A stretch of DNA of 64,000 bases from Bacillus sp. EAC. GTDB lineage: Bacteria; Bacillota; Bacilli; Bacillales; Bacillaceae_G. The notes beneath the pieces were generated by a model. It made no database searches and had not been told where the DNA came from. It worked only from the letters and a program-made list of their open reading frames with translations. The translations under genes were made by a program, and so were the position numbers. The stretch spans positions 496,001-560,000 of the forward strand of contig NZ_NCSY01000004.1 of assembly GCF_002156875.1 (NCBI RefSeq), in the 5' to 3' direction. This document shows, in pieces, positions 1 through 64,000 of the stretch. The stretch's first letter is position 1; each line of letters starts with the position of its first letter.

Positions 1-1431
1 AAGGACGAACTTCTAGTTGTTAATGGCGTAACGATTCAACTAAAAGAAATGATTTATCGAGGACATAAGGTTGCCATTAAAGAGGTAACGGCAAATGAAA
101 ATATCATAAAATATGGGTACCCGATTGGCCATGCCTTGAAGGGAATTGCACCCGGCGAACTTGTCCATACTCATAATACGAAAACAAATTTATCCGGCAC
201 TGAGGTATACCGCTACCAACCAGTTCAAACCACAAACCCATATAAAGACGAAAAACGGACCTTTAGGGGCTATCGACGTGAAAATGGATCAGTAGGGATT
301 CGAAATGAACTTTGGATTGTTCCGACAGTAGGCTGTGTAAATGGAATTGCTGAAAAAATTATTAAACGATTCGAAAAATATGTTGGAGACCATAGCCCTT
401 TTGATAATGTACTAGTTTTAAAGCATAGTTATGGATGTTCCCAGCTAGGTGATGACCATGAAAATACTAAACAGATATTAATGAATGCGGTTAACCATCC
501 AAATGCAGGAGGAGTCCTAGTTTTAGGCCTTGGCTGTGAAAACAATGAACTACCGGAATTTAAAAAAGAACTAGGTAAAGTGAATGAAGATAGAGTTAAA
601 TTTCTAATCTCACAAGCGGTTACGGATGAAATTGAAGAAGGCTTTAAATTAGTAATGGAACTCTACGAAGCAGCAAAGCAGGATGAAAGGGAGGATATCC
701 CTCTGTCAGAATTAAAAGTAGGTTTAAAATGCGGAGGTTCTGATGGTTTCTCTGGCATTACAGCTAATCCACTTCTCGGCAGATTTTCTGACTACCTCAT
801 TGCCCAAGGTGGCTCAACGGTTCTTACCGAAGTTCCGGAAATGTTTGGTGCAGAAAAAATTCTAATGGAACGTGCAGCCAATGAAGAGGTATTTCATAAA
901 GTGGTCGGGTTAATCAATGATTTTAAAGACTATTTCCTACAACATAATCAGCCAGTTTATGAGAACCCATCTCCTGGCAATAAGGCAGGCGGGATCACAA
1001 CCCTTGAAGATAAATCACTTGGATGCACCCAAAAGGCTGGCACTTCAGTGGTTGTCGATGTCCTGAAGTACGGTGAGGTCCTTAAAACAAAAGGCCTAAA
1101 CCTTCTTAGCGCACCAGGCAATGATTTAATTGCTTCCACAGCGCTTGCTGCCGCAGGATGTCAAATGGTTCTGTTTACAACAGGAAGGGGAACTCCATTT
1201 GGAACCTTTGTTCCGACCGTTAAGATTTCTACAAATACCCAGATTTATGAAACAAAACCTCATTGGATCGATTTTAATGCCGGAACTTTATTGGAAGATC
1301 ATATCTCGTCAGACCAAGTCTTGAGCGATTTTGTTGATTATATCGTCAAGGTTGCAAGCAGTGAAATGGTGAATAACGAAAAGAATGACTTTCGTGAAAT
1401 CTCTATTTTTAAAAGTGGTGTGACATTATAA
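1..1431 (+). CDS. uxaA: Altronate dehydratase (UxaA family), 5'-truncated by the window edge
   Basis: Dehydrates D-altronate to 2-keto-3-deoxygluconate (KDG) in the galacturonate branch of hexuronate catabolism. The frame is open from base 1, so the first Met at 49 is internal and the true start lies upstream. The visible part holds the end of an N-terminal SAF-like domain, then the UxaA/GarD catalytic domain. Family-type Cys and Gly motifs are visible: HSYGCSQLGDDHENT, GLGCENN, LKCGGSDGFSGITANP and LTEVPEMFGAE. The length (about 477 visible codons) is close to the usual 490-500, so only a short N-terminus is missing. The KDG kinase and KDPG aldolase downstream use its product. A galactarate dehydratase is the alternative within the family, but the context favours altronate. 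Confidence 0.9.
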   Translation, partial: KDELLVVNGVTIQLKEMIYRGHKVAIKEVTANENIIKYGYPIGHALKGIAPGELVHTHNTKTNLSGTEVYRYQPVQTTNPYKDEKRTFRGYRRENGSVGIRNELWIVPTVGCVNGIAEKIIKRFEKYVGDHSPFDNVLVLKHSYGCSQLGDDHENTKQILMNAVNHPNAGGVLVLGLGCENNELPEFKKELGKVNEDRVKFLISQAVTDEIEEGFKLVMELYEAAKQDEREDIPLSELKVGLKCGGSDGFSGITANPLLGRFSDYLIAQGGSTVLTEVPEMFGAEKILMERAANEEVFHKVVGLINDFKDYFLQHNQPVYENPSPGNKAGGITTLEDKSLGCTQKAGTSVVVDVLKYGEVLKTKGLNLLSAPGNDLIASTALAAAGCQMVLFTTGRGTPFGTFVPTVKISTNTQIYETKPHWIDFNAGTLLEDHISSDQVLSDFVDYIVKVASSEMVNNEKNDFREISIFKSGVTL

Positions 1432-1514
1432 TTCTTCTTTACTCATCTTCTATGTAACTAGAATTCTTGTAAAAAATAATTGTCAAATTAAGTATATTTT
1501 CAAAGGAGGCAGAA

Positions 1515-2168
1515 ATGAAAAAACTAGGAATCTTAACCAAGCTTACAGAATGTGGTGTTGTTGCCGTTGTCAGGGCAGATTCGAAAGAAGAAGCCATTCA
1601 AATTTCGGAGGCCTGTGTAAAGGGCGGGATTATGGGAATTGAAGTAACGTTTACCATTCATGAGGCAGAAACAGTGATTAAAGAACTTGCCTCCTATTTC
1701 GCTGACAACTCTGATGTCGTAATCGGTGCAGGAACAGTACTAGATGCCGCGACAGCAAGAATTGCCATTTTAGCCGGCGCCCAGTTCATCGTAAGTCCAT
1801 GCTTTGATGAACAGACTGCCAAGCTCTGCAATCTATATCAGATACCCTACATGCCTGGTTGCATAACCATTACGGAAATTAAAACGGCTCTAGAGAACGG
1901 GGTTGACATAATTAAATTGTTCCCTGGCAATGCTTTTGGACCGGATTATATCAAAGCAGTCAAAGCTCCGCTTCCGCATGTCAATATAATGCCAACAGGC
2001 GGCGTAAGTCTCGAGAATGCAGACCAGTGGATTAAAAACGGTTGTGTGGCAATTGGAGTAGGAGGAAATCTCTTAGCTCCAGCTAAAACAGCAGAGTACG
2101 AAAAAATCACAGAATATGCAAGCCAATTTGTCCAAAAGGTCCGGGAAGCAAGAGAGGATTTACGATGA
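1515..2168 (+). CDS. eda: 2-dehydro-3-deoxy-6-phosphogluconate (KDPG) aldolase
   Basis: Splits KDPG into pyruvate and glyceraldehyde-3-phosphate, the last step of the uronate pathway. It is a 217-aa class I aldolase TIM barrel of normal length. Visible motifs are VVAVVRAD near the N-terminus, the VIGAGTVLD strand, the Schiff-base Lys in DIIKLFPGNAFGP, and the phosphate-binding MPTGGVS. A strong AAAGGAGG site precedes the ATG. Its stop overlaps the next gene by 4 nt (ATGA type), so the two are translationally coupled. It could also act on the 2-keto-4-hydroxyglutarate that many Eda enzymes accept. Confidence 0.93.
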   Translation: MKKLGILTKLTECGVVAVVRADSKEEAIQISEACVKGGIMGIEVTFTIHEAETVIKELASYFADNSDVVIGAGTVLDAATARIAILAGAQFIVSPCFDEQTAKLCNLYQIPYMPGCITITEIKTALENGVDIIKLFPGNAFGPDYIKAVKAPLPHVNIMPTGGVSLENADQWIKNGCVAIGVGGNLLAPAKTAEYEKITEYASQFVQKVREAREDLR

Positions 2169-3178
2169 AGAAGATTGTCACGTTTGGGGAAATCATGCTA
2201 AGATTTTCGACTGGTGCTGGGGAAAGGCTGTCACAAACTGGAGAGCTAAAAGTGAACTATGGAGGGGCTGAAGCTAATGTCGCGGTTTCCTTGGCTCATT
2301 TTGGCTATAATGCTTTCCTTGTAAGCAAAGTTCCAAATAACCCTTTAGGGCAAGCAGTTGGCAATCATTTAAGGTCTCACGGTGTACGAACGGACTACCT
2401 CTTAATGGGTGGGGAACGACTTGGCACTTATTACCTTGAGGCAGGGGTTGGGGAACGAAGCGCTCAAGTTACTTATGATAGAAAAAATTCAAGCTTTTCT
2501 ATGATGGAAGCAAATGAAATAAATTGGGAAGAAATTTTTAAGGATGCTTTCTTATTCCATGTATCGGGGATTACGTTGGCGCTTTCACCCGAACTAAGGG
2601 AAACCCTCTTGGTTGGAGTGAAAAAGGCAAAGCAATTTGGCGTCAAAACGAGTTTTGATTTCAATTACCGGGCTATGCTTTGGAGCCAACAGGAAGCTGG
2701 GGAAGCCATATTGCCACTGCTTCCTTATATAGATATTTGTTCGTTTGGAGAACTAGATGCCATTTATTTGTTAGGTCTAGTCGAAGCGGATCAGTCCCTC
2801 TCGCAGACTGAAAGACTAAAACATTATTATACTAAGTTTACTGAGTTGTATCCAAACATCCTGTTTATCAGCTCCACGTTCAGAACGGTCATTTCCGCAT
2901 CAGCTAACCAACTGCAGGGTAATCTGTTCGCACAAGGGGAACTTTATCAATCCAAAGTTCATTATATTGATCCTATCGTAGATCGGGTTGGTGGAGGGGA
3001 CGCATTTGCAGCAAGTATTTTAACAGGAATAATGGAAGAATTTGACCTTCAGCAGACTGTATCTTTTGCAACAGCAGCCTCGGCACTGAAACACACTATT
3101 CATGGTGACTGTAATTTGTTCACAAAAGAAGAAGTATTTCGATTTACTGACAGTGCCCCTGGAAAAATTGTTCGGTAA
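2165..3178 (+). CDS. kdgK: 2-keto-3-deoxygluconate kinase (PfkB family)
   Basis: Phosphorylates KDG to KDPG, feeding the aldolase directly upstream. It is a 337-aa ribokinase/PfkB sugar kinase. It starts with KIVTFGEIMLRFS, has the YGGAEANVAVSLAHFG substrate-binding segment and ends with the ATP/anion-hole signature DRVGGGDAFAASILTG, which contains the catalytic Asp. It overlaps eda by 4 nt. Length and both signatures are intact. The specificity for KDG is inferred from the operon. Confidence 0.9.
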   Translation: MKKIVTFGEIMLRFSTGAGERLSQTGELKVNYGGAEANVAVSLAHFGYNAFLVSKVPNNPLGQAVGNHLRSHGVRTDYLLMGGERLGTYYLEAGVGERSAQVTYDRKNSSFSMMEANEINWEEIFKDAFLFHVSGITLALSPELRETLLVGVKKAKQFGVKTSFDFNYRAMLWSQQEAGEAILPLLPYIDICSFGELDAIYLLGLVEADQSLSQTERLKHYYTKFTELYPNILFISSTFRTVISASANQLQGNLFAQGELYQSKVHYIDPIVDRVGGGDAFAASILTGIMEEFDLQQTVSFATAASALKHTIHGDCNLFTKEEVFRFTDSAPGKIVR

Positions 3179-3302
3179 TTTCTTCAAAATAAATTAACTA
3201 TGTTAAATTTGCCTGTTGATTTCCTCTCCAATCAATAGTGTTACAAAATCAAAAATGATCTCTAACATAACCAATAATTTGATGCTAAAGGAGTAATGGA
3301 AG

Positions 3303-4133
3303 ATGAAAACACGTTACGCGATTCATCCGGAAGATATGAAAAAATATACAACTGAAGATTTAAGAAGAGAATTTTTAGTAGAAACCCTTTTTGAGCCAGG
3401 GCAGGTTCACTTAACCTATACTCACAATGACCGTATGATATTTGGAGGTGTTACCCCTGCAGAAGACGAATTAGCTATTAAACTAGATAAAGATTTAGGT
3501 GTTGAGTATTTCTTAGAGCGCCGTGAGCTTGGAATCATTAATGTTGGCGGGGATGGTTCTGTCATCCTTGATGGGGCCGAATATGATATGAAGGCTCGTG
3601 ACGGATTGTACGTTGGAAAGGGAACCAGGGAAGTATCATTCCTCTCAAAGGATGCCGGCAATCCAGCTAAATTCTATCTTAATTCTACCCCGGCTCATCA
3701 TACGTACCCAACTGTTAAAATTGATATCAATGAAATTGTACCTCTTGAAACCGGTGAGTCTGGTACTTTGAACGAGCGTAAAATTTATCAATATGTACAT
3801 CCGAATGTGTGCGAAAGCTGCCAGCTTCAAATGGGATTGACGATATTGTCTCCAGGCAGTGTTTGGAATACCATGCCATGCCATACACATGAACGCCGCA
3901 TGGAAGTTTACCTATACTTTGATATGGAACCAGAAACTCGTGTTTTTCACTTTATGGGTAAACCGGACGAAACAAGGCATTTAATTCTTAAAAACGAACA
4001 AGCGGTTATTTCGCCAAGTTGGTCAATACATACAGGGACAGCAACAAGCAACTACACCTTCATTTGGGGAATGTGCGGAGAGAACATCACTTATACGGAC
4101 ATGGATTTTGTGAAAATGGAAGATTTGAAATAA
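3303..4133 (+). CDS. kduI: 5-dehydro-4-deoxy-D-glucuronate isomerase
   Basis: Converts 5-keto-4-deoxyuronate, the spontaneous product of unsaturated uronates released from pectin or glycosaminoglycans, to 2,5-diketo-3-deoxygluconate. The protein is 276 aa, the normal KduI length, with a cupin-type fold. The zinc-binding stretch MPCHTHERRMEVYLYF is visible, followed by a second His in SWSIHTGTATSNYTFIWGM. It lies 36 nt before kduD, the next enzyme of the pathway, and a TAAAGGAG-type site precedes the start. Its presence shows that the host also processes unsaturated uronates, not only galacturonate. Confidence 0.95.
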   Translation: MKTRYAIHPEDMKKYTTEDLRREFLVETLFEPGQVHLTYTHNDRMIFGGVTPAEDELAIKLDKDLGVEYFLERRELGIINVGGDGSVILDGAEYDMKARDGLYVGKGTREVSFLSKDAGNPAKFYLNSTPAHHTYPTVKIDINEIVPLETGESGTLNERKIYQYVHPNVCESCQLQMGLTILSPGSVWNTMPCHTHERRMEVYLYFDMEPETRVFHFMGKPDETRHLILKNEQAVISPSWSIHTGTATSNYTFIWGMCGENITYTDMDFVKMEDLK

Positions 4134-4168
4134 TAATTTGAAGGAATTATGGAGCGGAGGTTATCAGA

Positions 4169-4951
4169 ATGTCTAATGAACTTAACTCTTTTTCACTAGA
4201 TTATTTCAGCCTTAGAGGAAAAGTTGCGATCGTGACTGGGGGCAATAAAGGGCTTGGGCAGGCGTACGCTGTTGCACTGGCCAAGGCAGGGGCTGATCTT
4301 TTTATAGTCGCACGGAGTGGAGACTGGCAGGAAAGTAAGGATCTGATTGAAGAGAACGGCCAACGTGCTGTATTTTTTCAGGCAGATTTAAGTGATAGGA
4401 CAAAAGTAAAACAAGTAGCTTCAGAATGTATTAAGGAATTTGGAAGAATTGATATACTGGTGAATAACGCGGGAACTATTCGCAGGGCACCGCTATTGGA
4501 ATACAAAGAGGAAGATTGGGATGACGTCATGGAAATTAATCTTAATTCTTTGTATCTTCTCAGTCAGGAAGTAGCAAAGGTGATGGTCGAACAAAAATCG
4601 GGAAAAATAATCAATATTGCTTCCATGCTTTCATTCCAGGGAGGTAAATTTGTTCCTCCTTATACGGCAAGTAAGCATGCTGTAGCTGGCCTTACCAAGG
4701 CGTTTGCTAATGAATTAGCCGAGTACAATATTCAAATAAACGCCATAGCACCTGGATATATTGCGACAGATAATACCGCTCCAATTCGTGCTGACGAAAA
4801 ACGAAATGCGGAAATTCTTTCTCGCATACCAGCGGGACGGTGGGCAAGTCCGTCAGACTTGATGGGGGTTGTGGTGTTCTTGGCTAGTGAGGCATCTAAC
4901 TATATGAACGGACATGTGTTAGCAGTTGATGGAGGCTGGCTTGCCAGATAA
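4169..4951 (+). CDS. kduD: 2-deoxy-D-gluconate 3-dehydrogenase (short-chain dehydrogenase)
   Basis: Reduces 2,5-diketo-3-deoxygluconate to KDG, which kdgK then phosphorylates. It is a 260-aa classical SDR. The Rossmann motif is VTGGNKGLGQAYA, the structural motif NNAGTIRRAPL, and the active site has the Ser in INIASMLS and YTASKHA (Tyr-x-x-x-Lys). The C-terminal LAVDGGW is typical of the family. A strong terminator follows, so it is probably the last gene of the uxaA-eda-kdgK-kduI-kduD unit. Confidence 0.93.
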   Translation: MSNELNSFSLDYFSLRGKVAIVTGGNKGLGQAYAVALAKAGADLFIVARSGDWQESKDLIEENGQRAVFFQADLSDRTKVKQVASECIKEFGRIDILVNNAGTIRRAPLLEYKEEDWDDVMEINLNSLYLLSQEVAKVMVEQKSGKIINIASMLSFQGGKFVPPYTASKHAVAGLTKAFANELAEYNIQINAIAPGYIATDNTAPIRADEKRNAEILSRIPAGRWASPSDLMGVVVFLASEASNYMNGHVLAVDGGWLAR

Positions 4952-4978
4952 CAAGGCGAGGGCGAAAATAAAAAATCA

Positions 4979-5014
4979 CAAAGCCGTACCAGACTTTTTT
5001 GGTACGGCTTCTTT
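4979..5014 (+). terminator. Rho-independent terminator after kduD
   Basis: A perfect 10-bp stem, AAGCCGTACC / GGTACGGCTT, closes a loop containing AGACTTTTTT and is followed by CTTTGT. It ends the uronate operon just before the next gene. Confidence 0.85.
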
Positions 5015-5038
5015 GTAGAAAGAAAGAGGTGTATTTTT

Positions 5039-5875
5039 GTGAAGATAGGGATTAGAGCCCATGATATCGAAACAAATAATTTAGAAAAACTGGTAAATGA
5101 TATAGTCGATAAAGGATTGACCAGTGTTCAGCTTGCTCTAAACAAGTCCTTGCCGACACTTTATTCAGGAATAGGCAATCTAACTCCTGGTATTGCCCGC
5201 CATATTGGAAGTGCTTTTTCTGACAACGGACTTCAGATTGCAGTTTTGGGCTGTTATTTTAATCTAATTCATCCAGACCAAATAGAGAGAAGAAAAGGGA
5301 TGGATCGCTTCAAAGAGCATCTAAGGTTCGCAAAAGATTTTGGCTGCAGCATTGTGGGAACAGAAACAGGAAACGTCAATGCAGAGATTGTTTATACAGA
5401 AGAAAACTTTAAAGAGAAGCCTTTTATGGAAGTAGTGGCAAGTGTCTCTGAACTTGTAAAGGAGGCTGAAAAATTGGGTGTTATTGTTGGAGTGGAAGCG
5501 GGAGTAAATCATCCAATTTATTCTGTCCAAACCATGAAGCGTCTTTTAGATATGATTGACTCTCATAATCTACAAGTTATTTTTGACCCGGTTAATCTAT
5601 TGACCATTGATAACTATATAAATCAAGAAGAGATTTTTGAAGAAGCTTTTAAAATATTGGGAGATAGAATAGTTATTTTCCATGCGAAAGATTTTATTAT
5701 TGAGGGAAACTCACTAAAACAGGTACCGGTGGGGCAAGGTTTGTTAAATTACGATAAGTTATTTGGCTTAATAAAGCACACAAAACCATATCTAAATATT
5801 TTAATAGAAGGTTCAAAGGAACCGTTTATAGATGAAAGCATTGTTTATTTGAGACGGAAATATGAAAAAAAGTAA
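5039..5875 (+). CDS. Sugar phosphate isomerase/epimerase-like TIM-barrel protein
   Basis: A 278-aa protein of the xylose-isomerase-like/AP-endonuclease-2 TIM-barrel superfamily. Metal-ligand-type motifs are visible: GTETGNVN, VGVEAGVNHPI, VIFDPVNLL, FHAKDF and the terminal ILIEGSKEPF. The start is GTG at 5039, with AGAAAGAGG upstream. The gene follows the kdu operon in the same orientation but sits behind a terminator, so it may have its own promoter. It probably isomerises or epimerises a keto-sugar from plant polysaccharide. The substrate is unknown. Confidence 0.75.
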   Translation: MKIGIRAHDIETNNLEKLVNDIVDKGLTSVQLALNKSLPTLYSGIGNLTPGIARHIGSAFSDNGLQIAVLGCYFNLIHPDQIERRKGMDRFKEHLRFAKDFGCSIVGTETGNVNAEIVYTEENFKEKPFMEVVASVSELVKEAEKLGVIVGVEAGVNHPIYSVQTMKRLLDMIDSHNLQVIFDPVNLLTIDNYINQEEIFEEAFKILGDRIVIFHAKDFIIEGNSLKQVPVGQGLLNYDKLFGLIKHTKPYLNILIEGSKEPFIDESIVYLRRKYEKK

Positions 5876-6466
5876 ATTAATTATCAATTTCAAAGATTTT
5901 TTTAAAAATAAATATAAAAGTAAATAGGAAACCGAAGTTAGATTATGGTCTAATAGGCGAGTAGTATGCGTTATTAAGATATGCAGTTGAATATGGGAAT
6001 TAATCACCCTACCCCGTGATTAACCATTTTGTAAGATTTTATTTAATTACATTGTAGTGTGTGTATAGATTCATGAAAGCGTATTTCTTTAACCTCAGTT
6101 TTTTATCAAACTATTAAATGTTCTAATAACATCTCTTGAAGTTGTAGTTGTTCGAATCTCAATACTCCACTTTTATTCTTGAACCATGTGTATTAAGTGA
6201 ATTTTTTCGAAAGTCAGTGGAATATTTCCTCCTAGAAAAAGCTTTAAGTTTACTTTACAATAATTGCAAATATTCATTAGTACTAGTTTGGAATTGAAAA
6301 CATTAGATATATAACGATGGAAGAATGAACTGCAAGGACGAAAGTATTCAAAGTTTGATTTGATGTCTCGGGAAACAGTGAGTATTTTATAAAATTCAAG
6401 GTGTAAGTGCAAGAATGTGCTTTTAGAAAGAAATAACATAATAAAGAAAGGATGAAAGAATAGATA
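5876..6466. other. 591-bp intergenic region between the uronate and amino-sugar loci
   Basis: AT-rich, with no convincing gene. It contains a hairpin at 6000-6023 (TTAATCAC / GTGATTAA, loop CCTACCCC) followed by CCATTTTG, which may act as a weak terminator. Short open frames on the minus strand (for example 6173-6439) lack ribosome binding sites and family features. Confidence 0.5.
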
Positions 6467-7387
6467 ATGGGTAATCGATTGATTATTGGGATGGACGGCG
6501 GAGGAACGAAAACGAGAGTCATGGTCAAAGAACGACTAGATGGTGAAATACTATTTGACCAAAATTTTGGAATGTCAAATTATAATAACATCGGCGTAGA
6601 CGGTCTTAGACCAGTATTTTGTGAAATTTATGAAGTATTAGTCTCTTGTTTTGAGGAGCGACTGCAAGATGCGATTCTCGTACTAGGTTCTGCAGGAGTC
6701 GATCGTCCGAAAGATATTGACATCTATTTGTCTGCGCTAAAAGAAAGTGGATTTACTTGCCAACTAGAAGTGGTGAATGACGCAGAGATTGCCCTTGTTG
6801 GTGGCAACGGAGATCGAAAAGATGCTTTGATGATAGCTGGAACAGGTTCTATTGTTATGGGGATTGGCTCAAACGGAAAAATAGTACGCTCGGGTGGCTG
6901 GGGCGGATTGATCAGTGATGAAGGAAGCGGTTTCCAAATTGGTCGACATGCGATTGCTGCTGTCATGCAAGAGTACGACAAAGTGATCGCGTCTACATCA
7001 TTTACAGAAAAGTTGCTCGATCATTTTCAGTTGGCATCTCCAGAAGATTTTATGGATTTATTATATTTGGACGATACGCTACCGGTAGATAAGATAGCTT
7101 CATGTACGCCAATTATTTTAGAAGCATGGGCAAAAGGAGACGAAGTTGCTCGTACGATTGTTGAAGGAGAACTAGAGAAATTAGTTCGTTTAGTCGTTGG
7201 AATCAGTCGACAAATGGGATCAGAAAAATTCCGTCTTTCTGTTGCAGGCAGTTTATTGACGAAATCAACCGATTACTTAGCTATGTTAAAAGAGAAGTTA
7301 AAAGTTGTTTTACCACAAGTAGAGATTTCTGCACCACTTTATGATCCTGTATTCGGTGCCATTATTATTGGTGCGCAATTCAAGTGA
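6467..7387 (+). CDS. N-acetylglucosamine/N-acetylmuramate kinase-like protein (BadF/BadG/BcrA/BcrD ATPase family)
   Basis: A 306-aa ASKHA-fold sugar kinase. It has the N-terminal phosphate-1 motif IGMDGGGTKTRVMV, a NDAEIALVGG segment, the phosphate-2/adenosine region with AGTGSIVMGIG, and GGWGGLISDEGSGFQIGRHAI typical of GlcNAc kinases. Family members phosphorylate GlcNAc, and in Clostridium MurNAc as well, at position 6 or 1. The neighbouring MupG-type 6-phospho-glycosidase supports an amino-sugar substrate. The AAAGGA upstream lies about 14 nt from the ATG, which is long. It is the first gene of a co-oriented set. Confidence 0.78.
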   Translation: MGNRLIIGMDGGGTKTRVMVKERLDGEILFDQNFGMSNYNNIGVDGLRPVFCEIYEVLVSCFEERLQDAILVLGSAGVDRPKDIDIYLSALKESGFTCQLEVVNDAEIALVGGNGDRKDALMIAGTGSIVMGIGSNGKIVRSGGWGGLISDEGSGFQIGRHAIAAVMQEYDKVIASTSFTEKLLDHFQLASPEDFMDLLYLDDTLPVDKIASCTPIILEAWAKGDEVARTIVEGELEKLVRLVVGISRQMGSEKFRLSVAGSLLTKSTDYLAMLKEKLKVVLPQVEISAPLYDPVFGAIIIGAQFK

Positions 7388-7423
7388 ATACAAACTAACA
7401 ATAGTAAAGAATGGGGACTGAAT

Positions 7424-8551
7424 ATGCGTGAAATAGGAATTAGTGTGTATCCCAACTTCTATCCTGTAGTTCAAATCAAAGATTATTTGAAAAAGGCTAA
7501 TTCGTTTGGTTTTAAAAAAGTATTTGTTTCACTGATTTTGAATAATCATGGTTTTGAAGGTGCTATGGATGTAAATGCAAATACTTGGAATGACATACTA
7601 AGTTACTGTAAAGAACTTGGAATGACCGTGTCAGCTGATATGAATGATGAAGTTTTCAATGAGTTCGGTTGTAAATTGAACGATTTAACAGCATTACAAA
7701 AGATGGGCATCACAAAACTCCGTATTGATGGAGGTTTTACGAGCGAAGAAGTTGCAATACTTTCAAAAAATCAGCAGGGGATTCAAATAGAAATAAATGC
7801 TTCAATGTCTTCTTCTGATAATCATAATGGAAACGCTTACCGTGAATGCCGTCAATTTCTAGAGACGATTGAAAAAGACGGAAATATTGGTCAACTAACG
7901 GCTTGTCACAACTTTTTCCCGCTACCAGACACAGCATTGTCACTTGAGGACGTTCGCCCAATTAACGACTTGTTCGCCTCATTCGGTGTACCAATCGGTG
8001 GGTTTATTGCATCGCAACTTTCTCCAAAAGATTTGCATCACTTAGGTCATGGGGTCTGTACGATCGAAAAACACCGCTTTTTACCTAGTCAGTTTGCGAT
8101 GCTAGAATTATTTGCAAATGGTTTTCATGATGTACTAATTGGTGACTCGTTTGCGGATCTTTCAGAGCTTGCCGAAATGGCAAGATGTTACAAACAAGAG
8201 TTTATAGAAATTCCAGTTGTATTTAATCAGTTTGTTCCTGAAAATATAAAAATGAAAATTCAAGAGTCAATCCTACTTTCAAGAGTTGATCAGCCTGCAA
8301 ATTTAATTCGGGCGACTGATACGAGGGGGATGGAAGTGCCACCCTGCTATTGTGCACCAAGAGGAATGTATACAATCTCTGTTTTAAATAATCGCAGTGC
8401 GCAATATGAAGGAGAAGTGCAAATCTCATTGAAGGATTTAGGCCAATCAGTTGAGCACAATGTCATTGGATTTGTTCATCCTTTTGCAAAAGATTTATTG
8501 CCTTATATTTTAGCAGGCAAAAATAAATTTCGTTTAGTAGATTACAAGTGA
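7424..8551 (+). CDS. mupG: DUF871/MupG-family 6-phospho-glycosidase (putative 6-phospho-N-acetylmuramidase)
   Basis: A 375-aa protein matching the DUF871 family by overall pattern. The N-terminal TIM barrel starts with EIGISVYPNFYP and includes LNNHGFEGAMDVN, ISKxRIDGGF-like (TKLRIDGGFTSEE) and CHNFFPLPDTALS. The C-terminal cyclophilin-like part contains PCYCAPRGMYTISVLNNRSAQYEGEVQ-like elements. In Staphylococcus and Bacillus, MupG cleaves MurNAc-6P-GlcNAc imported by a PTS. Here the PTS (EIIC/B/A) and a GH4 enzyme lie downstream in the same locus. The exact disaccharide is inferred, and other 6-phospho-glycosides are possible. Confidence 0.8.
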   Translation: MREIGISVYPNFYPVVQIKDYLKKANSFGFKKVFVSLILNNHGFEGAMDVNANTWNDILSYCKELGMTVSADMNDEVFNEFGCKLNDLTALQKMGITKLRIDGGFTSEEVAILSKNQQGIQIEINASMSSSDNHNGNAYRECRQFLETIEKDGNIGQLTACHNFFPLPDTALSLEDVRPINDLFASFGVPIGGFIASQLSPKDLHHLGHGVCTIEKHRFLPSQFAMLELFANGFHDVLIGDSFADLSELAEMARCYKQEFIEIPVVFNQFVPENIKMKIQESILLSRVDQPANLIRATDTRGMEVPPCYCAPRGMYTISVLNNRSAQYEGEVQISLKDLGQSVEHNVIGFVHPFAKDLLPYILAGKNKFRLVDYK

Positions 8552-8642
8552 AAAGTTTTATAGCCAATCATGATTTTAGTCTGTACTAGATAGGATCTTT
8601 CAAACAAAGTGTTCAAACGTGAATGAAACCGGAGGATGTGGA

Positions 8643-10010
8643 ATGGTAAAAAGCGCAATTATTCTTGCGGCCGGCAAAGGTAGTAAAATGTTTCCTTTCA
8701 ATGCGGTACGCTCCAAAACAACAATAAAAATCGCAGGGAAGCCATTAATTCGCTATAACATTGAATCCATTTTGGCAATAGGAATCGAAGAAATAGTTGT
8801 TGTCGTTAATGAAGAACATCAAAGAGAAATAGAAAATCTATTATCAGATATCGAAAACATAACATTTGTATCCAATCAAACAAATTTAGGAAGCGCAGAA
8901 AGTCTCGTAAAGGGAGCAGAGAAACTATCTGAAACGAAGGAGTTTATCGTTCTCTATGGGGATACCATCGTTGAACAAAAGGATATAGAGAATTTAGTTA
9001 TGTCGAAAAATCCTGCTGTGTTGTTGAAAACCTTAGAGGAATCCTCTAGAAACTGGATTGGTGCAAATGTTAAGAATGGGTTCGTACAGTCAATAGGTGC
9101 CCACTATCGTGGGGACAGCATTACCCATCAATTTGCAGGATTTCGTTTTGACGAGTCACTTTTAGAAGATGTGAAAAAAACGCCAGATTATTTTCCAAAT
9201 GTAAAAGTAGGTGTAGGTGTTCCGAAAGAGCGTTATATTGAAGCTGGACTTCTGAAATCGCTAGAAAGGGTAAAATTACATGCAATCGAATGTAATGGTT
9301 ATTTCTTTGATATTGATAAGCCTTGGCATATGTTAGAATCGAACCAATTTATGGTGGATCATTTTTGTAATGCACTACAAGAGAACCAACTAGCAGAAGG
9401 TGCAACGATTTCCAAAAATGCAACCATTCATGGCCATGTAAAACTGGGCAAGAACTCCTCAATAGGTGATCGAGTTGTCATTCATGGTAACCTGATTGTG
9501 GGTGACAATACAATCATTGATAATGGAGCCATTTTTAATGGAAATGCTGTGATTGGTGATCAAACAATTATTCGTAATTACTGCATCATTTACGATGGAG
9601 TATCGATCGGATCTTATTGTATTTTTGACCATTGTGCAGAGTTCCTTGGTGGAATGGTGATGGATAAGGTATATCTTTACCACTATGGCGAGTTTTATGG
9701 TGCAATTGGCAGTCATACGGATATCGGAGCAGCAACCGTTTGCGGTACATTACGCTTTGATGACGGAGAAACTGAGCAGGTTGTGAATGGACGAAAAGAA
9801 GTACCACTGCATTTTTCAAATGCTTCGTATCTTGGCGACTATTGCAGAACTGGCGTTAATACGATCATTATGCCGGGTTGTAAAATCGGTGCATATAGTG
9901 TTCTTGGAGCTGGCGCAATCATAGATCAAGATATTGAAAAAAATAGTCTAGTTTTTGTTAAACAAGATCTGATTATCAAAAAATGGAGCGAAAAGAAGTA
10001 CGGGTGGTAA
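8643..10010 (+). CDS. NDP-sugar pyrophosphorylase-like protein with left-handed beta-helix (GlmU-like architecture)
   Basis: The N-terminal ~225 residues form a nucleotidyltransferase fold (AIILAAGKGSKMFPFN, KPLIRYNIESIL, FIVLYGDT, YFFDIDKPWHM). The C-terminal half has hexapeptide repeats of a left-handed beta-helix (GATISKNATIHGHVKLGKNSSIGDR and on). The ATG at 8643 is chosen because GGAGG sits 7 nt upstream; a GTG at 8619 would add 8 residues but has no such site. The signature reads GKGSKM instead of the usual GxGTRM, so the nucleotide-contacting Arg is Lys. A sugar-nucleotide synthase among catabolic genes is unusual. It may salvage the amino sugar for envelope synthesis, or make an allosteric sugar nucleotide. 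Confidence 0.75.
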   Translation: MVKSAIILAAGKGSKMFPFNAVRSKTTIKIAGKPLIRYNIESILAIGIEEIVVVVNEEHQREIENLLSDIENITFVSNQTNLGSAESLVKGAEKLSETKEFIVLYGDTIVEQKDIENLVMSKNPAVLLKTLEESSRNWIGANVKNGFVQSIGAHYRGDSITHQFAGFRFDESLLEDVKKTPDYFPNVKVGVGVPKERYIEAGLLKSLERVKLHAIECNGYFFDIDKPWHMLESNQFMVDHFCNALQENQLAEGATISKNATIHGHVKLGKNSSIGDRVVIHGNLIVGDNTIIDNGAIFNGNAVIGDQTIIRNYCIIYDGVSIGSYCIFDHCAEFLGGMVMDKVYLYHYGEFYGAIGSHTDIGAATVCGTLRFDDGETEQVVNGRKEVPLHFSNASYLGDYCRTGVNTIIMPGCKIGAYSVLGAGAIIDQDIEKNSLVFVKQDLIIKKWSEKKYGW

Positions 10011-10087
10011 GTCGGTAAATTCAAAATTCACATGTTAAAACAAATGTCTCAACGGGTACTCAAATCAATCAAATGAGGGATAGTTAT

Positions 10088-10804
10088 ATGGAGAAATATT
10101 ATCAATATGTGACAGCAAATCTTGAAAAACTGTATACGACACAAAAGAAAAAAATGGATGAAGCTGCAACATGTATTTTTGAAGCCATTCAAAATGGCGG
10201 TCGCTTCCTTGTCACTGGTTCAGGCCATTCCCATATGTTTGCAGAAGAATTTTATGTCAGAGCGGGTGGTTTTGCCAAAGTCTCTCCTATTTTGCCAAAT
10301 GAGTTTTTTTTACACGATCATCCTTTAAAAAGCACGGTGATTGAACGTATAGAAGCCTATGCAAAAGTGATCTTTGATTTATATAAAATAAACGCAAAAG
10401 ACGTCCTTGTGATTGCGTCCAATTCAGGAAGAAATGGAATGACTGTTGAACTTGCAAAAATAGCACAGGAATGCGGTGCGAAGGTTATTGCTTTTACTAA
10501 TCCGAATCACCCTGAAGGGTCAAAATCAAGACACAGTAGCGGCAACTATCTATGTGATTTTAGTGATATCGTTATTGATAATTGTACTGGACCTGGAGAT
10601 GCTGCTTTTTATGTTGAAGAAGCAAACACAGGGATGGGCGCAACTTCTACGATGGCGGGGGCTTTTGTTGCTCAAACCATTTCGATTTTGTTAGCAAAGA
10701 AATACTATCAAGCTGGACTGAGACCACCAGTGTTTAAGAGCTCGAATGTGGACGGTGGAGATGAATGGAATAAAGATCTTTTTGCGAAGTATTATAACGT
10801 ATGA
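10088..10804 (+). CDS. SIS-domain protein (UPF0309-like phosphosugar-binding)
   Basis: About 238 aa. Single SIS domain with the phosphosugar-binding loops GSGHSHMFAEEFYVRAGGF and VIASNSGRNGMTVELA. The C-terminal conserved block is SRHSSGNYLCDFSDIVIDN and PPVFKSSNVDGGDEWN, the pattern of the UPF0309 family. The start at 10088 has GAGGGA 7 nt upstream and is preferred to the ATG at 10073. Proteins of this type bind or isomerise phosphorylated sugars. Here it probably works on the sugar phosphate released by MupG or the GH4 enzyme. The reaction is not known from sequence. Confidence 0.8.
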   Translation: MEKYYQYVTANLEKLYTTQKKKMDEAATCIFEAIQNGGRFLVTGSGHSHMFAEEFYVRAGGFAKVSPILPNEFFLHDHPLKSTVIERIEAYAKVIFDLYKINAKDVLVIASNSGRNGMTVELAKIAQECGAKVIAFTNPNHPEGSKSRHSSGNYLCDFSDIVIDNCTGPGDAAFYVEEANTGMGATSTMAGAFVAQTISILLAKKYYQAGLRPPVFKSSNVDGGDEWNKDLFAKYYNV

Positions 10805-10848
10805 TTTTAGTCTGATAAGGATATAGAAAAGTAAAATGAGCGATAAGA

Positions 10849-10883
10849 AAAAACGTTCCCTTGGCCTGGGAACGCTTTTTTTT
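10849..10883 (+). terminator. Terminator after the SIS gene
   Basis: Stem CGTTCCC / GGGAACG around TTGGCCT, flanked by AAAAAA and a run of eight or more T. It closes the kinase-mupG-nucleotidyltransferase-SIS unit. Confidence 0.9.
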
Positions 10884-11208
10884 GTGTTCGAAAGGGTGAT
10901 CCTCTGTTTCGGATTCATGCACATACTGTGAAGAGATGTTAAACAACCCTGACTCTAATCTCTGCTACATCAAATACATTAGATGGAGAATGCGCACTAT
11001 GTATGTGTTTAAAGTGAGAATGATTCCATTCAGAGAGGGGGATTAGTAAAAAGTACCTGTATTTTTAGCAGGACAAAAGTTATACGATAGCAATGATAAA
11101 TTAGTTTGAAATTGCTAACAATGTTGGAAAAATTCAAACTGTTCAATGTATTTAGTGAAAAGTATACTTGAAAATAATAGAGAAGCATCTAGATTGATGA
11201 GGTAATGT
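10884..11208. other. Intergenic region upstream of the PRD regulator
   Basis: 325 bp with no gene or structured RNA that I can recognise. It should hold the regulator's promoter, but no unambiguous -35/-10 pair stands out. Confidence 0.4.
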
Positions 11209-13149
11209 ATGCGAAGAGATCTAATTTTGCAGTATTTATATCAAAAAGGTAAATCACTAACAACGCAAGAACTTGAATCAGAATTCGCTATTTCAAATCG
11301 GACTTTACGAAATGAATTGAAAGAATTAAACGTGATTGGTGAAAAATCTGGATTTGTGATTCAAAAAAAACGTGGAGAAGGTTTTTTACTTCATGTCGTT
11401 AACAAAGAACTAGTTCAAACGTATATGAAAGAAATTGAGGGTGCAATAGCCCCTGATTTACCTCGTGTTCGTGTAGTAAATATCATTATGCTTCTGCTTC
11501 AAACGACTGAGTTTCAAACCATTGATATGTTTGCAGATAGCCTAATGATCAGCAGATCGACGGTTTTTAGCGACATGATTGAAGTAGAAAGGCAAGCTCG
11601 AATTTTCGATTTAAAAGTCGAATCAAAATCACGTTATGGTGTTCGTTTAGTTGGAGATGAAACAAATTTCAGAAGGGCGTTTTCTTATTTCTTAAGTCAA
11701 AAAGAAACGGGATTGTTAAAGAAATCGACTTATCAACAGTTCGAGAAAGCATTTCCATTCGAAGAGATTCGAACAGTTTTGAGAGAAGAAATACAAAATA
11801 ATCAATTGAAATTAAGTTTCTTTGCACTAGAGAACATTTTAGTTCACATTCAAGTACTTTCGTTTCGAGTAACTCAACACAATTTTATTTTACCTAATCA
11901 GGAAAAGAAGTTAGATGTCTCCCTGATTAAGCCCTCGTTTATGAATATAGCGAAGAGAATTTGTGAAATTCTTTCTGAACTTTATCATGTCGTACTACCT
12001 GAGAGTGAAATTGTGTATCTTGCTGCACACATAAGTGGGAAATCGAGTGTTGACGATATTGAGGAACAAGAAAAGAATGATTTGAATCAAAAACTAAAGA
12101 AATGTTTGGAGAAGTTAGATCAAACATTCTTGACACATTTTATGAGTGATCAACAACTTTTGAATACGCTTATCATGCATATGTATCCATTGTTAAGAAG
12201 GTTATATTTCAATTTAAAGCTTACCAATCCATTGTTAGATGATGTATACAGTCGATATTCCGACGTATTTATGATTGCTTTAAATTTTTCTGAAATGATT
12301 AAAGAAATATGGGGATTCGAACTTTCCAGTGATGAAATGGGTTACATTACAATGCATTTTGCAGCCCATATGGAAAGGGAGAAGCAAAAACAATTAAGCT
12401 CCTACAAAAAGATTCTGCTTTCTCACGGATCAGGAGCAGGATCGGCCTTTTTACTGAAAATGAAACTTGAAACCGTTTTCCAAGAAGCAACCATTGATGT
12501 CGTCCTGGATAGTGAACTTCAATCGGCTCAACTAGAAGATTATGATTTAGTTGTTTCATCGATTCCGATTCGTTTTGACAATATTTCGATTCCATATATT
12601 CAAGTAGCGCCTATCTTAACTGAAACAGATATCCAACGAATTCGTCGTACGCTCACTAGGTACCCAGCTAGTAGAGTTGAAGAAAATGCGCCGACACTCT
12701 TATCTTTGTTTCATTCAGAATTGTTTCATATAGAAGAAAGTAGAGAGACATTTGACTACAAAGCGTTCATTAAAGAAAAAGCTAAAAAAGTGGTTGAAAA
12801 TGGTTTCGCAACACCTGACTATCCTGATTTGGTTGTTGAACGAGAAGAAAAAATATCGACCATTCTTCAAAATGGGATTGCAAGTCCACATGCATTAAAA
12901 ATGGTTGCGATTCAAGATTCAATCAGTGTTGTGATATTTAAGAATCCACCGACTTACGATGGAAAAGTAGTACAAATACTATTTTTAATTAATCTTCGTG
13001 CTGGAGACTTGTTTTTACACAAGGAATTAAGTCGATTATTTTTACACTTAATGGAACATCCCGAAGCGAAACAAAAAGTCTTGAAGTCGAATAATTTCAC
13101 AGATTTTCAGTATGAAATTTCAAAAATCTTGTTTCAATATGGTTCGTAA
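11209..13149 (+). CDS. PRD-domain PTS-controlled transcriptional activator (LicR/MtlR type)
   Basis: 646 aa in the order HTH (1-80), a second HTH-like region (~80-170), PRD1 (~185-290), PRD2 (~300-400), EIIB-like (~405-490) and EIIA-like (~505-646). Phosphorylatable histidines are visible: H274 in YLAAHISGKSS (PRD1), H383/H387 in TMHFAAHMERE (PRD2) and H561 in IASPHALK (EIIA). The EIIB-like segment reads LLSHGSGAGS and lacks the usual phosphorylated Cys, so signalling through it is probably altered. Such activators sense the phosphorylation state of a dedicated PTS. The EIIB/EIIA encoded at 20171-20824 are the obvious partners, and the downstream secreted-protein and PTS genes the likely targets. 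Confidence 0.85.
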   Translation: MRRDLILQYLYQKGKSLTTQELESEFAISNRTLRNELKELNVIGEKSGFVIQKKRGEGFLLHVVNKELVQTYMKEIEGAIAPDLPRVRVVNIIMLLLQTTEFQTIDMFADSLMISRSTVFSDMIEVERQARIFDLKVESKSRYGVRLVGDETNFRRAFSYFLSQKETGLLKKSTYQQFEKAFPFEEIRTVLREEIQNNQLKLSFFALENILVHIQVLSFRVTQHNFILPNQEKKLDVSLIKPSFMNIAKRICEILSELYHVVLPESEIVYLAAHISGKSSVDDIEEQEKNDLNQKLKKCLEKLDQTFLTHFMSDQQLLNTLIMHMYPLLRRLYFNLKLTNPLLDDVYSRYSDVFMIALNFSEMIKEIWGFELSSDEMGYITMHFAAHMEREKQKQLSSYKKILLSHGSGAGSAFLLKMKLETVFQEATIDVVLDSELQSAQLEDYDLVVSSIPIRFDNISIPYIQVAPILTETDIQRIRRTLTRYPASRVEENAPTLLSLFHSELFHIEESRETFDYKAFIKEKAKKVVENGFATPDYPDLVVEREEKISTILQNGIASPHALKMVAIQDSISVVIFKNPPTYDGKVVQILFLINLRAGDLFLHKELSRLFLHLMEHPEAKQKVLKSNNFTDFQYEISKILFQYGS

Positions 13150-13221
13150 TCGTTAAGTATTCATGAAACCATTAAAATAGTAGATTACGAACATTTAAGT
13201 TAAATTGGTTGGTTGTGTAAA

Positions 13222-13263
13222 AGAACAAATATACGTAGCGATATCATTTGTTCCTTTCTTTTT
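13222..13263 (+). terminator. Terminator after the PRD regulator
   Basis: Stem AGAACAAAT / ATTTGTTC with a 15-nt loop, followed by CTTTCTTTTT. Confidence 0.75.
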
Positions 13264-13523
13264 AAGTTTTAAGCGGTTACGCAGCGAGAAGCAAGGAACA
13301 ATTGAGTATATAGTTTTTGGGAATACAGCATTGATAATATTTTCCTAATAAGGTATCTCACTAAGCATAGAGGAGGTAGAGGGGAAAAAAGCAAGGAATG
13401 GTTTGTAATGTATCGTTAAATCTATGATTTAAATGAGCAAAATTTAATCGTTATTGTCTCCTTGTGGCACCGTGACTTAGAGCTAGAAAATTGATTCGAA
13501 TATATTACTTTGGAGGAAGAGAA
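13264..13523. other. Leader region of the large secreted protein gene
   Basis: 260 bp downstream of the regulator's terminator. It should contain the promoter for 13524-18077. A cre-like sequence at 13268-13281 (TTTAAGCGGTTACG) has two mismatches to the loose CcpA consensus and is only a weak candidate. No other feature is clear. Confidence 0.35.
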
Positions 13524-16500
13524 ATGAAACGAAATAAATGGCGTTTTACTAAAGCAGTACCGGCTTCTGTTCTAGCAATTTCAATGTTTGCAACTCCTTT
13601 TAGTAGTGTAGTAGCTAATGCAGCTCCCACTATTTCAACTCAATCTGTAGCTTCAGTTTCAACTGGTACTACTATTTTAATGAATACTACTCAAATAACA
13701 CATGCAAAACCAAATGGTTTAGATACAACAAAACCCGTTAAATGGACGACTTCTGATCCTTATGTTGCTTATGTTGATACGATTGGTAATGCGAGTGGTG
13801 ATTATAGTGGAAAGATATTAGGTGTATCTGGTGGATCAGCAATCATCACTGGTATTGGAGTAGATGGAAGTGGTGCTCCTACAACAGTGAATATTACGGT
13901 TTCCGTCATAGAGACACAGTCAACTACAAACCTTGAAAAGGTAGTTTACTATTACAATGCAGGAGATCCAAAAATTCCGGCTACTCTTGCTACAACAAAT
14001 TGGCAAACAACAAATATTCCAACTGCACCGTCAGGAACTAAATTCCCTTCTAAAAGCTATGTTGGCTATGTTAATGGAGAAAGTGGCGTAAAATGGTTGG
14101 TTTCAAAAGATACTTTAATCAAATCAAACGATAAAATTCTTCTTGGAGATGAAAGACCTCATGGAGTAATTACCGGAATCGTATCTGACGCAATTACTCT
14201 CTACGATCCCAACTTAACTCCAGCGGATCAAATTCAATACTTACAGGGTGGAAGATATATACCTCAAACAGGTCAATCTTCTGGTTCTGGTACTAATAAT
14301 AATGGCGCTGCTGCTACATATAACGCCAAAGAAGTGATTACCAACATTATGCCAGATGGTAATAATGGACTTTGGGTTCTAGGTGAAACAGGAAATGCAA
14401 CACATATTGTAAGAAAGCAAATGTCCCTAATGGGTAAAGCTTTACTTCAAACAGAAATTTCTAGAAACTATACAGACAGATTTGGATTCCAATCTGGTAG
14501 TACGACTTTCTCTTCTACTGCGGATATGATTAAAGCTCTTATGACGGCTGATAAAGACGCTGCTAGAGGAACAGGTGATACTGACAACGATGGTCTTTGG
14601 ACGACAATGTACGCTTCTGGTGAAATCTGGAGATACAACTACATGAAGGATAATTTCGGAGAATCTGATGAAAGAACAATAGATGCAAAAGCATCTGCTA
14701 TTCGTGCAGTTGAATCAATTGTAACTCTTGGTTATGTATCTGGTACACAATTAAAAGTTACGTCTAAAAATAATGTAAACGACTATGTGTATGTTGTTAA
14801 CTCTTATGGGGGCAATGTATCAACTATTGATGAAGCAAAAGCGTGGCTTGCAGCGAACGAAGGAAAGCCAGTTTACGTTGATGAAAATGGTAAGTATACA
14901 TTAGATTACACAAAAAAACCTGCTTCATCTGGTTTCTTTGCTAGGTCTTACAAAGTTAACACAAGTAACAATGGAGCTACAGTTCCAGAAGCTGAAACTT
15001 GGGATAATGCATGGATTAAAAAGAAGGCAGGACAAACCACAGATGTAAACGGAAAAACAGTTTACTATAATGTCCCAGGATCTTTCAAAAATGGAACTAA
15101 TCCTGCTCTTAAAGCTTATGACACGGTTGCAGTACCTCCACGTTTAACAAAAACATTTACAAACCAAAACGCTGGTTTTGATGCTGATACAAAAGCTTTA
15201 GACTCAAATAAAGTTGTTTACAAAGCAACAACATCAACAGACGAATTAGTAGGTCACTATTTCACTCTTGATCTAGCATATAAAGCGTTCAAAGATGAAG
15301 ATCCAGAGCTAGCGGCGCTAATCAAAAACGATATGATTAACCACACAAATGCATTAGTTCTAAACAACTATTTCCAATTGACTGTGAATGGTGAGAACCC
15401 AGCTGAATCTCGTTTTGATACAGGAACAATTCCTGGAAATGGATTAAATGTTCCAAATGCTCCAACTAGATGGGCCAATATGAACCCTGAATATCTTGAT
15501 GGTAATAAGGATGCATGGGGAAGAGACGCAGACTATGAAGATGGTCCGTTAAATGCACAATTACAGCTTCAAGCACTTGTAGTTGCAAGAGATTTGGGTA
15601 CGTATACTCCTGAAGAAAGAGCACTCCTTGTAGCACAAGGCATTGATGTAGTTGAGCCACTTGATTTTGCAAATGAGTACAATGTAATGAACGGCAAAAA
15701 AGCGTCATCAACAGTTAATGAACACAATGATTTTGAAGTAAGATACCCAAAAACACATAACTCAACGTCAATGCTTGATATGTCATTACAATATCTTGCA
15801 AGATACTTTGGTATTGCTGCTCATAACGGTGATGATATCGGTGTAAGCGGTGTAACTCACGAATCATACATGAACTATTCTGATGAAGAAGAAGAAGCAC
15901 TTGCATATTACACATTATCTCACCATGCTGATAAGTTTAACGGCGACGAAATTTTAGAAGGCATGAACCAATGGTGGACGAACGAAAAGAGAGAGAAAAA
16001 CCCATTCATGACAACTTTCTACGCAGCTTCCCTAGGTGCATTGAAAGATAAAGGGATTGATATCGGAAATCCACAAGTTGACCTTGCTGGTTCAACATGG
16101 CAAATGACACGTATCCCTAATAATTTCATAAACTGGGATGTTCTTTCTGCAAACAGAAATGACGTAACACATATAGCACCAAATCTTATGGCTGACCAGT
16201 TAATTCCACGTGATGAAGTGATGATGTCTAAATACAACACAAACATATTCGGAACGATGGATAGAAGAACAATTGACTCTGGTAACAGCAGATCAATGGA
16301 ATCTTCAACTGTAATCTCAATGCCTTACTGGATCACTCAAAACCCTGAAGATGCTGCTTATGTTGAAGGGTTAGGATCAAAAATTACAGCACCAGTAAAT
16401 AAAGGTACTGAAAGCCTTGAATACCCAACTAATATAGTATCTATGAATCCTAATGCGAAATATAATGCAGATTCACATACTTTTACAATAAACGTGGGTG

Positions 16501-18077
16501 ACTCTGTTAAGCTTGATGCTAAAACTACGGGATATGTTAGGAATGTTTCTTGGTCAACGAATGCTTGGGATCAAGCAGGATATAGCAACGGATTACCTAC
16601 ACAAATCAACGCTGAAGCAAATGCATTTCAAGTTATTGACCTTAGAAATATAGCAACTTATGGTGATGAAGGAAATATAAGTCCAACCGATTTAAGTGTA
16701 AATGGTGAGTACTATGGTGCTTATGCAACTGCTTTAAAACCAGGAATTTGCACAGTTACAGCAACTGTTATTGATGGATTCTTTAGAACACCTACTAAAA
16801 TAACATATACGATTAAGGTTATTGACCCGAATAAATCAAATGAACCAATTGCTCCTGCTAAGCTAGATAAGGATGCTTTTGCATATCCAACTTGGTTAAA
16901 AAATGCAATGGCTGAGACAGGATTAAATACAGATGGACACAAATTTGTAGAAGTTAGTTACGAGTCTTCTTCACCTAGCGATGTAGCAGTTGCAGTTAAT
17001 GGAGACGTTACTTATATAACAGCACAACCAGCGAACATTACTGCAACGGTTGTATACTCAGGCATGACAATGAATGGAGAACCTGCTTTTCCAAATGATA
17101 GCCATGTGATGACTTTTGTACGCACAGTTTCCAAGAATGCAACAAGTACAGTTTCATTTGATTCAAAAGGTGGGTCTACAGTAGATTCAAAAACTGTAGG
17201 TTATAACGTGACAATTACAGCACCAACAACACCAACAAGAACTGGGTATACATTCCTTGGTTGGTATAAAGATGAAGCGGGTATACAAGCTTGGAATTTT
17301 GCGACTGATAAAGTAACAGCTTCAACTGTTCTTTATGCAAAATGGAGTCTTAACAATGACAATAACAATAACATTAACAAATACACAATTACATTTAACA
17401 GCAACGGTGGTTCACCAGTAACAAGCAATACAGTAGTCGAAAATACTAGCATTTCTGAACCAACAAAACCAACAAGATTGGGTTACACGTTTGCTGGCTG
17501 GTACAATGAAGCAGTTTCAAAAACAGAACCATATAACTTCAATACAGTCGTAAAGGGAAATGTTACGTTAACTGCGCACTGGAAAATAAATAGTTATAAA
17601 GTGACATTTAACAGTAACGGTGGAACTGCAGTAACTACTAAAATAGCAAATTACAATACTGTCATTGCAAAACCTACTAATCCAACAAGAAAAGGATTTG
17701 TATTTGTTGGTTGGTACAAAGATGCAGCGTTTAAAACTGCATGGAACTTTACATCTAGTAAATTAACAGGAAATACTATACTTTACGCAAAATGGATGGT
17801 TGCTACTCCGAAAGGTCCAAAAGGTGTAAAAGTAAGTTCAACTTCTATTAAATTAACTTGGGCGACAGTAAGTGGTGTTTCTGGCTATGAAATTGTTCGC
17901 GCAACAGCAAGCAATTTCACGGGTAAAGTGACAAAAACAACTTCAAAAGGATCATTAACTGCTACTGGACTAGTTAAAGGTAAAACGTACTACTTTAAAG
18001 TTCGTGCTTACACTGTTGTTGGAAAGGTTAAAGTTTACAGTAATTACACTTCTGTTATAAAAATTAAACTTTCTTAA
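13524..18077 (+). CDS. Large secreted multidomain protein with Listeria-Bacteroides repeats and a Fn3 domain; core enzyme fold uncertain
   Basis: 1517 aa. Start at 13524 because GGAGG lies 7 nt upstream (an in-frame ATG at 13491 has none). Sec signal peptide (residues 1-34, ending VVANA-A). An Ig-like/Big-type domain follows (~40-125), then a segment with a propeller-type motif MPDGNNGLWVLGE (~275). The long helical region holds DTDNDGLWTTMYASGEIWRY (~352) and SGFFARSY, resembling the alpha/alpha-toroid half of some secreted propeller proteins. An Ig-like domain (~985-1100), three ~67-residue Listeria-Bacteroides repeats (GYTFLGWY, GYTFAGWY, GFVFVGWY; ~1210-1426) and a C-terminal Fn3 domain complete it. 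No LPXTG or SLH anchor is present. It may bind or degrade the glycan whose fragments the PTS imports. The function is not proven. Confidence 0.7.
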   Translation: MKRNKWRFTKAVPASVLAISMFATPFSSVVANAAPTISTQSVASVSTGTTILMNTTQITHAKPNGLDTTKPVKWTTSDPYVAYVDTIGNASGDYSGKILGVSGGSAIITGIGVDGSGAPTTVNITVSVIETQSTTNLEKVVYYYNAGDPKIPATLATTNWQTTNIPTAPSGTKFPSKSYVGYVNGESGVKWLVSKDTLIKSNDKILLGDERPHGVITGIVSDAITLYDPNLTPADQIQYLQGGRYIPQTGQSSGSGTNNNGAAATYNAKEVITNIMPDGNNGLWVLGETGNATHIVRKQMSLMGKALLQTEISRNYTDRFGFQSGSTTFSSTADMIKALMTADKDAARGTGDTDNDGLWTTMYASGEIWRYNYMKDNFGESDERTIDAKASAIRAVESIVTLGYVSGTQLKVTSKNNVNDYVYVVNSYGGNVSTIDEAKAWLAANEGKPVYVDENGKYTLDYTKKPASSGFFARSYKVNTSNNGATVPEAETWDNAWIKKKAGQTTDVNGKTVYYNVPGSFKNGTNPALKAYDTVAVPPRLTKTFTNQNAGFDADTKALDSNKVVYKATTSTDELVGHYFTLDLAYKAFKDEDPELAALIKNDMINHTNALVLNNYFQLTVNGENPAESRFDTGTIPGNGLNVPNAPTRWANMNPEYLDGNKDAWGRDADYEDGPLNAQLQLQALVVARDLGTYTPEERALLVAQGIDVVEPLDFANEYNVMNGKKASSTVNEHNDFEVRYPKTHNSTSMLDMSLQYLARYFGIAAHNGDDIGVSGVTHESYMNYSDEEEEALAYYTLSHHADKFNGDEILEGMNQWWTNEKREKNPFMTTFYAASLGALKDKGIDIGNPQVDLAGSTWQMTRIPNNFINWDVLSANRNDVTHIAPNLMADQLIPRDEVMMSKYNTNIFGTMDRRTIDSGNSRSMESSTVISMPYWITQNPEDAAYVEGLGSKITAPVNKGTESLEYPTNIVSMNPNAKYNADSHTFTINVGDSVKLDAKTTGYVRNVSWSTNAWDQAGYSNGLPTQINAEANAFQVIDLRNIATYGDEGNISPTDLSVNGEYYGAYATALKPGICTVTATVIDGFFRTPTKITYTIKVIDPNKSNEPIAPAKLDKDAFAYPTWLKNAMAETGLNTDGHKFVEVSYESSSPSDVAVAVNGDVTYITAQPANITATVVYSGMTMNGEPAFPNDSHVMTFVRTVSKNATSTVSFDSKGGSTVDSKTVGYNVTITAPTTPTRTGYTFLGWYKDEAGIQAWNFATDKVTASTVLYAKWSLNNDNNNNINKYTITFNSNGGSPVTSNTVVENTSISEPTKPTRLGYTFAGWYNEAVSKTEPYNFNTVVKGNVTLTAHWKINSYKVTFNSNGGTAVTTKIANYNTVIAKPTNPTRKGFVFVGWYKDAAFKTAWNFTSSKLTGNTILYAKWMVATPKGPKGVKVSSTSIKLTWATVSGVSGYEIVRATASNFTGKVTKTTSKGSLTATGLVKGKTYYFKVRAYTVVGKVKVYSNYTSVIKIKLS

Positions 18078-18137
18078 TGAGTTGTTGTAAGTCAAAAGCT
18101 AATTTATATAATTCTATAGTTCTATAAATATATTCTA

Positions 18138-18183
18138 AAAGGTTTCGGGTAATCAAGGGATCTTCTGATTACCCAAGACCTTT
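18138..18183 (+). other. Long stem-loop just upstream of the EIIC ribosome binding site
   Basis: AAAGGT-TTC-GGGTAATCA pairs with TGATTACCC-AAG-ACCTTT, giving a 6-bp and a 9-bp helix separated by a 3x3 internal loop. There is no T-run; the AAAGGAGTG site follows at once. This fits an mRNA processing or stabilising hairpin, or a control element for EIIC translation, better than a terminator. Confidence 0.7.
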
Positions 18184-18200
18184 AAAGGAGTGAAAATTCA

Positions 18201-19505
18201 ATGAAAAATAAATCTTTTGAAAAGAAGTTCTTACCAATCGCTTCGAAAATAGGTAATCAAAGACATTTACTTGCCTTACGTGACGGAATTATGTTTGCTA
18301 TGCCGCTAATGATTATTGGTTCGTTTTTCATAATCGTCGCTTGGTTAGAAGCGAAATGGTATCAAGACTTTATGTCCAAACTATTTGGAGAAAATTGGAA
18401 TGCTTTTGGAGACATCGTTTACAACGGTACAATGGGGATCATCGCTTTAATCGCCGTGTTTGGTGTAGCATACTCACTAGCAAGCAGTTATAAAGTCGAT
18501 GGCAAAAAAATTGATGGTGTTCCAGCAGGTGTTTTGGCATTAGCAGGCTATTTAATTGTGAACATTATGAGCGAGTTCACTGTTGATAAAGAAAGTGTAT
18601 CAGCTTGGTCGCCTGATCTTTTTGGTGCACAGTATTTGTTCTTAGGATTAATTGTGGCTCTTATCACCGCTGAAATTTATCGTTTCTTTTTACAAAAGAA
18701 GCTAATTATCACCTTACCAGATACTGTACCACCGACCGTTTCACGTTCGTTTACAGCCCTAATTCCAGGTTTTGTAATTATTACGTTCTTTTTAATTGTT
18801 CGATTTGCTTTTTCACACACTAATTGGGAAAATTTTGCAACGTTTATCCATGAGGTTGTCACACAACCATTTACGATTTTAGGTTCAAGCTATATTGGTA
18901 CGCTGATCGCAAGTTTAATGGAACATTTCTTATGGAGTTTTGGAATCCATGGTTCATCGATCATCACGTCCGTGATGGAACCGATTTGGATTACAAATGC
19001 GGATGCAAATTTAGCAGCTGTAAAAGAGGGGAAAGCATTACCACATATCATTACGTATACATTCTATGAGAATGGGATCTGGATGGGTGGCTCGGGTGCT
19101 ACCTTACCAGTAGCTATCTATATGATGTTTTTATCAAAATCAAAACTTCTTAAGAAAGTTGGACGTTTGGCGATTGGACCTTCTATTTTTAACGTAAACG
19201 AACCAATTATGTTTGGTGTTCCAATTGTCTTAAACCCATTCTTAATCATTCCTTTCATACTTGCACCAGTAGCAGTATTAACCGTTACGTATTTTGGTAC
19301 AGCAATGGGAATTTTTCCACATACGACTGGTACAATTATTCCGTGGACAACCCCATATTTCATCAGTGGTTATCTGATGACTGGTGGGAAACTGATGGGT
19401 GTCGTCATGCAATTAGTTGCTTTTGCAGTTGCCAGTGCGATTTGGTTCCCTTTCATTAAGATGTGGGATAAGAAAAACTTAGAATTGGAGAAAGCGACTA
19501 ATTAA
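18201..19505 (+). CDS. PTS lactose/cellobiose-family EIIC permease
   Basis: 434-aa integral membrane component that carries the sugar across the membrane during phosphorylation. About ten hydrophobic segments are visible. Family-type features are RDGIMFAMPLMIIGSFFII near the N-terminus, the conserved HGSSIITSVMEP region, and INVNEP-like FNVNEPIMFGVPIVLNP, which contributes to sugar binding. Its length is typical of CelB/LicC. EIIB and EIIA are separate downstream, with an RDD gene in between. The sugar is a beta-linked disaccharide by family; an amino-sugar disaccharide is inferred from mupG and the kinase. Confidence 0.92.
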   Translation: MKNKSFEKKFLPIASKIGNQRHLLALRDGIMFAMPLMIIGSFFIIVAWLEAKWYQDFMSKLFGENWNAFGDIVYNGTMGIIALIAVFGVAYSLASSYKVDGKKIDGVPAGVLALAGYLIVNIMSEFTVDKESVSAWSPDLFGAQYLFLGLIVALITAEIYRFFLQKKLIITLPDTVPPTVSRSFTALIPGFVIITFFLIVRFAFSHTNWENFATFIHEVVTQPFTILGSSYIGTLIASLMEHFLWSFGIHGSSIITSVMEPIWITNADANLAAVKEGKALPHIITYTFYENGIWMGGSGATLPVAIYMMFLSKSKLLKKVGRLAIGPSIFNVNEPIMFGVPIVLNPFLIIPFILAPVAVLTVTYFGTAMGIFPHTTGTIIPWTTPYFISGYLMTGGKLMGVVMQLVAFAVASAIWFPFIKMWDKKNLELEKATN

Positions 19506-19524
19506 TTTAGACGTCACTACTTTC

Positions 19525-19553
19525 GGGTGTCAATCTACTTAAGTTTGACACCC
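19525..19553 (+). other. Stem-loop immediately downstream of EIIC
   Basis: Perfect 9-bp stem GGGTGTCAA / TTGACACCC with an 11-nt loop, followed by CAACCTATC without a T-run. Read as an intercistronic 3' stabilising or attenuating hairpin. Confidence 0.65.
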
Positions 19554-19602
19554 AACCTATCTGTATAAAATCGGATAAACGAAGGGACGGCTTAATGTTT
19601 AA

Positions 19603-20142
19603 ATGCGAATACTCACTATGGACAGCAAAAAGAATATAATTACTCAGATTCGATTAAAAAGAATGGCCGCTTTTGTGACTGATGCAATAATTGTCTCAAT
19701 CCTTCTTTCGATTGTTTATAAACTAACGGGACTTGCAGACTTTCCTGGCGTCTTTACAAAGATGATTGAAATTCAAAAAACAATGAGTGAAACAGGAACT
19801 CAAGATGCGACCGTAGAGGTGATGGCTCTTTTTAATCAAGCCTTTCTTCAATCGCTTCTTATCTGGTTTTGCTATGATATCCTAACAACCTTATCGTTAA
19901 GAGGTTCTACTATTGGAAAAATGTTCTTTCGTTTGAAACTAACGCACATCCATCACAAAAAAGGTCTACTTGCTTTTGTATTACTCATGATAGTTAGAAG
20001 TTTCATTAAATTTTTGACCATGTTTTTGTTTCAGGGCATCCCATTTTTACTGTCGGTTATCAGCCTATTTGCGAATCAAAAATCATTGGCTGCACACGAT
20101 CGAATCGCTAGATTAGTCGTTGCGAATAAGGTCGACGTTTAA
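19603..20142 (+). CDS. RDD-family membrane protein
   Basis: 179 aa with three to four hydrophobic segments. RDD signature residues are present: RMAAFVTDAIIVSIL in the first segment, GSTIGKMFFRLKLTH after the second, and AAHDRIARLVV at the end. RDD proteins are poorly characterised; some act in ion or osmolyte transport. Placement between EIIC and EIIB is unusual. The start is uncertain: GAAGGGA at 19581 is spaced for an ATG at 19595 that opens a 14-codon overlapping frame. RDD could therefore start at 19603 or 19618 by translational coupling. Confidence 0.8.
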   Translation: MRILTMDSKKNIITQIRLKRMAAFVTDAIIVSILLSIVYKLTGLADFPGVFTKMIEIQKTMSETGTQDATVEVMALFNQAFLQSLLIWFCYDILTTLSLRGSTIGKMFFRLKLTHIHHKKGLLAFVLLMIVRSFIKFLTMFLFQGIPFLLSVISLFANQKSLAAHDRIARLVVANKVDV

Positions 20143-20170
20143 ATACTTAAGAAAGAAAGAGGAAATCATC

Positions 20171-20479
20171 ATGAATATTATGTTATGTTGTTCTGCCGGT
20201 ATGACGACAAGTTTAATCGTTTTAAAAATGGAAAAAGTTGCTGCTTCAAAAGGGATTTCAGCACGCATTTGGGCAGTTTCTGAATCAGTAATTCGCACAG
20301 AGTTCGAAGAGGCGGACGTGTTATTATTAGGACCACAAGTACGTTTTCTGTTAAGCGAAATGGAAGACATCTGTGAAGAGAAAAAGATCCCAGTTGATGT
20401 CATCGATATGTTGAATTATGGCATGTGCGATGGGGAAGCGATTCTCGAGCAAGCCATCAAACTATACGATAATAAGTAA
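20171..20479 (+). CDS. PTS lactose/cellobiose-family EIIB
   Basis: 102 aa phosphotransfer protein. Starts NIMLCCSAGMTTSLIVLKM; the phosphorylated Cys lies in the LCCSAGMTTS loop, as in cellobiose EIIB. LLLGPQVRFLL and the C-terminal length are typical of CelA/LicB. The ATG at 20171 is preferred because GAAAGAGGAAAT lies just upstream and the protein then begins at the family's usual position; the frame is open further upstream to 20120. It receives phosphate from EIIA, encoded 33 nt downstream. Confidence 0.92.
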   Translation: MNIMLCCSAGMTTSLIVLKMEKVAASKGISARIWAVSESVIRTEFEEADVLLLGPQVRFLLSEMEDICEEKKIPVDVIDMLNYGMCDGEAILEQAIKLYDNK

Positions 20480-20512
20480 GAACCATTCGAAAACAGAAAG
20501 GAGGTCCATTTC

Positions 20513-20824
20513 ATGATAAAAAATGAAACAGAAATTTTCACATTGATTTTACACGGTGGAAATGGTAGAAGTTCCGCGATGGAAGCCATTCAAGCCGCAA
20601 AAAAAGGGAATATGGATTTAGCACGTGAGAAATTAAAAGAAGCAAATGAAGCGATAAATGAAGCGCATCATATTCAAACAACGCTTATTCAATCAGAGAT
20701 TGGCGGCAACCCAACAGTAATTTCACTGTTAATGATTCATGCTCAAGATCATTTGATGAACGCGATCACTGTCAAAGACATGGCAAAAGAGTTTGTTGAT
20801 ATGTATGAAAGGGGCCTTACGTAA
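20513..20824 (+). CDS. PTS lactose/cellobiose-family EIIA
   Basis: 103-aa all-helical trimeric phosphocarrier. The active-site His is in [12 protein letters not shown], the family signature, and the N-terminal [20 protein letters not shown] matches LacF/CelC-type EIIA. An ideal AAAGGAGGT site precedes the start. The gene overlaps the GH4 gene by one base (TAATG), so the two are translationally coupled. It should phosphorylate EIIB and possibly the PRD regulator. Confidence 0.93.
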
Positions 20825-22143
20825 TGTCAAAGCCATTTAAAATTGTGACAATTGGTGGGGGCTCTAGTTATACGCCGGAGCTAGTTGAAGGTATTATTAA
20901 GCGTTATGAACAAATCCCTGTTACAGAACTTTGGCTTGTGGATGTCGAAGCAGGTCGCGAAAAATTAGAAACAGTTGGTGCGCTCGCAAAACGAATGGTC
21001 AAAAAAGCTGGTGTTCCAATGGAAATTCACCTAACATATGATCGTCGTGAGGCTTTGAAAGGTGCAGATTTCGTTACGACACAACTAAGAGTTGGACAAT
21101 TGGCTGCACGAGCACTTGATGAAAGAATTCCATTAAAACATGGTGTGATTGGTCAAGAAACCAACGGTGCAGGTGGTTTATTTAAAGCGCTCCGGACGAT
21201 TCCAGTGATTTTGGATATTTGCAAGGAAGTGGAAGAGCTTTGTCCAAATGCGTGGGTACTTAACTTTACAAACCCTGCAGGAATGGTGACCGAGGCAGCA
21301 TTAAGATATTCAAAGATTAAGAAATTTATTGGCCTTTGTAATATACCGATTGGAATGGAGATGGGGATTGCAAAGCTATTAAATGTTGAACACTCTCGAA
21401 TTCGTATTGATTTTGCAGGTCTTAATCATATGGTTTTTGGACTAGAGGTTTATCTAGATGGAGTGAGTGTAAAAGAGAAAGTTCTTGAAATGATTATGGA
21501 TCCTGCTAATGCAAGTTTTGTCAAAAACATTGACGCAGAGGAGTGGGCACCTGAATTCCTCAAAGGAATCAATGTCATCCCTTGCTCTTACCATCACTAC
21601 TATTTCAAAACTTCTGAAATGCTGGCAAGAGCATTGAAGGAATTTGAGTCGAATGAAACACGTGCAGAAGTCGTTCAACGGATTGAAGCATCTTTGTTTG
21701 AAAAATATAAAGATGAAACGCTAGATGTAAAACCACCCGAGTTAGAAAAACGTGGTGGTGCATATTATTCCGATGCGGCATGTCGTTTGATCTCATCGAT
21801 TTACAATGATACGCGAGATATTCAACCGCTTAATACGATGAACAATGGAGCCATTTCGGGAATACCATCTAACTGTGCTGTTGAAGTGAGTTGTGTCATT
21901 ACAAAAGATGGTCCAGTTCCATTAACGATGGGCGAAATGCCAGTTCCAGTACAAGGATTGATCCAAACGATTAAATCGTTTGAACAGATGGCGATTGAGG
22001 CTGCGATTGAAGGAAGTCGTGAAAAAGCAATCGTTGCTTTGACGATCAATCCGCTTGTTGCTAACGATAAATTGGCTATCTCGATTGTAGACGAAATGTT
22101 AGAGGCGCACAAAGAATATTTACCTAGATTTTTTAAAAAATAG
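20824..22143 (+). CDS. Family 4 glycoside hydrolase (6-phospho-beta-glucosidase-like)
   Basis: 439 aa, normal length for LicH/CelF. NAD-binding motif VTIGGGSSYTPELVEGII at the N-terminus; QETNGAGGLFKALRTIP, FTNPAGMVTEA, GLCNIPIGM (metal-ligand Cys) and GLNHMVFG (metal-ligand His) follow in order. GH4 enzymes hydrolyse 6-phospho-glycosides with NAD+ and Mn2+ in the cytoplasm by an oxidation-elimination route. Coupled to EIIA. With MupG it gives the locus two chemically different 6-phospho-glycosidases, so more than one linkage or a stepwise degradation is likely. Confidence 0.92.
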   Translation: MSKPFKIVTIGGGSSYTPELVEGIIKRYEQIPVTELWLVDVEAGREKLETVGALAKRMVKKAGVPMEIHLTYDRREALKGADFVTTQLRVGQLAARALDERIPLKHGVIGQETNGAGGLFKALRTIPVILDICKEVEELCPNAWVLNFTNPAGMVTEAALRYSKIKKFIGLCNIPIGMEMGIAKLLNVEHSRIRIDFAGLNHMVFGLEVYLDGVSVKEKVLEMIMDPANASFVKNIDAEEWAPEFLKGINVIPCSYHHYYFKTSEMLARALKEFESNETRAEVVQRIEASLFEKYKDETLDVKPPELEKRGGAYYSDAACRLISSIYNDTRDIQPLNTMNNGAISGIPSNCAVEVSCVITKDGPVPLTMGEMPVPVQGLIQTIKSFEQMAIEAAIEGSREKAIVALTINPLVANDKLAISIVDEMLEAHKEYLPRFFKK

Positions 22144-22704
22144 CAATCTGATTGTTAGATATTTTATCTGATTTTTCGATCATAAAAAAGTCGGATATAT
22201 ATATCATGCAATCTAGTAAGTTTAGTACATGACTGACAATTCTTGAGGATAATGGTGACGAACCATTCAAGTGCAAACATCTGATTGAATGCGTAAAAAG
22301 ACTAACGTTTAAATTCGTTAGTCTTTTTCGTTTTATTGGTATCTGTAGACCAATTAGATTTTTAAATTCGAAAAAAGTTATCAAAGAAGTCCCTACCTAA
22401 ATGTTCGACAATGATCCTGTCTGATATCCAGTTGTAAGTATGTCGTGTGTTTAAATCAAGTAACTAGGTACAACTGACATACCCTGCTATCTCATTGCTG
22501 GGTTCAAAATGGATAGAGATGGCTGGTTCAGTTTCCTTTCTACTTTAATTGCCTAGTAGGCTTTTTAAATTGGATTTTGCCCAAGGAAGTGGCATTTTGT
22601 ATGCTAACTGGTTGATGGTTTAACTGTTTAATGATTGAAAAATGGACAGGCATACAATCACTCCATTCTCGTCCTAATATAATATAGAAGTATATTAGAG
22701 GGAA
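22144..22704. other. 561-bp intergenic region
   Basis: No gene seen. It holds the terminator at 22295-22328, a short hairpin AATGGT / ACCATT near 22250-22266, and two adjacent 7-mer inverted repeats at 22430-22444 and 22469-22482. A CATACAAT near 22651 could be a sporulation sigma (E/K) -10 box for the C1q-like gene, which is weak evidence on its own. Confidence 0.4.
22295..22328 (+). terminator. Terminator downstream of the PTS/GH4 operon
   Basis: AAAAAGACTAACG / CGTTAGTCTTTTT, a 13-bp stem that works in both directions, 150 bp after the GH4 stop. Confidence 0.85.
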
Positions 22705-23202
22705 GTGAAAAGTTTGCCACCAAAACCGAAAAAACCAAACGATTCAATTGAAGAGAATATTAATATTGCTTCAGCCTTTAGAGCTGTTAATAATGCAAAT
22801 CAAAATGTACCTGAAAATACTTTTGTAAAAGTAAACTATCAACTTAAACAATTCGATTTAGCAAATGAATATAGTCCTGGTACTTCAACATTTAGACCAA
22901 ATAAAAATGGTGTGTATTTAATTTCTGCCACTATTTCTTTTACTCCTAATAATAACAATGTCAACTATAGAGCCCGGATCGAAATTCGTGTGAATGGAAG
23001 ACCTGCTGTTGCTATTGATAACGATTTCTTTGGTCCAATAAACTTTGGAAATGTTGTAAATGTCTCGACGATCCAGAAACTTAGAGCAATGGATAAGGTT
23101 GAGGTTTTTGCCCAAAGTAGTACTGCTGGTTTTATTTCCGTAAATATAGATGGTCAAGCTAGTACTCATTTTGAAGCTGCGAGATTTCCTTCACCATCAT
23201 AA
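22705..23202 (+). CDS. C1q/TNF-like jelly-roll protein
   Basis: About 162-165 aa. The C-terminal ~130 residues have the C1q-like pattern: FVKVNYQLKQFD, STFRPNKNGVYLISATISF, ARIEIRVNGRPAVAIDND and VSTIQKLRAMDKVEVFAQSS. Bacillaceae proteins of this fold are often exosporium or spore-surface proteins (BclA-like C-termini), but there is no collagen-like repeat here. It has no signal peptide. The GTG at 22705 lies only 1-2 nt after AGAGGGA, while a TTG at 22714 has a 10-nt gap, so the real start may be the TTG (MPPKPKKPND). Confidence 0.6.
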   Translation: MKSLPPKPKKPNDSIEENINIASAFRAVNNANQNVPENTFVKVNYQLKQFDLANEYSPGTSTFRPNKNGVYLISATISFTPNNNNVNYRARIEIRVNGRPAVAIDNDFFGPINFGNVVNVSTIQKLRAMDKVEVFAQSSTAGFISVNIDGQASTHFEAARFPSPS

Positions 23203-23234
23203 TTATCTTGATTTTAACTTTCTATTAGCGCACA

Positions 23235-23723
23235 GTGTTTCTGGTAAATTTTTTTTTGAAAGTGTCAACATCACACCTACTGCAACATTTACAGCATTTA
23301 TCTACCGTTGTTAATCAAGTAAGTATAAGAGACTCGCTGTTATCTTCTGGCTATACTCAAAATAGAATTAATAAGATGATGTTTTCGTCTTTCGTTTCTA
23401 GTGGAAATATTACCATAAATTCGTAAGCAACTACTGATACACAATTGAATTTAGTAGGTGGAGGAATAAATAGAAATGTTATTATAAATGTTCAATCTGA
23501 GCATATTTCAATTGAGCCTTTAAATTTAACTAGTTTTGCAATTACAGAAAATATTTTTAATCCATTTCCTAATTCAGGTAGATTAATAGTTAATGGTGTT
23601 AATAATGTTCTTACAGGAGTTAGGGCGACAGTTGACTCAATCCCAATACGATCTAGAGTAACTATTTTCGGAACAGGTACAGTTTTAAAAATTTTTATTA
23701 CAAAAAAAGGACGATTAACATAA
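23235..23723 (+). pseudogene. Possible decayed or interrupted ORF
   Basis: One frame is open from 23235 to 23723 except for a single TAA at 23424-23426. The parts are ~63 codons and ~98 codons. The second part (INRNVIINVQSEHIS through TVLKIFITKKGRLT) looks beta-rich and ends right at a terminator. Neither part has a convincing ribosome binding site. It reads like a nonsense-mutated gene, or a short gene starting at an unrecognised codon after 23426. Family not recognised. Confidence 0.35.
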
Positions 23724-23745
23724 ATCACTTTGTTAATCGTCCTTT
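23707..23745 (+). terminator. Terminator, possibly bidirectional
   Basis: AAGGACGATTAACA / TGTTAATCGTCCTT stem followed by TCATAT; overlaps the end of the ORF at 23445-23723. Confidence 0.75.
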
Positions 23746-24009
23746 CATATTATTGATTCAGTATACTATTTGAAGTAAGTTTCTCCTGTTTCCACTTTCA
23801 CTTTATAGTGAAAAAGTAAGAGTGATTTAATAGTTCATAATGCTTTTTTCCTGAAATTCGACTTTTGTAAAACTGAATATTCATAATATATTGTAAAAAT
23901 CTTTTTCATATATTATCATTAACTATAAGCGAACACATATACCGTTGCCCATTCTTTTCTTTTCGGATTGAATTTCGCACGGAATACCTGTTTTGCGGGA
24001 GGAAGTATA

Positions 24010-24327
24010 GTGTACAGTAAGGATACAATCTTTATTATTGGGGACTCAAAGACTTCATCTAATAATCCAATTATGCAGCAATTTAATGCCTTTTTTATAG
24101 GGTTGGTAGTCGACAGGACAAGCCATATCATCGTTGATGCTGATTGCTCAGCTACAATTTCTTTAACTACATCCTTTGTGAAACATTTATTCGTAGGTCA
24201 ATCAATGATGAATATAGATGGAGTAGTAAGTGAAATTAATACACGATATTTTGGATCATCACAGAAAGCGTTGACAGTGGCTTTCAAAAATGCACACATT
24301 AAATACATGCAAATTATTGAATCGTAA
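24010..24327 (+). CDS. DUF3870-family protein
   Basis: 105 aa. GTG start at 24010 with GGGAGG 7 nt upstream; an ATG at 23968 in the same frame lacks a site. The pattern VYSKDTIFIIGDSKTSSNNP, FFIGLVVDR, DADCSATISLTTSFVKHLFVG, RYFGSSQKALTVAFKNA is what I recall for DUF3870. The family is small, soluble, of unknown function, and often found near amino-acid or organic-acid catabolism genes in Firmicutes. A conserved Cys in DADCSAT is notable. It is followed by a terminator and so is monocistronic. Confidence 0.75.
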   Translation: MYSKDTIFIIGDSKTSSNNPIMQQFNAFFIGLVVDRTSHIIVDADCSATISLTTSFVKHLFVGQSMMNIDGVVSEINTRYFGSSQKALTVAFKNAHIKYMQIIES

Positions 24328-24354
24328 TGCTGCTTTATCTATTTTCGTAGATGA

Positions 24355-24400
24355 AATCCAGCTATTAGCAAGGCATGCCCTTTCTAATAGCTGGATTTTT
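24355..24400 (+). terminator. Terminator after the DUF3870 gene
   Basis: AATCCAGCTATTA / TAATAGCTGGATT with a 17-nt loop and TTTT after the stem. Confidence 0.85.
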
Positions 24401-24485
24401 ATATTTATAACATAATTTTTTGGTAGTTTACTGGAAACTTTTTTAGTGACAAATCATATTAGAACTCAATAAAGAAAGGAAAAAA

Positions 24486-25574
24486 ATGATGATCATTCAA
24501 TCAATACATGTACAAACAGAAGTATTCCCATTAAAAAAGCCCTTTAAAACGGCTCTTAGAACTGCCACTGAAATAGAGAACGTTTTTGTTTATGTTCAAT
24601 TGGAGGATGGATTAATTGGTGTCGGAGCTGCAGCACCTACACTTGCCATTACAGGAGAATCGAAAGAAAGCATTGAAACCATTTTAAAGACGGTTCTTAC
24701 TCCACTATTAATTGGGAAGGATATTAGAAATATTTATGAGCTTTCCCTGATAATTGAACGCTCTTGCGTAGCAAATACAAGTGCGAAGGCGGCGATGGAA
24801 ATTGCGCTTTATGATGCATTATGCCAACATCTTAATCTTCCACTCTATCAATTTCTCGGAGGAAGGACGAATTTCTTAAAAAATGATATGACCGTCAGTG
24901 TTGGAACGGTGGAAGAAATGTGTCAGGATGCGAGCCAAATAATCAAAGATGGTTTTTCTATTTTGAAAATCAAAGTCGGAAAAGACTGGGCAAAGGACGT
25001 TCAACGAATTATGGCTATCCGGGAAAAAGTCGGAAAAGATGTCTCTATTCGTGTTGATGCCAACCAAGGATGGACCCCGCGTCAGGCCGTTTCTATCATC
25101 CAAGAATTAGAACAGTTGGATGCTAATTTAGAACTAATTGAGCAACCGGTCCATGCTGGTGATATTGATGGGCTGAAATTTGTTAAGCAGCATGTCAATA
25201 TACCAATTATGGCGGATGAGAGTCTTTTTTCTCCACAAGATGCATTGCGTCTAATTAAAGAAGATGCTGTTGATTTTCTAAATATTAAGTTAATGAAAAC
25301 TGGTGGTATTAGAAGAGCAATGCAAATTGCTGACATTGCGGAAAGAGCGAATATTCCTTGCATGATTGGTAGTATGATGGAATCTTCGGTTTCCGTACTA
25401 GCTGCTGCACATATAGCTTCAGCACATCCAAACATTCAAAAAATTGATTTGGATGCACCTCTTTGGCTTGTAAACCAAGATTTTGATGGAATTGAATTTA
25501 TTGGGGATGAAGTCCATTTATCATCCTTGCCTGGCTTAGGGATTCACCGAAGATTATCTAAAAGTCTTCGTTAA
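24486..25574 (+). CDS. ykfB: L-Ala-D/L-Glu (dipeptide) epimerase
   Basis: Enolase-superfamily enzyme (362 aa) that epimerises L-Ala-D-Glu, released from murein peptides, to L-Ala-L-Glu so that peptidases can cut it. Catalytic features: the KxK motif in ILKIKVGKDW, metal ligands in RVDANQGW and LIEQPV, MADESLF, and the second base Lys in FLNIKLMKTGG. The C-terminal GIHRRLSKS is unremarkable. Two adjacent ATGs (24486 and 24489) are both usable after AAAGGA. It lies 21 nt before ykfC, so they form an operon. Confidence 0.9.
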   Translation: MMIIQSIHVQTEVFPLKKPFKTALRTATEIENVFVYVQLEDGLIGVGAAAPTLAITGESKESIETILKTVLTPLLIGKDIRNIYELSLIIERSCVANTSAKAAMEIALYDALCQHLNLPLYQFLGGRTNFLKNDMTVSVGTVEEMCQDASQIIKDGFSILKIKVGKDWAKDVQRIMAIREKVGKDVSIRVDANQGWTPRQAVSIIQELEQLDANLELIEQPVHAGDIDGLKFVKQHVNIPIMADESLFSPQDALRLIKEDAVDFLNIKLMKTGGIRRAMQIADIAERANIPCMIGSMMESSVSVLAAAHIASAHPNIQKIDLDAPLWLVNQDFDGIEFIGDEVHLSSLPGLGIHRRLSKSLR

Positions 25575-25595
25575 AATAAGGAGAGGAGTTTTAAC

Positions 25596-26627
25596 ATGAA
25601 AAAGACAAAAAAATTGATTTTGTGTTTATCAGTTGCAGGTACTTTACTATCGACAATGACATTCCAAGCATTAGCAAAATCGCCAGAAGAATTTCACCCA
25701 GGTGATACAGCCTATGTCGATGTTTCTGTATCAACTCAGTGGACAACGAATGGAAGATTTCAAGTCAGAGATATTGATGCACCTTCTTTAAGCAATCCAG
25801 TTGATCCATGGCAATGGTCAGCTAATATGGAAGATAGCGAGGTTCGACGTTGGCTGACTGGAAAACTTGAAACACAAGCGGTGTATGGAACGAAAGTAGT
25901 AATTTTACAGGAGGAAGATGACTGGGTGCAAGTTGCGGTAGAAGGTCAGCCTACTTCACGTAACCCTTTAGGTTATCCTGGTTGGATGCCGAAGAAACAA
26001 TTAACAGCGGATGATCGATTAGAAAATTTAAATGATGATCCATTTATTATGGTATCTAGTCCAACAGCTTGGTTGTATGATGGAAAAGCCCTAAATCACA
26101 AGTTCATGGAAGTTAGCTTTAATACGCACTTGCCAGTAATAAAAGATTTTGGTGATATTATCATGGTCGCAACTCCAGATGATGGGAATAAATTTATTAA
26201 GAAAGAAGATGTTGCATTCTATCAAAACGAAGGTGAATTTCCTAAGGCAACTCCTGAAGAGTTAATTAAAACGGCGAAGAAGTTCCTTGGCTTACGCTAC
26301 TTATGGGCGGGGGTTTCAGGCTTCGGATTTGATTGCTCTGGATTTACATATTCAATTTACAAGTCATATGGTATTACGCTACCACGAGATTCAGGCCCTC
26401 AATCTAAGAGCGGTAAGCTAGTCAATAAGGATGAGATTCAACCTGGCGATCTATTATTCTTTGCGTCTAATAATGGGACTGGTTCTGTTCATCACGTTTC
26501 AATGTATATCGGTAACGGTCTAATGATTCATGCTCCTAACGCTTCTAAGAACGTCGAAATTATTCCATTGAATACTCCAGGTTACATTGAGGAATTCTCT
26601 GGTGCGCGTCGTTATTGGGAAGAATAA
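25596..26627 (+). CDS. ykfC: Gamma-D-glutamyl-L-amino acid endopeptidase (NlpC/P60), YkfC-like
   Basis: 343 aa with a Sec signal peptide (1-27, TFQALA-K). Two SH3-like segments (~30-215) precede an NlpC/P60 domain (~225-340). Catalytic Cys247 in GFDCSGF, with His299/His300 in VHHVSMYIG and His312 in MIHAPN. The family cuts the gamma-D-Glu/diamino-acid bond of murein stem peptides that have a free N-terminal L-Ala. The product L-Ala-D-Glu suits the epimerase upstream. The signal peptide means cleavage would happen outside the membrane, so a dipeptide importer is needed; none is in the window. Confidence 0.9.
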   Translation: MKKTKKLILCLSVAGTLLSTMTFQALAKSPEEFHPGDTAYVDVSVSTQWTTNGRFQVRDIDAPSLSNPVDPWQWSANMEDSEVRRWLTGKLETQAVYGTKVVILQEEDDWVQVAVEGQPTSRNPLGYPGWMPKKQLTADDRLENLNDDPFIMVSSPTAWLYDGKALNHKFMEVSFNTHLPVIKDFGDIIMVATPDDGNKFIKKEDVAFYQNEGEFPKATPEELIKTAKKFLGLRYLWAGVSGFGFDCSGFTYSIYKSYGITLPRDSGPQSKSGKLVNKDEIQPGDLLFFASNNGTGSVHHVSMYIGNGLMIHAPNASKNVEIIPLNTPGYIEEFSGARRYWEE

Positions 26628-27045
26628 TAGAATCGTAAATTCGAAGACATTGAAGTTATGTGTTGAAATTTAATAGTGTCAATAAAATCAGTAGATTTTT
26701 AAGATTCACCTTAAAAGAAGCACTTTTCCGAATATGGAAAGGTGCTTTTTTTATGTTTTGATAAGTTACAATCATTCACCTTAAAAAGGGTAGAAATTTT
26801 ATGAACTTAAAATTTGTTAAACCTGTTATCTTGTTAAAAAGAATGGTTTATAAAATCCAACTGTAGCAGATGCGCCATTAGCGGAAACGAAGTAAAGGGG
26901 TGTGAGGTATTTGAAACGGATCTTAGATTGCCAAATATAGTAAATATTTAGTTAAAGACTTGAATTTTAATTGACTGCTCTTATACTCATACATATTTGG
27001 AAAATTTATGTAAATACTAAGCGGAAAATGTCTAAGGAGATTTAA
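26628..27045. other. Intergenic region between ykfC and gerA-1
   Basis: 418 bp without a gene, apart from the terminator at 26714-26752. A TGAATT at 26961 and a CATACAT at 26988 resemble sigma-G elements, but their spacing (21 nt) is too long, so I do not call a promoter. Confidence 0.4.
26714..26752 (+). terminator. Terminator after ykfC
   Basis: AAGCAC-TTTTCC / GGAAAG-GTGCTT stem with loop GAATAT, followed by seven T. Confidence 0.85.
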
Positions 27046-28488
27046 GTGAATAACTTAGTACAAACTACTTTAACCATAAGTTTAGAAAAGAATATTAATC
27101 ATTTGAAAGAACAATTTAATCATTCCTCTGATTTGAAAATTAGACAACTTACAGTCAACGATGAAGTTATACGAGATGCTGCTATTCTTTATTTGGATGG
27201 AATTGCGAATACCCAAAACATACAAGATAATATTCTTTCACCATTGTTAAGAATAATAAAATTCGACAATATTGATGCTGTTATAACTCGTCATCTTTCA
27301 ATTGTTGACGTAGCCAAAATAGGGGATTTTAATGAAGTTTTGGCAGGGCTCTCAAGTGGGAAAACGCTTGTACTAATTGATGGATATAAAGAAGGTATTT
27401 TAGCAGACACTGCTGATTGGCAAAAGAGATCAATAACAGAACCTGATACACAAAGATCTGTAAAGGGCTCAATGATTGGATTCACCGAACAACTGAAAGT
27501 CAATGTTAATCTTCTTCGGAATATGACTCAAACACATAAATTAGGTGTTGAAAATATTCAAGTCGGAAATGAGACAAAGACAGACGTATCCATCTTATTC
27601 ATGGAGGACTTTGTCGATGAAAAAGTTTTAGTTGAGACGAGACAAAAGATAAAGGAAATTGATGTAACATATTTATTAGAAGCACGAGTTATCGAGGATG
27701 CGTTAGAAGGGAGAAAGACGTTATTTCCACTTGCGTTTACTTGTGAACGTCCTGATGTGACAGTATCTGCATTGTTTGAAGGGAGAGTTGCCATTTTAGT
27801 CAACGGTACCCCTTATTCAATAATCGTTCCAACTCTATTTCTTCATTATTTTCAACAACCTGATGAATACAATACAAAATCAGGTCGCTATGGTAATCGA
27901 ATGTTACGCTTTTTTAGTTGGATTCTTTCTATTATGTTGCTCGGTCTTTATGTTACGATGGTACGTTTTCATCACAATTGGGTTCCTCACAAGTTCGTTA
28001 AATCATTTTTTAAAGAATCGGACACAGTATTTCCGACACTAATGGAAGTTTTTTTCGTATTGTTGTTGTTTCAATTACTTGTGGAAGCCTCGCTAAGAAT
28101 ACCAAAAGCAACCGTCATCATTGTTTCACTAATTGGAGCAATTGTAGTAGGACAAACAGCCGTTTCTGCGAAATTGATTCACCCATTGACTTTAATTATT
28201 GTAGGAATCAATTTTTTGGCAAGTATCGCTATTGCAGCAGGTGGATTATACGGTACATCGTTAACACTTCGAGCTATATTTCTTTTTTGGGGTTTCTTTT
28301 TCGGATTAAAAGGATTGATAGTTGGAATGGTGGCTTTGATTATTTATATGGCATCGCTTAAATCACTAGGTGTTCCATATTTAGCTCCCTTTATTCCATT
28401 TCGTCCAAAAGAAATGAAAGATGTATTATTTCGAGGCGATTTGAGGAAGTTGATTAATAGTAAACATACATATCCACATAAAAAATAA
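27046..28488 (+). CDS. GerA-family spore germination protein, A subunit (orphan copy 1)
   Basis: 480 aa, the usual length of GerAA-type subunits. A soluble N-terminal part (1-285) with SGKTLVLIDGY, RSITEPDTQRSVKGSMIGFTE-type and AILVNGTP motifs is followed by a C-terminal membrane region (four to five helices, ~288-450). It ends with the conserved GVPYLAPFIPF and RGDLRKLIN. GTG start with AAGGAGA upstream. GerA proteins form the germinant-gated channel of the spore inner membrane with B and C subunits. Neither gerB nor gerC is adjacent, so it must use partners encoded elsewhere or be non-functional. Confidence 0.92.
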   Translation: MNNLVQTTLTISLEKNINHLKEQFNHSSDLKIRQLTVNDEVIRDAAILYLDGIANTQNIQDNILSPLLRIIKFDNIDAVITRHLSIVDVAKIGDFNEVLAGLSSGKTLVLIDGYKEGILADTADWQKRSITEPDTQRSVKGSMIGFTEQLKVNVNLLRNMTQTHKLGVENIQVGNETKTDVSILFMEDFVDEKVLVETRQKIKEIDVTYLLEARVIEDALEGRKTLFPLAFTCERPDVTVSALFEGRVAILVNGTPYSIIVPTLFLHYFQQPDEYNTKSGRYGNRMLRFFSWILSIMLLGLYVTMVRFHHNWVPHKFVKSFFKESDTVFPTLMEVFFVLLLFQLLVEASLRIPKATVIIVSLIGAIVVGQTAVSAKLIHPLTLIIVGINFLASIAIAAGGLYGTSLTLRAIFLFWGFFFGLKGLIVGMVALIIYMASLKSLGVPYLAPFIPFRPKEMKDVLFRGDLRKLINSKHTYPHKK

Positions 28489-28514
28489 GAAGTTTATTTA
28501 TAACATATTAATAA

Positions 28515-28549
28515 GGCAACGTGCCACTAAAGGTACGTTGTTTTTTAAT
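28515..28549 (+). terminator. Terminator after gerA-1
   Basis: CAACGTGCC / GGTACGTTG stem (one mismatch) with loop ACTAAA, followed by TTTTTT. Confidence 0.85.
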
Positions 28550-28756
28550 GTTCGATAATTTCTTCTGCATGACTTATAGATAATAAAATATACGTATTTC
28601 TAGAATTTGTTGGAAATTATATATGACCCTATTTAAATAATTTCCAATTTAAAGGATTACTTTTGTCTGAAGTAATTCTTCTAGAAAAACTTTACAGGTG
28701 ATATTTTTTTAACGATCTATAAATAATAGGTGTCCTCTGACTGCTTTATTAAAATA

Positions 28757-28818
28757 AGATTCTCTTATTATACTTTCAGAATATTTAATTTTATTAGAAA
28801 ACTTTGATTTTGTATAAT
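28757..28818 (+). promoter_or_regulatory. Conserved promoter block, copy 1 (upstream of the mini-gene)
   Basis: Starts with AGATTCTCTTATTA and ends with a TATAAT -10 box at 28813. It aligns without gaps to 35271-35332: the 14-mer is identical, the distance to TATAAT is identical (56 nt) and roughly three quarters of the positions match. No good -35 is seen 17 nt upstream of TATAAT, so an activator may bind the upstream part. Confidence 0.65.
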
Positions 28819-28950
28819 AAAAACAATTAATGTATGTTAGAAAATTAAGTAATATTCGGAATAAAAAAATGCATTAATTTTTCTTTAGAGTAATTAAAAT
28901 TAAGAGTTAAATTCCATGTTGAAAAAGTGAATTTAAAGGAGTTGATTTTT

Positions 28951-29034
28951 ATGATCTTTGGTATTCAAACCCCTAGTACCGTAGTTAGTAAATATAACTT
29001 GGTTAATAGAATTGACTATGACATTGAGCTTTAA
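28951..29034 (+). CDS. 27-aa mini-protein; candidate signalling or leader peptide
   Basis: ATG at 28951, stop TAA at 29032. A near-perfect AAAGGAG site at 28935-28941 (9 nt gap) argues for real translation. The peptide begins MIFGIQTPSTVVSK and ends NRIDYDIEL. It has no signal peptide or transmembrane segment. It lies ~200 bp upstream of, and in the same direction as, an NprR/PlcR-like regulator, a family that usually responds to short peptides encoded next door. It is also preceded by the conserved promoter block. Classical RRNPP pheromone precursors carry an N-terminal export signal, which is missing, so a leader-peptide or other role is equally possible. Confidence 0.5.
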   Translation: MIFGIQTPSTVVSKYNLVNRIDYDIEL

Positions 29035-29230
29035 TCTTTACTCAACAAATATATTATTTAAGTAAAATACAAATTAAATCGCTTTTAAATTGAAACTTGG
29101 AATATTACCGTTCCGTCATAATTCAAGAACCTATGAAAATGCAAAGTTTCTTAAGATAAAGGTAATTTCATATAACTAATTTGCTGAATGAACTATTCCT
29201 AATTTTGTTACTTGATTAAGGGGGCGAAAG

Positions 29231-30493
29231 ATGTTAGTCGGAGAAATCATCAAATTTTATCGTGAGAAAAAGGGAATCAGTCAATCAAAATTAGGGGAAG
29301 GGATTTGTTGCAAAGCATATATTAGTAGATTCGAGGGAGGAAAAGTAATTTTATCACCTGAAATTATTTCCAAATTATCAGAACGGTTAGGAATTGATAT
29401 AAACAAAGAAATAGAAGCGTTACATATTATCGAACTACGTTTAAAAGATTGGAATCAAGCTATGATTATGCAAAACTCAATTAAAATTGAGGAAATAAAA
29501 TTAGAATTAGAAAATATGCCGTTTATAATGACTTCTAAACATTCATCGTATTATTTATTATTAACAGCAAGATATTATCTTCATAATAAGATGTTTAATG
29601 AAGCTAAATCTATTACCGAATATGCTGAAAAAAATTTCCGAACGATTTCTGATTTTGAGAAAAATTTAATTCTTCATATTAAAGGGATGTACTGTATTAG
29701 CACTTATAGGACAACAACTAGTGAAGATTTTCGAACTGCTGTTAGAATATTAAAGCAAATTAACATAGAAGAATACAAAAATGAAGAATTTTACTATCAT
29801 TTAGCTCTTGGCTATCATTATGCAAGGGAAAAAGTATTAGCATATTCATATGCCAATAAAGCACTTAATTTTTTCAATAATACATATAACTATATGAATG
29901 CTATAAATGCTCAAATATTAATGCTAATGCAATTTGAAGGTGAGAAAGAAATTGATTTAGTAGAAATAGTTGGAAGCTACAAGGATTTAATTCATAATTG
30001 TGAGAGCCTAGGGGCTATTGAAAAAAAACTTATTCTTTTGAATAATTTAGGGGTAGAATTCTTTAAAAGAGGAGAGTATAAACAAGCTGCCCAATACATA
30101 GAGCAATCATTACTTAGGACAGATAGTTCATCAATCTATTATTTACGTCGATTCTACAATTTTGTTGAAACTTGCTCGGAAGGAAAGTTATTGAATAGAG
30201 AAAAACTTTTAGAAGAAATAGTAAAAGGTGCCAAATTGGCTAAAAAACAAAATAGCCCAATCTATATTACTCTTTTTAAACTTTTATTATTGAAATGTAA
30301 AAAAAATCGAAGTCAATATTATGAATGTTTAGCAAAAGAAGCTATTCCACAGTTTGTTTCAATTAAAAATGAATCTTATATAGAGCAGTATGGAAAAAAG
30401 TTATATACATATTATATTGAGTTAGAAGAATTAAAAAAAGCAATTGAATTAAATCAGTACTTAAGATCTGAATGTAATATAGTATTAAATTAA
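29231..30493 (+). CDS. HTH-TPR transcriptional regulator of the RRNPP (PlcR/NprR-like) type
   Basis: 420 aa, close to NprR in length. N-terminal XRE-type HTH (residues 5-60: IIKFYREKKGISQSKL, CCKAYISRFEGG). Then about 350 residues of helical TPR-like repeats, for example FNEAKSITEYAEKNF, LAYSYANKALNFF, and LNNLGVEFFKRGEYKQAAQYIEQ-type pairs. This is the architecture of peptide-pheromone receptors controlling extracellular proteases, sporulation or virulence in Bacillus. The ATG has GGGGGCG just upstream. A terminator follows, and the next gene is a secreted subtilase. Its peptide partner is unproven; the 27-aa peptide upstream is the candidate. Confidence 0.82.
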   Translation: MLVGEIIKFYREKKGISQSKLGEGICCKAYISRFEGGKVILSPEIISKLSERLGIDINKEIEALHIIELRLKDWNQAMIMQNSIKIEEIKLELENMPFIMTSKHSSYYLLLTARYYLHNKMFNEAKSITEYAEKNFRTISDFEKNLILHIKGMYCISTYRTTTSEDFRTAVRILKQINIEEYKNEEFYYHLALGYHYAREKVLAYSYANKALNFFNNTYNYMNAINAQILMLMQFEGEKEIDLVEIVGSYKDLIHNCESLGAIEKKLILLNNLGVEFFKRGEYKQAAQYIEQSLLRTDSSSIYYLRRFYNFVETCSEGKLLNREKLLEEIVKGAKLAKKQNSPIYITLFKLLLLKCKKNRSQYYECLAKEAIPQFVSIKNESYIEQYGKKLYTYYIELEELKKAIELNQYLRSECNIVLN

Positions 30494-30832
30494 AAGTAAT
30501 TAGATGACGAATGATCGTTATCTAATTACTTTTTTTGTTAGAAAGGTCAAATAAATAATTTGATAAATAATTTAAATTTGATTGATTGTTTATAAACTTT
30601 AGACATGAATGGTGTCGAAGTATGTGTAAAAAGCTCAACTGATTTGAAAAAATAGGATTTATATAACCCAATTGTTTAAATAATGAAAATTCTTAATAAT
30701 TAAAAGTACAAGAAACGTTTAATGAAAGTTAGCAAAGGAAAATGACGGATAGAGTTCTTTCGATAAATTAGGATTCATATTTTCGTTTTTCATTAAATTT
30801 TAACTTGTCTAATACAGTCTAGGAGGAAGAAA
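30494..30832. other. Intergenic region upstream of subtilase 1
   Basis: 339 bp, very AT-rich, no gene. The regulator's terminator lies at 30495-30537. A possible promoter, TTGTTT-N16-TAATAA, lies near 30671-30698. The conserved block seen at 28757 and 35271 is absent here. Confidence 0.4.
30495..30537 (+). terminator. Terminator after the HTH-TPR regulator
   Basis: AAAGTAATTAGAT / ATCTAATTACTTT stem with an imperfect loop region and TTTT after it. Confidence 0.85.
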
Positions 30833-33800
30833 ATGGGGAAAAGAGTAAAGCAAAATAAGATTGTAAAAAGCTTGTCAGTAGTCGCTTTATCATCAAGTTT
30901 TATTTTAGCTTCATTTGGCAATGTTTCAAATGTGTCAAAAGCAAATAGTATTACCAATGTTGATAATTTACTTGCAAATTTAACTTCTGAACAAAGAGCG
31001 GCCCTTAATCAACTGTCAACAAATGAAGAGACTGGTCTTCAAATTAGTTCTGATACTGATTTAAACTCTACAAATCAAACAAGTGTCATAGTCGAGTTTA
31101 GTAATAAACCAGCAAAAATTGCTAAAATTGAAGCAAGTTTAGAAGGGAAAACTTTATCTGAGACCGAGGCTAATAAGCTAGTTGATCAGGACCATGAAAC
31201 GTTTTCAAATGATGTAGAGAAAGTATTAACTGGTGATAAAAATAAAAATATAAATTATAAGATTAATCGTTCATATAAGCATGCCTTTAACGGTGTATCA
31301 ATGAGCCTACCAGCAAATCAAATTAAAAATCTATTAAAATCAAAAGCTGTTAAAACAGTTTGGAGTAACGAAAAATTTTCGATAGACCCTCCAGCAGAAG
31401 AAAATGACCAGCTAAAAACTGATGAAGCTAAAGTAGCAAATTATACTCCATATGACGGTTTAGATCGTTTACATGCTGAAGGGTATACGGGTAAAGGGAT
31501 TAAAGTAGGAATTCTTGATACCGGAATGGATTATAACCACCCAGATTTAAAGGATGCTTATAAAGGTGGATATGATTTTGTTAATAACGATAATGATCCG
31601 ATGGAAACTACATATGCGGATTGGGTGAAGGCAGGAAAACCGGGATCTCAAAATGGAGCGGACTATTATACTGAACATGGAACACATGTTGCTGGTATTA
31701 TTGGTGGGCGTGGTGTATCAAATAGTGAGTATAAAACAGTCGGTGCGGCACCTGAAGCGGACCTTTATGCTTACCGTGTACTTGGCCCAGGTGGTGGCGG
31801 GACAAGTGATGCGATCATTGCTGGGATTGATCGAGCAGTACAAGATGGTATGAATGTCATTAACATGTCACTAGGTGCAACAATAAATGATCCGCTTTTT
31901 GCAACTTCTATTGCTGTTAACAATGCAGTATTAAGTGGAGTGACTACCGTTGTAGCTGCAGGTAATAGTGGCGATAAAATGTTTACCCTTGGATCACCTG
32001 GAGCTGCTGCATTAGCATTAACGGTTGGAGCATCTTCAGTTGCAATTGATATTTTTCAATATACGGGCGTAAATAATGGTAAAAGTTACAATATAAGACA
32101 ATTGACGAAAAACTATAAAGATGACCTATCTTCATTAAAAGAAAAAACTGTACAACTTGTTGATGTAGGACTTGGAGATCCAAATGGCTATAAAAATAAA
32201 GATGTAAAAGGAAAATTTGTATTCATGAACCGAGGAGTTTATACATTAGACTCTAAAGTTGCATATGCCAAAGCACAAGGTGCTGCGGGTGTTATTATGG
32301 CTAACGATGAAACAAACAAGGCAGAGGGAGCAATTCAGACATTCCTTGGTGAATCAATGAATGCGATTCCTTCATTCTCAGTTTCATTTGATGAGGGTTC
32401 AGTAATTTCTGCAGCATTAAAAGATGGTAAATCAGATTTCACATTTGGTGATTTCAAGAAAATTCAAACAGCATCTGATGAATTAGCTACGTTCAGTTCG
32501 AGAGGGCCGAGTCGTGTTAACTACGATATTAAACCGGAAGTAACCGCACCAGGTGTTTCAATTCTTTCAACGGTTCCGTTTTACGTAAATGATCAAACGG
32601 TAGATGGAACACATACAGAAGATTATAAATATGCATACGCACGCTTATCAGGTACATCAATGGCTACTCCATATGTCGCAGGTGTATCAGCATTATTACT
32701 TCAATCGAATAAAGATCTTCAACCAGAAGATGTAAAGTCGATTTTAATGAATACAGCTGATCCATTATCTAAGGATTATAGTGTGTTCGAGGTAGGAAGT
32801 GGACGAGTAGACGCTTATGAAGCCATTCACTCAAATGTTGAGCTAGAAGTTAACGACAAAACTCCGACAATAATAAACGGAAAACAAAAATCGATCAAAG
32901 AACTAACAGGGGCAATGAGCTTTGGATCATACGGGTTTAATGGTGAAGATATTTCTGACTCAAAAAATGTTACATTAAAAAATCGTAGTGAGAAAGCAAA
33001 AACATTTAATGTAAATGTTAAATTCCAAACAGGATTAAGAGGATCAAAAGATGCAGCATCAAATGGCGTAACGTTAGAAGGACCAACTTCAGTTAAATTA
33101 AATGGAATTAGTCAAAAATCGATTATGTTTAACTTAAACATTCCTAAAACTGCCGAAAAAGGAACATATGAGGGATATATTATTTTCACGAATTCCTCAG
33201 ATCCGACTGAAACTTACCAAATTCCATTTGGTGGACGTGTTGTAAACGAAGGTATTGATAAATTTAATATCGAAAATCCAATGTATGGCACAGACACAGC
33301 ATGGCCAGCAAATGCATATCCATTTTTAGATATTACATTTACTCTAAAATCATATATGAAGACGATAGATCTAGTACTACAAGATCCAACTACTGGTGAA
33401 GATCTTGGATTAGTGGGAACATTTAATGCGATGGCAGTAAATGAAAATCAAGAGTATTATACTCCTGCATTTAATACAATTTACTATCCATTTACAGGTG
33501 ATTCGAAAAATCCAATTAGTAGTCAACCCGTATTTGCAAAAACGGGTCACTATAAATTGAGACTAGTTGGTACAAATGATCAAGGGAAAACATTCTCAGC
33601 ATCTTCTGATTTCATTTATGAACTAGGAGCACCAACACTGACTTCAAGTTTTGATACGTTAGATCAAAAAGTTATTGAAGTTAAAGATAGTCAATTTGAT
33701 TCGAATGGACAATTCCTATATGACTTTAATATTAACTTGCATGATCCTGAAACTGAAGAAGCAACTCGCTTAGGATTACCTGTCGATCAATCAAACAATT

Positions 33801-34972
33801 CAGGTGTTTCAATTTATAATAACGGATATCCTGCTAATCCAGTCCAAACAGATAAAAATGGAAATTACACTGATAAAATTTTAGTGAGAAAACAAGCTCA
33901 GCCATTACCAGTTGATTTTTATGGTTTTGATGCGGCAAGAAACTTTAATGGTAATGCAACTAATAAGTTAAGAATTGTTTTTGTGGATCAAAATTTGCCG
34001 TATTTCTATGTAAAAGCAAATAAACAAACCGTTACAACAGGTGATAGTGTAAACTATACCGTTCGTTCGAATAATGTGAAAAATTTAAAAACAACTAAAA
34101 TTACAATGATAAAAGATACTTACGCTTCAGTTGAGAATGTAGTTGTAAATGATGCAGTTAAAAAGTATGGTGATGCACAGGTTAGTGTAGAAAGTACACC
34201 ATCGAAGTATATTTTTACATTTAATTATTTAGGTGATAAAGCATTGCCAGAAGATTTGTCGTTATTTAATTTTGATCTAAAAACTGCAAACAAGTGGACG
34301 ACAGATAGTATTAACTGGGTTGGTATGAGTGCAACAACAATTGATCAATCAAATGTTGAGACAAACAATGTTTATGCGTACATGGAAAGTTATAAAGTAA
34401 AGACAACCTATTCAAGATTAGATGGAAATGTAAGAGTACAAGGAGCTTCAACGGCTACTGGTGGCACAAATTATGCAATTGATCAAAGTAAAATCGGTGC
34501 AAAAGTAACTGTTACATCTTTTGATGGAAAAACAGTTGTTGAATCTCCAATTACTGATCGATATGGTGGCTATTTAGTCGATGGACTTAAGGCTGATAAA
34601 AATCCTTACACACTAAAAGTAGATGTACCAGGCCATTTTACGATGAGTCAAAATTTTGAAATGTACTCCGATGTTCGTGGTGAAATCGTTGGAAAGCGAT
34701 TAAAATACAACTTACCAATTGCTGCAGCGGGAGATACGAACAAAGACAATGTTATCGATATTTTAGATGCATTAGCTGTACAAACGTATTGGGGAACAAA
34801 TAAAGCATCTGCTGATTTTAACTTTGATAAAGTAGTAGATGCAAAAGACATGGATTATATTGTTCAAAATTATGGTTTACAAAATCCGACTGTTAATAAT
34901 GCGCCAAAAGCGAAAACATCATATAAAGGTCAAACATTAGATACAGTGTTAAGTCAGTTAGGATTAAAATAA
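30833..34972 (+). CDS. Secreted Vpr-like subtilase 1 with dockerin-like C-terminus
   Basis: 1379 aa. Sec signal peptide (1-37), inhibitor I9 prodomain (~82-185), S8 domain with catalytic Asp229 (ILDTGMDYNHPDL), His282 (EHGTHVAGI) and Ser609 (SGTSMATPYVAG). A PA insert (~430-550) lies between His and Ser, as in Vpr. Then a Fn3-like domain (~690-810), less-defined beta domains, and two EF-hand-like dockerin repeats at ~1298-1349 (GDTNKDNVIDILDALAV and DFNFDKVVDAKDMDYIV). No cell-wall anchor motif. Ribosome site TAGGAGGAAG. It is a close paralogue of the next gene. It should degrade external proteins for nutrition or surface processing. Confidence 0.92.
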   Translation: MGKRVKQNKIVKSLSVVALSSSFILASFGNVSNVSKANSITNVDNLLANLTSEQRAALNQLSTNEETGLQISSDTDLNSTNQTSVIVEFSNKPAKIAKIEASLEGKTLSETEANKLVDQDHETFSNDVEKVLTGDKNKNINYKINRSYKHAFNGVSMSLPANQIKNLLKSKAVKTVWSNEKFSIDPPAEENDQLKTDEAKVANYTPYDGLDRLHAEGYTGKGIKVGILDTGMDYNHPDLKDAYKGGYDFVNNDNDPMETTYADWVKAGKPGSQNGADYYTEHGTHVAGIIGGRGVSNSEYKTVGAAPEADLYAYRVLGPGGGGTSDAIIAGIDRAVQDGMNVINMSLGATINDPLFATSIAVNNAVLSGVTTVVAAGNSGDKMFTLGSPGAAALALTVGASSVAIDIFQYTGVNNGKSYNIRQLTKNYKDDLSSLKEKTVQLVDVGLGDPNGYKNKDVKGKFVFMNRGVYTLDSKVAYAKAQGAAGVIMANDETNKAEGAIQTFLGESMNAIPSFSVSFDEGSVISAALKDGKSDFTFGDFKKIQTASDELATFSSRGPSRVNYDIKPEVTAPGVSILSTVPFYVNDQTVDGTHTEDYKYAYARLSGTSMATPYVAGVSALLLQSNKDLQPEDVKSILMNTADPLSKDYSVFEVGSGRVDAYEAIHSNVELEVNDKTPTIINGKQKSIKELTGAMSFGSYGFNGEDISDSKNVTLKNRSEKAKTFNVNVKFQTGLRGSKDAASNGVTLEGPTSVKLNGISQKSIMFNLNIPKTAEKGTYEGYIIFTNSSDPTETYQIPFGGRVVNEGIDKFNIENPMYGTDTAWPANAYPFLDITFTLKSYMKTIDLVLQDPTTGEDLGLVGTFNAMAVNENQEYYTPAFNTIYYPFTGDSKNPISSQPVFAKTGHYKLRLVGTNDQGKTFSASSDFIYELGAPTLTSSFDTLDQKVIEVKDSQFDSNGQFLYDFNINLHDPETEEATRLGLPVDQSNNSGVSIYNNGYPANPVQTDKNGNYTDKILVRKQAQPLPVDFYGFDAARNFNGNATNKLRIVFVDQNLPYFYVKANKQTVTTGDSVNYTVRSNNVKNLKTTKITMIKDTYASVENVVVNDAVKKYGDAQVSVESTPSKYIFTFNYLGDKALPEDLSLFNFDLKTANKWTTDSINWVGMSATTIDQSNVETNNVYAYMESYKVKTTYSRLDGNVRVQGASTATGGTNYAIDQSKIGAKVTVTSFDGKTVVESPITDRYGGYLVDGLKADKNPYTLKVDVPGHFTMSQNFEMYSDVRGEIVGKRLKYNLPIAAAGDTNKDNVIDILDALAVQTYWGTNKASADFNFDKVVDAKDMDYIVQNYGLQNPTVNNAPKAKTSYKGQTLDTVLSQLGLK

Positions 34973-35004
34973 AGAGTTAATATTAGTTTTTGTAATTAAA
35001 GAGA

Positions 35005-35038
35005 AGAGAAGCTGAAATTTTCGGCTTCTCTTTTTTTG
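35005..35038 (+). terminator. Terminator after subtilase 1
   Basis: AGAGAAGCTGAAA / TTTTCGGCTTCTCT stem followed by TTTTTT. Confidence 0.9.
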
Positions 35039-35270
35039 TATTAAGAAAGTTTAAATTGGTAGCGTAGAAGAAAACTCGACGTAGTTGCAAATTTTAGGAA
35101 ATAAGTATATGCACCTCTGTCTTTTTCTAAAAGGCTCGCCAGTCTATGAGCTTTCTTAATTTACTATTTAATTGAAAACTTCTGATGAGTATTAGATTAT
35201 TCTTAACGAAGATTGATAAAAGGTAGGATCTGAAAGTGATTTAGTATTTTTTATGGATTAAGAAAATATT

Positions 35271-35332
35271 AGATTCTCTTATTAATCTTGAATTATTTTT
35301 AATTTTACCAGAAAATTCAGATTACGTATAAT
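35271..35332 (+). promoter_or_regulatory. Conserved promoter block, copy 2 (upstream of subtilase 2)
   Basis: AGATTCTCTTATTA at 35271 and TATAAT at 35327, with the same 56-nt offset as copy 1. Shared internal pieces include TTTAATTTTA, AGAAAA and GATT-N2-GTATAAT. TATAAT lies 143 nt before the start codon, similar to the 138 nt in copy 1. Confidence 0.65.
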
Positions 35333-35469
35333 TAAGTCAATAAATAAGGAAGGGGATAAAATTTAGTGGAAATTGGTAGATTTTCTGTTCAATTTAAGAA
35401 AATCTAATAATGGATTTTGAACGATTTCTAGCAGTGCAGATCAAAACACACATGCAGGAGGACTGGAAA

Positions 35470-38400
35470 ATGGGGAAGAAGTTTACAAACAAAAAAATTG
35501 TAAAAAATGCTACTGCTATTACATTAGGTATAGGTTTGATTTCTAGTAGTTTTCATGCTTCATATTTTAATTCATCATCAAAGGTGAAGGCTGCCACATT
35601 CAATACGAATGCAGAGTCGATTTTAGCAAATTTAACACCTGCTCAAAGAGAGGCTTTAACACAGCTTTCGAAGGATGATCATTCTGGATTATTCTTAAAT
35701 CCTGATGTTAATATAAATAGCTCAGAAGAAGTTTCTGTTATTGTACAATTCAATCAAAAGCCACATAAAGTAGCAGTTCTAGAAGCAGCCTTAAAAGGGA
35801 ATAGCTTATCTGATAGTGAGGCTAAAAGTTTAGAAGATGCCGATCATGCAACATTTGACAAAGACTTGCAAAAGCTATCAAGCGATGATGATAAGACATA
35901 TAAAATTAGTAGGAAATATAAAAATGCTTTCAATGGAGTCTCATTAAAGGTTCCTGCAAATAAAGTTAAATCTCTTCTAAATTCAAAAGCAGTTAAAGCG
36001 ATTTATAGTAATGAAACTGTTAAAGAAGATCTTCCAGTAGAAAAAGCAGAAGATTCAACTAAAACACAAGGCCAAGGAATGGCAGACGAGCGTTCATACC
36101 TACAAATCGATAAATTACATCAAGAAGGTTATACAGGTATAGGGGTAAAGGTCGCTGTATTGGACACTGGTGTTGATTACAATCATCCGGATTTAAGAGG
36201 TGCTTATAAAGGCGGATACGATTTCGTTAGTAATGATAATGATCCAATGGAAACGACATATGAAGATTGGGTAAAAGCAGGAAAGCCGGGAGGAACCTCT
36301 GGTGCAGCGTCTTATGTAACTGAACACGGTACTCATGTTTCTGGAACGATTGTTGGACAAGGAAAAAATGAAAGTGAAGATGCAACTACTGGAATTGCTC
36401 CTGATGCTGATCTTTATGTATATCGTGTACTTGGACCTGGGGGCAGTGGAACGACGGATGGCATCTTAGCTGGAATCGATAAAGCGGTATCAGACGGAAT
36501 GGACATTATGAGTCTTTCTTTAGGTGCTAATTATAATGACCCAATGTATCCTACTAGTATTGCAATAAACAATGCAGTTTTAAATGGAGTAACAGCAGTT
36601 GTTGCAGCTGGAAATGCAGGTAATAAGATGTATACTGTAGGATCACCTGGTACAGCAGCTCTAGCATTAACAGTAGGTGCCAGCAGTGTTCCAATTACGA
36701 CACTTGGAGGAAAAGGATCGATCGACAATGTAACTGCATCATTACTTTTGATGGCAAAAGGCGCTGGGGATGATGTTTCAAATTTAAAAGGTGTAACTAA
36801 TTCAGTTGTAGATGTAAATCTAGGTGAAGCATATACTGGTAAGGATGTAAAAGGTAAAATTGTTCTAATGAGTCGTGGAACTTATACATTAGATTCTAAA
36901 ATCTCGGTCGCTAAATCACAAGGCGCTGCAGCAGTTCTTATGTATAATGACAATCCAACTGAAGGACAAATCCCAACTTTCTTAGGAGATGGTGTGAATT
37001 TTATCCCAACGTTCTCATTATCTAACGCAGATGGACTTGCTATGAAGCAAAAGCTACAATCAGGATCTGTTAACTTTACATTTACTGATATAGGTGAAGC
37101 GAAAACTCAGGGAGATACATTAGCAGACTTTAGCTCTCGCGGTCCTTCACGTGTAAACTATGATATTAAGCCAGAAATTACGGCACCAGGTGTAAGTGTA
37201 TTATCAACTGTTCCAGGCTTTATTAATAGCCCAAATGATCCGACTGACTATAAAAATGCGTATCAAAGAATGTCTGGTACATCGATGGCTACACCATTTA
37301 CGACTGGAGTCGCTGCTTTATTAAAACAAGCACAACCTGATTTACAACCAGAAGATATCAAGGCAATTTTAATGAATACTGCGGATTCATTAAGCAAGCC
37401 ATATAGTGTATTCGAGCAAGGTGCTGGACGAATTGATCCTTATAACGCAATTCATTCAACTATTGAAATTAAAGTTAAAGAAAAAACTCCAACAATTATT
37501 AATGGAAAAGAAAAACAAATTAATGAAGATACAGGTGCATTGAGCTTTGGAAATGTAGCGTTTGATGGTTCAGATTATTCTGATGCACGTTCGATTACAT
37601 TAATGAACAGAGGAGAAAAATCGAAAACATTTGATGTAAAAGTCAATTTCCAATCAAATCTGCGCGGTTCAAAAGATGCACAAGCAAACGGTGTAACTGT
37701 TCAAACAGATTCATCCATTACTCTAAAAGGGATTAGCCAAAAGAAAACAAATATTACCTTGAATATTCCAAAAACAGCAGAAAAAGGGATTTATGAAGGA
37801 TATGTAGTGTATACAAACAAAGACAATCCATCAGAAACTTACCGAGTTCCATTTGGTGTACACTACGTTGAGCAAGGGTTTAATTACTTTAAACTTTATA
37901 AAAAATCAGTGCCTGAATCACTAATTCAAAGCAGTCAAAAATGGAATCGAACAGATGCTGCTAACTTTAGCTTAAGTTCACATATGAAAACAATTGACGT
38001 CGTTATATCGGATGCAAAAACTGGTAAAGATCTTGGTATTGCTAATTCGTATGATGGAGTAGCATTTGATGAAGGTGTTGATATTCCACTTGGTTTCGTA
38101 TACTGGGGATATTACCGCCCATTTACAAATGATCCGAATAATCCAATCGGTATGAGAGATGACCAACTTGTCTTACCAAAAGCGAGACAATATGTATTAA
38201 AATTGGTTGGTACAGATGATGACGGAAAACAATATACGATCAGTCAAGATTTATTTGTAGATGGTACAAAACCAAAATGGGATGTTCATGTAGAAGGTGA
38301 AGTACCTGGAAAACAAATCGTTGAATATAAAGATGGACAAACTACAGTTGGTGTAACAGGGCATATTACAGATGATAATGTTGCGGTAAAACAAGCTGCT

Positions 38401-39645
38401 GGAATTAGTGCTGATCAGTCACAAAATCAACTTTTACATTATTATAATTCTTATTTACCAACTGGAAATTTGACAGTTGATAAAGATGGTAATGCATCTG
38501 ATGAAATTGCAATGTCACCGGATTTACAAGTATTACCTGTAAAATTTGAAGGAATGGATGAAGCGACAAATGGTAATCTCCAAAGTCAATATTTTTTCGT
38601 AAATGAGCATACGTCTTATGTATATGGTCAGCCAAATGTTCCAACAAAATATAATCGGGTAATAGCAAAGCCAGGGGACACATTTACAATGACGTTAACA
38701 GCAAATAATGTAAATAAATTAAAGAAAGCGAACTATAAGTTCTCAGATACATCAGGTACAAAAATCACAAATATTTCATTGAATTCTGAAGCACAAAAGC
38801 TTGGAGCGACACTAGACGTAAAACAAACTACTTCAGGAAGCACGATCTCATCTGATGTTACTGTTAATTTTAATGGAACTACTGGCGTAGATGGTGATAT
38901 ACCAATGGTAGATTTAACAATTCAAGTTCCTAAACCGCTTCTGCCAAGAGATGCTATATCATTTAGTCCACTAAGTGCATTTAGTAGCCAAGTTACATCA
39001 ACGTTTACAAATGTAGATAATGTAACTTCAAATCCTTTTACAAACTTGGCACCAATCATGATCTTAAATGATCAAACTGAATTTGTAGGCTATATTCATG
39101 CAGAAGGATTTAAAAATGCTCAAGGTAATCTTGATTCTACAAAAGATTACTCAAAGAGTTCACCAACTTTAACAGTAATTGATAGTAATGGAAAAGTAGT
39201 AAAAACAAATATCGTCGCAAAAAATGGATCGTTTGATATTACAGGTATGGATCCATCAAAAGATGATTATACGTTAATCCAAGATATTCCAGGTCATTTT
39301 ACAACGTATTACTCAAAAATTAATGCTCATTTTGATCTAGATGATGAATTATATGGTGTATCTTATAGAGTAGGTGTAGAAAGTACTCCATATGCAACTG
39401 CTGGAGATGTAAACAAAGACGACGTAATCGATGTGATGGACGCATTAGCGATCCAAACATATTGGGGTACAAATAAACGTAGTGCAGATATTAACTTCGA
39501 CGGTACGGTCGATGCGAAGGACTTGGCATTTGTTGAAAAGAATTACTTAATGCAAAACCCTTGGATCCCAGCTCCTCCAAAACCAATTAAAAAGTATAAA
39601 GGAAGTACTTTAGAATCAGTTAAGAGTCAATTAGGTATACAATAA
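35470..39645 (+). CDS. Secreted Vpr-like subtilase 2 with dockerin-like C-terminus
   Basis: 1391 aa from the ATG at 35470, which has CAGGAGGA 7 nt upstream (the frame is open from 35410). Same plan as subtilase 1: signal peptide (1-44), I9 prodomain (~90-180), S8 with Asp232 (VLDTGVDYNHPDL), His286 (EHGTHVSGT) and Ser605 (SGTSMATPFTTG), PA insert, Fn3-like and beta domains, dockerin repeats at ~1310-1360 (GDVNKDDVIDVMDALAI, DINFDGTVDAKDLAFV). Stretches such as GGYDFV, NDNDPMETTY and DWVKAGKPG are identical to subtilase 1, so it is a tandem duplication that has since diverged, mostly in the C-terminal half. Confidence 0.92.
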   Translation: MGKKFTNKKIVKNATAITLGIGLISSSFHASYFNSSSKVKAATFNTNAESILANLTPAQREALTQLSKDDHSGLFLNPDVNINSSEEVSVIVQFNQKPHKVAVLEAALKGNSLSDSEAKSLEDADHATFDKDLQKLSSDDDKTYKISRKYKNAFNGVSLKVPANKVKSLLNSKAVKAIYSNETVKEDLPVEKAEDSTKTQGQGMADERSYLQIDKLHQEGYTGIGVKVAVLDTGVDYNHPDLRGAYKGGYDFVSNDNDPMETTYEDWVKAGKPGGTSGAASYVTEHGTHVSGTIVGQGKNESEDATTGIAPDADLYVYRVLGPGGSGTTDGILAGIDKAVSDGMDIMSLSLGANYNDPMYPTSIAINNAVLNGVTAVVAAGNAGNKMYTVGSPGTAALALTVGASSVPITTLGGKGSIDNVTASLLLMAKGAGDDVSNLKGVTNSVVDVNLGEAYTGKDVKGKIVLMSRGTYTLDSKISVAKSQGAAAVLMYNDNPTEGQIPTFLGDGVNFIPTFSLSNADGLAMKQKLQSGSVNFTFTDIGEAKTQGDTLADFSSRGPSRVNYDIKPEITAPGVSVLSTVPGFINSPNDPTDYKNAYQRMSGTSMATPFTTGVAALLKQAQPDLQPEDIKAILMNTADSLSKPYSVFEQGAGRIDPYNAIHSTIEIKVKEKTPTIINGKEKQINEDTGALSFGNVAFDGSDYSDARSITLMNRGEKSKTFDVKVNFQSNLRGSKDAQANGVTVQTDSSITLKGISQKKTNITLNIPKTAEKGIYEGYVVYTNKDNPSETYRVPFGVHYVEQGFNYFKLYKKSVPESLIQSSQKWNRTDAANFSLSSHMKTIDVVISDAKTGKDLGIANSYDGVAFDEGVDIPLGFVYWGYYRPFTNDPNNPIGMRDDQLVLPKARQYVLKLVGTDDDGKQYTISQDLFVDGTKPKWDVHVEGEVPGKQIVEYKDGQTTVGVTGHITDDNVAVKQAAGISADQSQNQLLHYYNSYLPTGNLTVDKDGNASDEIAMSPDLQVLPVKFEGMDEATNGNLQSQYFFVNEHTSYVYGQPNVPTKYNRVIAKPGDTFTMTLTANNVNKLKKANYKFSDTSGTKITNISLNSEAQKLGATLDVKQTTSGSTISSDVTVNFNGTTGVDGDIPMVDLTIQVPKPLLPRDAISFSPLSAFSSQVTSTFTNVDNVTSNPFTNLAPIMILNDQTEFVGYIHAEGFKNAQGNLDSTKDYSKSSPTLTVIDSNGKVVKTNIVAKNGSFDITGMDPSKDDYTLIQDIPGHFTTYYSKINAHFDLDDELYGVSYRVGVESTPYATAGDVNKDDVIDVMDALAIQTYWGTNKRSADINFDGTVDAKDLAFVEKNYLMQNPWIPAPPKPIKKYKGSTLESVKSQLGIQ

Positions 39646-39649
39646 AAGC

Positions 39650-39682
39650 AAGCCTGTTCTCGTTGCAAGAGAACAGGCTTTT
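39650..39682 (+). terminator. Terminator after subtilase 2
   Basis: Perfect 12-bp stem AAGCCTGTTCTC / GAGAACAGGCTT with loop GTTGCAA, followed by a short TT. Confidence 0.85.
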
Positions 39683-39730
39683 CAATACTTATCGTTTAAC
39701 CTAAAAAAAAAGACTATATTCAACCTGAAA

Positions 39731-39749
39731 ATTAGTATAGAATACTAAT
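39731..39749. promoter_or_regulatory. Palindrome in the LysR-1 promoter region
   Basis: ATTAGTAT-AGA-ATACTAAT, a perfect 8-bp inverted repeat 24 nt before the start codon. It overlaps where a -10 would lie, so it suits an autoregulatory operator. Confidence 0.5.
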
Positions 39750-39772
39750 AATGTAGTAAGAAGGAGAATAGT

Positions 39773-40705
39773 ATGAGTTTCAACAGTACGAATATTTACA
39801 GCATGAATATACAAAAATTAGAGTATCTAGTTGAAGTTGCTAAAACTGGTTCCTTCTCGATTGCTTCACAAAATCTATTTGTAAGTCAGTCCGCTATTAG
39901 TCAATCAATTATTAGTATTGAAAAAAAATTAGGGATAAAATTATTCGAGCGATCAAGAGGAGGAAATAATGCAATTCCAACAATTGATGGCAAACAAATT
40001 ATTCCTATAGCGAATGAAATCGTTTTAAAATATCAAGAACTAATCCATAAAGCCCAATTAATTAATAATAATATGACTGGCAATTTAAAAATATCGACAG
40101 TTCCAGGTTTTATTGAACAACTATTAAGCCCAATTTCTACAATTAAGGAAGAATATCCTAATATCACGATTGATATCTTTCAAAAACCGGGACAAGAAAT
40201 TATTGAGGATGTATTAGAAGGCCGCAGTGATATAGGGATCGTACCTTTTATAAAACATTTACTAGAAAATAATGAACACTTAATTTATCATAAGTTATTT
40301 GAAGGTAAAATGAAATTATTAGTAAGTAAAAAGTCTTCATTAGCAAAAAAATCATTTGTTACGCCACAACAAATCGTTAAAGAAACACTTCTTAGCTATA
40401 ACGGTGAATATATGCGATGGTTTAAACATAATTTCTATAAAAAGTTTGGCGTAATGAAGGAATTATTTAACTCAACAAATATTGATGCATTATGGAAAGC
40501 GACTGATGATAACTTAGGTGTCTTGTTTGTTCCTTGGTTTCCTGACGTTAACTACAACATTGGTGAAAATCTTAAGCTGTTAGATATTAAAGATTACGAG
40601 GAGATACAAATTCAATATGTTTGGATTATGTCTAGTAAAAAACATTATTCAACTATGATAGAAGATTATATAACGATTTTAAAAGAAGAATTAAATGCAA
40701 AATGA
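39773..40705 (+). CDS. LysR-family transcriptional regulator 1
   Basis: 310 aa. Winged HTH at the N-terminus (KLEYLVEVAKTGSFSIASQ, VSQSAISQSIISIEKKLGIKLFERS), then an effector domain of two lobes (GNLKISTVPGFIEQLLSPI onward). Start at 39773 has AAGGAG 7 nt upstream. Its HTH resembles those of the two other LysR genes here (40841 and 52027), but the rest is more distant. It sits at the left edge of the alkyl-sulfate island, convergent with LysR-2. Targets unknown; the subtilases or the island are both possible. Confidence 0.85.
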   Translation: MSFNSTNIYSMNIQKLEYLVEVAKTGSFSIASQNLFVSQSAISQSIISIEKKLGIKLFERSRGGNNAIPTIDGKQIIPIANEIVLKYQELIHKAQLINNNMTGNLKISTVPGFIEQLLSPISTIKEEYPNITIDIFQKPGQEIIEDVLEGRSDIGIVPFIKHLLENNEHLIYHKLFEGKMKLLVSKKSSLAKKSFVTPQQIVKETLLSYNGEYMRWFKHNFYKKFGVMKELFNSTNIDALWKATDDNLGVLFVPWFPDVNYNIGENLKLLDIKDYEEIQIQYVWIMSSKKHYSTMIEDYITILKEELNAK

Positions 40706-40715
40706 TATTGTGAAG

Positions 40716-40750
40716 AAGTGGATGAATATTTTCATCCACTTTTATTTTTC
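40716..40750 (+). terminator. Terminator between the convergent LysR genes
   Basis: AAGTGGATGAA / TTCATCCACTT stem with loop TATT, then TTATTTTT. Confidence 0.85.
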
Positions 40751-40840
40751 AGTCAAAGCTAGTGCATAATGAAATGCTTGTTTTATTTTGGAAAAGACAC
40801 GTAAAGCAACTACTGTCAATTGAATTTATGCTTACTATTC

Positions 40841-41749
40841 TTAATTTATATAATATTGTAATTCAGATTTAATAAACTGGACTAAGTGTTTCTCTATTTT
40901 TGAAGGAGTTCTATTCTTAGTTTGAATAATTCCAAGTGTTACATTAATAGGTTCATAGTTGATAATATCAACTTCTACAATTTTGCCTTCTAGAACAAAA
41001 GGGTTACTTTTAGTGGCAAAATCTGGGGCAAATCCAATGGCTGATCCATTTGCGATTAATCTTGCAATTTCTTCGGTTTGATTTGAAGAAAAAAGGATAT
41101 TCAATTTTCCAAAAGCAACTTGAAAATTAGTAATAAACCATTTAATATAATCGCCATTATATAAGACTACTGTCTGCTGTAAGATTTCCTCTGGTGTTAT
41201 TTTTTTCTTTTTGGCGAAAGGCGAATCGCTACTTACGTAAACCTTTAGGGTTCCATCAAGGATACTTTCGAAATTTAAATGCTCAATATTTTTTTTAATA
41301 TCTTCATATATGCAGATCAGACCAATTTCAGCTTTATTCTGTTGAACCGATTCAACCGTCAGCTCAGTAATATTTTCTGAAATCTCTATCGTTAAATTTG
41401 AATATAAATTTTTAAATTCCATTAATGGTTTTAATAGATAAGTAATAAAAGCAGGTATTGTAGAAACTCTGAGATTTCCAGTATGTATATCTAAGATGTT
41501 TCTAGCCTCTTCGATCAATTCATCATATTTTAACAAAACTTCATTTGCTTTTTTTACAATTTTAGAACCTTCATATGATTGAACAACCCCATAACGAGTG
41601 CGATCGAAAATCTTTATACCTAATTCATCTTCTATTTTTTTTATATCTTGACTAATACCAGATTGACTAATATGAAGATTCTGGCCAGCTATCGAAAAAG
41701 AGCCCGTTTTAGCAACTTCAGAAAGAATCTTTAATTTTTGTATGTGCAT
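40841..41749 (-). CDS. LysR-family regulator 2, divergent from the aldehyde dehydrogenase operon
   Basis: 302 aa. HTH: KLKILSEVAKTGSFSIAGQ and ISQSGISQDIKKIEDELGIKIFDR. Effector domain includes GNLRVSTIPAFITYLLKPLMEF and VVLYNGDYIKWFITNFQVAFGKLNI-type stretches nearly shared with LysR-3 at 52027. Divergence from the first catabolic gene, with a 453-bp gap holding repeats and a cre-like site, is the classical LysR arrangement. In Pseudomonas the alkyl-sulfatase gene sdsA is controlled by a LysR protein, SdsB; the same logic is inferred here. The effector may be a fatty alcohol, fatty acid or alkyl sulfate. Confidence 0.87.
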   Translation of the reverse strand: MHIQKLKILSEVAKTGSFSIAGQNLHISQSGISQDIKKIEDELGIKIFDRTRYGVVQSYEGSKIVKKANEVLLKYDELIEEARNILDIHTGNLRVSTIPAFITYLLKPLMEFKNLYSNLTIEISENITELTVESVQQNKAEIGLICIYEDIKKNIEHLNFESILDGTLKVYVSSDSPFAKKKKITPEEILQQTVVLYNGDYIKWFITNFQVAFGKLNILFSSNQTEEIARLIANGSAIGFAPDFATKSNPFVLEGKIVEVDIINYEPINVTLGIIQTKNRTPSKIEKHLVQFIKSELQYYIN

Positions 41750-42202
41750 AGGATGACCACCTTATTAGATAGATTACTATAGTAGAAATTCGTTTTGAGG
41801 ATCATAAAATCCTCCAATTTTAGATATTAGTAATTGTGAACTAGATATTACAAACCTTAATTTTACTAAGTATTTGTGAAGTTATACAATTAGTTCAGAT
41901 AATTCTTAATTTTTTAAATTATAAAAAATCTAACATTAACTTTCACCTGTTTTATAGTTTGAAAATTATTTTTGTGTATTTTGCAAGCGTTTTCTTGGGT
42001 GTAAGAGTGAGTGGGACAGGTCATTTTAAGTTATCTTACTTCTATTAAAAAAGGGAATGAAAATGATCGGTGACCTAGTAGCGTTAAAGCTTAATGATTC
42101 ACTTTTTTACTAAATAAGAGGTAAGGCCAATTCGAAGGAAAAGGTGTTACTATAAATCCTATTTATTTAATTTTTATAAAACTATTTCTAGGAGGTTTTT
42201 AA
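41750..42202. promoter_or_regulatory. Divergent control region LysR-2 / aldehyde dehydrogenase
   Basis: 453 bp. It has direct repeats TAGATATTA at 41821 and 41842 (21 nt apart), the 16-mer TTAATTTTTTAAATTA at 41906-41921, a cre-like site at 41982-41995, and an imperfect inverted repeat (AGGTCATTTT / AAAATG..TGACCT) across about 42018-42073. No gene seen. Confidence 0.55.
41982..41995. promoter_or_regulatory. Putative CcpA (cre) site
   Basis: TGCAAGCGTTTTCT, which fits TGNAANCGNTNNCW. The identical 14-mer occurs at 53170-53183 before the second sulfatase. Suggests carbon catabolite control of the island. Confidence 0.65.
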
Positions 42203-43720
42203 ATGCAAACGACTGTAAAAGTATTGGAATTTCCGCTTTATATTGATGGTAAATGGACACCTGCAAAAAGTGGTGAAACATTCAGCGTGAAAAATCCTGC
42301 GACTGGAGAAGTTATCGCCAAGGTCGCTAAAGCAGGAAAAGAAGATACTGAAGCTGCAATTGCTTCTGCACGTAAAGCTTTTGATTCAGGAGTATGGTCA
42401 AAAAAATCACCACAAGAAAGAGCTCAAATCTTAATTAATTTCGGGAATAAGATTGTCGAACATTCTCAGGAACTTGCATTCTTAGAAGCTATTAGCTCAG
42501 GTGCAACTGTTCGACGAATTTCAAATTTAGATATCTTATATTTAGTGGATCTGCTTCAACAAACAGCAAAGTTTACTGTTGAGTATCCATTTGTGGAGTC
42601 TCTACCAGTATTACCTTTTCCAGGACCTAGCAATAATCAGGTATGGCGAGAAGGGATTGGTGTCGTAGCTGCGATTACACCTTGGAATCTTCCAATGCTT
42701 TTAGCAATGTGGAAAATTGCGCCTGCACTAGCAATGGGGAATTCTATTGTTATTAAACCAGCTTCAAATACACCTCTTTCTACGTTGAAATTAGCAGAAA
42801 TAGCTACTGAGGCTGGAATTCCAGCGGGTGTATTCAATGTTGTTTCAGGACCTGGAGCTACGGTAGGAGAAGTGCTTGCTACTCATCCTCAAGTTGATAA
42901 AATCGCCTTTACGGGATCAACAGAGGTGGGACGACGAATTATGCAATTAGCATCAGGAACTGTAAAACGCGTTACGCTTGAATTAGGTGGAAAGTCACCT
43001 TCAATCGTTTTACCAGATGCTGATCTAGATATTACAGTACCAGGTAGTTTATTTGGCTTCTGTCTTCATTCGGGACAACTTTGCGAGTCTGGCACACGAC
43101 TATTAGTACATGATTCGATTTATGATGAAGTGGTTGATCGCTTAGCAAAATTGGCTTCTTCAATTACAATTGGAAACCAACTTGATATGGCGAATGGAAT
43201 GGGGCCAATGGCTTCTCAGCAGCAACTTGACACGGTATTATCCTATGTTGAGACTGGGATTCAAGAAGGTGCTCGCTTAGTATGTGGTGGAAAGCGTTTA
43301 ACAGGAGAAGGCTATGACCATGGCTATTTCATTGAACCTACTATCTTCGCAGATGTGGACAATAAAATGAAGATTGCTCAAGAAGAGATTTTTGGTCCTG
43401 TCCTTTGCGTAATTCGTTACTCTACGATTGAAGAAGCAATCGAAATAGCGAATGACTCAATTTTTGGATTAGCAGCTGGTATTTGGTCAAAAGATGTTAA
43501 CAAAGCCCTTAAAATTTCACGTGAATTAAAAGCAGGTACAGTTTGGATTAATGACTGGCACATGTTGAGAAGTGACGCACCATTTGGTGGATATAAGCAA
43601 AGTGGTTTTGGGAGAGAACTTGGCCGTTATGCATTAGATGAGTACACGCAAGTAAAGCATGTTCATTGCTCACTTACTCCTGAACTAAGCCAAAAACCTT
43701 GGTACGGTATCTTATTATAA
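42203..43720 (+). CDS. NAD(P)-dependent aldehyde dehydrogenase
   Basis: 505 aa, full-length ALDH superfamily. Cofactor motifs AAITPWNLPMLLAMWKIAPA and FTGSTEVGRR; catalytic Glu260 (TLELGGKSP) and Cys294 (SGQLCESGTR); EEIFGPVLCV and GFGRELG near the C-terminus. AGGAGG site upstream. It is the first gene of a co-oriented set with an Fe-alcohol dehydrogenase, an acyl-CoA ligase and an alkyl sulfatase. The likely task is therefore oxidation of a fatty aldehyde (for example dodecanal) to the fatty acid. Substrate is inferred from neighbours only. Confidence 0.9.
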   Translation: MQTTVKVLEFPLYIDGKWTPAKSGETFSVKNPATGEVIAKVAKAGKEDTEAAIASARKAFDSGVWSKKSPQERAQILINFGNKIVEHSQELAFLEAISSGATVRRISNLDILYLVDLLQQTAKFTVEYPFVESLPVLPFPGPSNNQVWREGIGVVAAITPWNLPMLLAMWKIAPALAMGNSIVIKPASNTPLSTLKLAEIATEAGIPAGVFNVVSGPGATVGEVLATHPQVDKIAFTGSTEVGRRIMQLASGTVKRVTLELGGKSPSIVLPDADLDITVPGSLFGFCLHSGQLCESGTRLLVHDSIYDEVVDRLAKLASSITIGNQLDMANGMGPMASQQQLDTVLSYVETGIQEGARLVCGGKRLTGEGYDHGYFIEPTIFADVDNKMKIAQEEIFGPVLCVIRYSTIEEAIEIANDSIFGLAAGIWSKDVNKALKISRELKAGTVWINDWHMLRSDAPFGGYKQSGFGRELGRYALDEYTQVKHVHCSLTPELSQKPWYGILL

Positions 43721-43811
43721 AATAACTAGATTTAAAAGTTACGATTATAAAATAGTAGATTAATTCAGTATGAGTTATAAAAAACAATAATAGAAAAGAG
43801 AAGGTGATCCC

Positions 43812-45020
43812 ATGATAACGTCATTTTTTCAGTTTTCGGTTCGTACAGTTGTAAACAGTGGGGCTGGAGCTCGCTCAATGTTACCAGAAATGATTAAAGG
43901 ACTTGGTGGTAAAAGAGCAGTTCTTTACGTTGATAAAGGAATAACTCAAGCAGGAATTACAGATAAAATTAAGGAACTATTTGAAGCTATACCTAGTGCA
44001 GTACAGCTAGTAGGGGTTTTTGAAGACATTGAACAGGATGCAAAAGGTGAAATCATAAATCGTGGAGCTAAGTTCTTTAAAGAATGTAATGGAGATTCAT
44101 TGATTGCTGTTGGTGGAGGAAGTGTTTTAGACACAGTTAAAGCAATTAAATGGATGATTCATAATAAAGTACATGATATTCGTGAAGAACTTCTTGTTGG
44201 TAATGTGATGGAATTTTGGCCAAAAGCGCAGTATATTCCAATTCCACACGTTGCAATTGCAACGACAGCGGGAACTGGTGCGGAAGTGTCTCCAATCGCT
44301 GTAGTATTTAATGAAAAGGTAGGAATTAAAACGAACATCCTAAATACATTCATTAGTCCTGATATGGCGATTTTAGACCCGGAGCTTACAGTTGGCTTAC
44401 CACCAAAAATTACAGCATTTACAGGATTTGATGCATTAACACATGCAATTGAGGCTTATTTCTCACCTCAGTCTAATCCAATGACAGATGCATATGCACT
44501 TCAAGCGATTCGTATGATTGTAGATAATTTACCTACTGCAGTTCATGAAGGGCATAACCTTGCTTCACGATCGAATATGTTAACGGCTAGTTCGATGGCA
44601 ATTTCTGCGTTTAGTCTTTCTGTTAATGCGATTCCAGTTCATAATATAGCACACGTATTTGGTGCAAAATTCGGAATTCCACACGGACTAGCAAATGCAG
44701 TGTTATTACCAAATGTAATGGAATCACTTGCACCATTTTATTTAAAACGAATTCATGGCTTTGCGGAAGCGCTAGGTCTAAAGGATTTACCTGAAAAACC
44801 AGAAGAGTGCCTTGCGGAAGTTGTATTATTCATCCGTAATCTACGTGAAAAAGTCGGTCTTCCTAGTACATTCGCTGATTTTGAGGTGAATGTCGATAAT
44901 ATGGCTTACATTGTAGCGATGGTTCATAGCGATCCATGTGGAATATTCTTCAAAATTCCGCCTGAAGTTATTGCAAAAGTTTCCAATGAAGTAGCGGGCT
45001 CTGGCGTAGTTATTTCATAA
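43812..45020 (+). CDS. Iron-containing (group III) alcohol dehydrogenase
   Basis: 402 aa. NAD-binding AVGGGSVLDTVKAIKW; TTAGTGAEVSPIAVV; metal-ligand region DALTHAIEAYFSP, HNIAHVFGAKFGIPHGLANAVLLP and a later His-rich part, all as in Fe-ADHs. Preceded by AGAAGGTGAT. Sits between the aldehyde dehydrogenase and the acyl-CoA ligase, so it should oxidise the primary alcohol set free by the alkyl sulfatase. A weak hairpin after its stop may lower but not stop transcription into the ligase. Confidence 0.9.
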   Translation: MITSFFQFSVRTVVNSGAGARSMLPEMIKGLGGKRAVLYVDKGITQAGITDKIKELFEAIPSAVQLVGVFEDIEQDAKGEIINRGAKFFKECNGDSLIAVGGGSVLDTVKAIKWMIHNKVHDIREELLVGNVMEFWPKAQYIPIPHVAIATTAGTGAEVSPIAVVFNEKVGIKTNILNTFISPDMAILDPELTVGLPPKITAFTGFDALTHAIEAYFSPQSNPMTDAYALQAIRMIVDNLPTAVHEGHNLASRSNMLTASSMAISAFSLSVNAIPVHNIAHVFGAKFGIPHGLANAVLLPNVMESLAPFYLKRIHGFAEALGLKDLPEKPEECLAEVVLFIRNLREKVGLPSTFADFEVNVDNMAYIVAMVHSDPCGIFFKIPPEVIAKVSNEVAGSGVVIS

Positions 45021-45037
45021 TTTTAATTATAGTTAGC

Positions 45038-45065
45038 AGGCACCTTCAAATAATTGATGGTGCCT
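45038..45065 (+). terminator. Hairpin after the alcohol dehydrogenase; weak terminator or attenuator
   Basis: AGGCACC / GGTGCCT with a 14-nt loop and no real T-run (CAATTATATTC). Confidence 0.45.
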
Positions 45066-45223
45066 CAATTATATTCAAAATTTATTAATAAAATAGGAAG
45101 AAATAATCTTACTAATCTATCTCTTGTTTTATTAATAGAATTTCAGTCAATCTCACTTAATTCAGTATTTTGCTGGATTGTGGTCTATAAAAGTATGTAT
45201 TTATTAGTAGGAGGAAAATAGTA

Positions 45224-46741
45224 ATGGGTTGGAATTTAAATGAAAGTTTAAGAAAAAGTGCAGAAAAATTTCCAAATCATAATGCAATTACATTTGAAAA
45301 TAAACACATCACATATAGCGATTTATATTCACAGGTTGAATGTGTTGCTTCTAACTTAGTACAAGATGGAATCAGAAAAGGTGATAGAGTAGCCCTAGTA
45401 TTAGGGAATTGTCCGGAATTTGTCATCGCCTATTATGGAATTCTACGTGCAGGTGGGGTAGTAGTACCGGTTAATCCAATTTTTACGAAGAATGAAATTT
45501 CGTATATTTTATCGAATAGCCAAGCAAAAGCTGTCATTGCAGATTCTTCAATGGAAGCGACCATTGAATCTCTTAAAGTAGAATTAAAACAAATCGAAAA
45601 ACAGTATTATGTAGGGTCGAATAAAGCTGAGTTCATTTGGGAGCAGTTGATTGAAGGTAAGTCAAATGACATTGAATATCCTTTAATGATAGAAGATGAT
45701 CTTGCTGTTATTTTATATACTTCTGGAACAACTGGGAAACCAAAAGGAGCTATGCTAAGTCATAAAAATATGGCATCAAATGCAGAGTCAGTTGTTAAAT
45801 TAGTAGAGTTCAACGAAGATGATCGAATACTAGCTGCTTTACCAATGTTCCATGTATTTAGCATGACAGTTTGTATTAATTCACCAATTATGAGTGGGGC
45901 TACTATAGTAATTGTTCAAAGATTTCATCCTGTTGAAGTCACTAATACAATCTTTAATGAGAAAGTGACATTATTTGCCGGCGTACCAACAATGTACAGT
46001 TTCTTATATCAATTAAAGGATTATACTGACGAGCATTTCAAAAGTATCCGAGTATGTTTATCAGGTGGAGCATCGTTGCCTGTTGAATTACTTCAACGGT
46101 TTGAAGAAAAATATAAGACTACTATTTTAGAAGGATTCGGTCTTTCAGAAACAGCTCCAGTAACGGCATTTAATCCTTTAAAAGGAATCCGAAAAGTTGG
46201 TTCAGTTGGAATAGATATTCCTGGAGTAATAAACAAGGTTGTCGACAAATATGGAAAAGAAGTTCCAAGAGGAGAAATAGGTGAACTTATTGTAAAAGGT
46301 CCTAATGTAATGATTGGATATCTTGGTATGCCTGAAGCAACTTCTAATGCCATTAAAAATGACTGGTTTTATACTGGTGACTTAGCAGAAATGGATAACG
46401 ATGGATATATTTTTATTGTTGATCGAATAAAGGACATGATTATTGTAAACGGATACAATGTATATCCAAGAGAAGTAGAGGAAGTAATCTATCAACACCC
46501 AGCGATTGTTGAAGTAGCGGTAATCGGAATTTCAGATAAAGATTATGGAGAAGTCGTAAAGGCATTCGTTGTATCGAATGATGAAAGTATATCGATGGAT
46601 GACATCTTACATTTCTGCCAAGACAAGCTTGCAAAGTACAAGCTGCCAAAACTGGTGGAATTTAAGAAAGAATTACCTAAGAATAGTACAGGTAAGATTT
46701 TAAAAACAGCTTTAAAAGTTGAACAAGTGGAAATTAATTAG
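45224..46741 (+). CDS. Long/medium-chain acyl-CoA synthetase (AMP-forming)
   Basis: 505 aa ANL-superfamily ligase. P-loop-like ILYTSGTTGKPKGAMLSH, LEGFGLSETAP, YTGDLAEMDNDGYIFIVDRIKDM (A8/hinge region) and the C-terminal catalytic Lys in PKNSTGKILK. AGGAGG upstream. Similar to Bacillus LcfA/YngI types. It would activate the fatty acid from the dehydrogenases to acyl-CoA for beta-oxidation. The beta-oxidation genes themselves are not in the window. Chain length is not readable from sequence. Confidence 0.9.
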   Translation: MGWNLNESLRKSAEKFPNHNAITFENKHITYSDLYSQVECVASNLVQDGIRKGDRVALVLGNCPEFVIAYYGILRAGGVVVPVNPIFTKNEISYILSNSQAKAVIADSSMEATIESLKVELKQIEKQYYVGSNKAEFIWEQLIEGKSNDIEYPLMIEDDLAVILYTSGTTGKPKGAMLSHKNMASNAESVVKLVEFNEDDRILAALPMFHVFSMTVCINSPIMSGATIVIVQRFHPVEVTNTIFNEKVTLFAGVPTMYSFLYQLKDYTDEHFKSIRVCLSGGASLPVELLQRFEEKYKTTILEGFGLSETAPVTAFNPLKGIRKVGSVGIDIPGVINKVVDKYGKEVPRGEIGELIVKGPNVMIGYLGMPEATSNAIKNDWFYTGDLAEMDNDGYIFIVDRIKDMIIVNGYNVYPREVEEVIYQHPAIVEVAVIGISDKDYGEVVKAFVVSNDESISMDDILHFCQDKLAKYKLPKLVEFKKELPKNSTGKILKTALKVEQVEIN

Positions 46742-46802
46742 TTTAATAGATAAATTTTCTGATCTACGCATTTTTAGTTTACTACGATTTTTGGAGGTTC
46801 CT

Positions 46803-48707
46803 ATGACAAATAACATATTAAATCAATCAATGCCCGCAACTTCTTTTACAAAAAAGGCAAATTTGGCAATATATGAAAATCTTAATTTTGATGATAAAGA
46901 GGACTTCTTTGATGCAAACAGAGGATTTATTGCACCACTAGAAGCAAAGATTATTAAAGATGATTCTGGGGAAGTTGTTTGGGACATAGAACAGTTAAAC
47001 TATCTAAATGACACCGCACCAGACACAGTTAATCCAAGTTTATGGAGAAATGCACAGTTACAGGCTATATCTGGTTTGTTTGAAGTTGTAGAAGGTGTAT
47101 ATCAAGTTCGTGGACAATCAATGGTCACTAACTTTTTCATTGAAGGAAAACATGGAGTTATTGTCATTGATGCATTAGGAAGTACTGAATCGGCTAAGGC
47201 AGCTATGGAGTTATATTATAATCATCGACCACAAAAGCCAGTAACGGCAATCATTATAAGTCAAAGTCATGCTGACCATTTCGGTGGTATTCAAGGAGTA
47301 CTAGAATATGCTGAAAACCCAAATATTCCAATTATAGTACCTCAATATTTTACAGAAGAAGCGTTAAGTGAAAATGCGCTTTTAGGCACGATCATGGCGC
47401 GTCGTGCAGAGTATCAGTTCGGTAAAAATTTACCAGACGGTACGAAAGGCTCTGTATCAATAGGTATTGGTCCAACAATGGGTTCAGGTACTTTTAGTTT
47501 TATGTTACCAAATATTGAAATTGAAGACGAAATTCAATCGATGGAAATCGATGGTGTAACTTTTAAATTTTTATTAACTCCAAACACTGAAGCACCAGCT
47601 GAAATGCATTTTTATATAAAAGATTATAAAGCATTATTCGTATCAGAGAATGCCAATAAATTAATGCATCAAATTTATACAGTAAGAGGTGCAAAAACTC
47701 GAGATGCCTTACATTGGGCAAATTCTCTCGATAAAACAATCGATTTATTTGAAAATGAAGAAATCGATGCATTACTTATGATTCATGCATGGCCTGTTTG
47801 GGAGAAACATAACGCAATGAAACATTTAAAACTGCAACGTGATTTATACAAATATATGCACGATCAGACGGTGCGTTTAGCTAACCAAGGATATACAATG
47901 GATGAAATAGCTGAAACAATCAAACTTCCAAAAGAATTAGATACTTATTGGGGAAATCGTGGGTATTATGGTACATTGAAGCATAATTCAAAAGGTATTT
48001 ACAATTTTTATTTAGGTTATTATAGCGCTCATCCTTCCGATTTGGACCCATTACCTCAAGTGGAATCGGGTCATAAATATGTCGAATACATGGGTGGAGC
48101 AGATAATATTTTGAGACAAGCAAAAGCTGACTTTGAAAATGGTGAGTATCGCTGGGTAGCTCAAGTATTAAAAAATGTCGTTATGGCAGACCCAGAAAAT
48201 TCAGAAGCTAAAAACTTACTAGCAGATACGTTCGAACAATTAGGATATCAAGCGGAATCGGCAAATTGGCGCAATATTTATCTAGTTGGCGCATCAGAAC
48301 TAAGAAATGGAGTTAATAAAAATATTTCCCCATTAGATGTTTCTGGCGTTATTAAAAATATGCCAATAAATGAATTCCTAAAACTGGTGGCTGTTAAATT
48401 AAACGGTCCAAAAGCAGAAGGTAAAAAAATAACGATAAATTTAACATTATCAAATACTAACCAAGAGTATACTTTATTTTTAGAAAATTCTGTGTTATTT
48501 TTCAAAGCAAATAAGTTAGACGCGAAAGCAGATGTATCTCTAACAACAGATCAATTTGCATTCTATGGAATTGTTCTTGGACTTATCACACCAGAGCAAG
48601 CAGTAGCTGCTGGTAAATTAATCCTTTCGGATGATCAGTCAAAATTGAATGAGTTTTTATCGCTTTTAGATGGATTTGATCCTTATCCAAATATCGTAAC
48701 ACCTTAA
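46803..48707 (+). CDS. Alkyl sulfatase 1 (SdsA1/BDS1-like metallo-beta-lactamase), cytoplasmic, with altered metal motif
   Basis: 634 aa from the ATG at 46803 (TTGGAGG 5 nt upstream); the frame runs back to 46719 inside the ligase gene. Regions: MBL domain (~100-370), dimerisation domain (~375-500, NRGYYGTLKHNSKGIYNFYLG), SCP2-like C-terminus (~530-634). TEAPAEMHFYI, ENANKLMHQIYTVRGAKTRD and IHAWPVW are the expected alkyl-sulfatase blocks. The metal motif reads S-Q154-S-H156-A-D158-H159, so the first His ligand of HxHxDH is Gln. No signal peptide, hence cytoplasmic. The role is hydrolysis of primary alkyl sulfates to alcohol and sulfate, if still active. Confidence 0.88.
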   Translation: MTNNILNQSMPATSFTKKANLAIYENLNFDDKEDFFDANRGFIAPLEAKIIKDDSGEVVWDIEQLNYLNDTAPDTVNPSLWRNAQLQAISGLFEVVEGVYQVRGQSMVTNFFIEGKHGVIVIDALGSTESAKAAMELYYNHRPQKPVTAIIISQSHADHFGGIQGVLEYAENPNIPIIVPQYFTEEALSENALLGTIMARRAEYQFGKNLPDGTKGSVSIGIGPTMGSGTFSFMLPNIEIEDEIQSMEIDGVTFKFLLTPNTEAPAEMHFYIKDYKALFVSENANKLMHQIYTVRGAKTRDALHWANSLDKTIDLFENEEIDALLMIHAWPVWEKHNAMKHLKLQRDLYKYMHDQTVRLANQGYTMDEIAETIKLPKELDTYWGNRGYYGTLKHNSKGIYNFYLGYYSAHPSDLDPLPQVESGHKYVEYMGGADNILRQAKADFENGEYRWVAQVLKNVVMADPENSEAKNLLADTFEQLGYQAESANWRNIYLVGASELRNGVNKNISPLDVSGVIKNMPINEFLKLVAVKLNGPKAEGKKITINLTLSNTNQEYTLFLENSVLFFKANKLDAKADVSLTTDQFAFYGIVLGLITPEQAVAAGKLILSDDQSKLNEFLSLLDGFDPYPNIVTP

Positions 48708-48732
48708 TGAATGAATTAATTTTTACACAATA

Positions 48733-48784
48733 AGCACCTGTTCAATCATGTTCGGTTCAAAAAAGGATTGTGCAGGTGTTTTTT
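48733..48784 (+). terminator. Terminator after alkyl sulfatase 1
   Basis: CACCTG-TT-CAATC pairs with GATTG-TG-CAGGTG, followed by TTTTTT. Confidence 0.75.
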
Positions 48785-48846
48785 CCAAAGGTATTTGCTA
48801 AAGTTATCAAAATAAAGAATGGATTTGATGAGAGGCAGGAGTTTGG

Positions 48847-50118
48847 ATGAAAAGTTGGGCGAAATGGGTTATTTTATTTTCACTTTTTATTATGGCTATT
48901 ATTAATTTTGCAGACAAATCAATTTTAGGTTTAGCTGGAATACATATTACCAAAGATTTAAACTTAACCTCTACCGAGTTTGGTATTGTAGGTAGCAGCT
49001 TTTTTTGGCTATTTTCGATATTTGGAATAATAGGTGGCTCCCTTTCGGATCGTTTTGGTACTGGAAAATCACTTGCTATTATGGCAATTATTTGGACAAT
49101 CGCGCAATCTATGGCTTTGTTTGCATCAAGCATACCTATTTTAATATTAAGTAGATTATTATTGGGGGCAGGAGAAGGTGCATTTCTAGCAACGGCAATT
49201 AGCCATATAAGTAAATGGTTTAAACCAGAATCACGTGGATTCGCAATTTCTATCATTAATTTTGGAAATGTTGTTGGGATAGCTGTTACTGCTCCTATTA
49301 TAGTTTCGCTAATATCAAATTATGGTTGGAGACAAGCATTTTTTATTTCTGGTATTTTTAGCTTCGTCTGGTTCATTGCTTGGCTTTGGTTAGGAAGAAT
49401 GAAACCAACTGTTTCCATTAAAGAAGAAGTAAATATTTTTGAAAATAAAAATGAGAAAAACAAGAAAGATATGTGGGAAGCTTTACGATCTCCTATTTTT
49501 ATAATTACAACCTTAGTTGCATTTATTGCCTATTCGTTCATTGTTTTTGGACTTACTTTTAATCCTTCATATCTAATAAAAGTAAAAGGGTTATCTGAAC
49601 AACAGTCAGCAACAGTTATTGCTATTTCTGGATTAATTGGAGCCGTCTTATCAATCGTCTTATCCATCATTTCAGATCGTTTATACAAAAAAACAGAAAG
49701 TTTATGTAAGGCGCGTACCTTATTTACTGCCATTTGTGTGTTACTAGCAGGAATTTTGTACTCACTGTATCCACTTTTAAACGGGGTGGGTTCAATCATC
49801 ATCGTACTTTCATTAGTAAATACACTTGTGGTGACTGTAAATACTCTTAACCCTGCTGTAGTAATTAGTTTACTTCCACAGCGAAGAGGTGTTATGACAG
49901 GAACCTATTTTGGAATAATGACTTCATCAGGTATAATTACTCCAATTATTTTTGGAAAACTTATTCAAGATTCTGGTACAAATATAGCAGGTGGCTATAG
50001 CATAGCAATTTTGGGAATATCAATTGCATTGGCAATTGCAGGGTTATTAATATTCCTTTTCGGAAGCAGAAATCAAAAAGTTTCAACAGTTAAAGATAAT
50101 AAGCTAGTGAACCTCTAA
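48847..50118 (+). CDS. MFS transporter
   Basis: 423 aa with 12 predicted helices. First-loop motif GGSLSDRFGTGKSLA, and RLLLGAGEGAFLATAISHISKWF typical of the anion:cation symporter-like branch of the major facilitator superfamily. Begins MKSWAKWVILFSLFIMAIINFADKS-like, common in organic-anion carriers. AGGCAGGAG upstream. Its place between the two sulfatases suggests import of an alkyl sulfate or export of a product such as sulfate or a short organic acid. This is context only. Confidence 0.82.
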   Translation: MKSWAKWVILFSLFIMAIINFADKSILGLAGIHITKDLNLTSTEFGIVGSSFFWLFSIFGIIGGSLSDRFGTGKSLAIMAIIWTIAQSMALFASSIPILILSRLLLGAGEGAFLATAISHISKWFKPESRGFAISIINFGNVVGIAVTAPIIVSLISNYGWRQAFFISGIFSFVWFIAWLWLGRMKPTVSIKEEVNIFENKNEKNKKDMWEALRSPIFIITTLVAFIAYSFIVFGLTFNPSYLIKVKGLSEQQSATVIAISGLIGAVLSIVLSIISDRLYKKTESLCKARTLFTAICVLLAGILYSLYPLLNGVGSIIIVLSLVNTLVVTVNTLNPAVVISLLPQRRGVMTGTYFGIMTSSGIITPIIFGKLIQDSGTNIAGGYSIAILGISIALAIAGLLIFLFGSRNQKVSTVKDNKLVNL

Positions 50119-50306
50119 AGAGAGTCGGATAAAAGAATCAAAGGAATCTCAACGCTTGTGGTTGCTATTTTCGGAAATTTTTAGCGTTTTGATCGGATCA
50201 TTCCAACTAAAAAGATGATGTGAACGAGGAAACTAAAAGGTAATTTTAAATACAAGTGATATAAAAAAATGAGACGGCTTTTAGTTGGGATTATACAAAT
50301 GAAAAT

Positions 50307-50343
50307 GCTCAAACTCTTGTATTTTAAGGGTTTGAGCTTATTT
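50307..50343 (+). terminator. Terminator-like hairpin, near-copy of the one at 55292
   Basis: GCTCAAAC / GTTTGAGC with a 14-nt loop (TCTTGTATTTTAAG), followed by TTATTTAATTTT. The loop and stem closely match the hairpin after sulfatase 2. Confidence 0.7.
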
Positions 50344-50420
50344 AATTTTAATTAGTTTATCTTTTATATAATTAAAGTTTTTTAGTTTATAGTAGTAAGT
50401 CAAAAAAGAATAATTTAAAT

Positions 50421-50450
50421 TGAATATTTATTATGCATTTTTAGATACTA
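50421..50450 (+). promoter_or_regulatory. Putative sigma-G promoter of gerA-2
   Basis: TGAATA at 50421 and GATACTA at 50444, spacer 17 nt. Sigma-G consensus is about TGAATA-N17/18-CATACTA, so there is one mismatch. The forespore timing suits a germination protein. Confidence 0.6.
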
Positions 50451-50484
50451 AATAAGATGGTATAAAGTTGATTCGAGGTGAAAT

Positions 50485-51948
50485 ATGAATAGCGCATTAC
50501 AAGATTTTACCAAGGGCCTGAATAAAAATATAAAAAAGGTAAAAGAAGAGTTACATGATACGCCTGAATTATATGTGAGACAGATTCAATTGGACGCAAA
50601 TGGAGACAACATTGGTGCATTATTGTATATAGATGGGATTGTTAATACAGAGCTAATTCGGGAGAGTATTATTGAACCTTTACATAGTATTCGAATCAAG
50701 GATAAAGAAACCTTTATGAATACGTTAGCATGTTATCATATTCGTTCAGAAAACGTCGAGGTAATAACATCAATTTCTTCCTCAATTGAAGGGATTCTCA
50801 GTGGCAAAACACTTGTTTTAATTGATGGGTTTGAAAGTGGCATACTTGTTGATACAGCACAATGGCAGCAACGATCGGTCGAACAGAGTGTAAGACAACG
50901 CAATATTTATGGACCGTTGATTTCTTTCTCGGAACAATTGAAAGTGAACTTAAATTTACTTCATAGTATGATTCAATCTCCTACATTTATGGTAGAAAAA
51001 AAGAAACTCGGAAGGGTCGCAAAAACAGATATAGCAATTGTTTATTTAACTGATCGAGTTGATCAAATTGCTTTGAAAGAAGTTCATAATAGAATTGACT
51101 CATTACATGTTGATTATGTACTTGAGTCAAGAGTAGTTGAATTAGCAATTGAAGGAACACAGAAAACATTTTTTCCACTGTCTTTTATAACTGAGTTGCC
51201 AGATGCTGTAGCTTCCGCATTGTATGAAGGAAGAATTGCAATTTTGGTAAACGGCACCCCAACCGCATCAATTGTACCAAATGTATTCGTTCAATACTTT
51301 CAGCAACCAAGTGACTATTATGTTAAACAAATAAAGTTAAGCGTTCGCCTTATGACAATAATAAGTTTTCTGGTAACAATCTTGTTTCCTGGATTTTATC
51401 TTGCATTTGCAAAATTTCATGACAATTTGGTATCAAAAGAAATTCATAAAAAGTTTTTTGAACAAACGATTACCATTTTGCCTTTGTGGGCTGAAGTATT
51501 CTTTCTACTCCTTTTGTTACAATTATTAGGAATTGGTTCATATAAAATCTCAAGGGAAATGATGCTAGTAGTTTCATTAATCTCAACAATTACAATTGGT
51601 ACGACAGCAGTAGATGCTAAGCTAGTTCACCCTATTAGTCTCATCGTTGCGGGGATAGCTTATCTTACGAGCACTATGCTTACAGTTGGGACATTACAGG
51701 GTAGCCTTCAACCTATACGATATATTTTTATTTTTATAGGGAATTTTTTCGGTTTCACAGGTATGGCTATTGGATTGTTAATTTTGGTTATACATATGTC
51801 TCGTTTACGTTCAGTTGGTGTTCCATATCTAGCACCGATCATTCCTTTTAATTTTAAAGAATTTAAAGATGTTTTTTATAGGGGAGATTTACGAAAATTA
51901 ATAAATAGTCCACACAAATATCCTCATGATAAAAAGGAAAAAAGTTAG
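50485..51948 (+). CDS. GerA-family spore germination protein, A subunit (orphan copy 2)
   Basis: 487 aa, paralogue of the copy at 27046. Same soluble part (SGKTLVLIDGF, RIAILVNGTP) and membrane part (~290-460), ending GVPYLAPIIPF and RGDLRKLIN. Preceded by a sigma-G-like promoter, so it is expressed in the forespore. Again no gerB or gerC nearby; both neighbours belong to the alkyl-sulfate island. Possible that B and C subunits from another operon are shared, giving a germinant receptor variant. Confidence 0.92.
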   Translation: MNSALQDFTKGLNKNIKKVKEELHDTPELYVRQIQLDANGDNIGALLYIDGIVNTELIRESIIEPLHSIRIKDKETFMNTLACYHIRSENVEVITSISSSIEGILSGKTLVLIDGFESGILVDTAQWQQRSVEQSVRQRNIYGPLISFSEQLKVNLNLLHSMIQSPTFMVEKKKLGRVAKTDIAIVYLTDRVDQIALKEVHNRIDSLHVDYVLESRVVELAIEGTQKTFFPLSFITELPDAVASALYEGRIAILVNGTPTASIVPNVFVQYFQQPSDYYVKQIKLSVRLMTIISFLVTILFPGFYLAFAKFHDNLVSKEIHKKFFEQTITILPLWAEVFFLLLLLQLLGIGSYKISREMMLVVSLISTITIGTTAVDAKLVHPISLIVAGIAYLTSTMLTVGTLQGSLQPIRYIFIFIGNFFGFTGMAIGLLILVIHMSRLRSVGVPYLAPIIPFNFKEFKDVFYRGDLRKLINSPHKYPHDKKEKS

Positions 51949-51988
51949 ACAAAAAAACCAAATTATTTGATTTGGTTTTTTTGTCTAA
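51945..51988. terminator. Bidirectional terminator between gerA-2 and LysR-3
   Basis: TTAGACAAAAAAACCAAAT pairs with its complement around TATTTG (a 19-bp A/T-rich stem). It serves gerA-2 (+) and the convergent LysR-3 (-). Confidence 0.85.
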
Positions 51989-52026
51989 AGAATTAAGTAA
52001 ATAGTTTAAAGAAAATCGAATGCTAT

Positions 52027-52935
52027 TTAATTTAAACAATAACACAACTCAGATTTAAGAAATTGGATTAAGTGCTTTTCAATTTTTGAAGGACGTTTAG
52101 CCTTTGAACGAACTAAACCTAGAGCCACATTTTTTTGTTCATAATTTAAAATCTCAACTTCAACAATTTTTTCATTTAATACATAAGGATTATTCTTCAT
52201 CACAAAATCTGGAGCAAAACCAATCCCAAAGCCATTAGATGTTGTTCGTAATAGTTCTTCAACATTGTTTGAAGAAAATAAAATATTTAATTTTCCAAAG
52301 GCAGCTTGAAAATTTGTAACAAACCATTTTAAATAATCACCGTTATATAAGACTACCTTTTGTTCTACTAATTCCTCTGGAGTAATTGTTTTTGAAATTG
52401 CATATGGAGAATTATTACTTACATAGACTTTCATTTTTCCTTCTAATATGACATCAACATTTATATCTTTTATCTGCTCTAATATTTCTCCGTAGATAAC
52501 GACAAGTCCAATATCAGCTTTATTTTGTTGAATAAATTCAAGTGTCCGTTCTGAAAAGTTTTCTACGATTTCGATAGTTGAATCTGGATGAATATCTTTA
52601 AATTCCATTAATGGTTTTAGTAAATATGTAATAAGAGCTGGAATGGTAGATACGCGTAGTTCAGCAGACTGTATCTTCAAACTACTTCGTGCTTCCTCAA
52701 GAAATTCATCATACTTCATCAAAATTTCATATGCTTTTTTTATGATTTTAGATCCATCTTCAGTTACATTAACGCCTAATCTAGAACGCTCGAATAGTTT
52801 AATCCCAAGTTCTTCTTCTATCTTAGAAATAGCCTGACTTATACCAGATTGGCTTACATGTAAGTTTTCTGCAGCAGTTGAAATAGAACCAGTTTTAGCA
52901 ACTTCAACAAGAAACTCTAGTTTTTGAATATGCAT
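52027..52935 (-). CDS. LysR-family regulator 3, divergent from alkyl sulfatase 2
   Basis: 302 aa, same length as LysR-2 and very similar throughout (for example LLKPLMEFKD, VVLYNGDYLKWFVTNFQAAFGKLNILFSS-type region, IGFAPDFV). HTH: KLEFLVEVAKTGSISTAAENLH and VSQSGISQAISKIEEELGIKLFERS. It diverges from the secreted sulfatase gene across 328 bp that contain the same 16-mer and the same cre-like site as the LysR-2 region. LysR-2 and LysR-3 may respond to the same or related effectors and could cross-regulate. Confidence 0.87.
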   Translation of the reverse strand: MHIQKLEFLVEVAKTGSISTAAENLHVSQSGISQAISKIEEELGIKLFERSRLGVNVTEDGSKIIKKAYEILMKYDEFLEEARSSLKIQSAELRVSTIPALITYLLKPLMEFKDIHPDSTIEIVENFSERTLEFIQQNKADIGLVVIYGEILEQIKDINVDVILEGKMKVYVSNNSPYAISKTITPEELVEQKVVLYNGDYLKWFVTNFQAAFGKLNILFSSNNVEELLRTTSNGFGIGFAPDFVMKNNPYVLNEKIVEVEILNYEQKNVALGLVRSKAKRPSKIEKHLIQFLKSELCYCLN

Positions 52936-53263
52936 GTTTTGCCACCTTTTTACATAAACCCTTTTAAATTAAGGAGTCATGTTATTTTTGAAAATTACTT
53001 TAATTTTTTAAATTAAAAAACGTGAACATACTATTAAAAACATCAATATTACTTAATATTTTAGTGGTTTTATACTTTAGGTTATTATTTTAAATATTCG
53101 TAAAATTAAAGATGCAAAAGTCTTTGAAGCTTTTTGTATAGATTAATGTTCTATGAAATCTCCTTTTTTTGCAAGCGTTTTCTTTCGCTTGGCATTTTGG
53201 TAAAAAATTACTAGAGCAAGAACGGACATAACCTATCTAAAAAATCAGAAAAGAGGAAAATTA
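52936..53263. promoter_or_regulatory. Divergent control region LysR-3 / alkyl sulfatase 2
   Basis: 328 bp with TTAATTTTTTAAATTA at 53000-53015 and the cre-like TGCAAGCGTTTTCT at 53170-53183. No gene. Confidence 0.55.
53170..53183. promoter_or_regulatory. Putative CcpA (cre) site, second copy
   Basis: TGCAAGCGTTTTCT, identical to 41982-41995, 81 nt before the sulfatase 2 start. Confidence 0.65.
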
Positions 53264-55264
53264 ATGTCAAAAAGCAATTTAATAATAAAAATAGCAGTAC
53301 CAATTGCACTGGCATTATTATTAAGTACTAGTTTGACATATGCTGCATCAATTCATCAAAAGCCAAATTCTGTTTCAAAAACAACATTTTTGGCAAATAA
53401 AGCAGTATACAATGAACTGAATTTTGCTGATAAACAAGATTTCGAAGATGCTCATAAAGGCTTTATTGCACCTTTAAATACTATTCCAATTAGAAATGAG
53501 TTGGGAGATGTAATTTGGGATAATAGCCGATATTCGTTTATTAGAGAAGATAAGACGGCAGCTTGGACTGTTAATCCTAGTTTATGGAGACAAGCTCAAT
53601 TACAAAATACATCTGGTTTATTTAAAGTAGTAGATGGTGTTTATCAAGTTCGAGGTCAAGATTTATCTGTTATGACAATTATAGAAGGGAAAACTGGGGT
53701 AATCGTTTTGGATACACTTTCAACAATTGAAACAGCAAAAGAAGCGATGGAGTTATATTTTGCAAATCGACCTAAACATCCGGTTAGTGCCATTGTAATT
53801 AGTCATAGTCATGCCGATCACTTTGGTGGTATTAAAGGTGTTGCAGGGTTTGCAACAAATCCTGCAACAGTTCCGATTATTGTGCCTGACAGATATTCTG
53901 AAGAGGCACTCAGTGAAAACGTACTTTTGGGTAATATAATGGCTCGGCGAGCAAGCTATCAGTTTGGTAACCTTTTACCTACAAATGAAAAAGGGTTTGT
54001 AACTGCAGGGATCGGACCAGGACTAAGCACTGGAACTTTTAGTTACTTACCACCAACAGTAGAAATAAAGAACCATGTCCAAACAATGGATATTGATGGG
54101 ATTACGTTTAAGTTTTTATTAACTTTAGATACAGAGGCACCTTCAGAAATGCATTACTATATAAAAGAGTATAAAACGTTAGTAGTAGCAGAAAATACTG
54201 GTCATACATTACATAATATATACACATTAAGGGGAGCTAAGACTCGTGATGCATTAAAATGGGTAGTTGCGCTAAATGAAACGATTGATGAGTTTGGAAG
54301 CGAAGATATAGACTCAATGGTTACTTCACATAGCTGGCCATTATGGGGCAAAGATCGCGTGATTGTGCAACTGACAAAACAAAGAGATTTATATAAATAT
54401 ATTCATGATCAAACTATACGTATGGCTAATTTAGGATATACATCTGATCAAATTGCAGATAAGATCAAACTTCCTAAAAGCTTAGCTGCTTATTGGGCTA
54501 ACCGAGGCTATTATGGAAACTTAAAACAAAATGTGAAGGCTGTTTATAATTTCTATTTAGGTAATTTCAGTGGTAATCCATCTGATTTAGATACACTTCC
54601 AGAAGATACTGCAGGTGCAAAATATGTACAGTATATGGGAGGAGCAAAAAAAGTAATTAAACAAGCGAAAGCTGACTATGACAAAGGTCAATATCCCTGG
54701 GTTGCTCAAGTATTAAAACATGTAGTAATGTCTAATCCAAAAAATATAGAAGCTAAAAACTTACTTGACAATGCATACGAACAATTAGGATACCAAGCAG
54801 AATCATCAGTTTGGCGCAACTTCTACTTAACGGGAGCACAGGAGTTAAGAAATGGTGTTGTGAAGGACGATTCAAAACGGTTTAATCCGATGAATATGGA
54901 TATATTATTAAATATGCCAGTTAAAGATTTCTTAAACTTCTTATCAATTAAACTTAATGGCACAAAGGCAGATCATAAAAACCTTACATTCAATGTTTCA
55001 TTATCGGATGTAAAAACGAAATACACGATTCACGTGGGAAATTCAGTTTTAAATTTTAAAGAGGGTTCAATAGCTTCAAATCCAGATGCTTCAATAACTG
55101 TAGATAAAGTAACATTTTATCAAATCGCTCTTGGCCTTACTGATCTTGAACAAACTGTAGCAGGTGGAAAGGTCTCTATTACTGGTAGTAAAGATAAATT
55201 TAAAGAATTATTGTCACTTTTGGATAAGTTTGATCCTTGGACAAATATCGTGACGCCTAAATAG
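53264..55264 (+). CDS. Alkyl sulfatase 2 (SdsA1/BDS1-like), secreted form with intact metal motif
   Basis: 666 aa. Sec signal peptide (1-27, SLTYAA-S). The MBL motif is intact: S-H181-S-H183-A-D185-H186. TEAPSEMHYYI and AENTGHTLHNIYTLRGAKTRD carry the acidic and His metal ligands, followed by TSHSWPLWG. Dimerisation domain (~415-535, NRGYYGNLKQNVKAVYNFYLG) and SCP2-like C-terminus (~565-666). AGAGGAAA upstream. In Pseudomonas SdsA1 the same fold hydrolyses SDS by inversion at the C-O bond. Here it would act outside the cell on alkyl sulfates and yield fatty alcohol for the enzymes encoded at 42203-46741. Confidence 0.92.
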   Translation: MSKSNLIIKIAVPIALALLLSTSLTYAASIHQKPNSVSKTTFLANKAVYNELNFADKQDFEDAHKGFIAPLNTIPIRNELGDVIWDNSRYSFIREDKTAAWTVNPSLWRQAQLQNTSGLFKVVDGVYQVRGQDLSVMTIIEGKTGVIVLDTLSTIETAKEAMELYFANRPKHPVSAIVISHSHADHFGGIKGVAGFATNPATVPIIVPDRYSEEALSENVLLGNIMARRASYQFGNLLPTNEKGFVTAGIGPGLSTGTFSYLPPTVEIKNHVQTMDIDGITFKFLLTLDTEAPSEMHYYIKEYKTLVVAENTGHTLHNIYTLRGAKTRDALKWVVALNETIDEFGSEDIDSMVTSHSWPLWGKDRVIVQLTKQRDLYKYIHDQTIRMANLGYTSDQIADKIKLPKSLAAYWANRGYYGNLKQNVKAVYNFYLGNFSGNPSDLDTLPEDTAGAKYVQYMGGAKKVIKQAKADYDKGQYPWVAQVLKHVVMSNPKNIEAKNLLDNAYEQLGYQAESSVWRNFYLTGAQELRNGVVKDDSKRFNPMNMDILLNMPVKDFLNFLSIKLNGTKADHKNLTFNVSLSDVKTKYTIHVGNSVLNFKEGSIASNPDASITVDKVTFYQIALGLTDLEQTVAGGKVSITGSKDKFKELLSLLDKFDPWTNIVTPK

Positions 55265-55911
55265 AACGATCATTTGATCGAATAATAAAAAGCTCAAACT
55301 CTGTTATCTCAAGGGTTTGAGTTTTTTTCTTTTGGTTATGCCAAAAACTACCTGTTATTTTAGTCAATTATTTTTGTGATTAACGATTCATTATTTTGCG
55401 ATATTATATACGAAAATTAGTAATGCTTATTTTATAAAATTATGTATAATTTTGCCTTTATTTATCACATGAAAAGCAGACAACTTAAATGTTTTTTCGA
55501 CAGGTACTAATGGGGAATTCATCTTCTAATCTATTCTGAAATAATATAAAACTACCTTGAATAGACAATATTATTTTTTTGTTTAACTTTTCCAGTAAAA
55601 TTCCCCCAAGTTTATTAGAGATATATTTTTATTCAAGTTCTACTAAATTCATATTTTTACATATTTTAATGATTTTCGACTTTTAAACACAAAATCTGAC
55701 AGCGGAATCCGAGGATAATTGGTCTTTGCTAAAGGAAATCTGCATGAGTAAACATAAATTTCCCCCAATTTACTGCAAATATAAGCTTAAGTACAATAAG
55801 GATAATAAGTTTAATTATTAAGAAAATTCTTGATAATTTAGTTTGTGACTTGGATATTGATTGAACAAGTGAACTTCACTAATAGATTGTTCAGTCAAGG
55901 GGGGAGGAAAC
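55265..55911. other. 647-bp intergenic region upstream of subtilase 3
   Basis: Holds the terminator at 55288-55328 and two copies of TTCCCCCAA (55601 and 55760) in an otherwise AT-rich stretch. The ribosome site before 55912 is an exceptionally strong AAGGGGGGAGG. No gene seen. Confidence 0.5.
55288..55328 (+). terminator. Terminator after alkyl sulfatase 2
   Basis: AGCTCAAAC / GGTTTGAG(T) stem with loop TCTGTTATCTCAAG and seven T. Near-copy of the hairpin at 50307. Confidence 0.88.
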
Positions 55912-58900
55912 ATGAAACATAGAAAAAGGTTATTGAAAAAAATGTCGTATATGGCGATCTTCGGCCTAGTGATGTCAAATATTAATTTTGTCTTTGCAGA
56001 AGAAAATAGCCAAAATAATCCACGTAATGTAAAAGACCCTGAACCAGAAGCGGGTATAGTTGTTACGAATAGTAAAGGTAGCTTAAATTCGCCGAATTTG
56101 TCCCAAAAAGATCTCGATGCTTTGATTGAGAAAGGTAAAAAAAGTATTGATGCAGCAGCCGATAGGGAAATGAAAAAGAAACTTGCTGATTTGGCGAATT
56201 TATCGAATATAGAAGCTCATAATCCAGATGAAAATGTTTCGGTTATTGTTCAACTCAAAGGTAAAACGGTTTCTGAAATGACTGACGATCAAAATGTAGG
56301 AATTAATCAACTATCTTTAAGTGAAGCGAAGGATAATGTACAAAAGGACATCGAAACGAAAAAAAGCGAGATTATGAACAAACTCTCTGGAGGTAAATCT
56401 AAGAGTATTAGTAAAATAAAATTTAAACATGATTTTGAAAATATATTTAAAGGCTTTAGCGTCGATAATATAAAATTTTCAGATATTGATTATATTAAAT
56501 CATTACCAGATGTACAAGCTGTTACATTACAACAAACTTTTACGCCAGCTGTTAATCAGCAGCACGATTTGACAGGAATTAAAAATCTTTGGGACGGTTC
56601 TTCTTTAGGAAAACCGATTGGGTATAAAGGTGAAGGAATGCTTATCGCGATCGTTGATACGGGCGTTGATTATACGCATGAAGCTTTTCCTGATCCAAAA
56701 GATATGAGTAAAGCAAAAATTAAAAAGGGGAAGTTTAAGCGAGACGATGGTTCAATTTCGCTAAAGGTTGTAGATGGCTATAACTGGGCTGATCAAAACG
56801 ACGATATCATTCCACGAGTAGAAGACCCGAATAATGCAACTAGTTCACACGGAGTGCACGTGGCAGGAATTGCAGCCGGATCGGGCCCAGTGGTTCAAGG
56901 GGTAGCACCAGAAGCACAAATTATTGCAGAAAAAGTGTTCTCTGACCATCAAGCAGGTGCATTAACAGAAGATATCATTAAAGGGATTGACCATGCATCA
57001 GCACTTGGTGCAGACGTCATAAATATGAGTTTAGGGTCATCGTCTTCGTTCGATACAAGAGATGTAAACGACCCATTAGGAATTGCCATCCGAAATGCAA
57101 CAGATGAAGGACATGTAGTCGTAGTTGCTGCAGGAAACGCATCAAATGCATACGCTGACCGCCAAGGCGGTGTGGGACAAAGTATCAAACTAGGTCAAAC
57201 ACCTGATTTAAACAAAATCGGAAATCCAGGTGTGTACCCAGATTCATTCACGGTAGCGGCAGCAAATAATATCGTCTCAAAACATACGTATGAGTTTAAA
57301 GCAGGCGAAGTGAATTTTTCAGGAGAAGGATTAGACGATTGGCACTGGACTCTTGATAAAAACAAAGTCTATTCAATGGTTTCTCTCGGAAAAGATGCCC
57401 AAGGGAACGATCGTCTTGGAGCACCTTCTGACTACGATGGAATCGATGTGACGGGTAAGATAGTTTTAATCAAACGTGGTACGCTTAATTTTGCAGAGAA
57501 AGTTGAAAACGCAAAATTAAAAGGTGCAGCAGGAGTGATTGTCTACAATTCGGATCCAAACAAACCAGCGCCAGATCCACAAGGATTTGGAACAATTCCA
57601 TTTACATTTATTAGTTATGAAGACGGAACAGCACTTCAAGCAGTATTTGATGAACTATCTTGTGGCGGTGGAGGCATCGGCATCGGCATTGGCCCAATGG
57701 ACACATGTGGCGGTGGCGGAATCGATATTGGTCCAATGAGCGCGGAACCTGTTTCAATTGATTTCACGATTGGAAACGAAAAAATTGGTTCAGCGTTTGC
57801 AGAATCAAACCCAGGCCAACCAACTGATTTTACGTCATGGGGAACAACAAGTGATTTATTGTTAAAACCAGAAATCATGGCACCAGGTCATGCGATCGTT
57901 TCGTCGGTTCGTACAGGTGATGCGAATAAGCACAACGGGTACGAAAGTGAAGACGGCACATCGATGGCAGCTCCTTATGTAGCAGGTGCAGTGGCAGACG
58001 TAATGCAAGCACTAATTGCAAAAGGGTACAAACCCGGCACGCGTTCATTTGCCCAGTTAACAAAGAATCTACTAATGAATACGTCAATTCCGGCGAAACG
58101 TGATTTTATCAATGAAAGTAATTCAGCAAATCGTACGGATTATATGACAGAATACCAACCAAGACGACAAGGCGCGGGAATGATTCGTCCAGACTTAGCG
58201 GTCAAATCACCAGTCGTTGTTGCAGGAACAAACGGAACAAGCAGTATTTCGTTAAAAGAGATTGGTCAATCTTCAACTTACACGCTAGTTGTGACGAATC
58301 TGACAAACAATGCGGTGACGTACAAACTAAATGGCACCGTGATGACAGATCTATTAAAGGATGCATCGAAAGCGAATTCAGATAACATTCGTAGTCGTTA
58401 CCTTAACGATGCGAAGTTGTCATTTGATGCAAACAGCATCACGATTCCAGCGAACGGGACAAAGCGCGTAACGGTTAGTTTATCACTTGGTGCGTCTGCT
58501 CTTAAAAATACCTTTATTGAAGGGTATGTGTACCTTGAGCCAACGGATTCAAACCAACCGACGTTAAACGTTCCATATAACGGGTTTTACGGGGATTGGG
58601 ATGAGCCGAGAATCATTGACACAAAAGACACAACGAATGTGTGGAGTAACTCAGGCGGTGGCACACAACTAGCTATCCAAGCTGGCGGTTTGACATTTGG
58701 CTATAGCGAACTGTTTGGTGAGCCAACCACGCCAGCGCAGAAAGCACTTGGTGACAAGTTTTATGTGTATGGTCCAGGTTTCTATCCTGCACCGGCTATC
58801 TCGTTATTACGTGATGCACGAAACTTGAAGATTGATGTAGTGGATAAAGACCACAACGTGGTATCACACCTTGCCAATGACGAATGGCTTGTGAAAGGTG

Positions 58901-61900
58901 ATCCATATAGTGGAGGATTCCCAGCTCAAGTCCAACCAAACTGGGTTTGGTATGGCTATAATCAAGGTATCGATCAACCGGATGGACAGTATTATTTTGC
59001 CATGACAGCGACAGCTGACGGTGAAAACACAAAACCGCAGCCAACAGTTTATCTACCAATGTACAAAGATACAACGGCACCAAAAATGAATTTACTTCGT
59101 TCAAACGACTATGACGAAAAAACGAAGCCAGAAACAACAAATACGAATTCCTATACAGTCCACTGGACGATGGATGATGGTGACGCTGGAAATGTCGACG
59201 GAAGCGTCTACTTGGCGGTAAATGGAAGTGAGCCGTGGACAACTTACCAACAAGATGTCAAACAAAATAGTGATGGTTCATACGAATTAAAGGTTCCTGA
59301 CTTAAACGAAGGACTAAATGCCATTACGATTGCGCCGGTAGATAAATCCGGAAATAAAGGCGAAGAGCATACGGTGATTGTTAAGAAAACAACGAAACAT
59401 GTCTGGATTGATATCAACTCAGCGACACTTGGTAACAACATTCCAAGTCATTACTGGGATGAAAACGGCAAACCAGGTGATGAATTTAGCTTAAACTTTG
59501 GAGCATTTGGTCCAAAAAATAGCGTGAAAAAATTCCAAGCAATCTTATTGAAAGATTATTACGACAACTCGACAATCATTGGTTCACCAGTTGATTTAGA
59601 CGTCAATGAACTCGTGACGGAAACGCCTGCGTATGGTGACTATAGTGAGTACAAGTTCAACGGAAAATTCACAATTCCAACAGACTTACCAAAAGGTGAA
59701 TATTACGTGAAGTTCGTTCCATTAAATGACGGAGATAAATGGGATGATCAAGAAGTTCCTGCAATCGGCATTAAAACGTATGTCGATACAGAAGCTCCTT
59801 CGATTACCGTGAACCCGACGAAAATGAATGCTTATGTTGAACAAGCAGGTGATTCACCAGCTGTAATGATCAATACAACTGTTCAAGATACGGTAGCCAA
59901 TTCAAGAGGATTCAAAGTCGAAGTAGCAGCTGATGGACAAGCGCCAAAAACAATGGGTAGTGTGCCGAATTCGTCAACGGCAAGTAAAGAATTCCGTTAT
60001 CCACTTGTATTGAATAATGGCGTTCATACGATTGAGTTAACCGCAACGGATCGAGTAGGAAATATACGAACGTCAACATTTACTGTCAACGTTCAAAGTG
60101 ACAAAGTAACGGTAACAAATGCCGGAACATCAACAGACGTGTCAATCAAAGTTGCGCCGTTTAAAGATGACACACGTCAACAAGAAATCAAATTGGAATA
60201 TCCCGAGTACAGAGCAGAAGGGTTTGACCCAGCCGTGAGTGGTTACCTGGTTTCCCCTTACGGAAATACGAAAAACTATTCATACAATCCAGATTTAGCC
60301 CCAGTCCTGTTAGTTGGAAATGAACAAAATGTGGCAACTTTGGGGTATGTGCCAAATGCGATTCCATCATGGAATCTACCAATTGGGGATGTGTATAGTT
60401 TTAATAGAGTACCAGTTGGATACCAAGATCCTGGAAGTATCCCACAAGGAGAAAGCGAATTTCCAGTGACGATGATTGACTATTTAGGTCATGAAAAAAC
60501 GATCATGGTGCCTGTTCACAAAAATTCGTATATTCCAAAAGTAAAGTTTGACGAAGGGATTATTGATGATACGGGCACAGCAACGTTCTTTACGTATGAT
60601 TCAACGTTTACCGTAAACGGAAGCGTGACGGCAGTTGGAATGAACTTCTACGCGGAATGGGTCGATTGGAGACGAGGATTTGCGGGAGAAACGAACTTTT
60701 ATAAAAACTTGTTTGATCCAACGTCAGCATGGAGAAATGGTCCATATGATAGTCCAACGGGAGACATCCCAGAGGGTTACAACTATGCACCTGGTGTAAA
60801 ACGATTTAGTATGCCAACGGGCGAGTTAAAACCAGGTCCAAATATGTTTGAAATTGATGGCGGTAGTACGCTCGGTGAAAACCCTGCTGTTTCATTTGTG
60901 GGGAATCATCCAATTGCATTCAATGTTATTGTGTATCGTCTTGGAGCAGCTGAAAATGCGGACCAAGTACTTGCGACAATGGCTGCAGACAAATTGGCTT
61001 GGGATACGATTAAAGGGTCAAACACAGTACAAACAAACGTGTTGAGTCATTTGTCTCTTCCAACTGTAAGTGTTGAAAACAAAGCAGAAATTTCTTGGAG
61101 AAGTAGTGACGAATCCATTATCACACCAGACGGTCAAGTGTACCGACCTGAAGTGGATACAAATGTGACACTTACAGCGATCACAAAAGTTGGTAACGCA
61201 ACAGGTACAAAAACATTCACGGTCACAGTAAAAGCGAGAAACAAGGATGATCGATCTGCAGTCGCAGAAGATGCATCAATCATAACATGGGACATCATTC
61301 GCGGGGCTAATACAAGCGAAACTGATGTGTCACAAGCACTAAACTTACCAACAATTGGTTCGAATGGAACAAAAATTTCGTGGACATCTGATGACACGTC
61401 ACACATTACGAATCAAGGTCGCGTGTACCTCCCATTATTTGACGAAGGCGATGCGCACGTTGAACTCGTAGCAAAAATGACACGAAACAGCCAAACAATC
61501 TACAAAACGTTCAACTTAGTTGTCTTAAAAGACACGAAAAACAGCGACAGAACGAAAGTATTACGTGTGTATCAAGGATTAACAAACGATAAGTTACTAG
61601 GTGAAAATGAAACGGACATGGATGTGACAAAAGATTTAACATTCCCAACCACATTTGGCCCAGACAATGTGCCGATCGAATGGGAATCAGAAGCACCAAG
61701 CGTGATCGCAAATGATGGAAAAGTCACAAGACCGGCACAAAACCAGTACATTCGAGTGGTTGCTTATTTCAAATTAGGCGAAGCACGTATGGCAAAAGAA
61801 TTTTATTTCTTTGTAAGAAGTCAAGATACAAATGATGAACCAGCTGTTTTGGCAGCAAAATCTTCAATCGTTTGGAATCTGATTAAGGGCAACAATTCAG

Positions 61901-62616
61901 ATCAAAATTCTGTCACATCTAATTTGAATTTACCAACAAAAGGTACTAACGATACTACGATTAGTTGGTCTTCAAGTGATGCTTCTGTTATTAAAGGAGA
62001 TGGTACAGTAATTCCTCCTTATTTTGAGGATGGTGATCGTCCAATTACTTTAACCGCGACAATTACTAAAGGAAAAGCGATTACGACAAAAGAATTTGCT
62101 CTGACGGTTATAAAAAGAGAACATATCGAAACAACTGTTAATAGAATTGATGACAATGACACAACAATTTCTGGTACTGCGCAACAAGATGCAAATATTA
62201 TCGTAAAAGATAAATTTGGTATTGTCGCATCAGGAAAAGTAAATTCGGAAGGTAAATTCGAAATTGAAATTAGTCCACAAAAAGCAGGCACTACATTAAC
62301 AATAGAAGTAAAAGGTATGACAGGATTCCAAAAAACATTATTAACAATTGTTTTAGATCGTACACCTCCAAGTGCACCAATAATTGATTTAATTGATAAT
62401 AATGATAATTTTGTAACTGGTAAAACAGAAGCTAACGCAACTATCATAATTAAAATTCAAGACAACGTAATAGCAACTGAACAAGCAGACTCAAAAGGAT
62501 CATTCAAAATTAAAATTGGTAAGCAAAAAGCCGGAACTGTCCTGACTGTATATTCCAAAGATAGTGCAGGGAACCAGAGTTCTGCAACTAAAGTAACAGT
62601 GTTGACTAAAAAATAA
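55912..62616 (+). CDS. Giant secreted subtilase 3 with repeated Ig-like domains
   Basis: 2234 aa. Signal peptide (1-29, FVFA-E), prodomain with an I9-like part (~100-205), S8 domain with Asp249 (IVDTGVDYTH), His313 (SHGVHVAGI) and Ser684 (DGTSMAAPYVAG), PA insert (~480-640). Then Fn3-like and beta domains, four ~90-residue atrophied bacterial-Ig-type repeats (from ~1683 to ~2068; cores WDTIKGSN, WDIIRGAN, GLTNDKLLGENETD-type, WNLIKGNN) and two Big-type domains at the end (~2072-2234). An odd Gly/Cys-rich piece (~583-610, CGGGGIGIGIGPM and CGGGGIDIGPM) interrupts the PA region. The middle (about 56640-61820) uses GC-richer codons than both ends. No anchor motif. Confidence 0.92.
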   Translation: MKHRKRLLKKMSYMAIFGLVMSNINFVFAEENSQNNPRNVKDPEPEAGIVVTNSKGSLNSPNLSQKDLDALIEKGKKSIDAAADREMKKKLADLANLSNIEAHNPDENVSVIVQLKGKTVSEMTDDQNVGINQLSLSEAKDNVQKDIETKKSEIMNKLSGGKSKSISKIKFKHDFENIFKGFSVDNIKFSDIDYIKSLPDVQAVTLQQTFTPAVNQQHDLTGIKNLWDGSSLGKPIGYKGEGMLIAIVDTGVDYTHEAFPDPKDMSKAKIKKGKFKRDDGSISLKVVDGYNWADQNDDIIPRVEDPNNATSSHGVHVAGIAAGSGPVVQGVAPEAQIIAEKVFSDHQAGALTEDIIKGIDHASALGADVINMSLGSSSSFDTRDVNDPLGIAIRNATDEGHVVVVAAGNASNAYADRQGGVGQSIKLGQTPDLNKIGNPGVYPDSFTVAAANNIVSKHTYEFKAGEVNFSGEGLDDWHWTLDKNKVYSMVSLGKDAQGNDRLGAPSDYDGIDVTGKIVLIKRGTLNFAEKVENAKLKGAAGVIVYNSDPNKPAPDPQGFGTIPFTFISYEDGTALQAVFDELSCGGGGIGIGIGPMDTCGGGGIDIGPMSAEPVSIDFTIGNEKIGSAFAESNPGQPTDFTSWGTTSDLLLKPEIMAPGHAIVSSVRTGDANKHNGYESEDGTSMAAPYVAGAVADVMQALIAKGYKPGTRSFAQLTKNLLMNTSIPAKRDFINESNSANRTDYMTEYQPRRQGAGMIRPDLAVKSPVVVAGTNGTSSISLKEIGQSSTYTLVVTNLTNNAVTYKLNGTVMTDLLKDASKANSDNIRSRYLNDAKLSFDANSITIPANGTKRVTVSLSLGASALKNTFIEGYVYLEPTDSNQPTLNVPYNGFYGDWDEPRIIDTKDTTNVWSNSGGGTQLAIQAGGLTFGYSELFGEPTTPAQKALGDKFYVYGPGFYPAPAISLLRDARNLKIDVVDKDHNVVSHLANDEWLVKGDPYSGGFPAQVQPNWVWYGYNQGIDQPDGQYYFAMTATADGENTKPQPTVYLPMYKDTTAPKMNLLRSNDYDEKTKPETTNTNSYTVHWTMDDGDAGNVDGSVYLAVNGSEPWTTYQQDVKQNSDGSYELKVPDLNEGLNAITIAPVDKSGNKGEEHTVIVKKTTKHVWIDINSATLGNNIPSHYWDENGKPGDEFSLNFGAFGPKNSVKKFQAILLKDYYDNSTIIGSPVDLDVNELVTETPAYGDYSEYKFNGKFTIPTDLPKGEYYVKFVPLNDGDKWDDQEVPAIGIKTYVDTEAPSITVNPTKMNAYVEQAGDSPAVMINTTVQDTVANSRGFKVEVAADGQAPKTMGSVPNSSTASKEFRYPLVLNNGVHTIELTATDRVGNIRTSTFTVNVQSDKVTVTNAGTSTDVSIKVAPFKDDTRQQEIKLEYPEYRAEGFDPAVSGYLVSPYGNTKNYSYNPDLAPVLLVGNEQNVATLGYVPNAIPSWNLPIGDVYSFNRVPVGYQDPGSIPQGESEFPVTMIDYLGHEKTIMVPVHKNSYIPKVKFDEGIIDDTGTATFFTYDSTFTVNGSVTAVGMNFYAEWVDWRRGFAGETNFYKNLFDPTSAWRNGPYDSPTGDIPEGYNYAPGVKRFSMPTGELKPGPNMFEIDGGSTLGENPAVSFVGNHPIAFNVIVYRLGAAENADQVLATMAADKLAWDTIKGSNTVQTNVLSHLSLPTVSVENKAEISWRSSDESIITPDGQVYRPEVDTNVTLTAITKVGNATGTKTFTVTVKARNKDDRSAVAEDASIITWDIIRGANTSETDVSQALNLPTIGSNGTKISWTSDDTSHITNQGRVYLPLFDEGDAHVELVAKMTRNSQTIYKTFNLVVLKDTKNSDRTKVLRVYQGLTNDKLLGENETDMDVTKDLTFPTTFGPDNVPIEWESEAPSVIANDGKVTRPAQNQYIRVVAYFKLGEARMAKEFYFFVRSQDTNDEPAVLAAKSSIVWNLIKGNNSDQNSVTSNLNLPTKGTNDTTISWSSSDASVIKGDGTVIPPYFEDGDRPITLTATITKGKAITTKEFALTVIKREHIETTVNRIDDNDTTISGTAQQDANIIVKDKFGIVASGKVNSEGKFEIEISPQKAGTTLTIEVKGMTGFQKTLLTIVLDRTPPSAPIIDLIDNNDNFVTGKTEANATIIIKIQDNVIATEQADSKGSFKIKIGKQKAGTVLTVYSKDSAGNQSSATKVTVLTKK

Positions 62617-63057
62617 GTAAAGTATTTAAATTTATTAAAAAAAGAAGATGTCTCAAATGATCGAGTTACTCCTTCATTTGGGACATCTTTTTCGTTTTAT
62701 CTATTAATCAAGTTAAATTTGAATAATTTCTATTTAGACTAAACAACTTTTCAACAGTTTAAGATTGTAAGTTTCTTTTTCGTTACTAAATAGGAAACTT
62801 ACAAAAAATTATTTTGTAGTAAGTATGATTAGTCCATTAATCCAGTATTGACAACCTCTAATATAAACATGTCTAAATCATTTCTATTAAACATATATTG
62901 AAATACCTCAATTTTAGAAAAAATCTTTTCCCTTAAAAAAAAGTAAAAATTATGAACAAATAATCAAACATGAAAACAGATTTTCGCGAAGAAAATGAAA
63001 GAATACTAGTTAGAAAAACTTGGTGTCTTATTCAAATACAATAAGGAGGAAATTGGT
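62617..63057. other. Intergenic region before the nitrilase gene
   Basis: 441 bp. It contains the subtilase 3 terminator and a second hairpin at 62766-62803 (TGTAAGTTTC / GAAACTTACA, 18-nt loop) that is followed by A, not T, and so is not a terminator on the + strand. No gene. Confidence 0.45.
62645..62692 (+). terminator. Terminator after subtilase 3
   Basis: AAGATGTCTCAAATGA pairs with TCATTTGGGACATCTT (one G-T wobble), followed by TTT. Confidence 0.88.
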
Positions 63058-63948
63058 ATGTCTGATATTGTAAAAATTGGCTTAATACAAGCCACTAATG
63101 ATGTGAACGGAAATGAACCAGTGGAAAATCACAAAAAAGCTGCAATTGAAAAACATATTAAACTTGTTATGGAAGCGAAAGAAAAAGGAGCGCAAATTGT
63201 TTGTTTGCAAGAGATTTTTTACGGTCCATACTTTTGTGCTGAGCAAAATACAAAGTGGTATGATGCAGCTGAAGAAATTCCAAACGGGCCGACTACTAAA
63301 CTGTTTCAGGAATTGGCAAAGTCACTTGGTATAGTCATTATTCTACCAATCTATGAAAGAGAAGGAATAGCAACTTACTATAATACAGCAGCAGTTATTG
63401 ATGCAGATGGATCTTATCTCGGAAAATATCGTAAACATCATATTCCTCAAGTAGGTGTAGGATCCGAAGGCTGTGGTTTTTGGGAAAAATTTTATTTTAA
63501 GCCTGGGAATTTAGGATACCAGGTTTTTGATACAGCATTTGCAAAAGTTGGAGTTTATATCTGTTATGATCGTCACTTTCCTGAAGGTGCTAGGGTATTA
63601 GGTCTAAAAGGGGCTGAAATTGTTTTCAATCCATCAGCGACAGTTGCAGGATTGTCTGAATATTTATGGAAAATCGAGCAGCCTGCCCATGCGGTAGCAA
63701 ATGGATATTATGTTGGTGCGATTAATCGAGTGGGGTATGAAGGTCCATGGAATATGGGTGAATTTTATGGACAGTCTTATTTAGTTGACCCTAGAGGGAA
63801 TTTTGTCGCGACGGCAAGCCGCGATAAAGAAGAAGTAATCATCGGTGAGATGGATAGAAAGATGATTCGAGAAGTTCGGGATTTATGGCAATTTTATCGT
63901 GATCGTCGTCCGGAAACGTATGAAGATATGACGAAATTTCTTCCTTAA
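63058..63948 (+). CDS. Nitrilase-family carbon-nitrogen hydrolase (beta-ureidopropionase / N-carbamoylputrescine amidase type)
   Basis: 296 aa, complete. Catalytic triad visible: Glu52 (CLQEIFYGPYF), Lys126 (GKYRKHHIPQ), Cys169 (YICYDRHFPEGAR). The conserved C-terminal NRVGYEG and FYGQSYLVDPRG are typical of N-carbamoyl-beta-amino-acid or carbamoylputrescine hydrolases. AGGAGG upstream, with its own promoter region. In several Bacillus relatives such a gene opens a reductive pyrimidine degradation operon, but nothing downstream is visible. Which N-carbamoyl substrate it uses cannot be told from sequence. Confidence 0.88.
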   Translation: MSDIVKIGLIQATNDVNGNEPVENHKKAAIEKHIKLVMEAKEKGAQIVCLQEIFYGPYFCAEQNTKWYDAAEEIPNGPTTKLFQELAKSLGIVIILPIYEREGIATYYNTAAVIDADGSYLGKYRKHHIPQVGVGSEGCGFWEKFYFKPGNLGYQVFDTAFAKVGVYICYDRHFPEGARVLGLKGAEIVFNPSATVAGLSEYLWKIEQPAHAVANGYYVGAINRVGYEGPWNMGEFYGQSYLVDPRGNFVATASRDKEEVIIGEMDRKMIREVRDLWQFYRDRRPETYEDMTKFLP

Positions 63949-64000
63949 TGATATAACAAGTGCAGGAAAAAACCGCTTTCTAACAGAGCGACTTTGTATG

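Follow-up and report, generated by a model that had tools for sequence, protein, structure and literature searches.

Described alkyl sulfate pathways

The closest described counterpart of the locus analyzed here is slfRCHSL (the SLF module), a compact operon on the Psychrobacter plasmid pP62BP1 that degrades SDS and its C8, C10 and C16 homologues (PMC10779009). In the available parts of that report, an aldehyde dehydrogenase (ALDH), an alcohol-oxidising enzyme, an alkylsulfatase and an acyl-CoA ligase are encoded together with a divergent regulator. The five genes of this plasmid-borne module include no transporter according to the same parts, and hydrolysis by its one sulfatase is described as extracellular. 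In this 2023 study, alkyl sulfates as the only carbon source did not support growth of the Psychrobacter host, and the accessible portion of PMC3346939 treats the physiological substrate of the pathway as an open question. A sequence-only reading of the DNA analyzed here had held that the route is known mainly from Pseudomonas, which the Psychrobacter operon makes an incomplete statement.

The alkylsulfatase family is described with a binuclear zinc cluster. Membership of SulfAtlas family S3, which holds the type III alkylsulfatases SdsA1 and SdsAP, is set in the available part of PMC5066984 at ≥30% sequence identity with SdsA1 across about 600 residues. For Gram-positive spore formers, organosulfate activity is reported in two Bacillus strains (PMC3920027, as excerpted). 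Literature searches on alkylsulfatase genes in Bacillus or Bacillaceae, on named Bacillales genera and on QxHxDH did not, among the matches listed, describe the operon below or its Gln-variant sulfatase, which is weak evidence as subscription papers are mostly uncovered.

Gene content and layout of the locus

The window, a stretch of 64,000 nucleotides from a Gottfriedia genome (Bacillaceae), contains two sulfatase units (Table 1). The genes named by the sequence-only reading are open frames, all at or very near the positions that it gave, and profile matches bear out their families; its gene list omitted a GerA-type spore-germination gene within the interval. Both of its alkylsulfatases, the only two found in the 4.33-Mb assembly, carry the Pfam domains Lactamase_B, Alkyl_sulf_dimr and Alkyl_sulf_C and have in common with SdsA1 and SdsAP the three-domain architecture and full-length similarity, which already fixes their fold. 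Rfam and tRNA scans of the window gave no matches, and a promoter scan returned 64 sites against 59.9 expected.

Table 1. Features of the two sulfatase units and their surroundings
Feature	Position	Strand	Basis
Third LysR	39773-40705	+	LysR family, as earlier assigned, confirmed
LysR2, divergent operon regulator	40841-41749	-	Pfam LysR_substrate/HTH_1
Operon promoter region with conserved blocks	41750-42202	+	Alignment of 10 orthologous intergenic regions
cre-like element TTGCAAGCGTTTTCTT	41981-41996	+	Matches WTGNAANCGNWNNCW
ALDH	42203-43720	+	PF00171, 589.9 bits
Iron-type alcohol dehydrogenase (Fe-ADH)	43812-45020	+	PF00465/PF25137
AMP-forming acyl-CoA ligase	45224-46741	+	PF00501
SdsQ (= SdsIn), cytoplasmic-type alkylsulfatase homologue with Gln154	46803-48707	+	PF14863/PF14864/PF00753
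MFS transporter	48847-50118	+	PF07690
Predicted intrinsic terminator 3' of the MFS gene	50307-50337	+	13-pair stem, T-rich tail
GerA-type spore-germination gene (GerA2)	50485-51948		Inside the interval
LysR3, divergent regulator of the secreted sulfatase gene	52027-52935	-	PF03466/PF00126
cre-like element, second copy, upstream of SdsOut	53169-53184	+	Identical 16-mer
SdsOut, secreted-type alkylsulfatase, complete HxHxDH site	53264-55264	+	PF14863/PF14864/PF00753

Four enzyme genes lie co-directionally behind a divergent regulator, which is the SLF-type layout in order and spacing. The gaps from ALDH through SdsQ are 91, 203 and 61 nt, and the SdsQ gene, starting 61 nt past the ligase gene, has GGAGG ahead of its ATG. 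Where the SLF module, as far as its description is accessible, has an AraC-type repressor and a GMC oxidoreductase, the Gottfriedia operon has a LysR protein and an Fe-ADH. The ligase exceeds the cut-off of the NCBIfam model for long-chain-fatty-acid-CoA ligase (NF004837; 543.9 bits, cut-off 476), and the MFS transporter, with DgoT, vesicular glutamate transporter 2 and sialin as its best PDB matches, is nearest to organic-anion carriers.

The best PDB sequence matches of the ALDH and the Fe-ADH are the two halves of one chain, 9ldl, from the natural ALDH-ADH fusion BdhE (PMC12454647, available in part). BdhE is a single fused chain, whereas the Gottfriedia enzymes are encoded by separate, adjacent genes, and the word 'sulfatase' is absent from the main text of that paper. 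The two enzymes also bear on the idea that the pathway leads from choline-O-sulfate to glycine betaine, with SdsQ cutting choline sulfate and the oxidation enzymes acting like GbsA and GbsB. In the gbsA-gbsB pair of Bacillus, too, an ALDH gene precedes an Fe-ADH gene. Betaine-aldehyde dehydrogenase is the best NCBIfam match of the window's ALDH, GbsB is among the matches of the Fe-ADH, and no protein in the assembly exceeds the GbsB cut-off, all of which would suit this idea. It is disfavoured by the curated cut-offs, both of which are missed (562.9 against 668.6 for the ALDH and 225.7 against 550 for the Fe-ADH), and betaine synthesis would have no use for the acyl-CoA ligase or for the enoyl-CoA hydratase of relatives. 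The choline sulfatase described in PMC5870055 is moreover, in the accessible text, a class I enzyme unlike SdsQ, and we give this explanation almost no credence.

An altered zinc site in SdsQ

The motif of SdsQ is QSHADH and not HSHADH, such that Gln154 replaces the first zinc His of HxHxDH, the pattern of the S3 alkylsulfohydrolases (SdsA1 family). Gln occupies this position in all 18 distinct sequences of one Bacillales clade, to which we apply the name SdsQ, and His occupies it in the 93 other sequences compared (93/93). Relative to SdsAP, SdsQ has Gln at His192 and, in 18/18 sequences, keeps the positions of H194, D196, H197, E303, E322 and H367, so that it is of a Gln type in which the other metal ligands are unchanged. 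Further active-site changes are Gln for Asn eight residues after Glu322 and Ala after His367. The homology nevertheless spans the full length of the protein, dimerisation and C-terminal domains included (498.9 bits to SdsA1, 2cfu, over residues 10-634; 601.8 bits to PSdsA, 4nur; 199.4 bits to PF14863 and 99.4 bits to PF14864). The N-terminus has no hydrophobic signal-like stretch, and on this hydropathy basis SdsQ is predicted to be cytoplasmic.

The same change from the first His to Gln, with the other metal site intact, is found in the GOB-type B3 metallo-beta-lactamases, and GOB-18 (Gln116) is active as a mono- or bi-Zn enzyme in the available part of PMC5599593. The GOB substrate is unrelated and the remaining ligands differ (Glu in the alkylsulfatases); the parallel, as an analogy, is positional only and does not indicate kinship.

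Lacking one zinc ligand, SdsQ could have another activity or no sulfatase activity at all, and it might be a degenerate or repurposed paralogue in a pathway that relies on SdsOut alone. The loss of a ligand named for SdsAP and the co-changes at neighbouring active-site positions are what such decay would leave behind, but the retention of all other ligands is not, and neither is a dN/dS of 0.088-0.143 (13 comparisons with the window gene), which is strong purifying selection. SdsQ is also the sole PF14863 protein found in six genomes (G006, G014, G015, G025, G245 and G345), all of which carry either the operon itself or a re-assembled counterpart, and we consider degeneration improbable. A bolder proposal is that SdsQ defines a naturally occurring class of Gln-type alkylsulfatases with a single metal, which would work inside the cell on imported organosulfates, and that Bacillales built at least three operons for import, hydrolysis, oxidation and CoA activation around it. 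We advance this tentatively, as having slightly less than an even chance.

SdsOut and the case for detergents

SdsOut, with the motif HSHADH (His181), has the HxHxDH pattern and keeps every ligand named for SdsAP. Its N-terminus is hydrophobic and signal-like (maximum 12-residue Kyte-Doolittle mean of 2.62), so that hydropathy predicts a secreted protein. It matches SdsA1 (2cfu) with 519.0 bits over residues 16-665 and PSdsA (4nur) with 666.4 bits, and is 49.9% identical to its best plasmid-borne homologue. SdsOut is a better candidate than SdsQ for SDS-like esters and may handle detergents.

Plain degradation of SDS-type detergents would have both sulfatases act on long-chain alkyl sulfates. 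The second copy would then be redundant, and the MFS protein would either serve as an efflux pump or have no part in the pathway. Sulfatase family membership, the long-chain ligase model over its cut-off and the SLF module of the same logic, which degrades C8, C10, C12 and C16 alkyl sulfates in the available account, are all consistent with this, as is the Gly tied to primary-alkyl preference (Gly263 of SdsAP), kept in 18/18 SdsQ and 18/18 SdsOut-type sequences. Both window proteins, however, have Phe at the position of Tyr246 of SdsAP, which that enzyme needs for SDS (though other sequences often have Phe as well, 40/93), and a relative (G025) has a TRAP importer in its SdsQ locus. Detergent degradation as a full account of the locus therefore seems unlikely, if still to be taken seriously. 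An imported organosulfate fits better than a long-chain detergent because SdsQ is predicted to be cytoplasmic, its zinc site is altered and an organic-anion-type transporter adjoins it. That an MFS neighbour implies a cytoplasmic sulfatase is no rule, since genes for secreted-type sulfatases in Peribacillus also adjoin MFS genes.

Conservation of the operon

The sequence-only reading had proposed a search for the same gene order in other Bacillaceae, and the result favours a unit. The order ALDH–FeADH–acyl-CoA ligase–sulfatase–MFS is present in 10 of 13 Gottfriedia genomes, and LysR2 is the divergent partner in the nine of these operons for which the contig reaches far enough (the window's own included) and, 88% identical, in P. 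alkalitolerans. Four relatives from three other genera (P. alkalitolerans, R. aquimaris, Neobacillus sp. DY30 and N. niacini) have ALDH–FeADH–sulfatase–MFS with the ligase gene moved or missing from its place. Conserved across genera, the grouping of the genes is beyond chance.

The same functional classes have been re-assembled around SdsQ from other proteins. In P. simplex, SdsQ is accompanied by LysR, Fe-ADH, ALDH and MFS proteins of 35-43% identity in a different order, and in G025 by the TRAP importer, a CoA-binding/ATP-grasp-type CoA ligase, a Zn-ADH and a 46%-identical ALDH. As ADH, ALDH and transporter genes are found at 16/18 SdsQ loci, an imported organosulfate is a likelier substrate of the operon than SDS, and the existence of a TRAP and an MFS version would open a way to the physiological substrate through transport. 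Around both Paenibacillus SdsQ genes (L049 and L050), neither the ORFs compared nor the 10 scanned include a pathway gene. Genes for an enoyl-CoA hydratase and for a short-chain dehydrogenase lie downstream in three relatives (L033 by scan, L029 and L038 by length and position). G. acidiceleris DSM 18954 and G. luciferensis each have, besides the operon, a secreted homologue encoded at a separate locus. In G010, ALDH-FeADH-ligase is headed by an SdsOut orthologue (79% identical), and the 20 kb compared contain no MFS match.

Of 398 genomes searched across the phylum, that of the window among them, 13 gave a match, and the one further near-full-length match was in G428 (40%). The sole genome of the same family and another genus with an alkylsulfatase (G018) has an H-type enzyme, 36% identical, with no operon around it.

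Shared promoter elements and paralogous regulators

The two sulfatase units share a cre-like element, the 14-mer core of which has exactly two occurrences in the 4.33-Mb assembly, one per unit; the pattern WTGNAANCGNWNNCW has 4 matches in the window against 1.3 expected. Upstream of the operon, TTTGCAAGCGTTTT is present in 10/10 aligned regions, with a different following base in one (L035), and the second copy has a counterpart upstream of the SdsOut gene in G010 (L030). The site agrees with 13/14 positions of a weak-site consensus published in PMC3463425 (available in part), and ccpA is present in the assembly above its cut-off, such that each unit has a consensus-matching candidate cre in a genome that encodes CcpA. 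With one mismatch allowed at most, no such site was found ahead of the SdsQ genes or operons in Neobacillus, P. simplex and Paenibacillus, and five Gottfriedia genomes likewise gave none ahead of their second secreted sulfatase.

With the cre-like site masked, the operon promoter region and the stretch between LysR3 and SdsOut are homologous (local score 74, compared to ≤54 in 200 Markov resamples), and LysR2 and LysR3 are 64% identical. Of the three LysR genes that the sequence-only reading had assigned to the unit, all are present and probably only two belong: the third (39773-40705) is 38-40% identical to the others and is not among the two best matches for any ORF in 18 same-family neighbourhoods. 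A search for LysR-box palindromes gave, among the matches listed, AT-rich hits only, and hence no operator is claimed. The shared 14-mer, the homologous promoter DNA and the paralogous LysR genes support one catabolic regulon.

These elements also bear on sulfur scavenging, in which the sulfatases would release sulfate to be assimilated and the alcohol would merely be detoxified by the products of the oxidation genes. Sulfate acquisition has been proposed as a likely role of such sulfatases (PMC5066984, in its accessible part), but the cre-like elements on both promoters, the CoA ligase and the enoyl-CoA hydratase gene in relatives argue for a use of the carbon, and we regard scavenging as highly unlikely.

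A proposed carbon-catabolic regulon for organosulfate esters

We prefer to read the two units as one regulon by which Gottfriedia would use organosulfate esters as a carbon source, and assign this a probability of roughly 0.6. Outside the cell, SdsOut would convert alkyl sulfates to alcohols able to diffuse in, and in parallel the MFS carrier, if it works inwards, would import an organosulfate anion. SdsQ would hydrolyse the latter in the cytoplasm, its Asp-His-His-Glu site probably binding a single metal firmly, after which the Fe-ADH and ALDH would oxidise the alcohol to an acid and the ligase would yield an acyl-CoA for beta-oxidation. The two paralogous LysR proteins, on duplicated promoter modules, may activate the two units, and both may be repressed, when a better carbon source is present, by CcpA acting at the cre-like sites that they have in common. 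The earlier claim of an alkyl-sulfate-to-acyl-CoA unit in a Gram-positive spore former is thus upheld as to the catabolic unit, through the conserved order and the shared cre-like and LysR modules, and is weakened as to 'SDS-like' by the properties of SdsQ and its transporter. If correct, this reading names genes with which Gram-positive spore formers would use organosulfates, and a regulon open to testing. It would also offer a natural experiment on whether a member of an alkylsulfatase family with a binuclear zinc cluster can function when one of the two sites is weakened.

The neighbouring germination gene

A predicted 13-pair terminator separates the MFS gene from GerA2; the scan, a consensus match, found 8 sites against 6.8 in shuffles and the terminator is for that reason suggestive only. 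A functional link between GerA and the sulfatases was set aside in view of this terminator, the 23 GerA matches in the genome (8 within about 175 kb around the cluster), orthologues located elsewhere and the lack of a GerA-sulfatase link among the literature titles listed. GerA2 orthologues lie away from the operon in G010 (another contig) and G011 (>30 kb off), and GerA1 orthologues occur elsewhere in G014 and G015, genomes without the second secreted sulfatase. Of the 12 Gottfriedia genomes with a sulfatase, 9 have a lone GerA-type gene close to one: GerA2 is near the operon at 6/10 operon loci (one copy broken), and GerA1 is beside the second secreted sulfatase at 5/6 loci for which the contig reaches (one copy broken), a count that leaves out a seventh locus cut by a contig end.

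Gene content and conservation of the island

The sequence-only reading had proposed an SDS-like alkyl-sulfate degradation island, and each gene it named is an open frame of the stated family in the stated place; its list overlooked a GerA-type gene within the interval. Across the 4.33-Mb assembly (28 contigs, 99.7% complete), no alkylsulfatase was found besides SdsQ, the operon enzyme carrying Gln154, and SdsOut, a second enzyme of the secreted type. The open reading frames of 18 same-family neighborhoods were compared with the window proteins, and the order aldehyde dehydrogenase (ALDH), Fe-type alcohol dehydrogenase (Fe-ADH), acyl-CoA ligase, sulfatase, MFS transporter occurs in 10 of 13 Gottfriedia genomes, counting that of the window. 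The search for this order in other Bacillaceae, suggested by the same reading, has a positive outcome within the genus and, with the ligase gene moved or absent, among relatives outside it. A divergent LysR2 orthologue lies beside the operon in nine of these ten genomes; in the tenth (G012) the contig stops short of that position. Elsewhere in the genus, G010 has the order LysR, SdsOut, ALDH, Fe-ADH, ligase, the sole sulfatase of G016 is a more distant secreted-type enzyme, and a genome search of G008 found no alkylsulfatase. The island is real and conserved, and it is very likely an organosulfate catabolic regulon.

Outside Gottfriedia the locus occurs in several versions. P. alkalitolerans and R. 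aquimaris share the order LysR, ALDH, Fe-ADH, sulfatase, MFS (P. alkalitolerans also shows a ligase fragment at its locus edge), and Neobacillus sp. DY30 and N. niacini MER TA 87 have the LysR/ALDH/Fe-ADH/sulfatase/MFS set with the ligase gene placed first. In P. simplex RUG2-6, LysR and the sulfatase are followed by Fe-ADH, ALDH and MFS proteins of 35%, 38% and 42% identity, respectively. A genome of another family (G025) combines TRAP genes (DctQ-DctM-DctP), a CoA-binding/ATP-grasp protein, a zinc alcohol dehydrogenase, an ALDH (46%) and the sulfatase; the CoA-binding/ATP-grasp domain set is that of NDP-forming acyl-CoA synthetases. Two Paenibacillus SdsQ copies showed no such pathway neighbors among the reading frames compared and scanned there. 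Altogether, 16 of 18 distinct SdsQ loci also carry an alcohol dehydrogenase, an aldehyde dehydrogenase and a transporter, the latter being an MFS protein directly downstream in 14 and lying elsewhere within the same gene run in two. The same functions built from different proteins are better pathway evidence than conserved order alone. What appears to be new is SdsQ itself, a Gln-type sulfatase of predicted cytoplasmic location, around which different import-and-oxidation operons seem to have formed.

In Peribacillus and Neobacillus a secreted sulfatase is grouped with LysR, acyl-CoA dehydrogenase and acyl-CoA ligase genes (L054 and L056 scanned; L055, L059, L060 and L071 by position), which is likely another catabolic unit.

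Features of the window and of compared sulfatase-gene loci (L numbers)
Feature	Location	Position (strand)	Remark
Island	window	39773–55264	as first proposed
LysR2	window	40841–41749 (−)	
cre-like site	window	41981–41996	operon upstream
ALDH	window	42203–43720	
Fe-ADH	window	43812–45020	
Acyl-CoA ligase	window	45224–46741	
SdsQ	window	46803–48707	
MFS transporter	window	48847–50118	
Predicted terminator	window		between MFS gene and GerA2; terminator scan, 8 sites in region versus 6.8 expected by chance
GerA2	window	50485–51948	GerA-type
LysR3	window	52027–52935 (−)	
cre-like site	window	53169–53184	SdsOut upstream
SdsOut	window	53264–55264	
GerA-type gene	window	27046–28488	
GerA-type gene	L024	7074–8513	
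GerA-type gene	L033	7550–9010	
GerA-type gene	L035	12231–13697	
GerA-type gene(s)	L051	2–3281	
Na+/H+ exchanger	L033	6310–7482 (−)	
Na+/H+ exchanger	L035	13769–14938 (+)	
Subtilisin-like	window	30833–34972	1379 aa
Subtilisin-like	window	35410–39645	1411 aa
Subtilisin-like	window	55912–62616	2234 aa
Sugar-acid gene run	window	49–10804	
Molybdopterin-type dehydrogenase set	L024	110–3775	scanned

An altered zinc site in SdsQ

In the alkylsulfatase SdsAP, one zinc is described as held by Asp196, His197, His367 and Glu322, and the other, which is lost more readily, by His192, His194, Glu303 and Glu322 (PMC5426288). From an alignment of 120 sequences or pieces, nine were dropped before counting (seven judged duplicates by contig and coordinates, two without the column), and in the remaining 111, collected either for their similarity to window proteins or through a family search, with near-duplicates possibly still among them, the His192 position is Gln in 18 and His in 93. 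Further positions follow this division: eight residues after Glu322 there is Gln in 18/18 Gln-type sequences and Asn in 93/93 others, the residue after His367 is Ala in 18/18 and 0/93, and four residues after Glu322 the Gln type has Lys (16) or Gln (2). The remaining six ligands, Glu303 included, are invariant in both groups. A quick-method tree was built from 84 of these sequences, a set reduced to save time, with the motif columns kept in. The Gln sequences are set apart in it by one branch with SH-aLRT 100, and the secreted SdsOut group is their sister. Compared with the window gene, 13 SdsQ genes of the same length gave dN/dS of 0.088–0.143 (Nei-Gojobori; dS 0.47–1.17), and the gene is therefore strongly constrained. 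SdsQ is the only PF14863 protein found in six genomes (G006, G014, G015, G025, G245 and G345). The Gln-type zinc site is fixed in the SdsQ clade as sampled.

GOB-type beta-lactamases share the Gln at this motif position and are reported to work either with a single zinc, bound in the other site, or with two (PMC5599593). By this analogy, SdsQ would most likely use a metal bound tightly by the Asp-His-His-Glu ligands. The analogy is limited by the different reaction of the beta-lactamases and by the binuclear zinc cluster that a review assigns to the relative Pisa1 (PMC3920027). Because SulfAtlas family S3 is described as identified partly by HxHxDH (PMC5066984), SdsQ lacks a defining feature of that family despite being a full-length homologue, while SdsOut has the pattern. 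Both window sulfatases keep Gly263 of SdsAP and not Tyr246, and SdsAP itself is classed as a primary alkylsulfatase in one source (PMC5426288) but as secondary in the review (PMC3920027), so that substrate preference is not readable from sequence.

Site of action and transport

The N-termini of 18 listed SdsOut-type proteins are hydrophobic (maximum 12-residue hydropathy 1.74–3.48). The corresponding value is 0.27 for the window SdsQ and at most 1.53 for other SdsQ frames, including residues before the likely start, and SdsQ is predicted to be cytoplasmic. The nearest PDB matches of the adjoining MFS protein are the D-galactonate transporter, vesicular glutamate transporter 2 and sialin, and G025 has a TRAP system; MFS carriers of that kind and TRAP systems are both known for organic anions. 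In G010 the operon is led by secreted SdsOut, and the 20 kb compared there gave no MFS match. Peribacillus secreted sulfatases also adjoin MFS genes, which counts against a strict rule that MFS accompanies a cytoplasmic sulfatase.

Regulation

LysR2 and LysR3 are 64% identical. The two intergenic regions, LysR2-ALDH and LysR3-SdsOut, are homologous: after masking of the cre-like site their local score is 74, and the highest score among 200 Markov resamples is 54. Both contain TTGCAAGCGTTTTCTT, the first 14 bases of which occur twice in the assembly, only in those two regions (backward control 0). The sequence TTTGCAAGCGTTTT is kept in 10/10 aligned operon upstream regions, the following base differing in one (L035), and also in the G010 SdsOut region. 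The cre-like site matches the cre consensus (4 matches in the window versus 1.3 expected) and agrees with a weak-site consensus given in PMC3463425 at 13 of 14 positions. A ccpA gene was found in the assembly. With up to three mismatches to the 16-mer there are 3 sites in the window versus 1.6 expected, so weaker matches are uninformative and the finding is the two exact copies. When at most one mismatch was allowed, R. aquimaris showed an upstream cre-like site, with a mismatch, whereas the upstream regions in Neobacillus, P. simplex and Paenibacillus showed none, and neither did those of the second secreted sulfatase in five Gottfriedia genomes. Candidate catabolite control would fit carbon use better than sulfur scavenging.

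Comparison with known systems

The nearest published system found is the Psychrobacter slfRCHSL operon (PMC10779009; PMC3346939), which shares the chemistry. As described there, it relies on a GMC oxidoreductase and an AraC repressor and lacks a transporter gene, whereas the Gottfriedia operon has Fe-ADH, LysR and MFS. The best PDB match of both ALDH and Fe-ADH is a natural ALDH-ADH fusion, 9ldl, from work on BdhE (PMC12454647), and this fits two consecutive oxidations. Where the review names Bacillus strains with alkylsulfatase activity, it gives no genes for them (PMC3920027).

Neighboring genes

Of the 12 Gottfriedia genomes with a sulfatase gene, 9 have a lone GerA-type germination gene close to one, and in N. 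niacini a GerA-permease-GerC set adjoins the operon's LysR. This proximity may be incidental because the region is GerA-rich. GerA-family matches number 23 in the window's own genome (one is a fragment), which amounts to a large expansion of the A subunits of germinant receptors; eight fall in a stretch of about 175 kb surrounding the cluster. In two relatives a Na+/H+ exchanger gene directly follows the lone GerA2, an arrangement reminiscent of the GerN-type antiporters of germination. Very large subtilisin-like secreted proteins flank the cluster, and the translations of the two upstream ones, judged by eye, end in dockerin-like segments. Also read from translations, a gene run near the start of the window resembles hexuronate/KDG-type sugar-acid catabolism, with a PTS-type regulator and a permease beyond. 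In L024 the second secreted sulfatase has a set of molybdopterin-type dehydrogenase genes a few kb away, and such sets were placed by reading-frame length in L023, L028, L032, L034 and L039.
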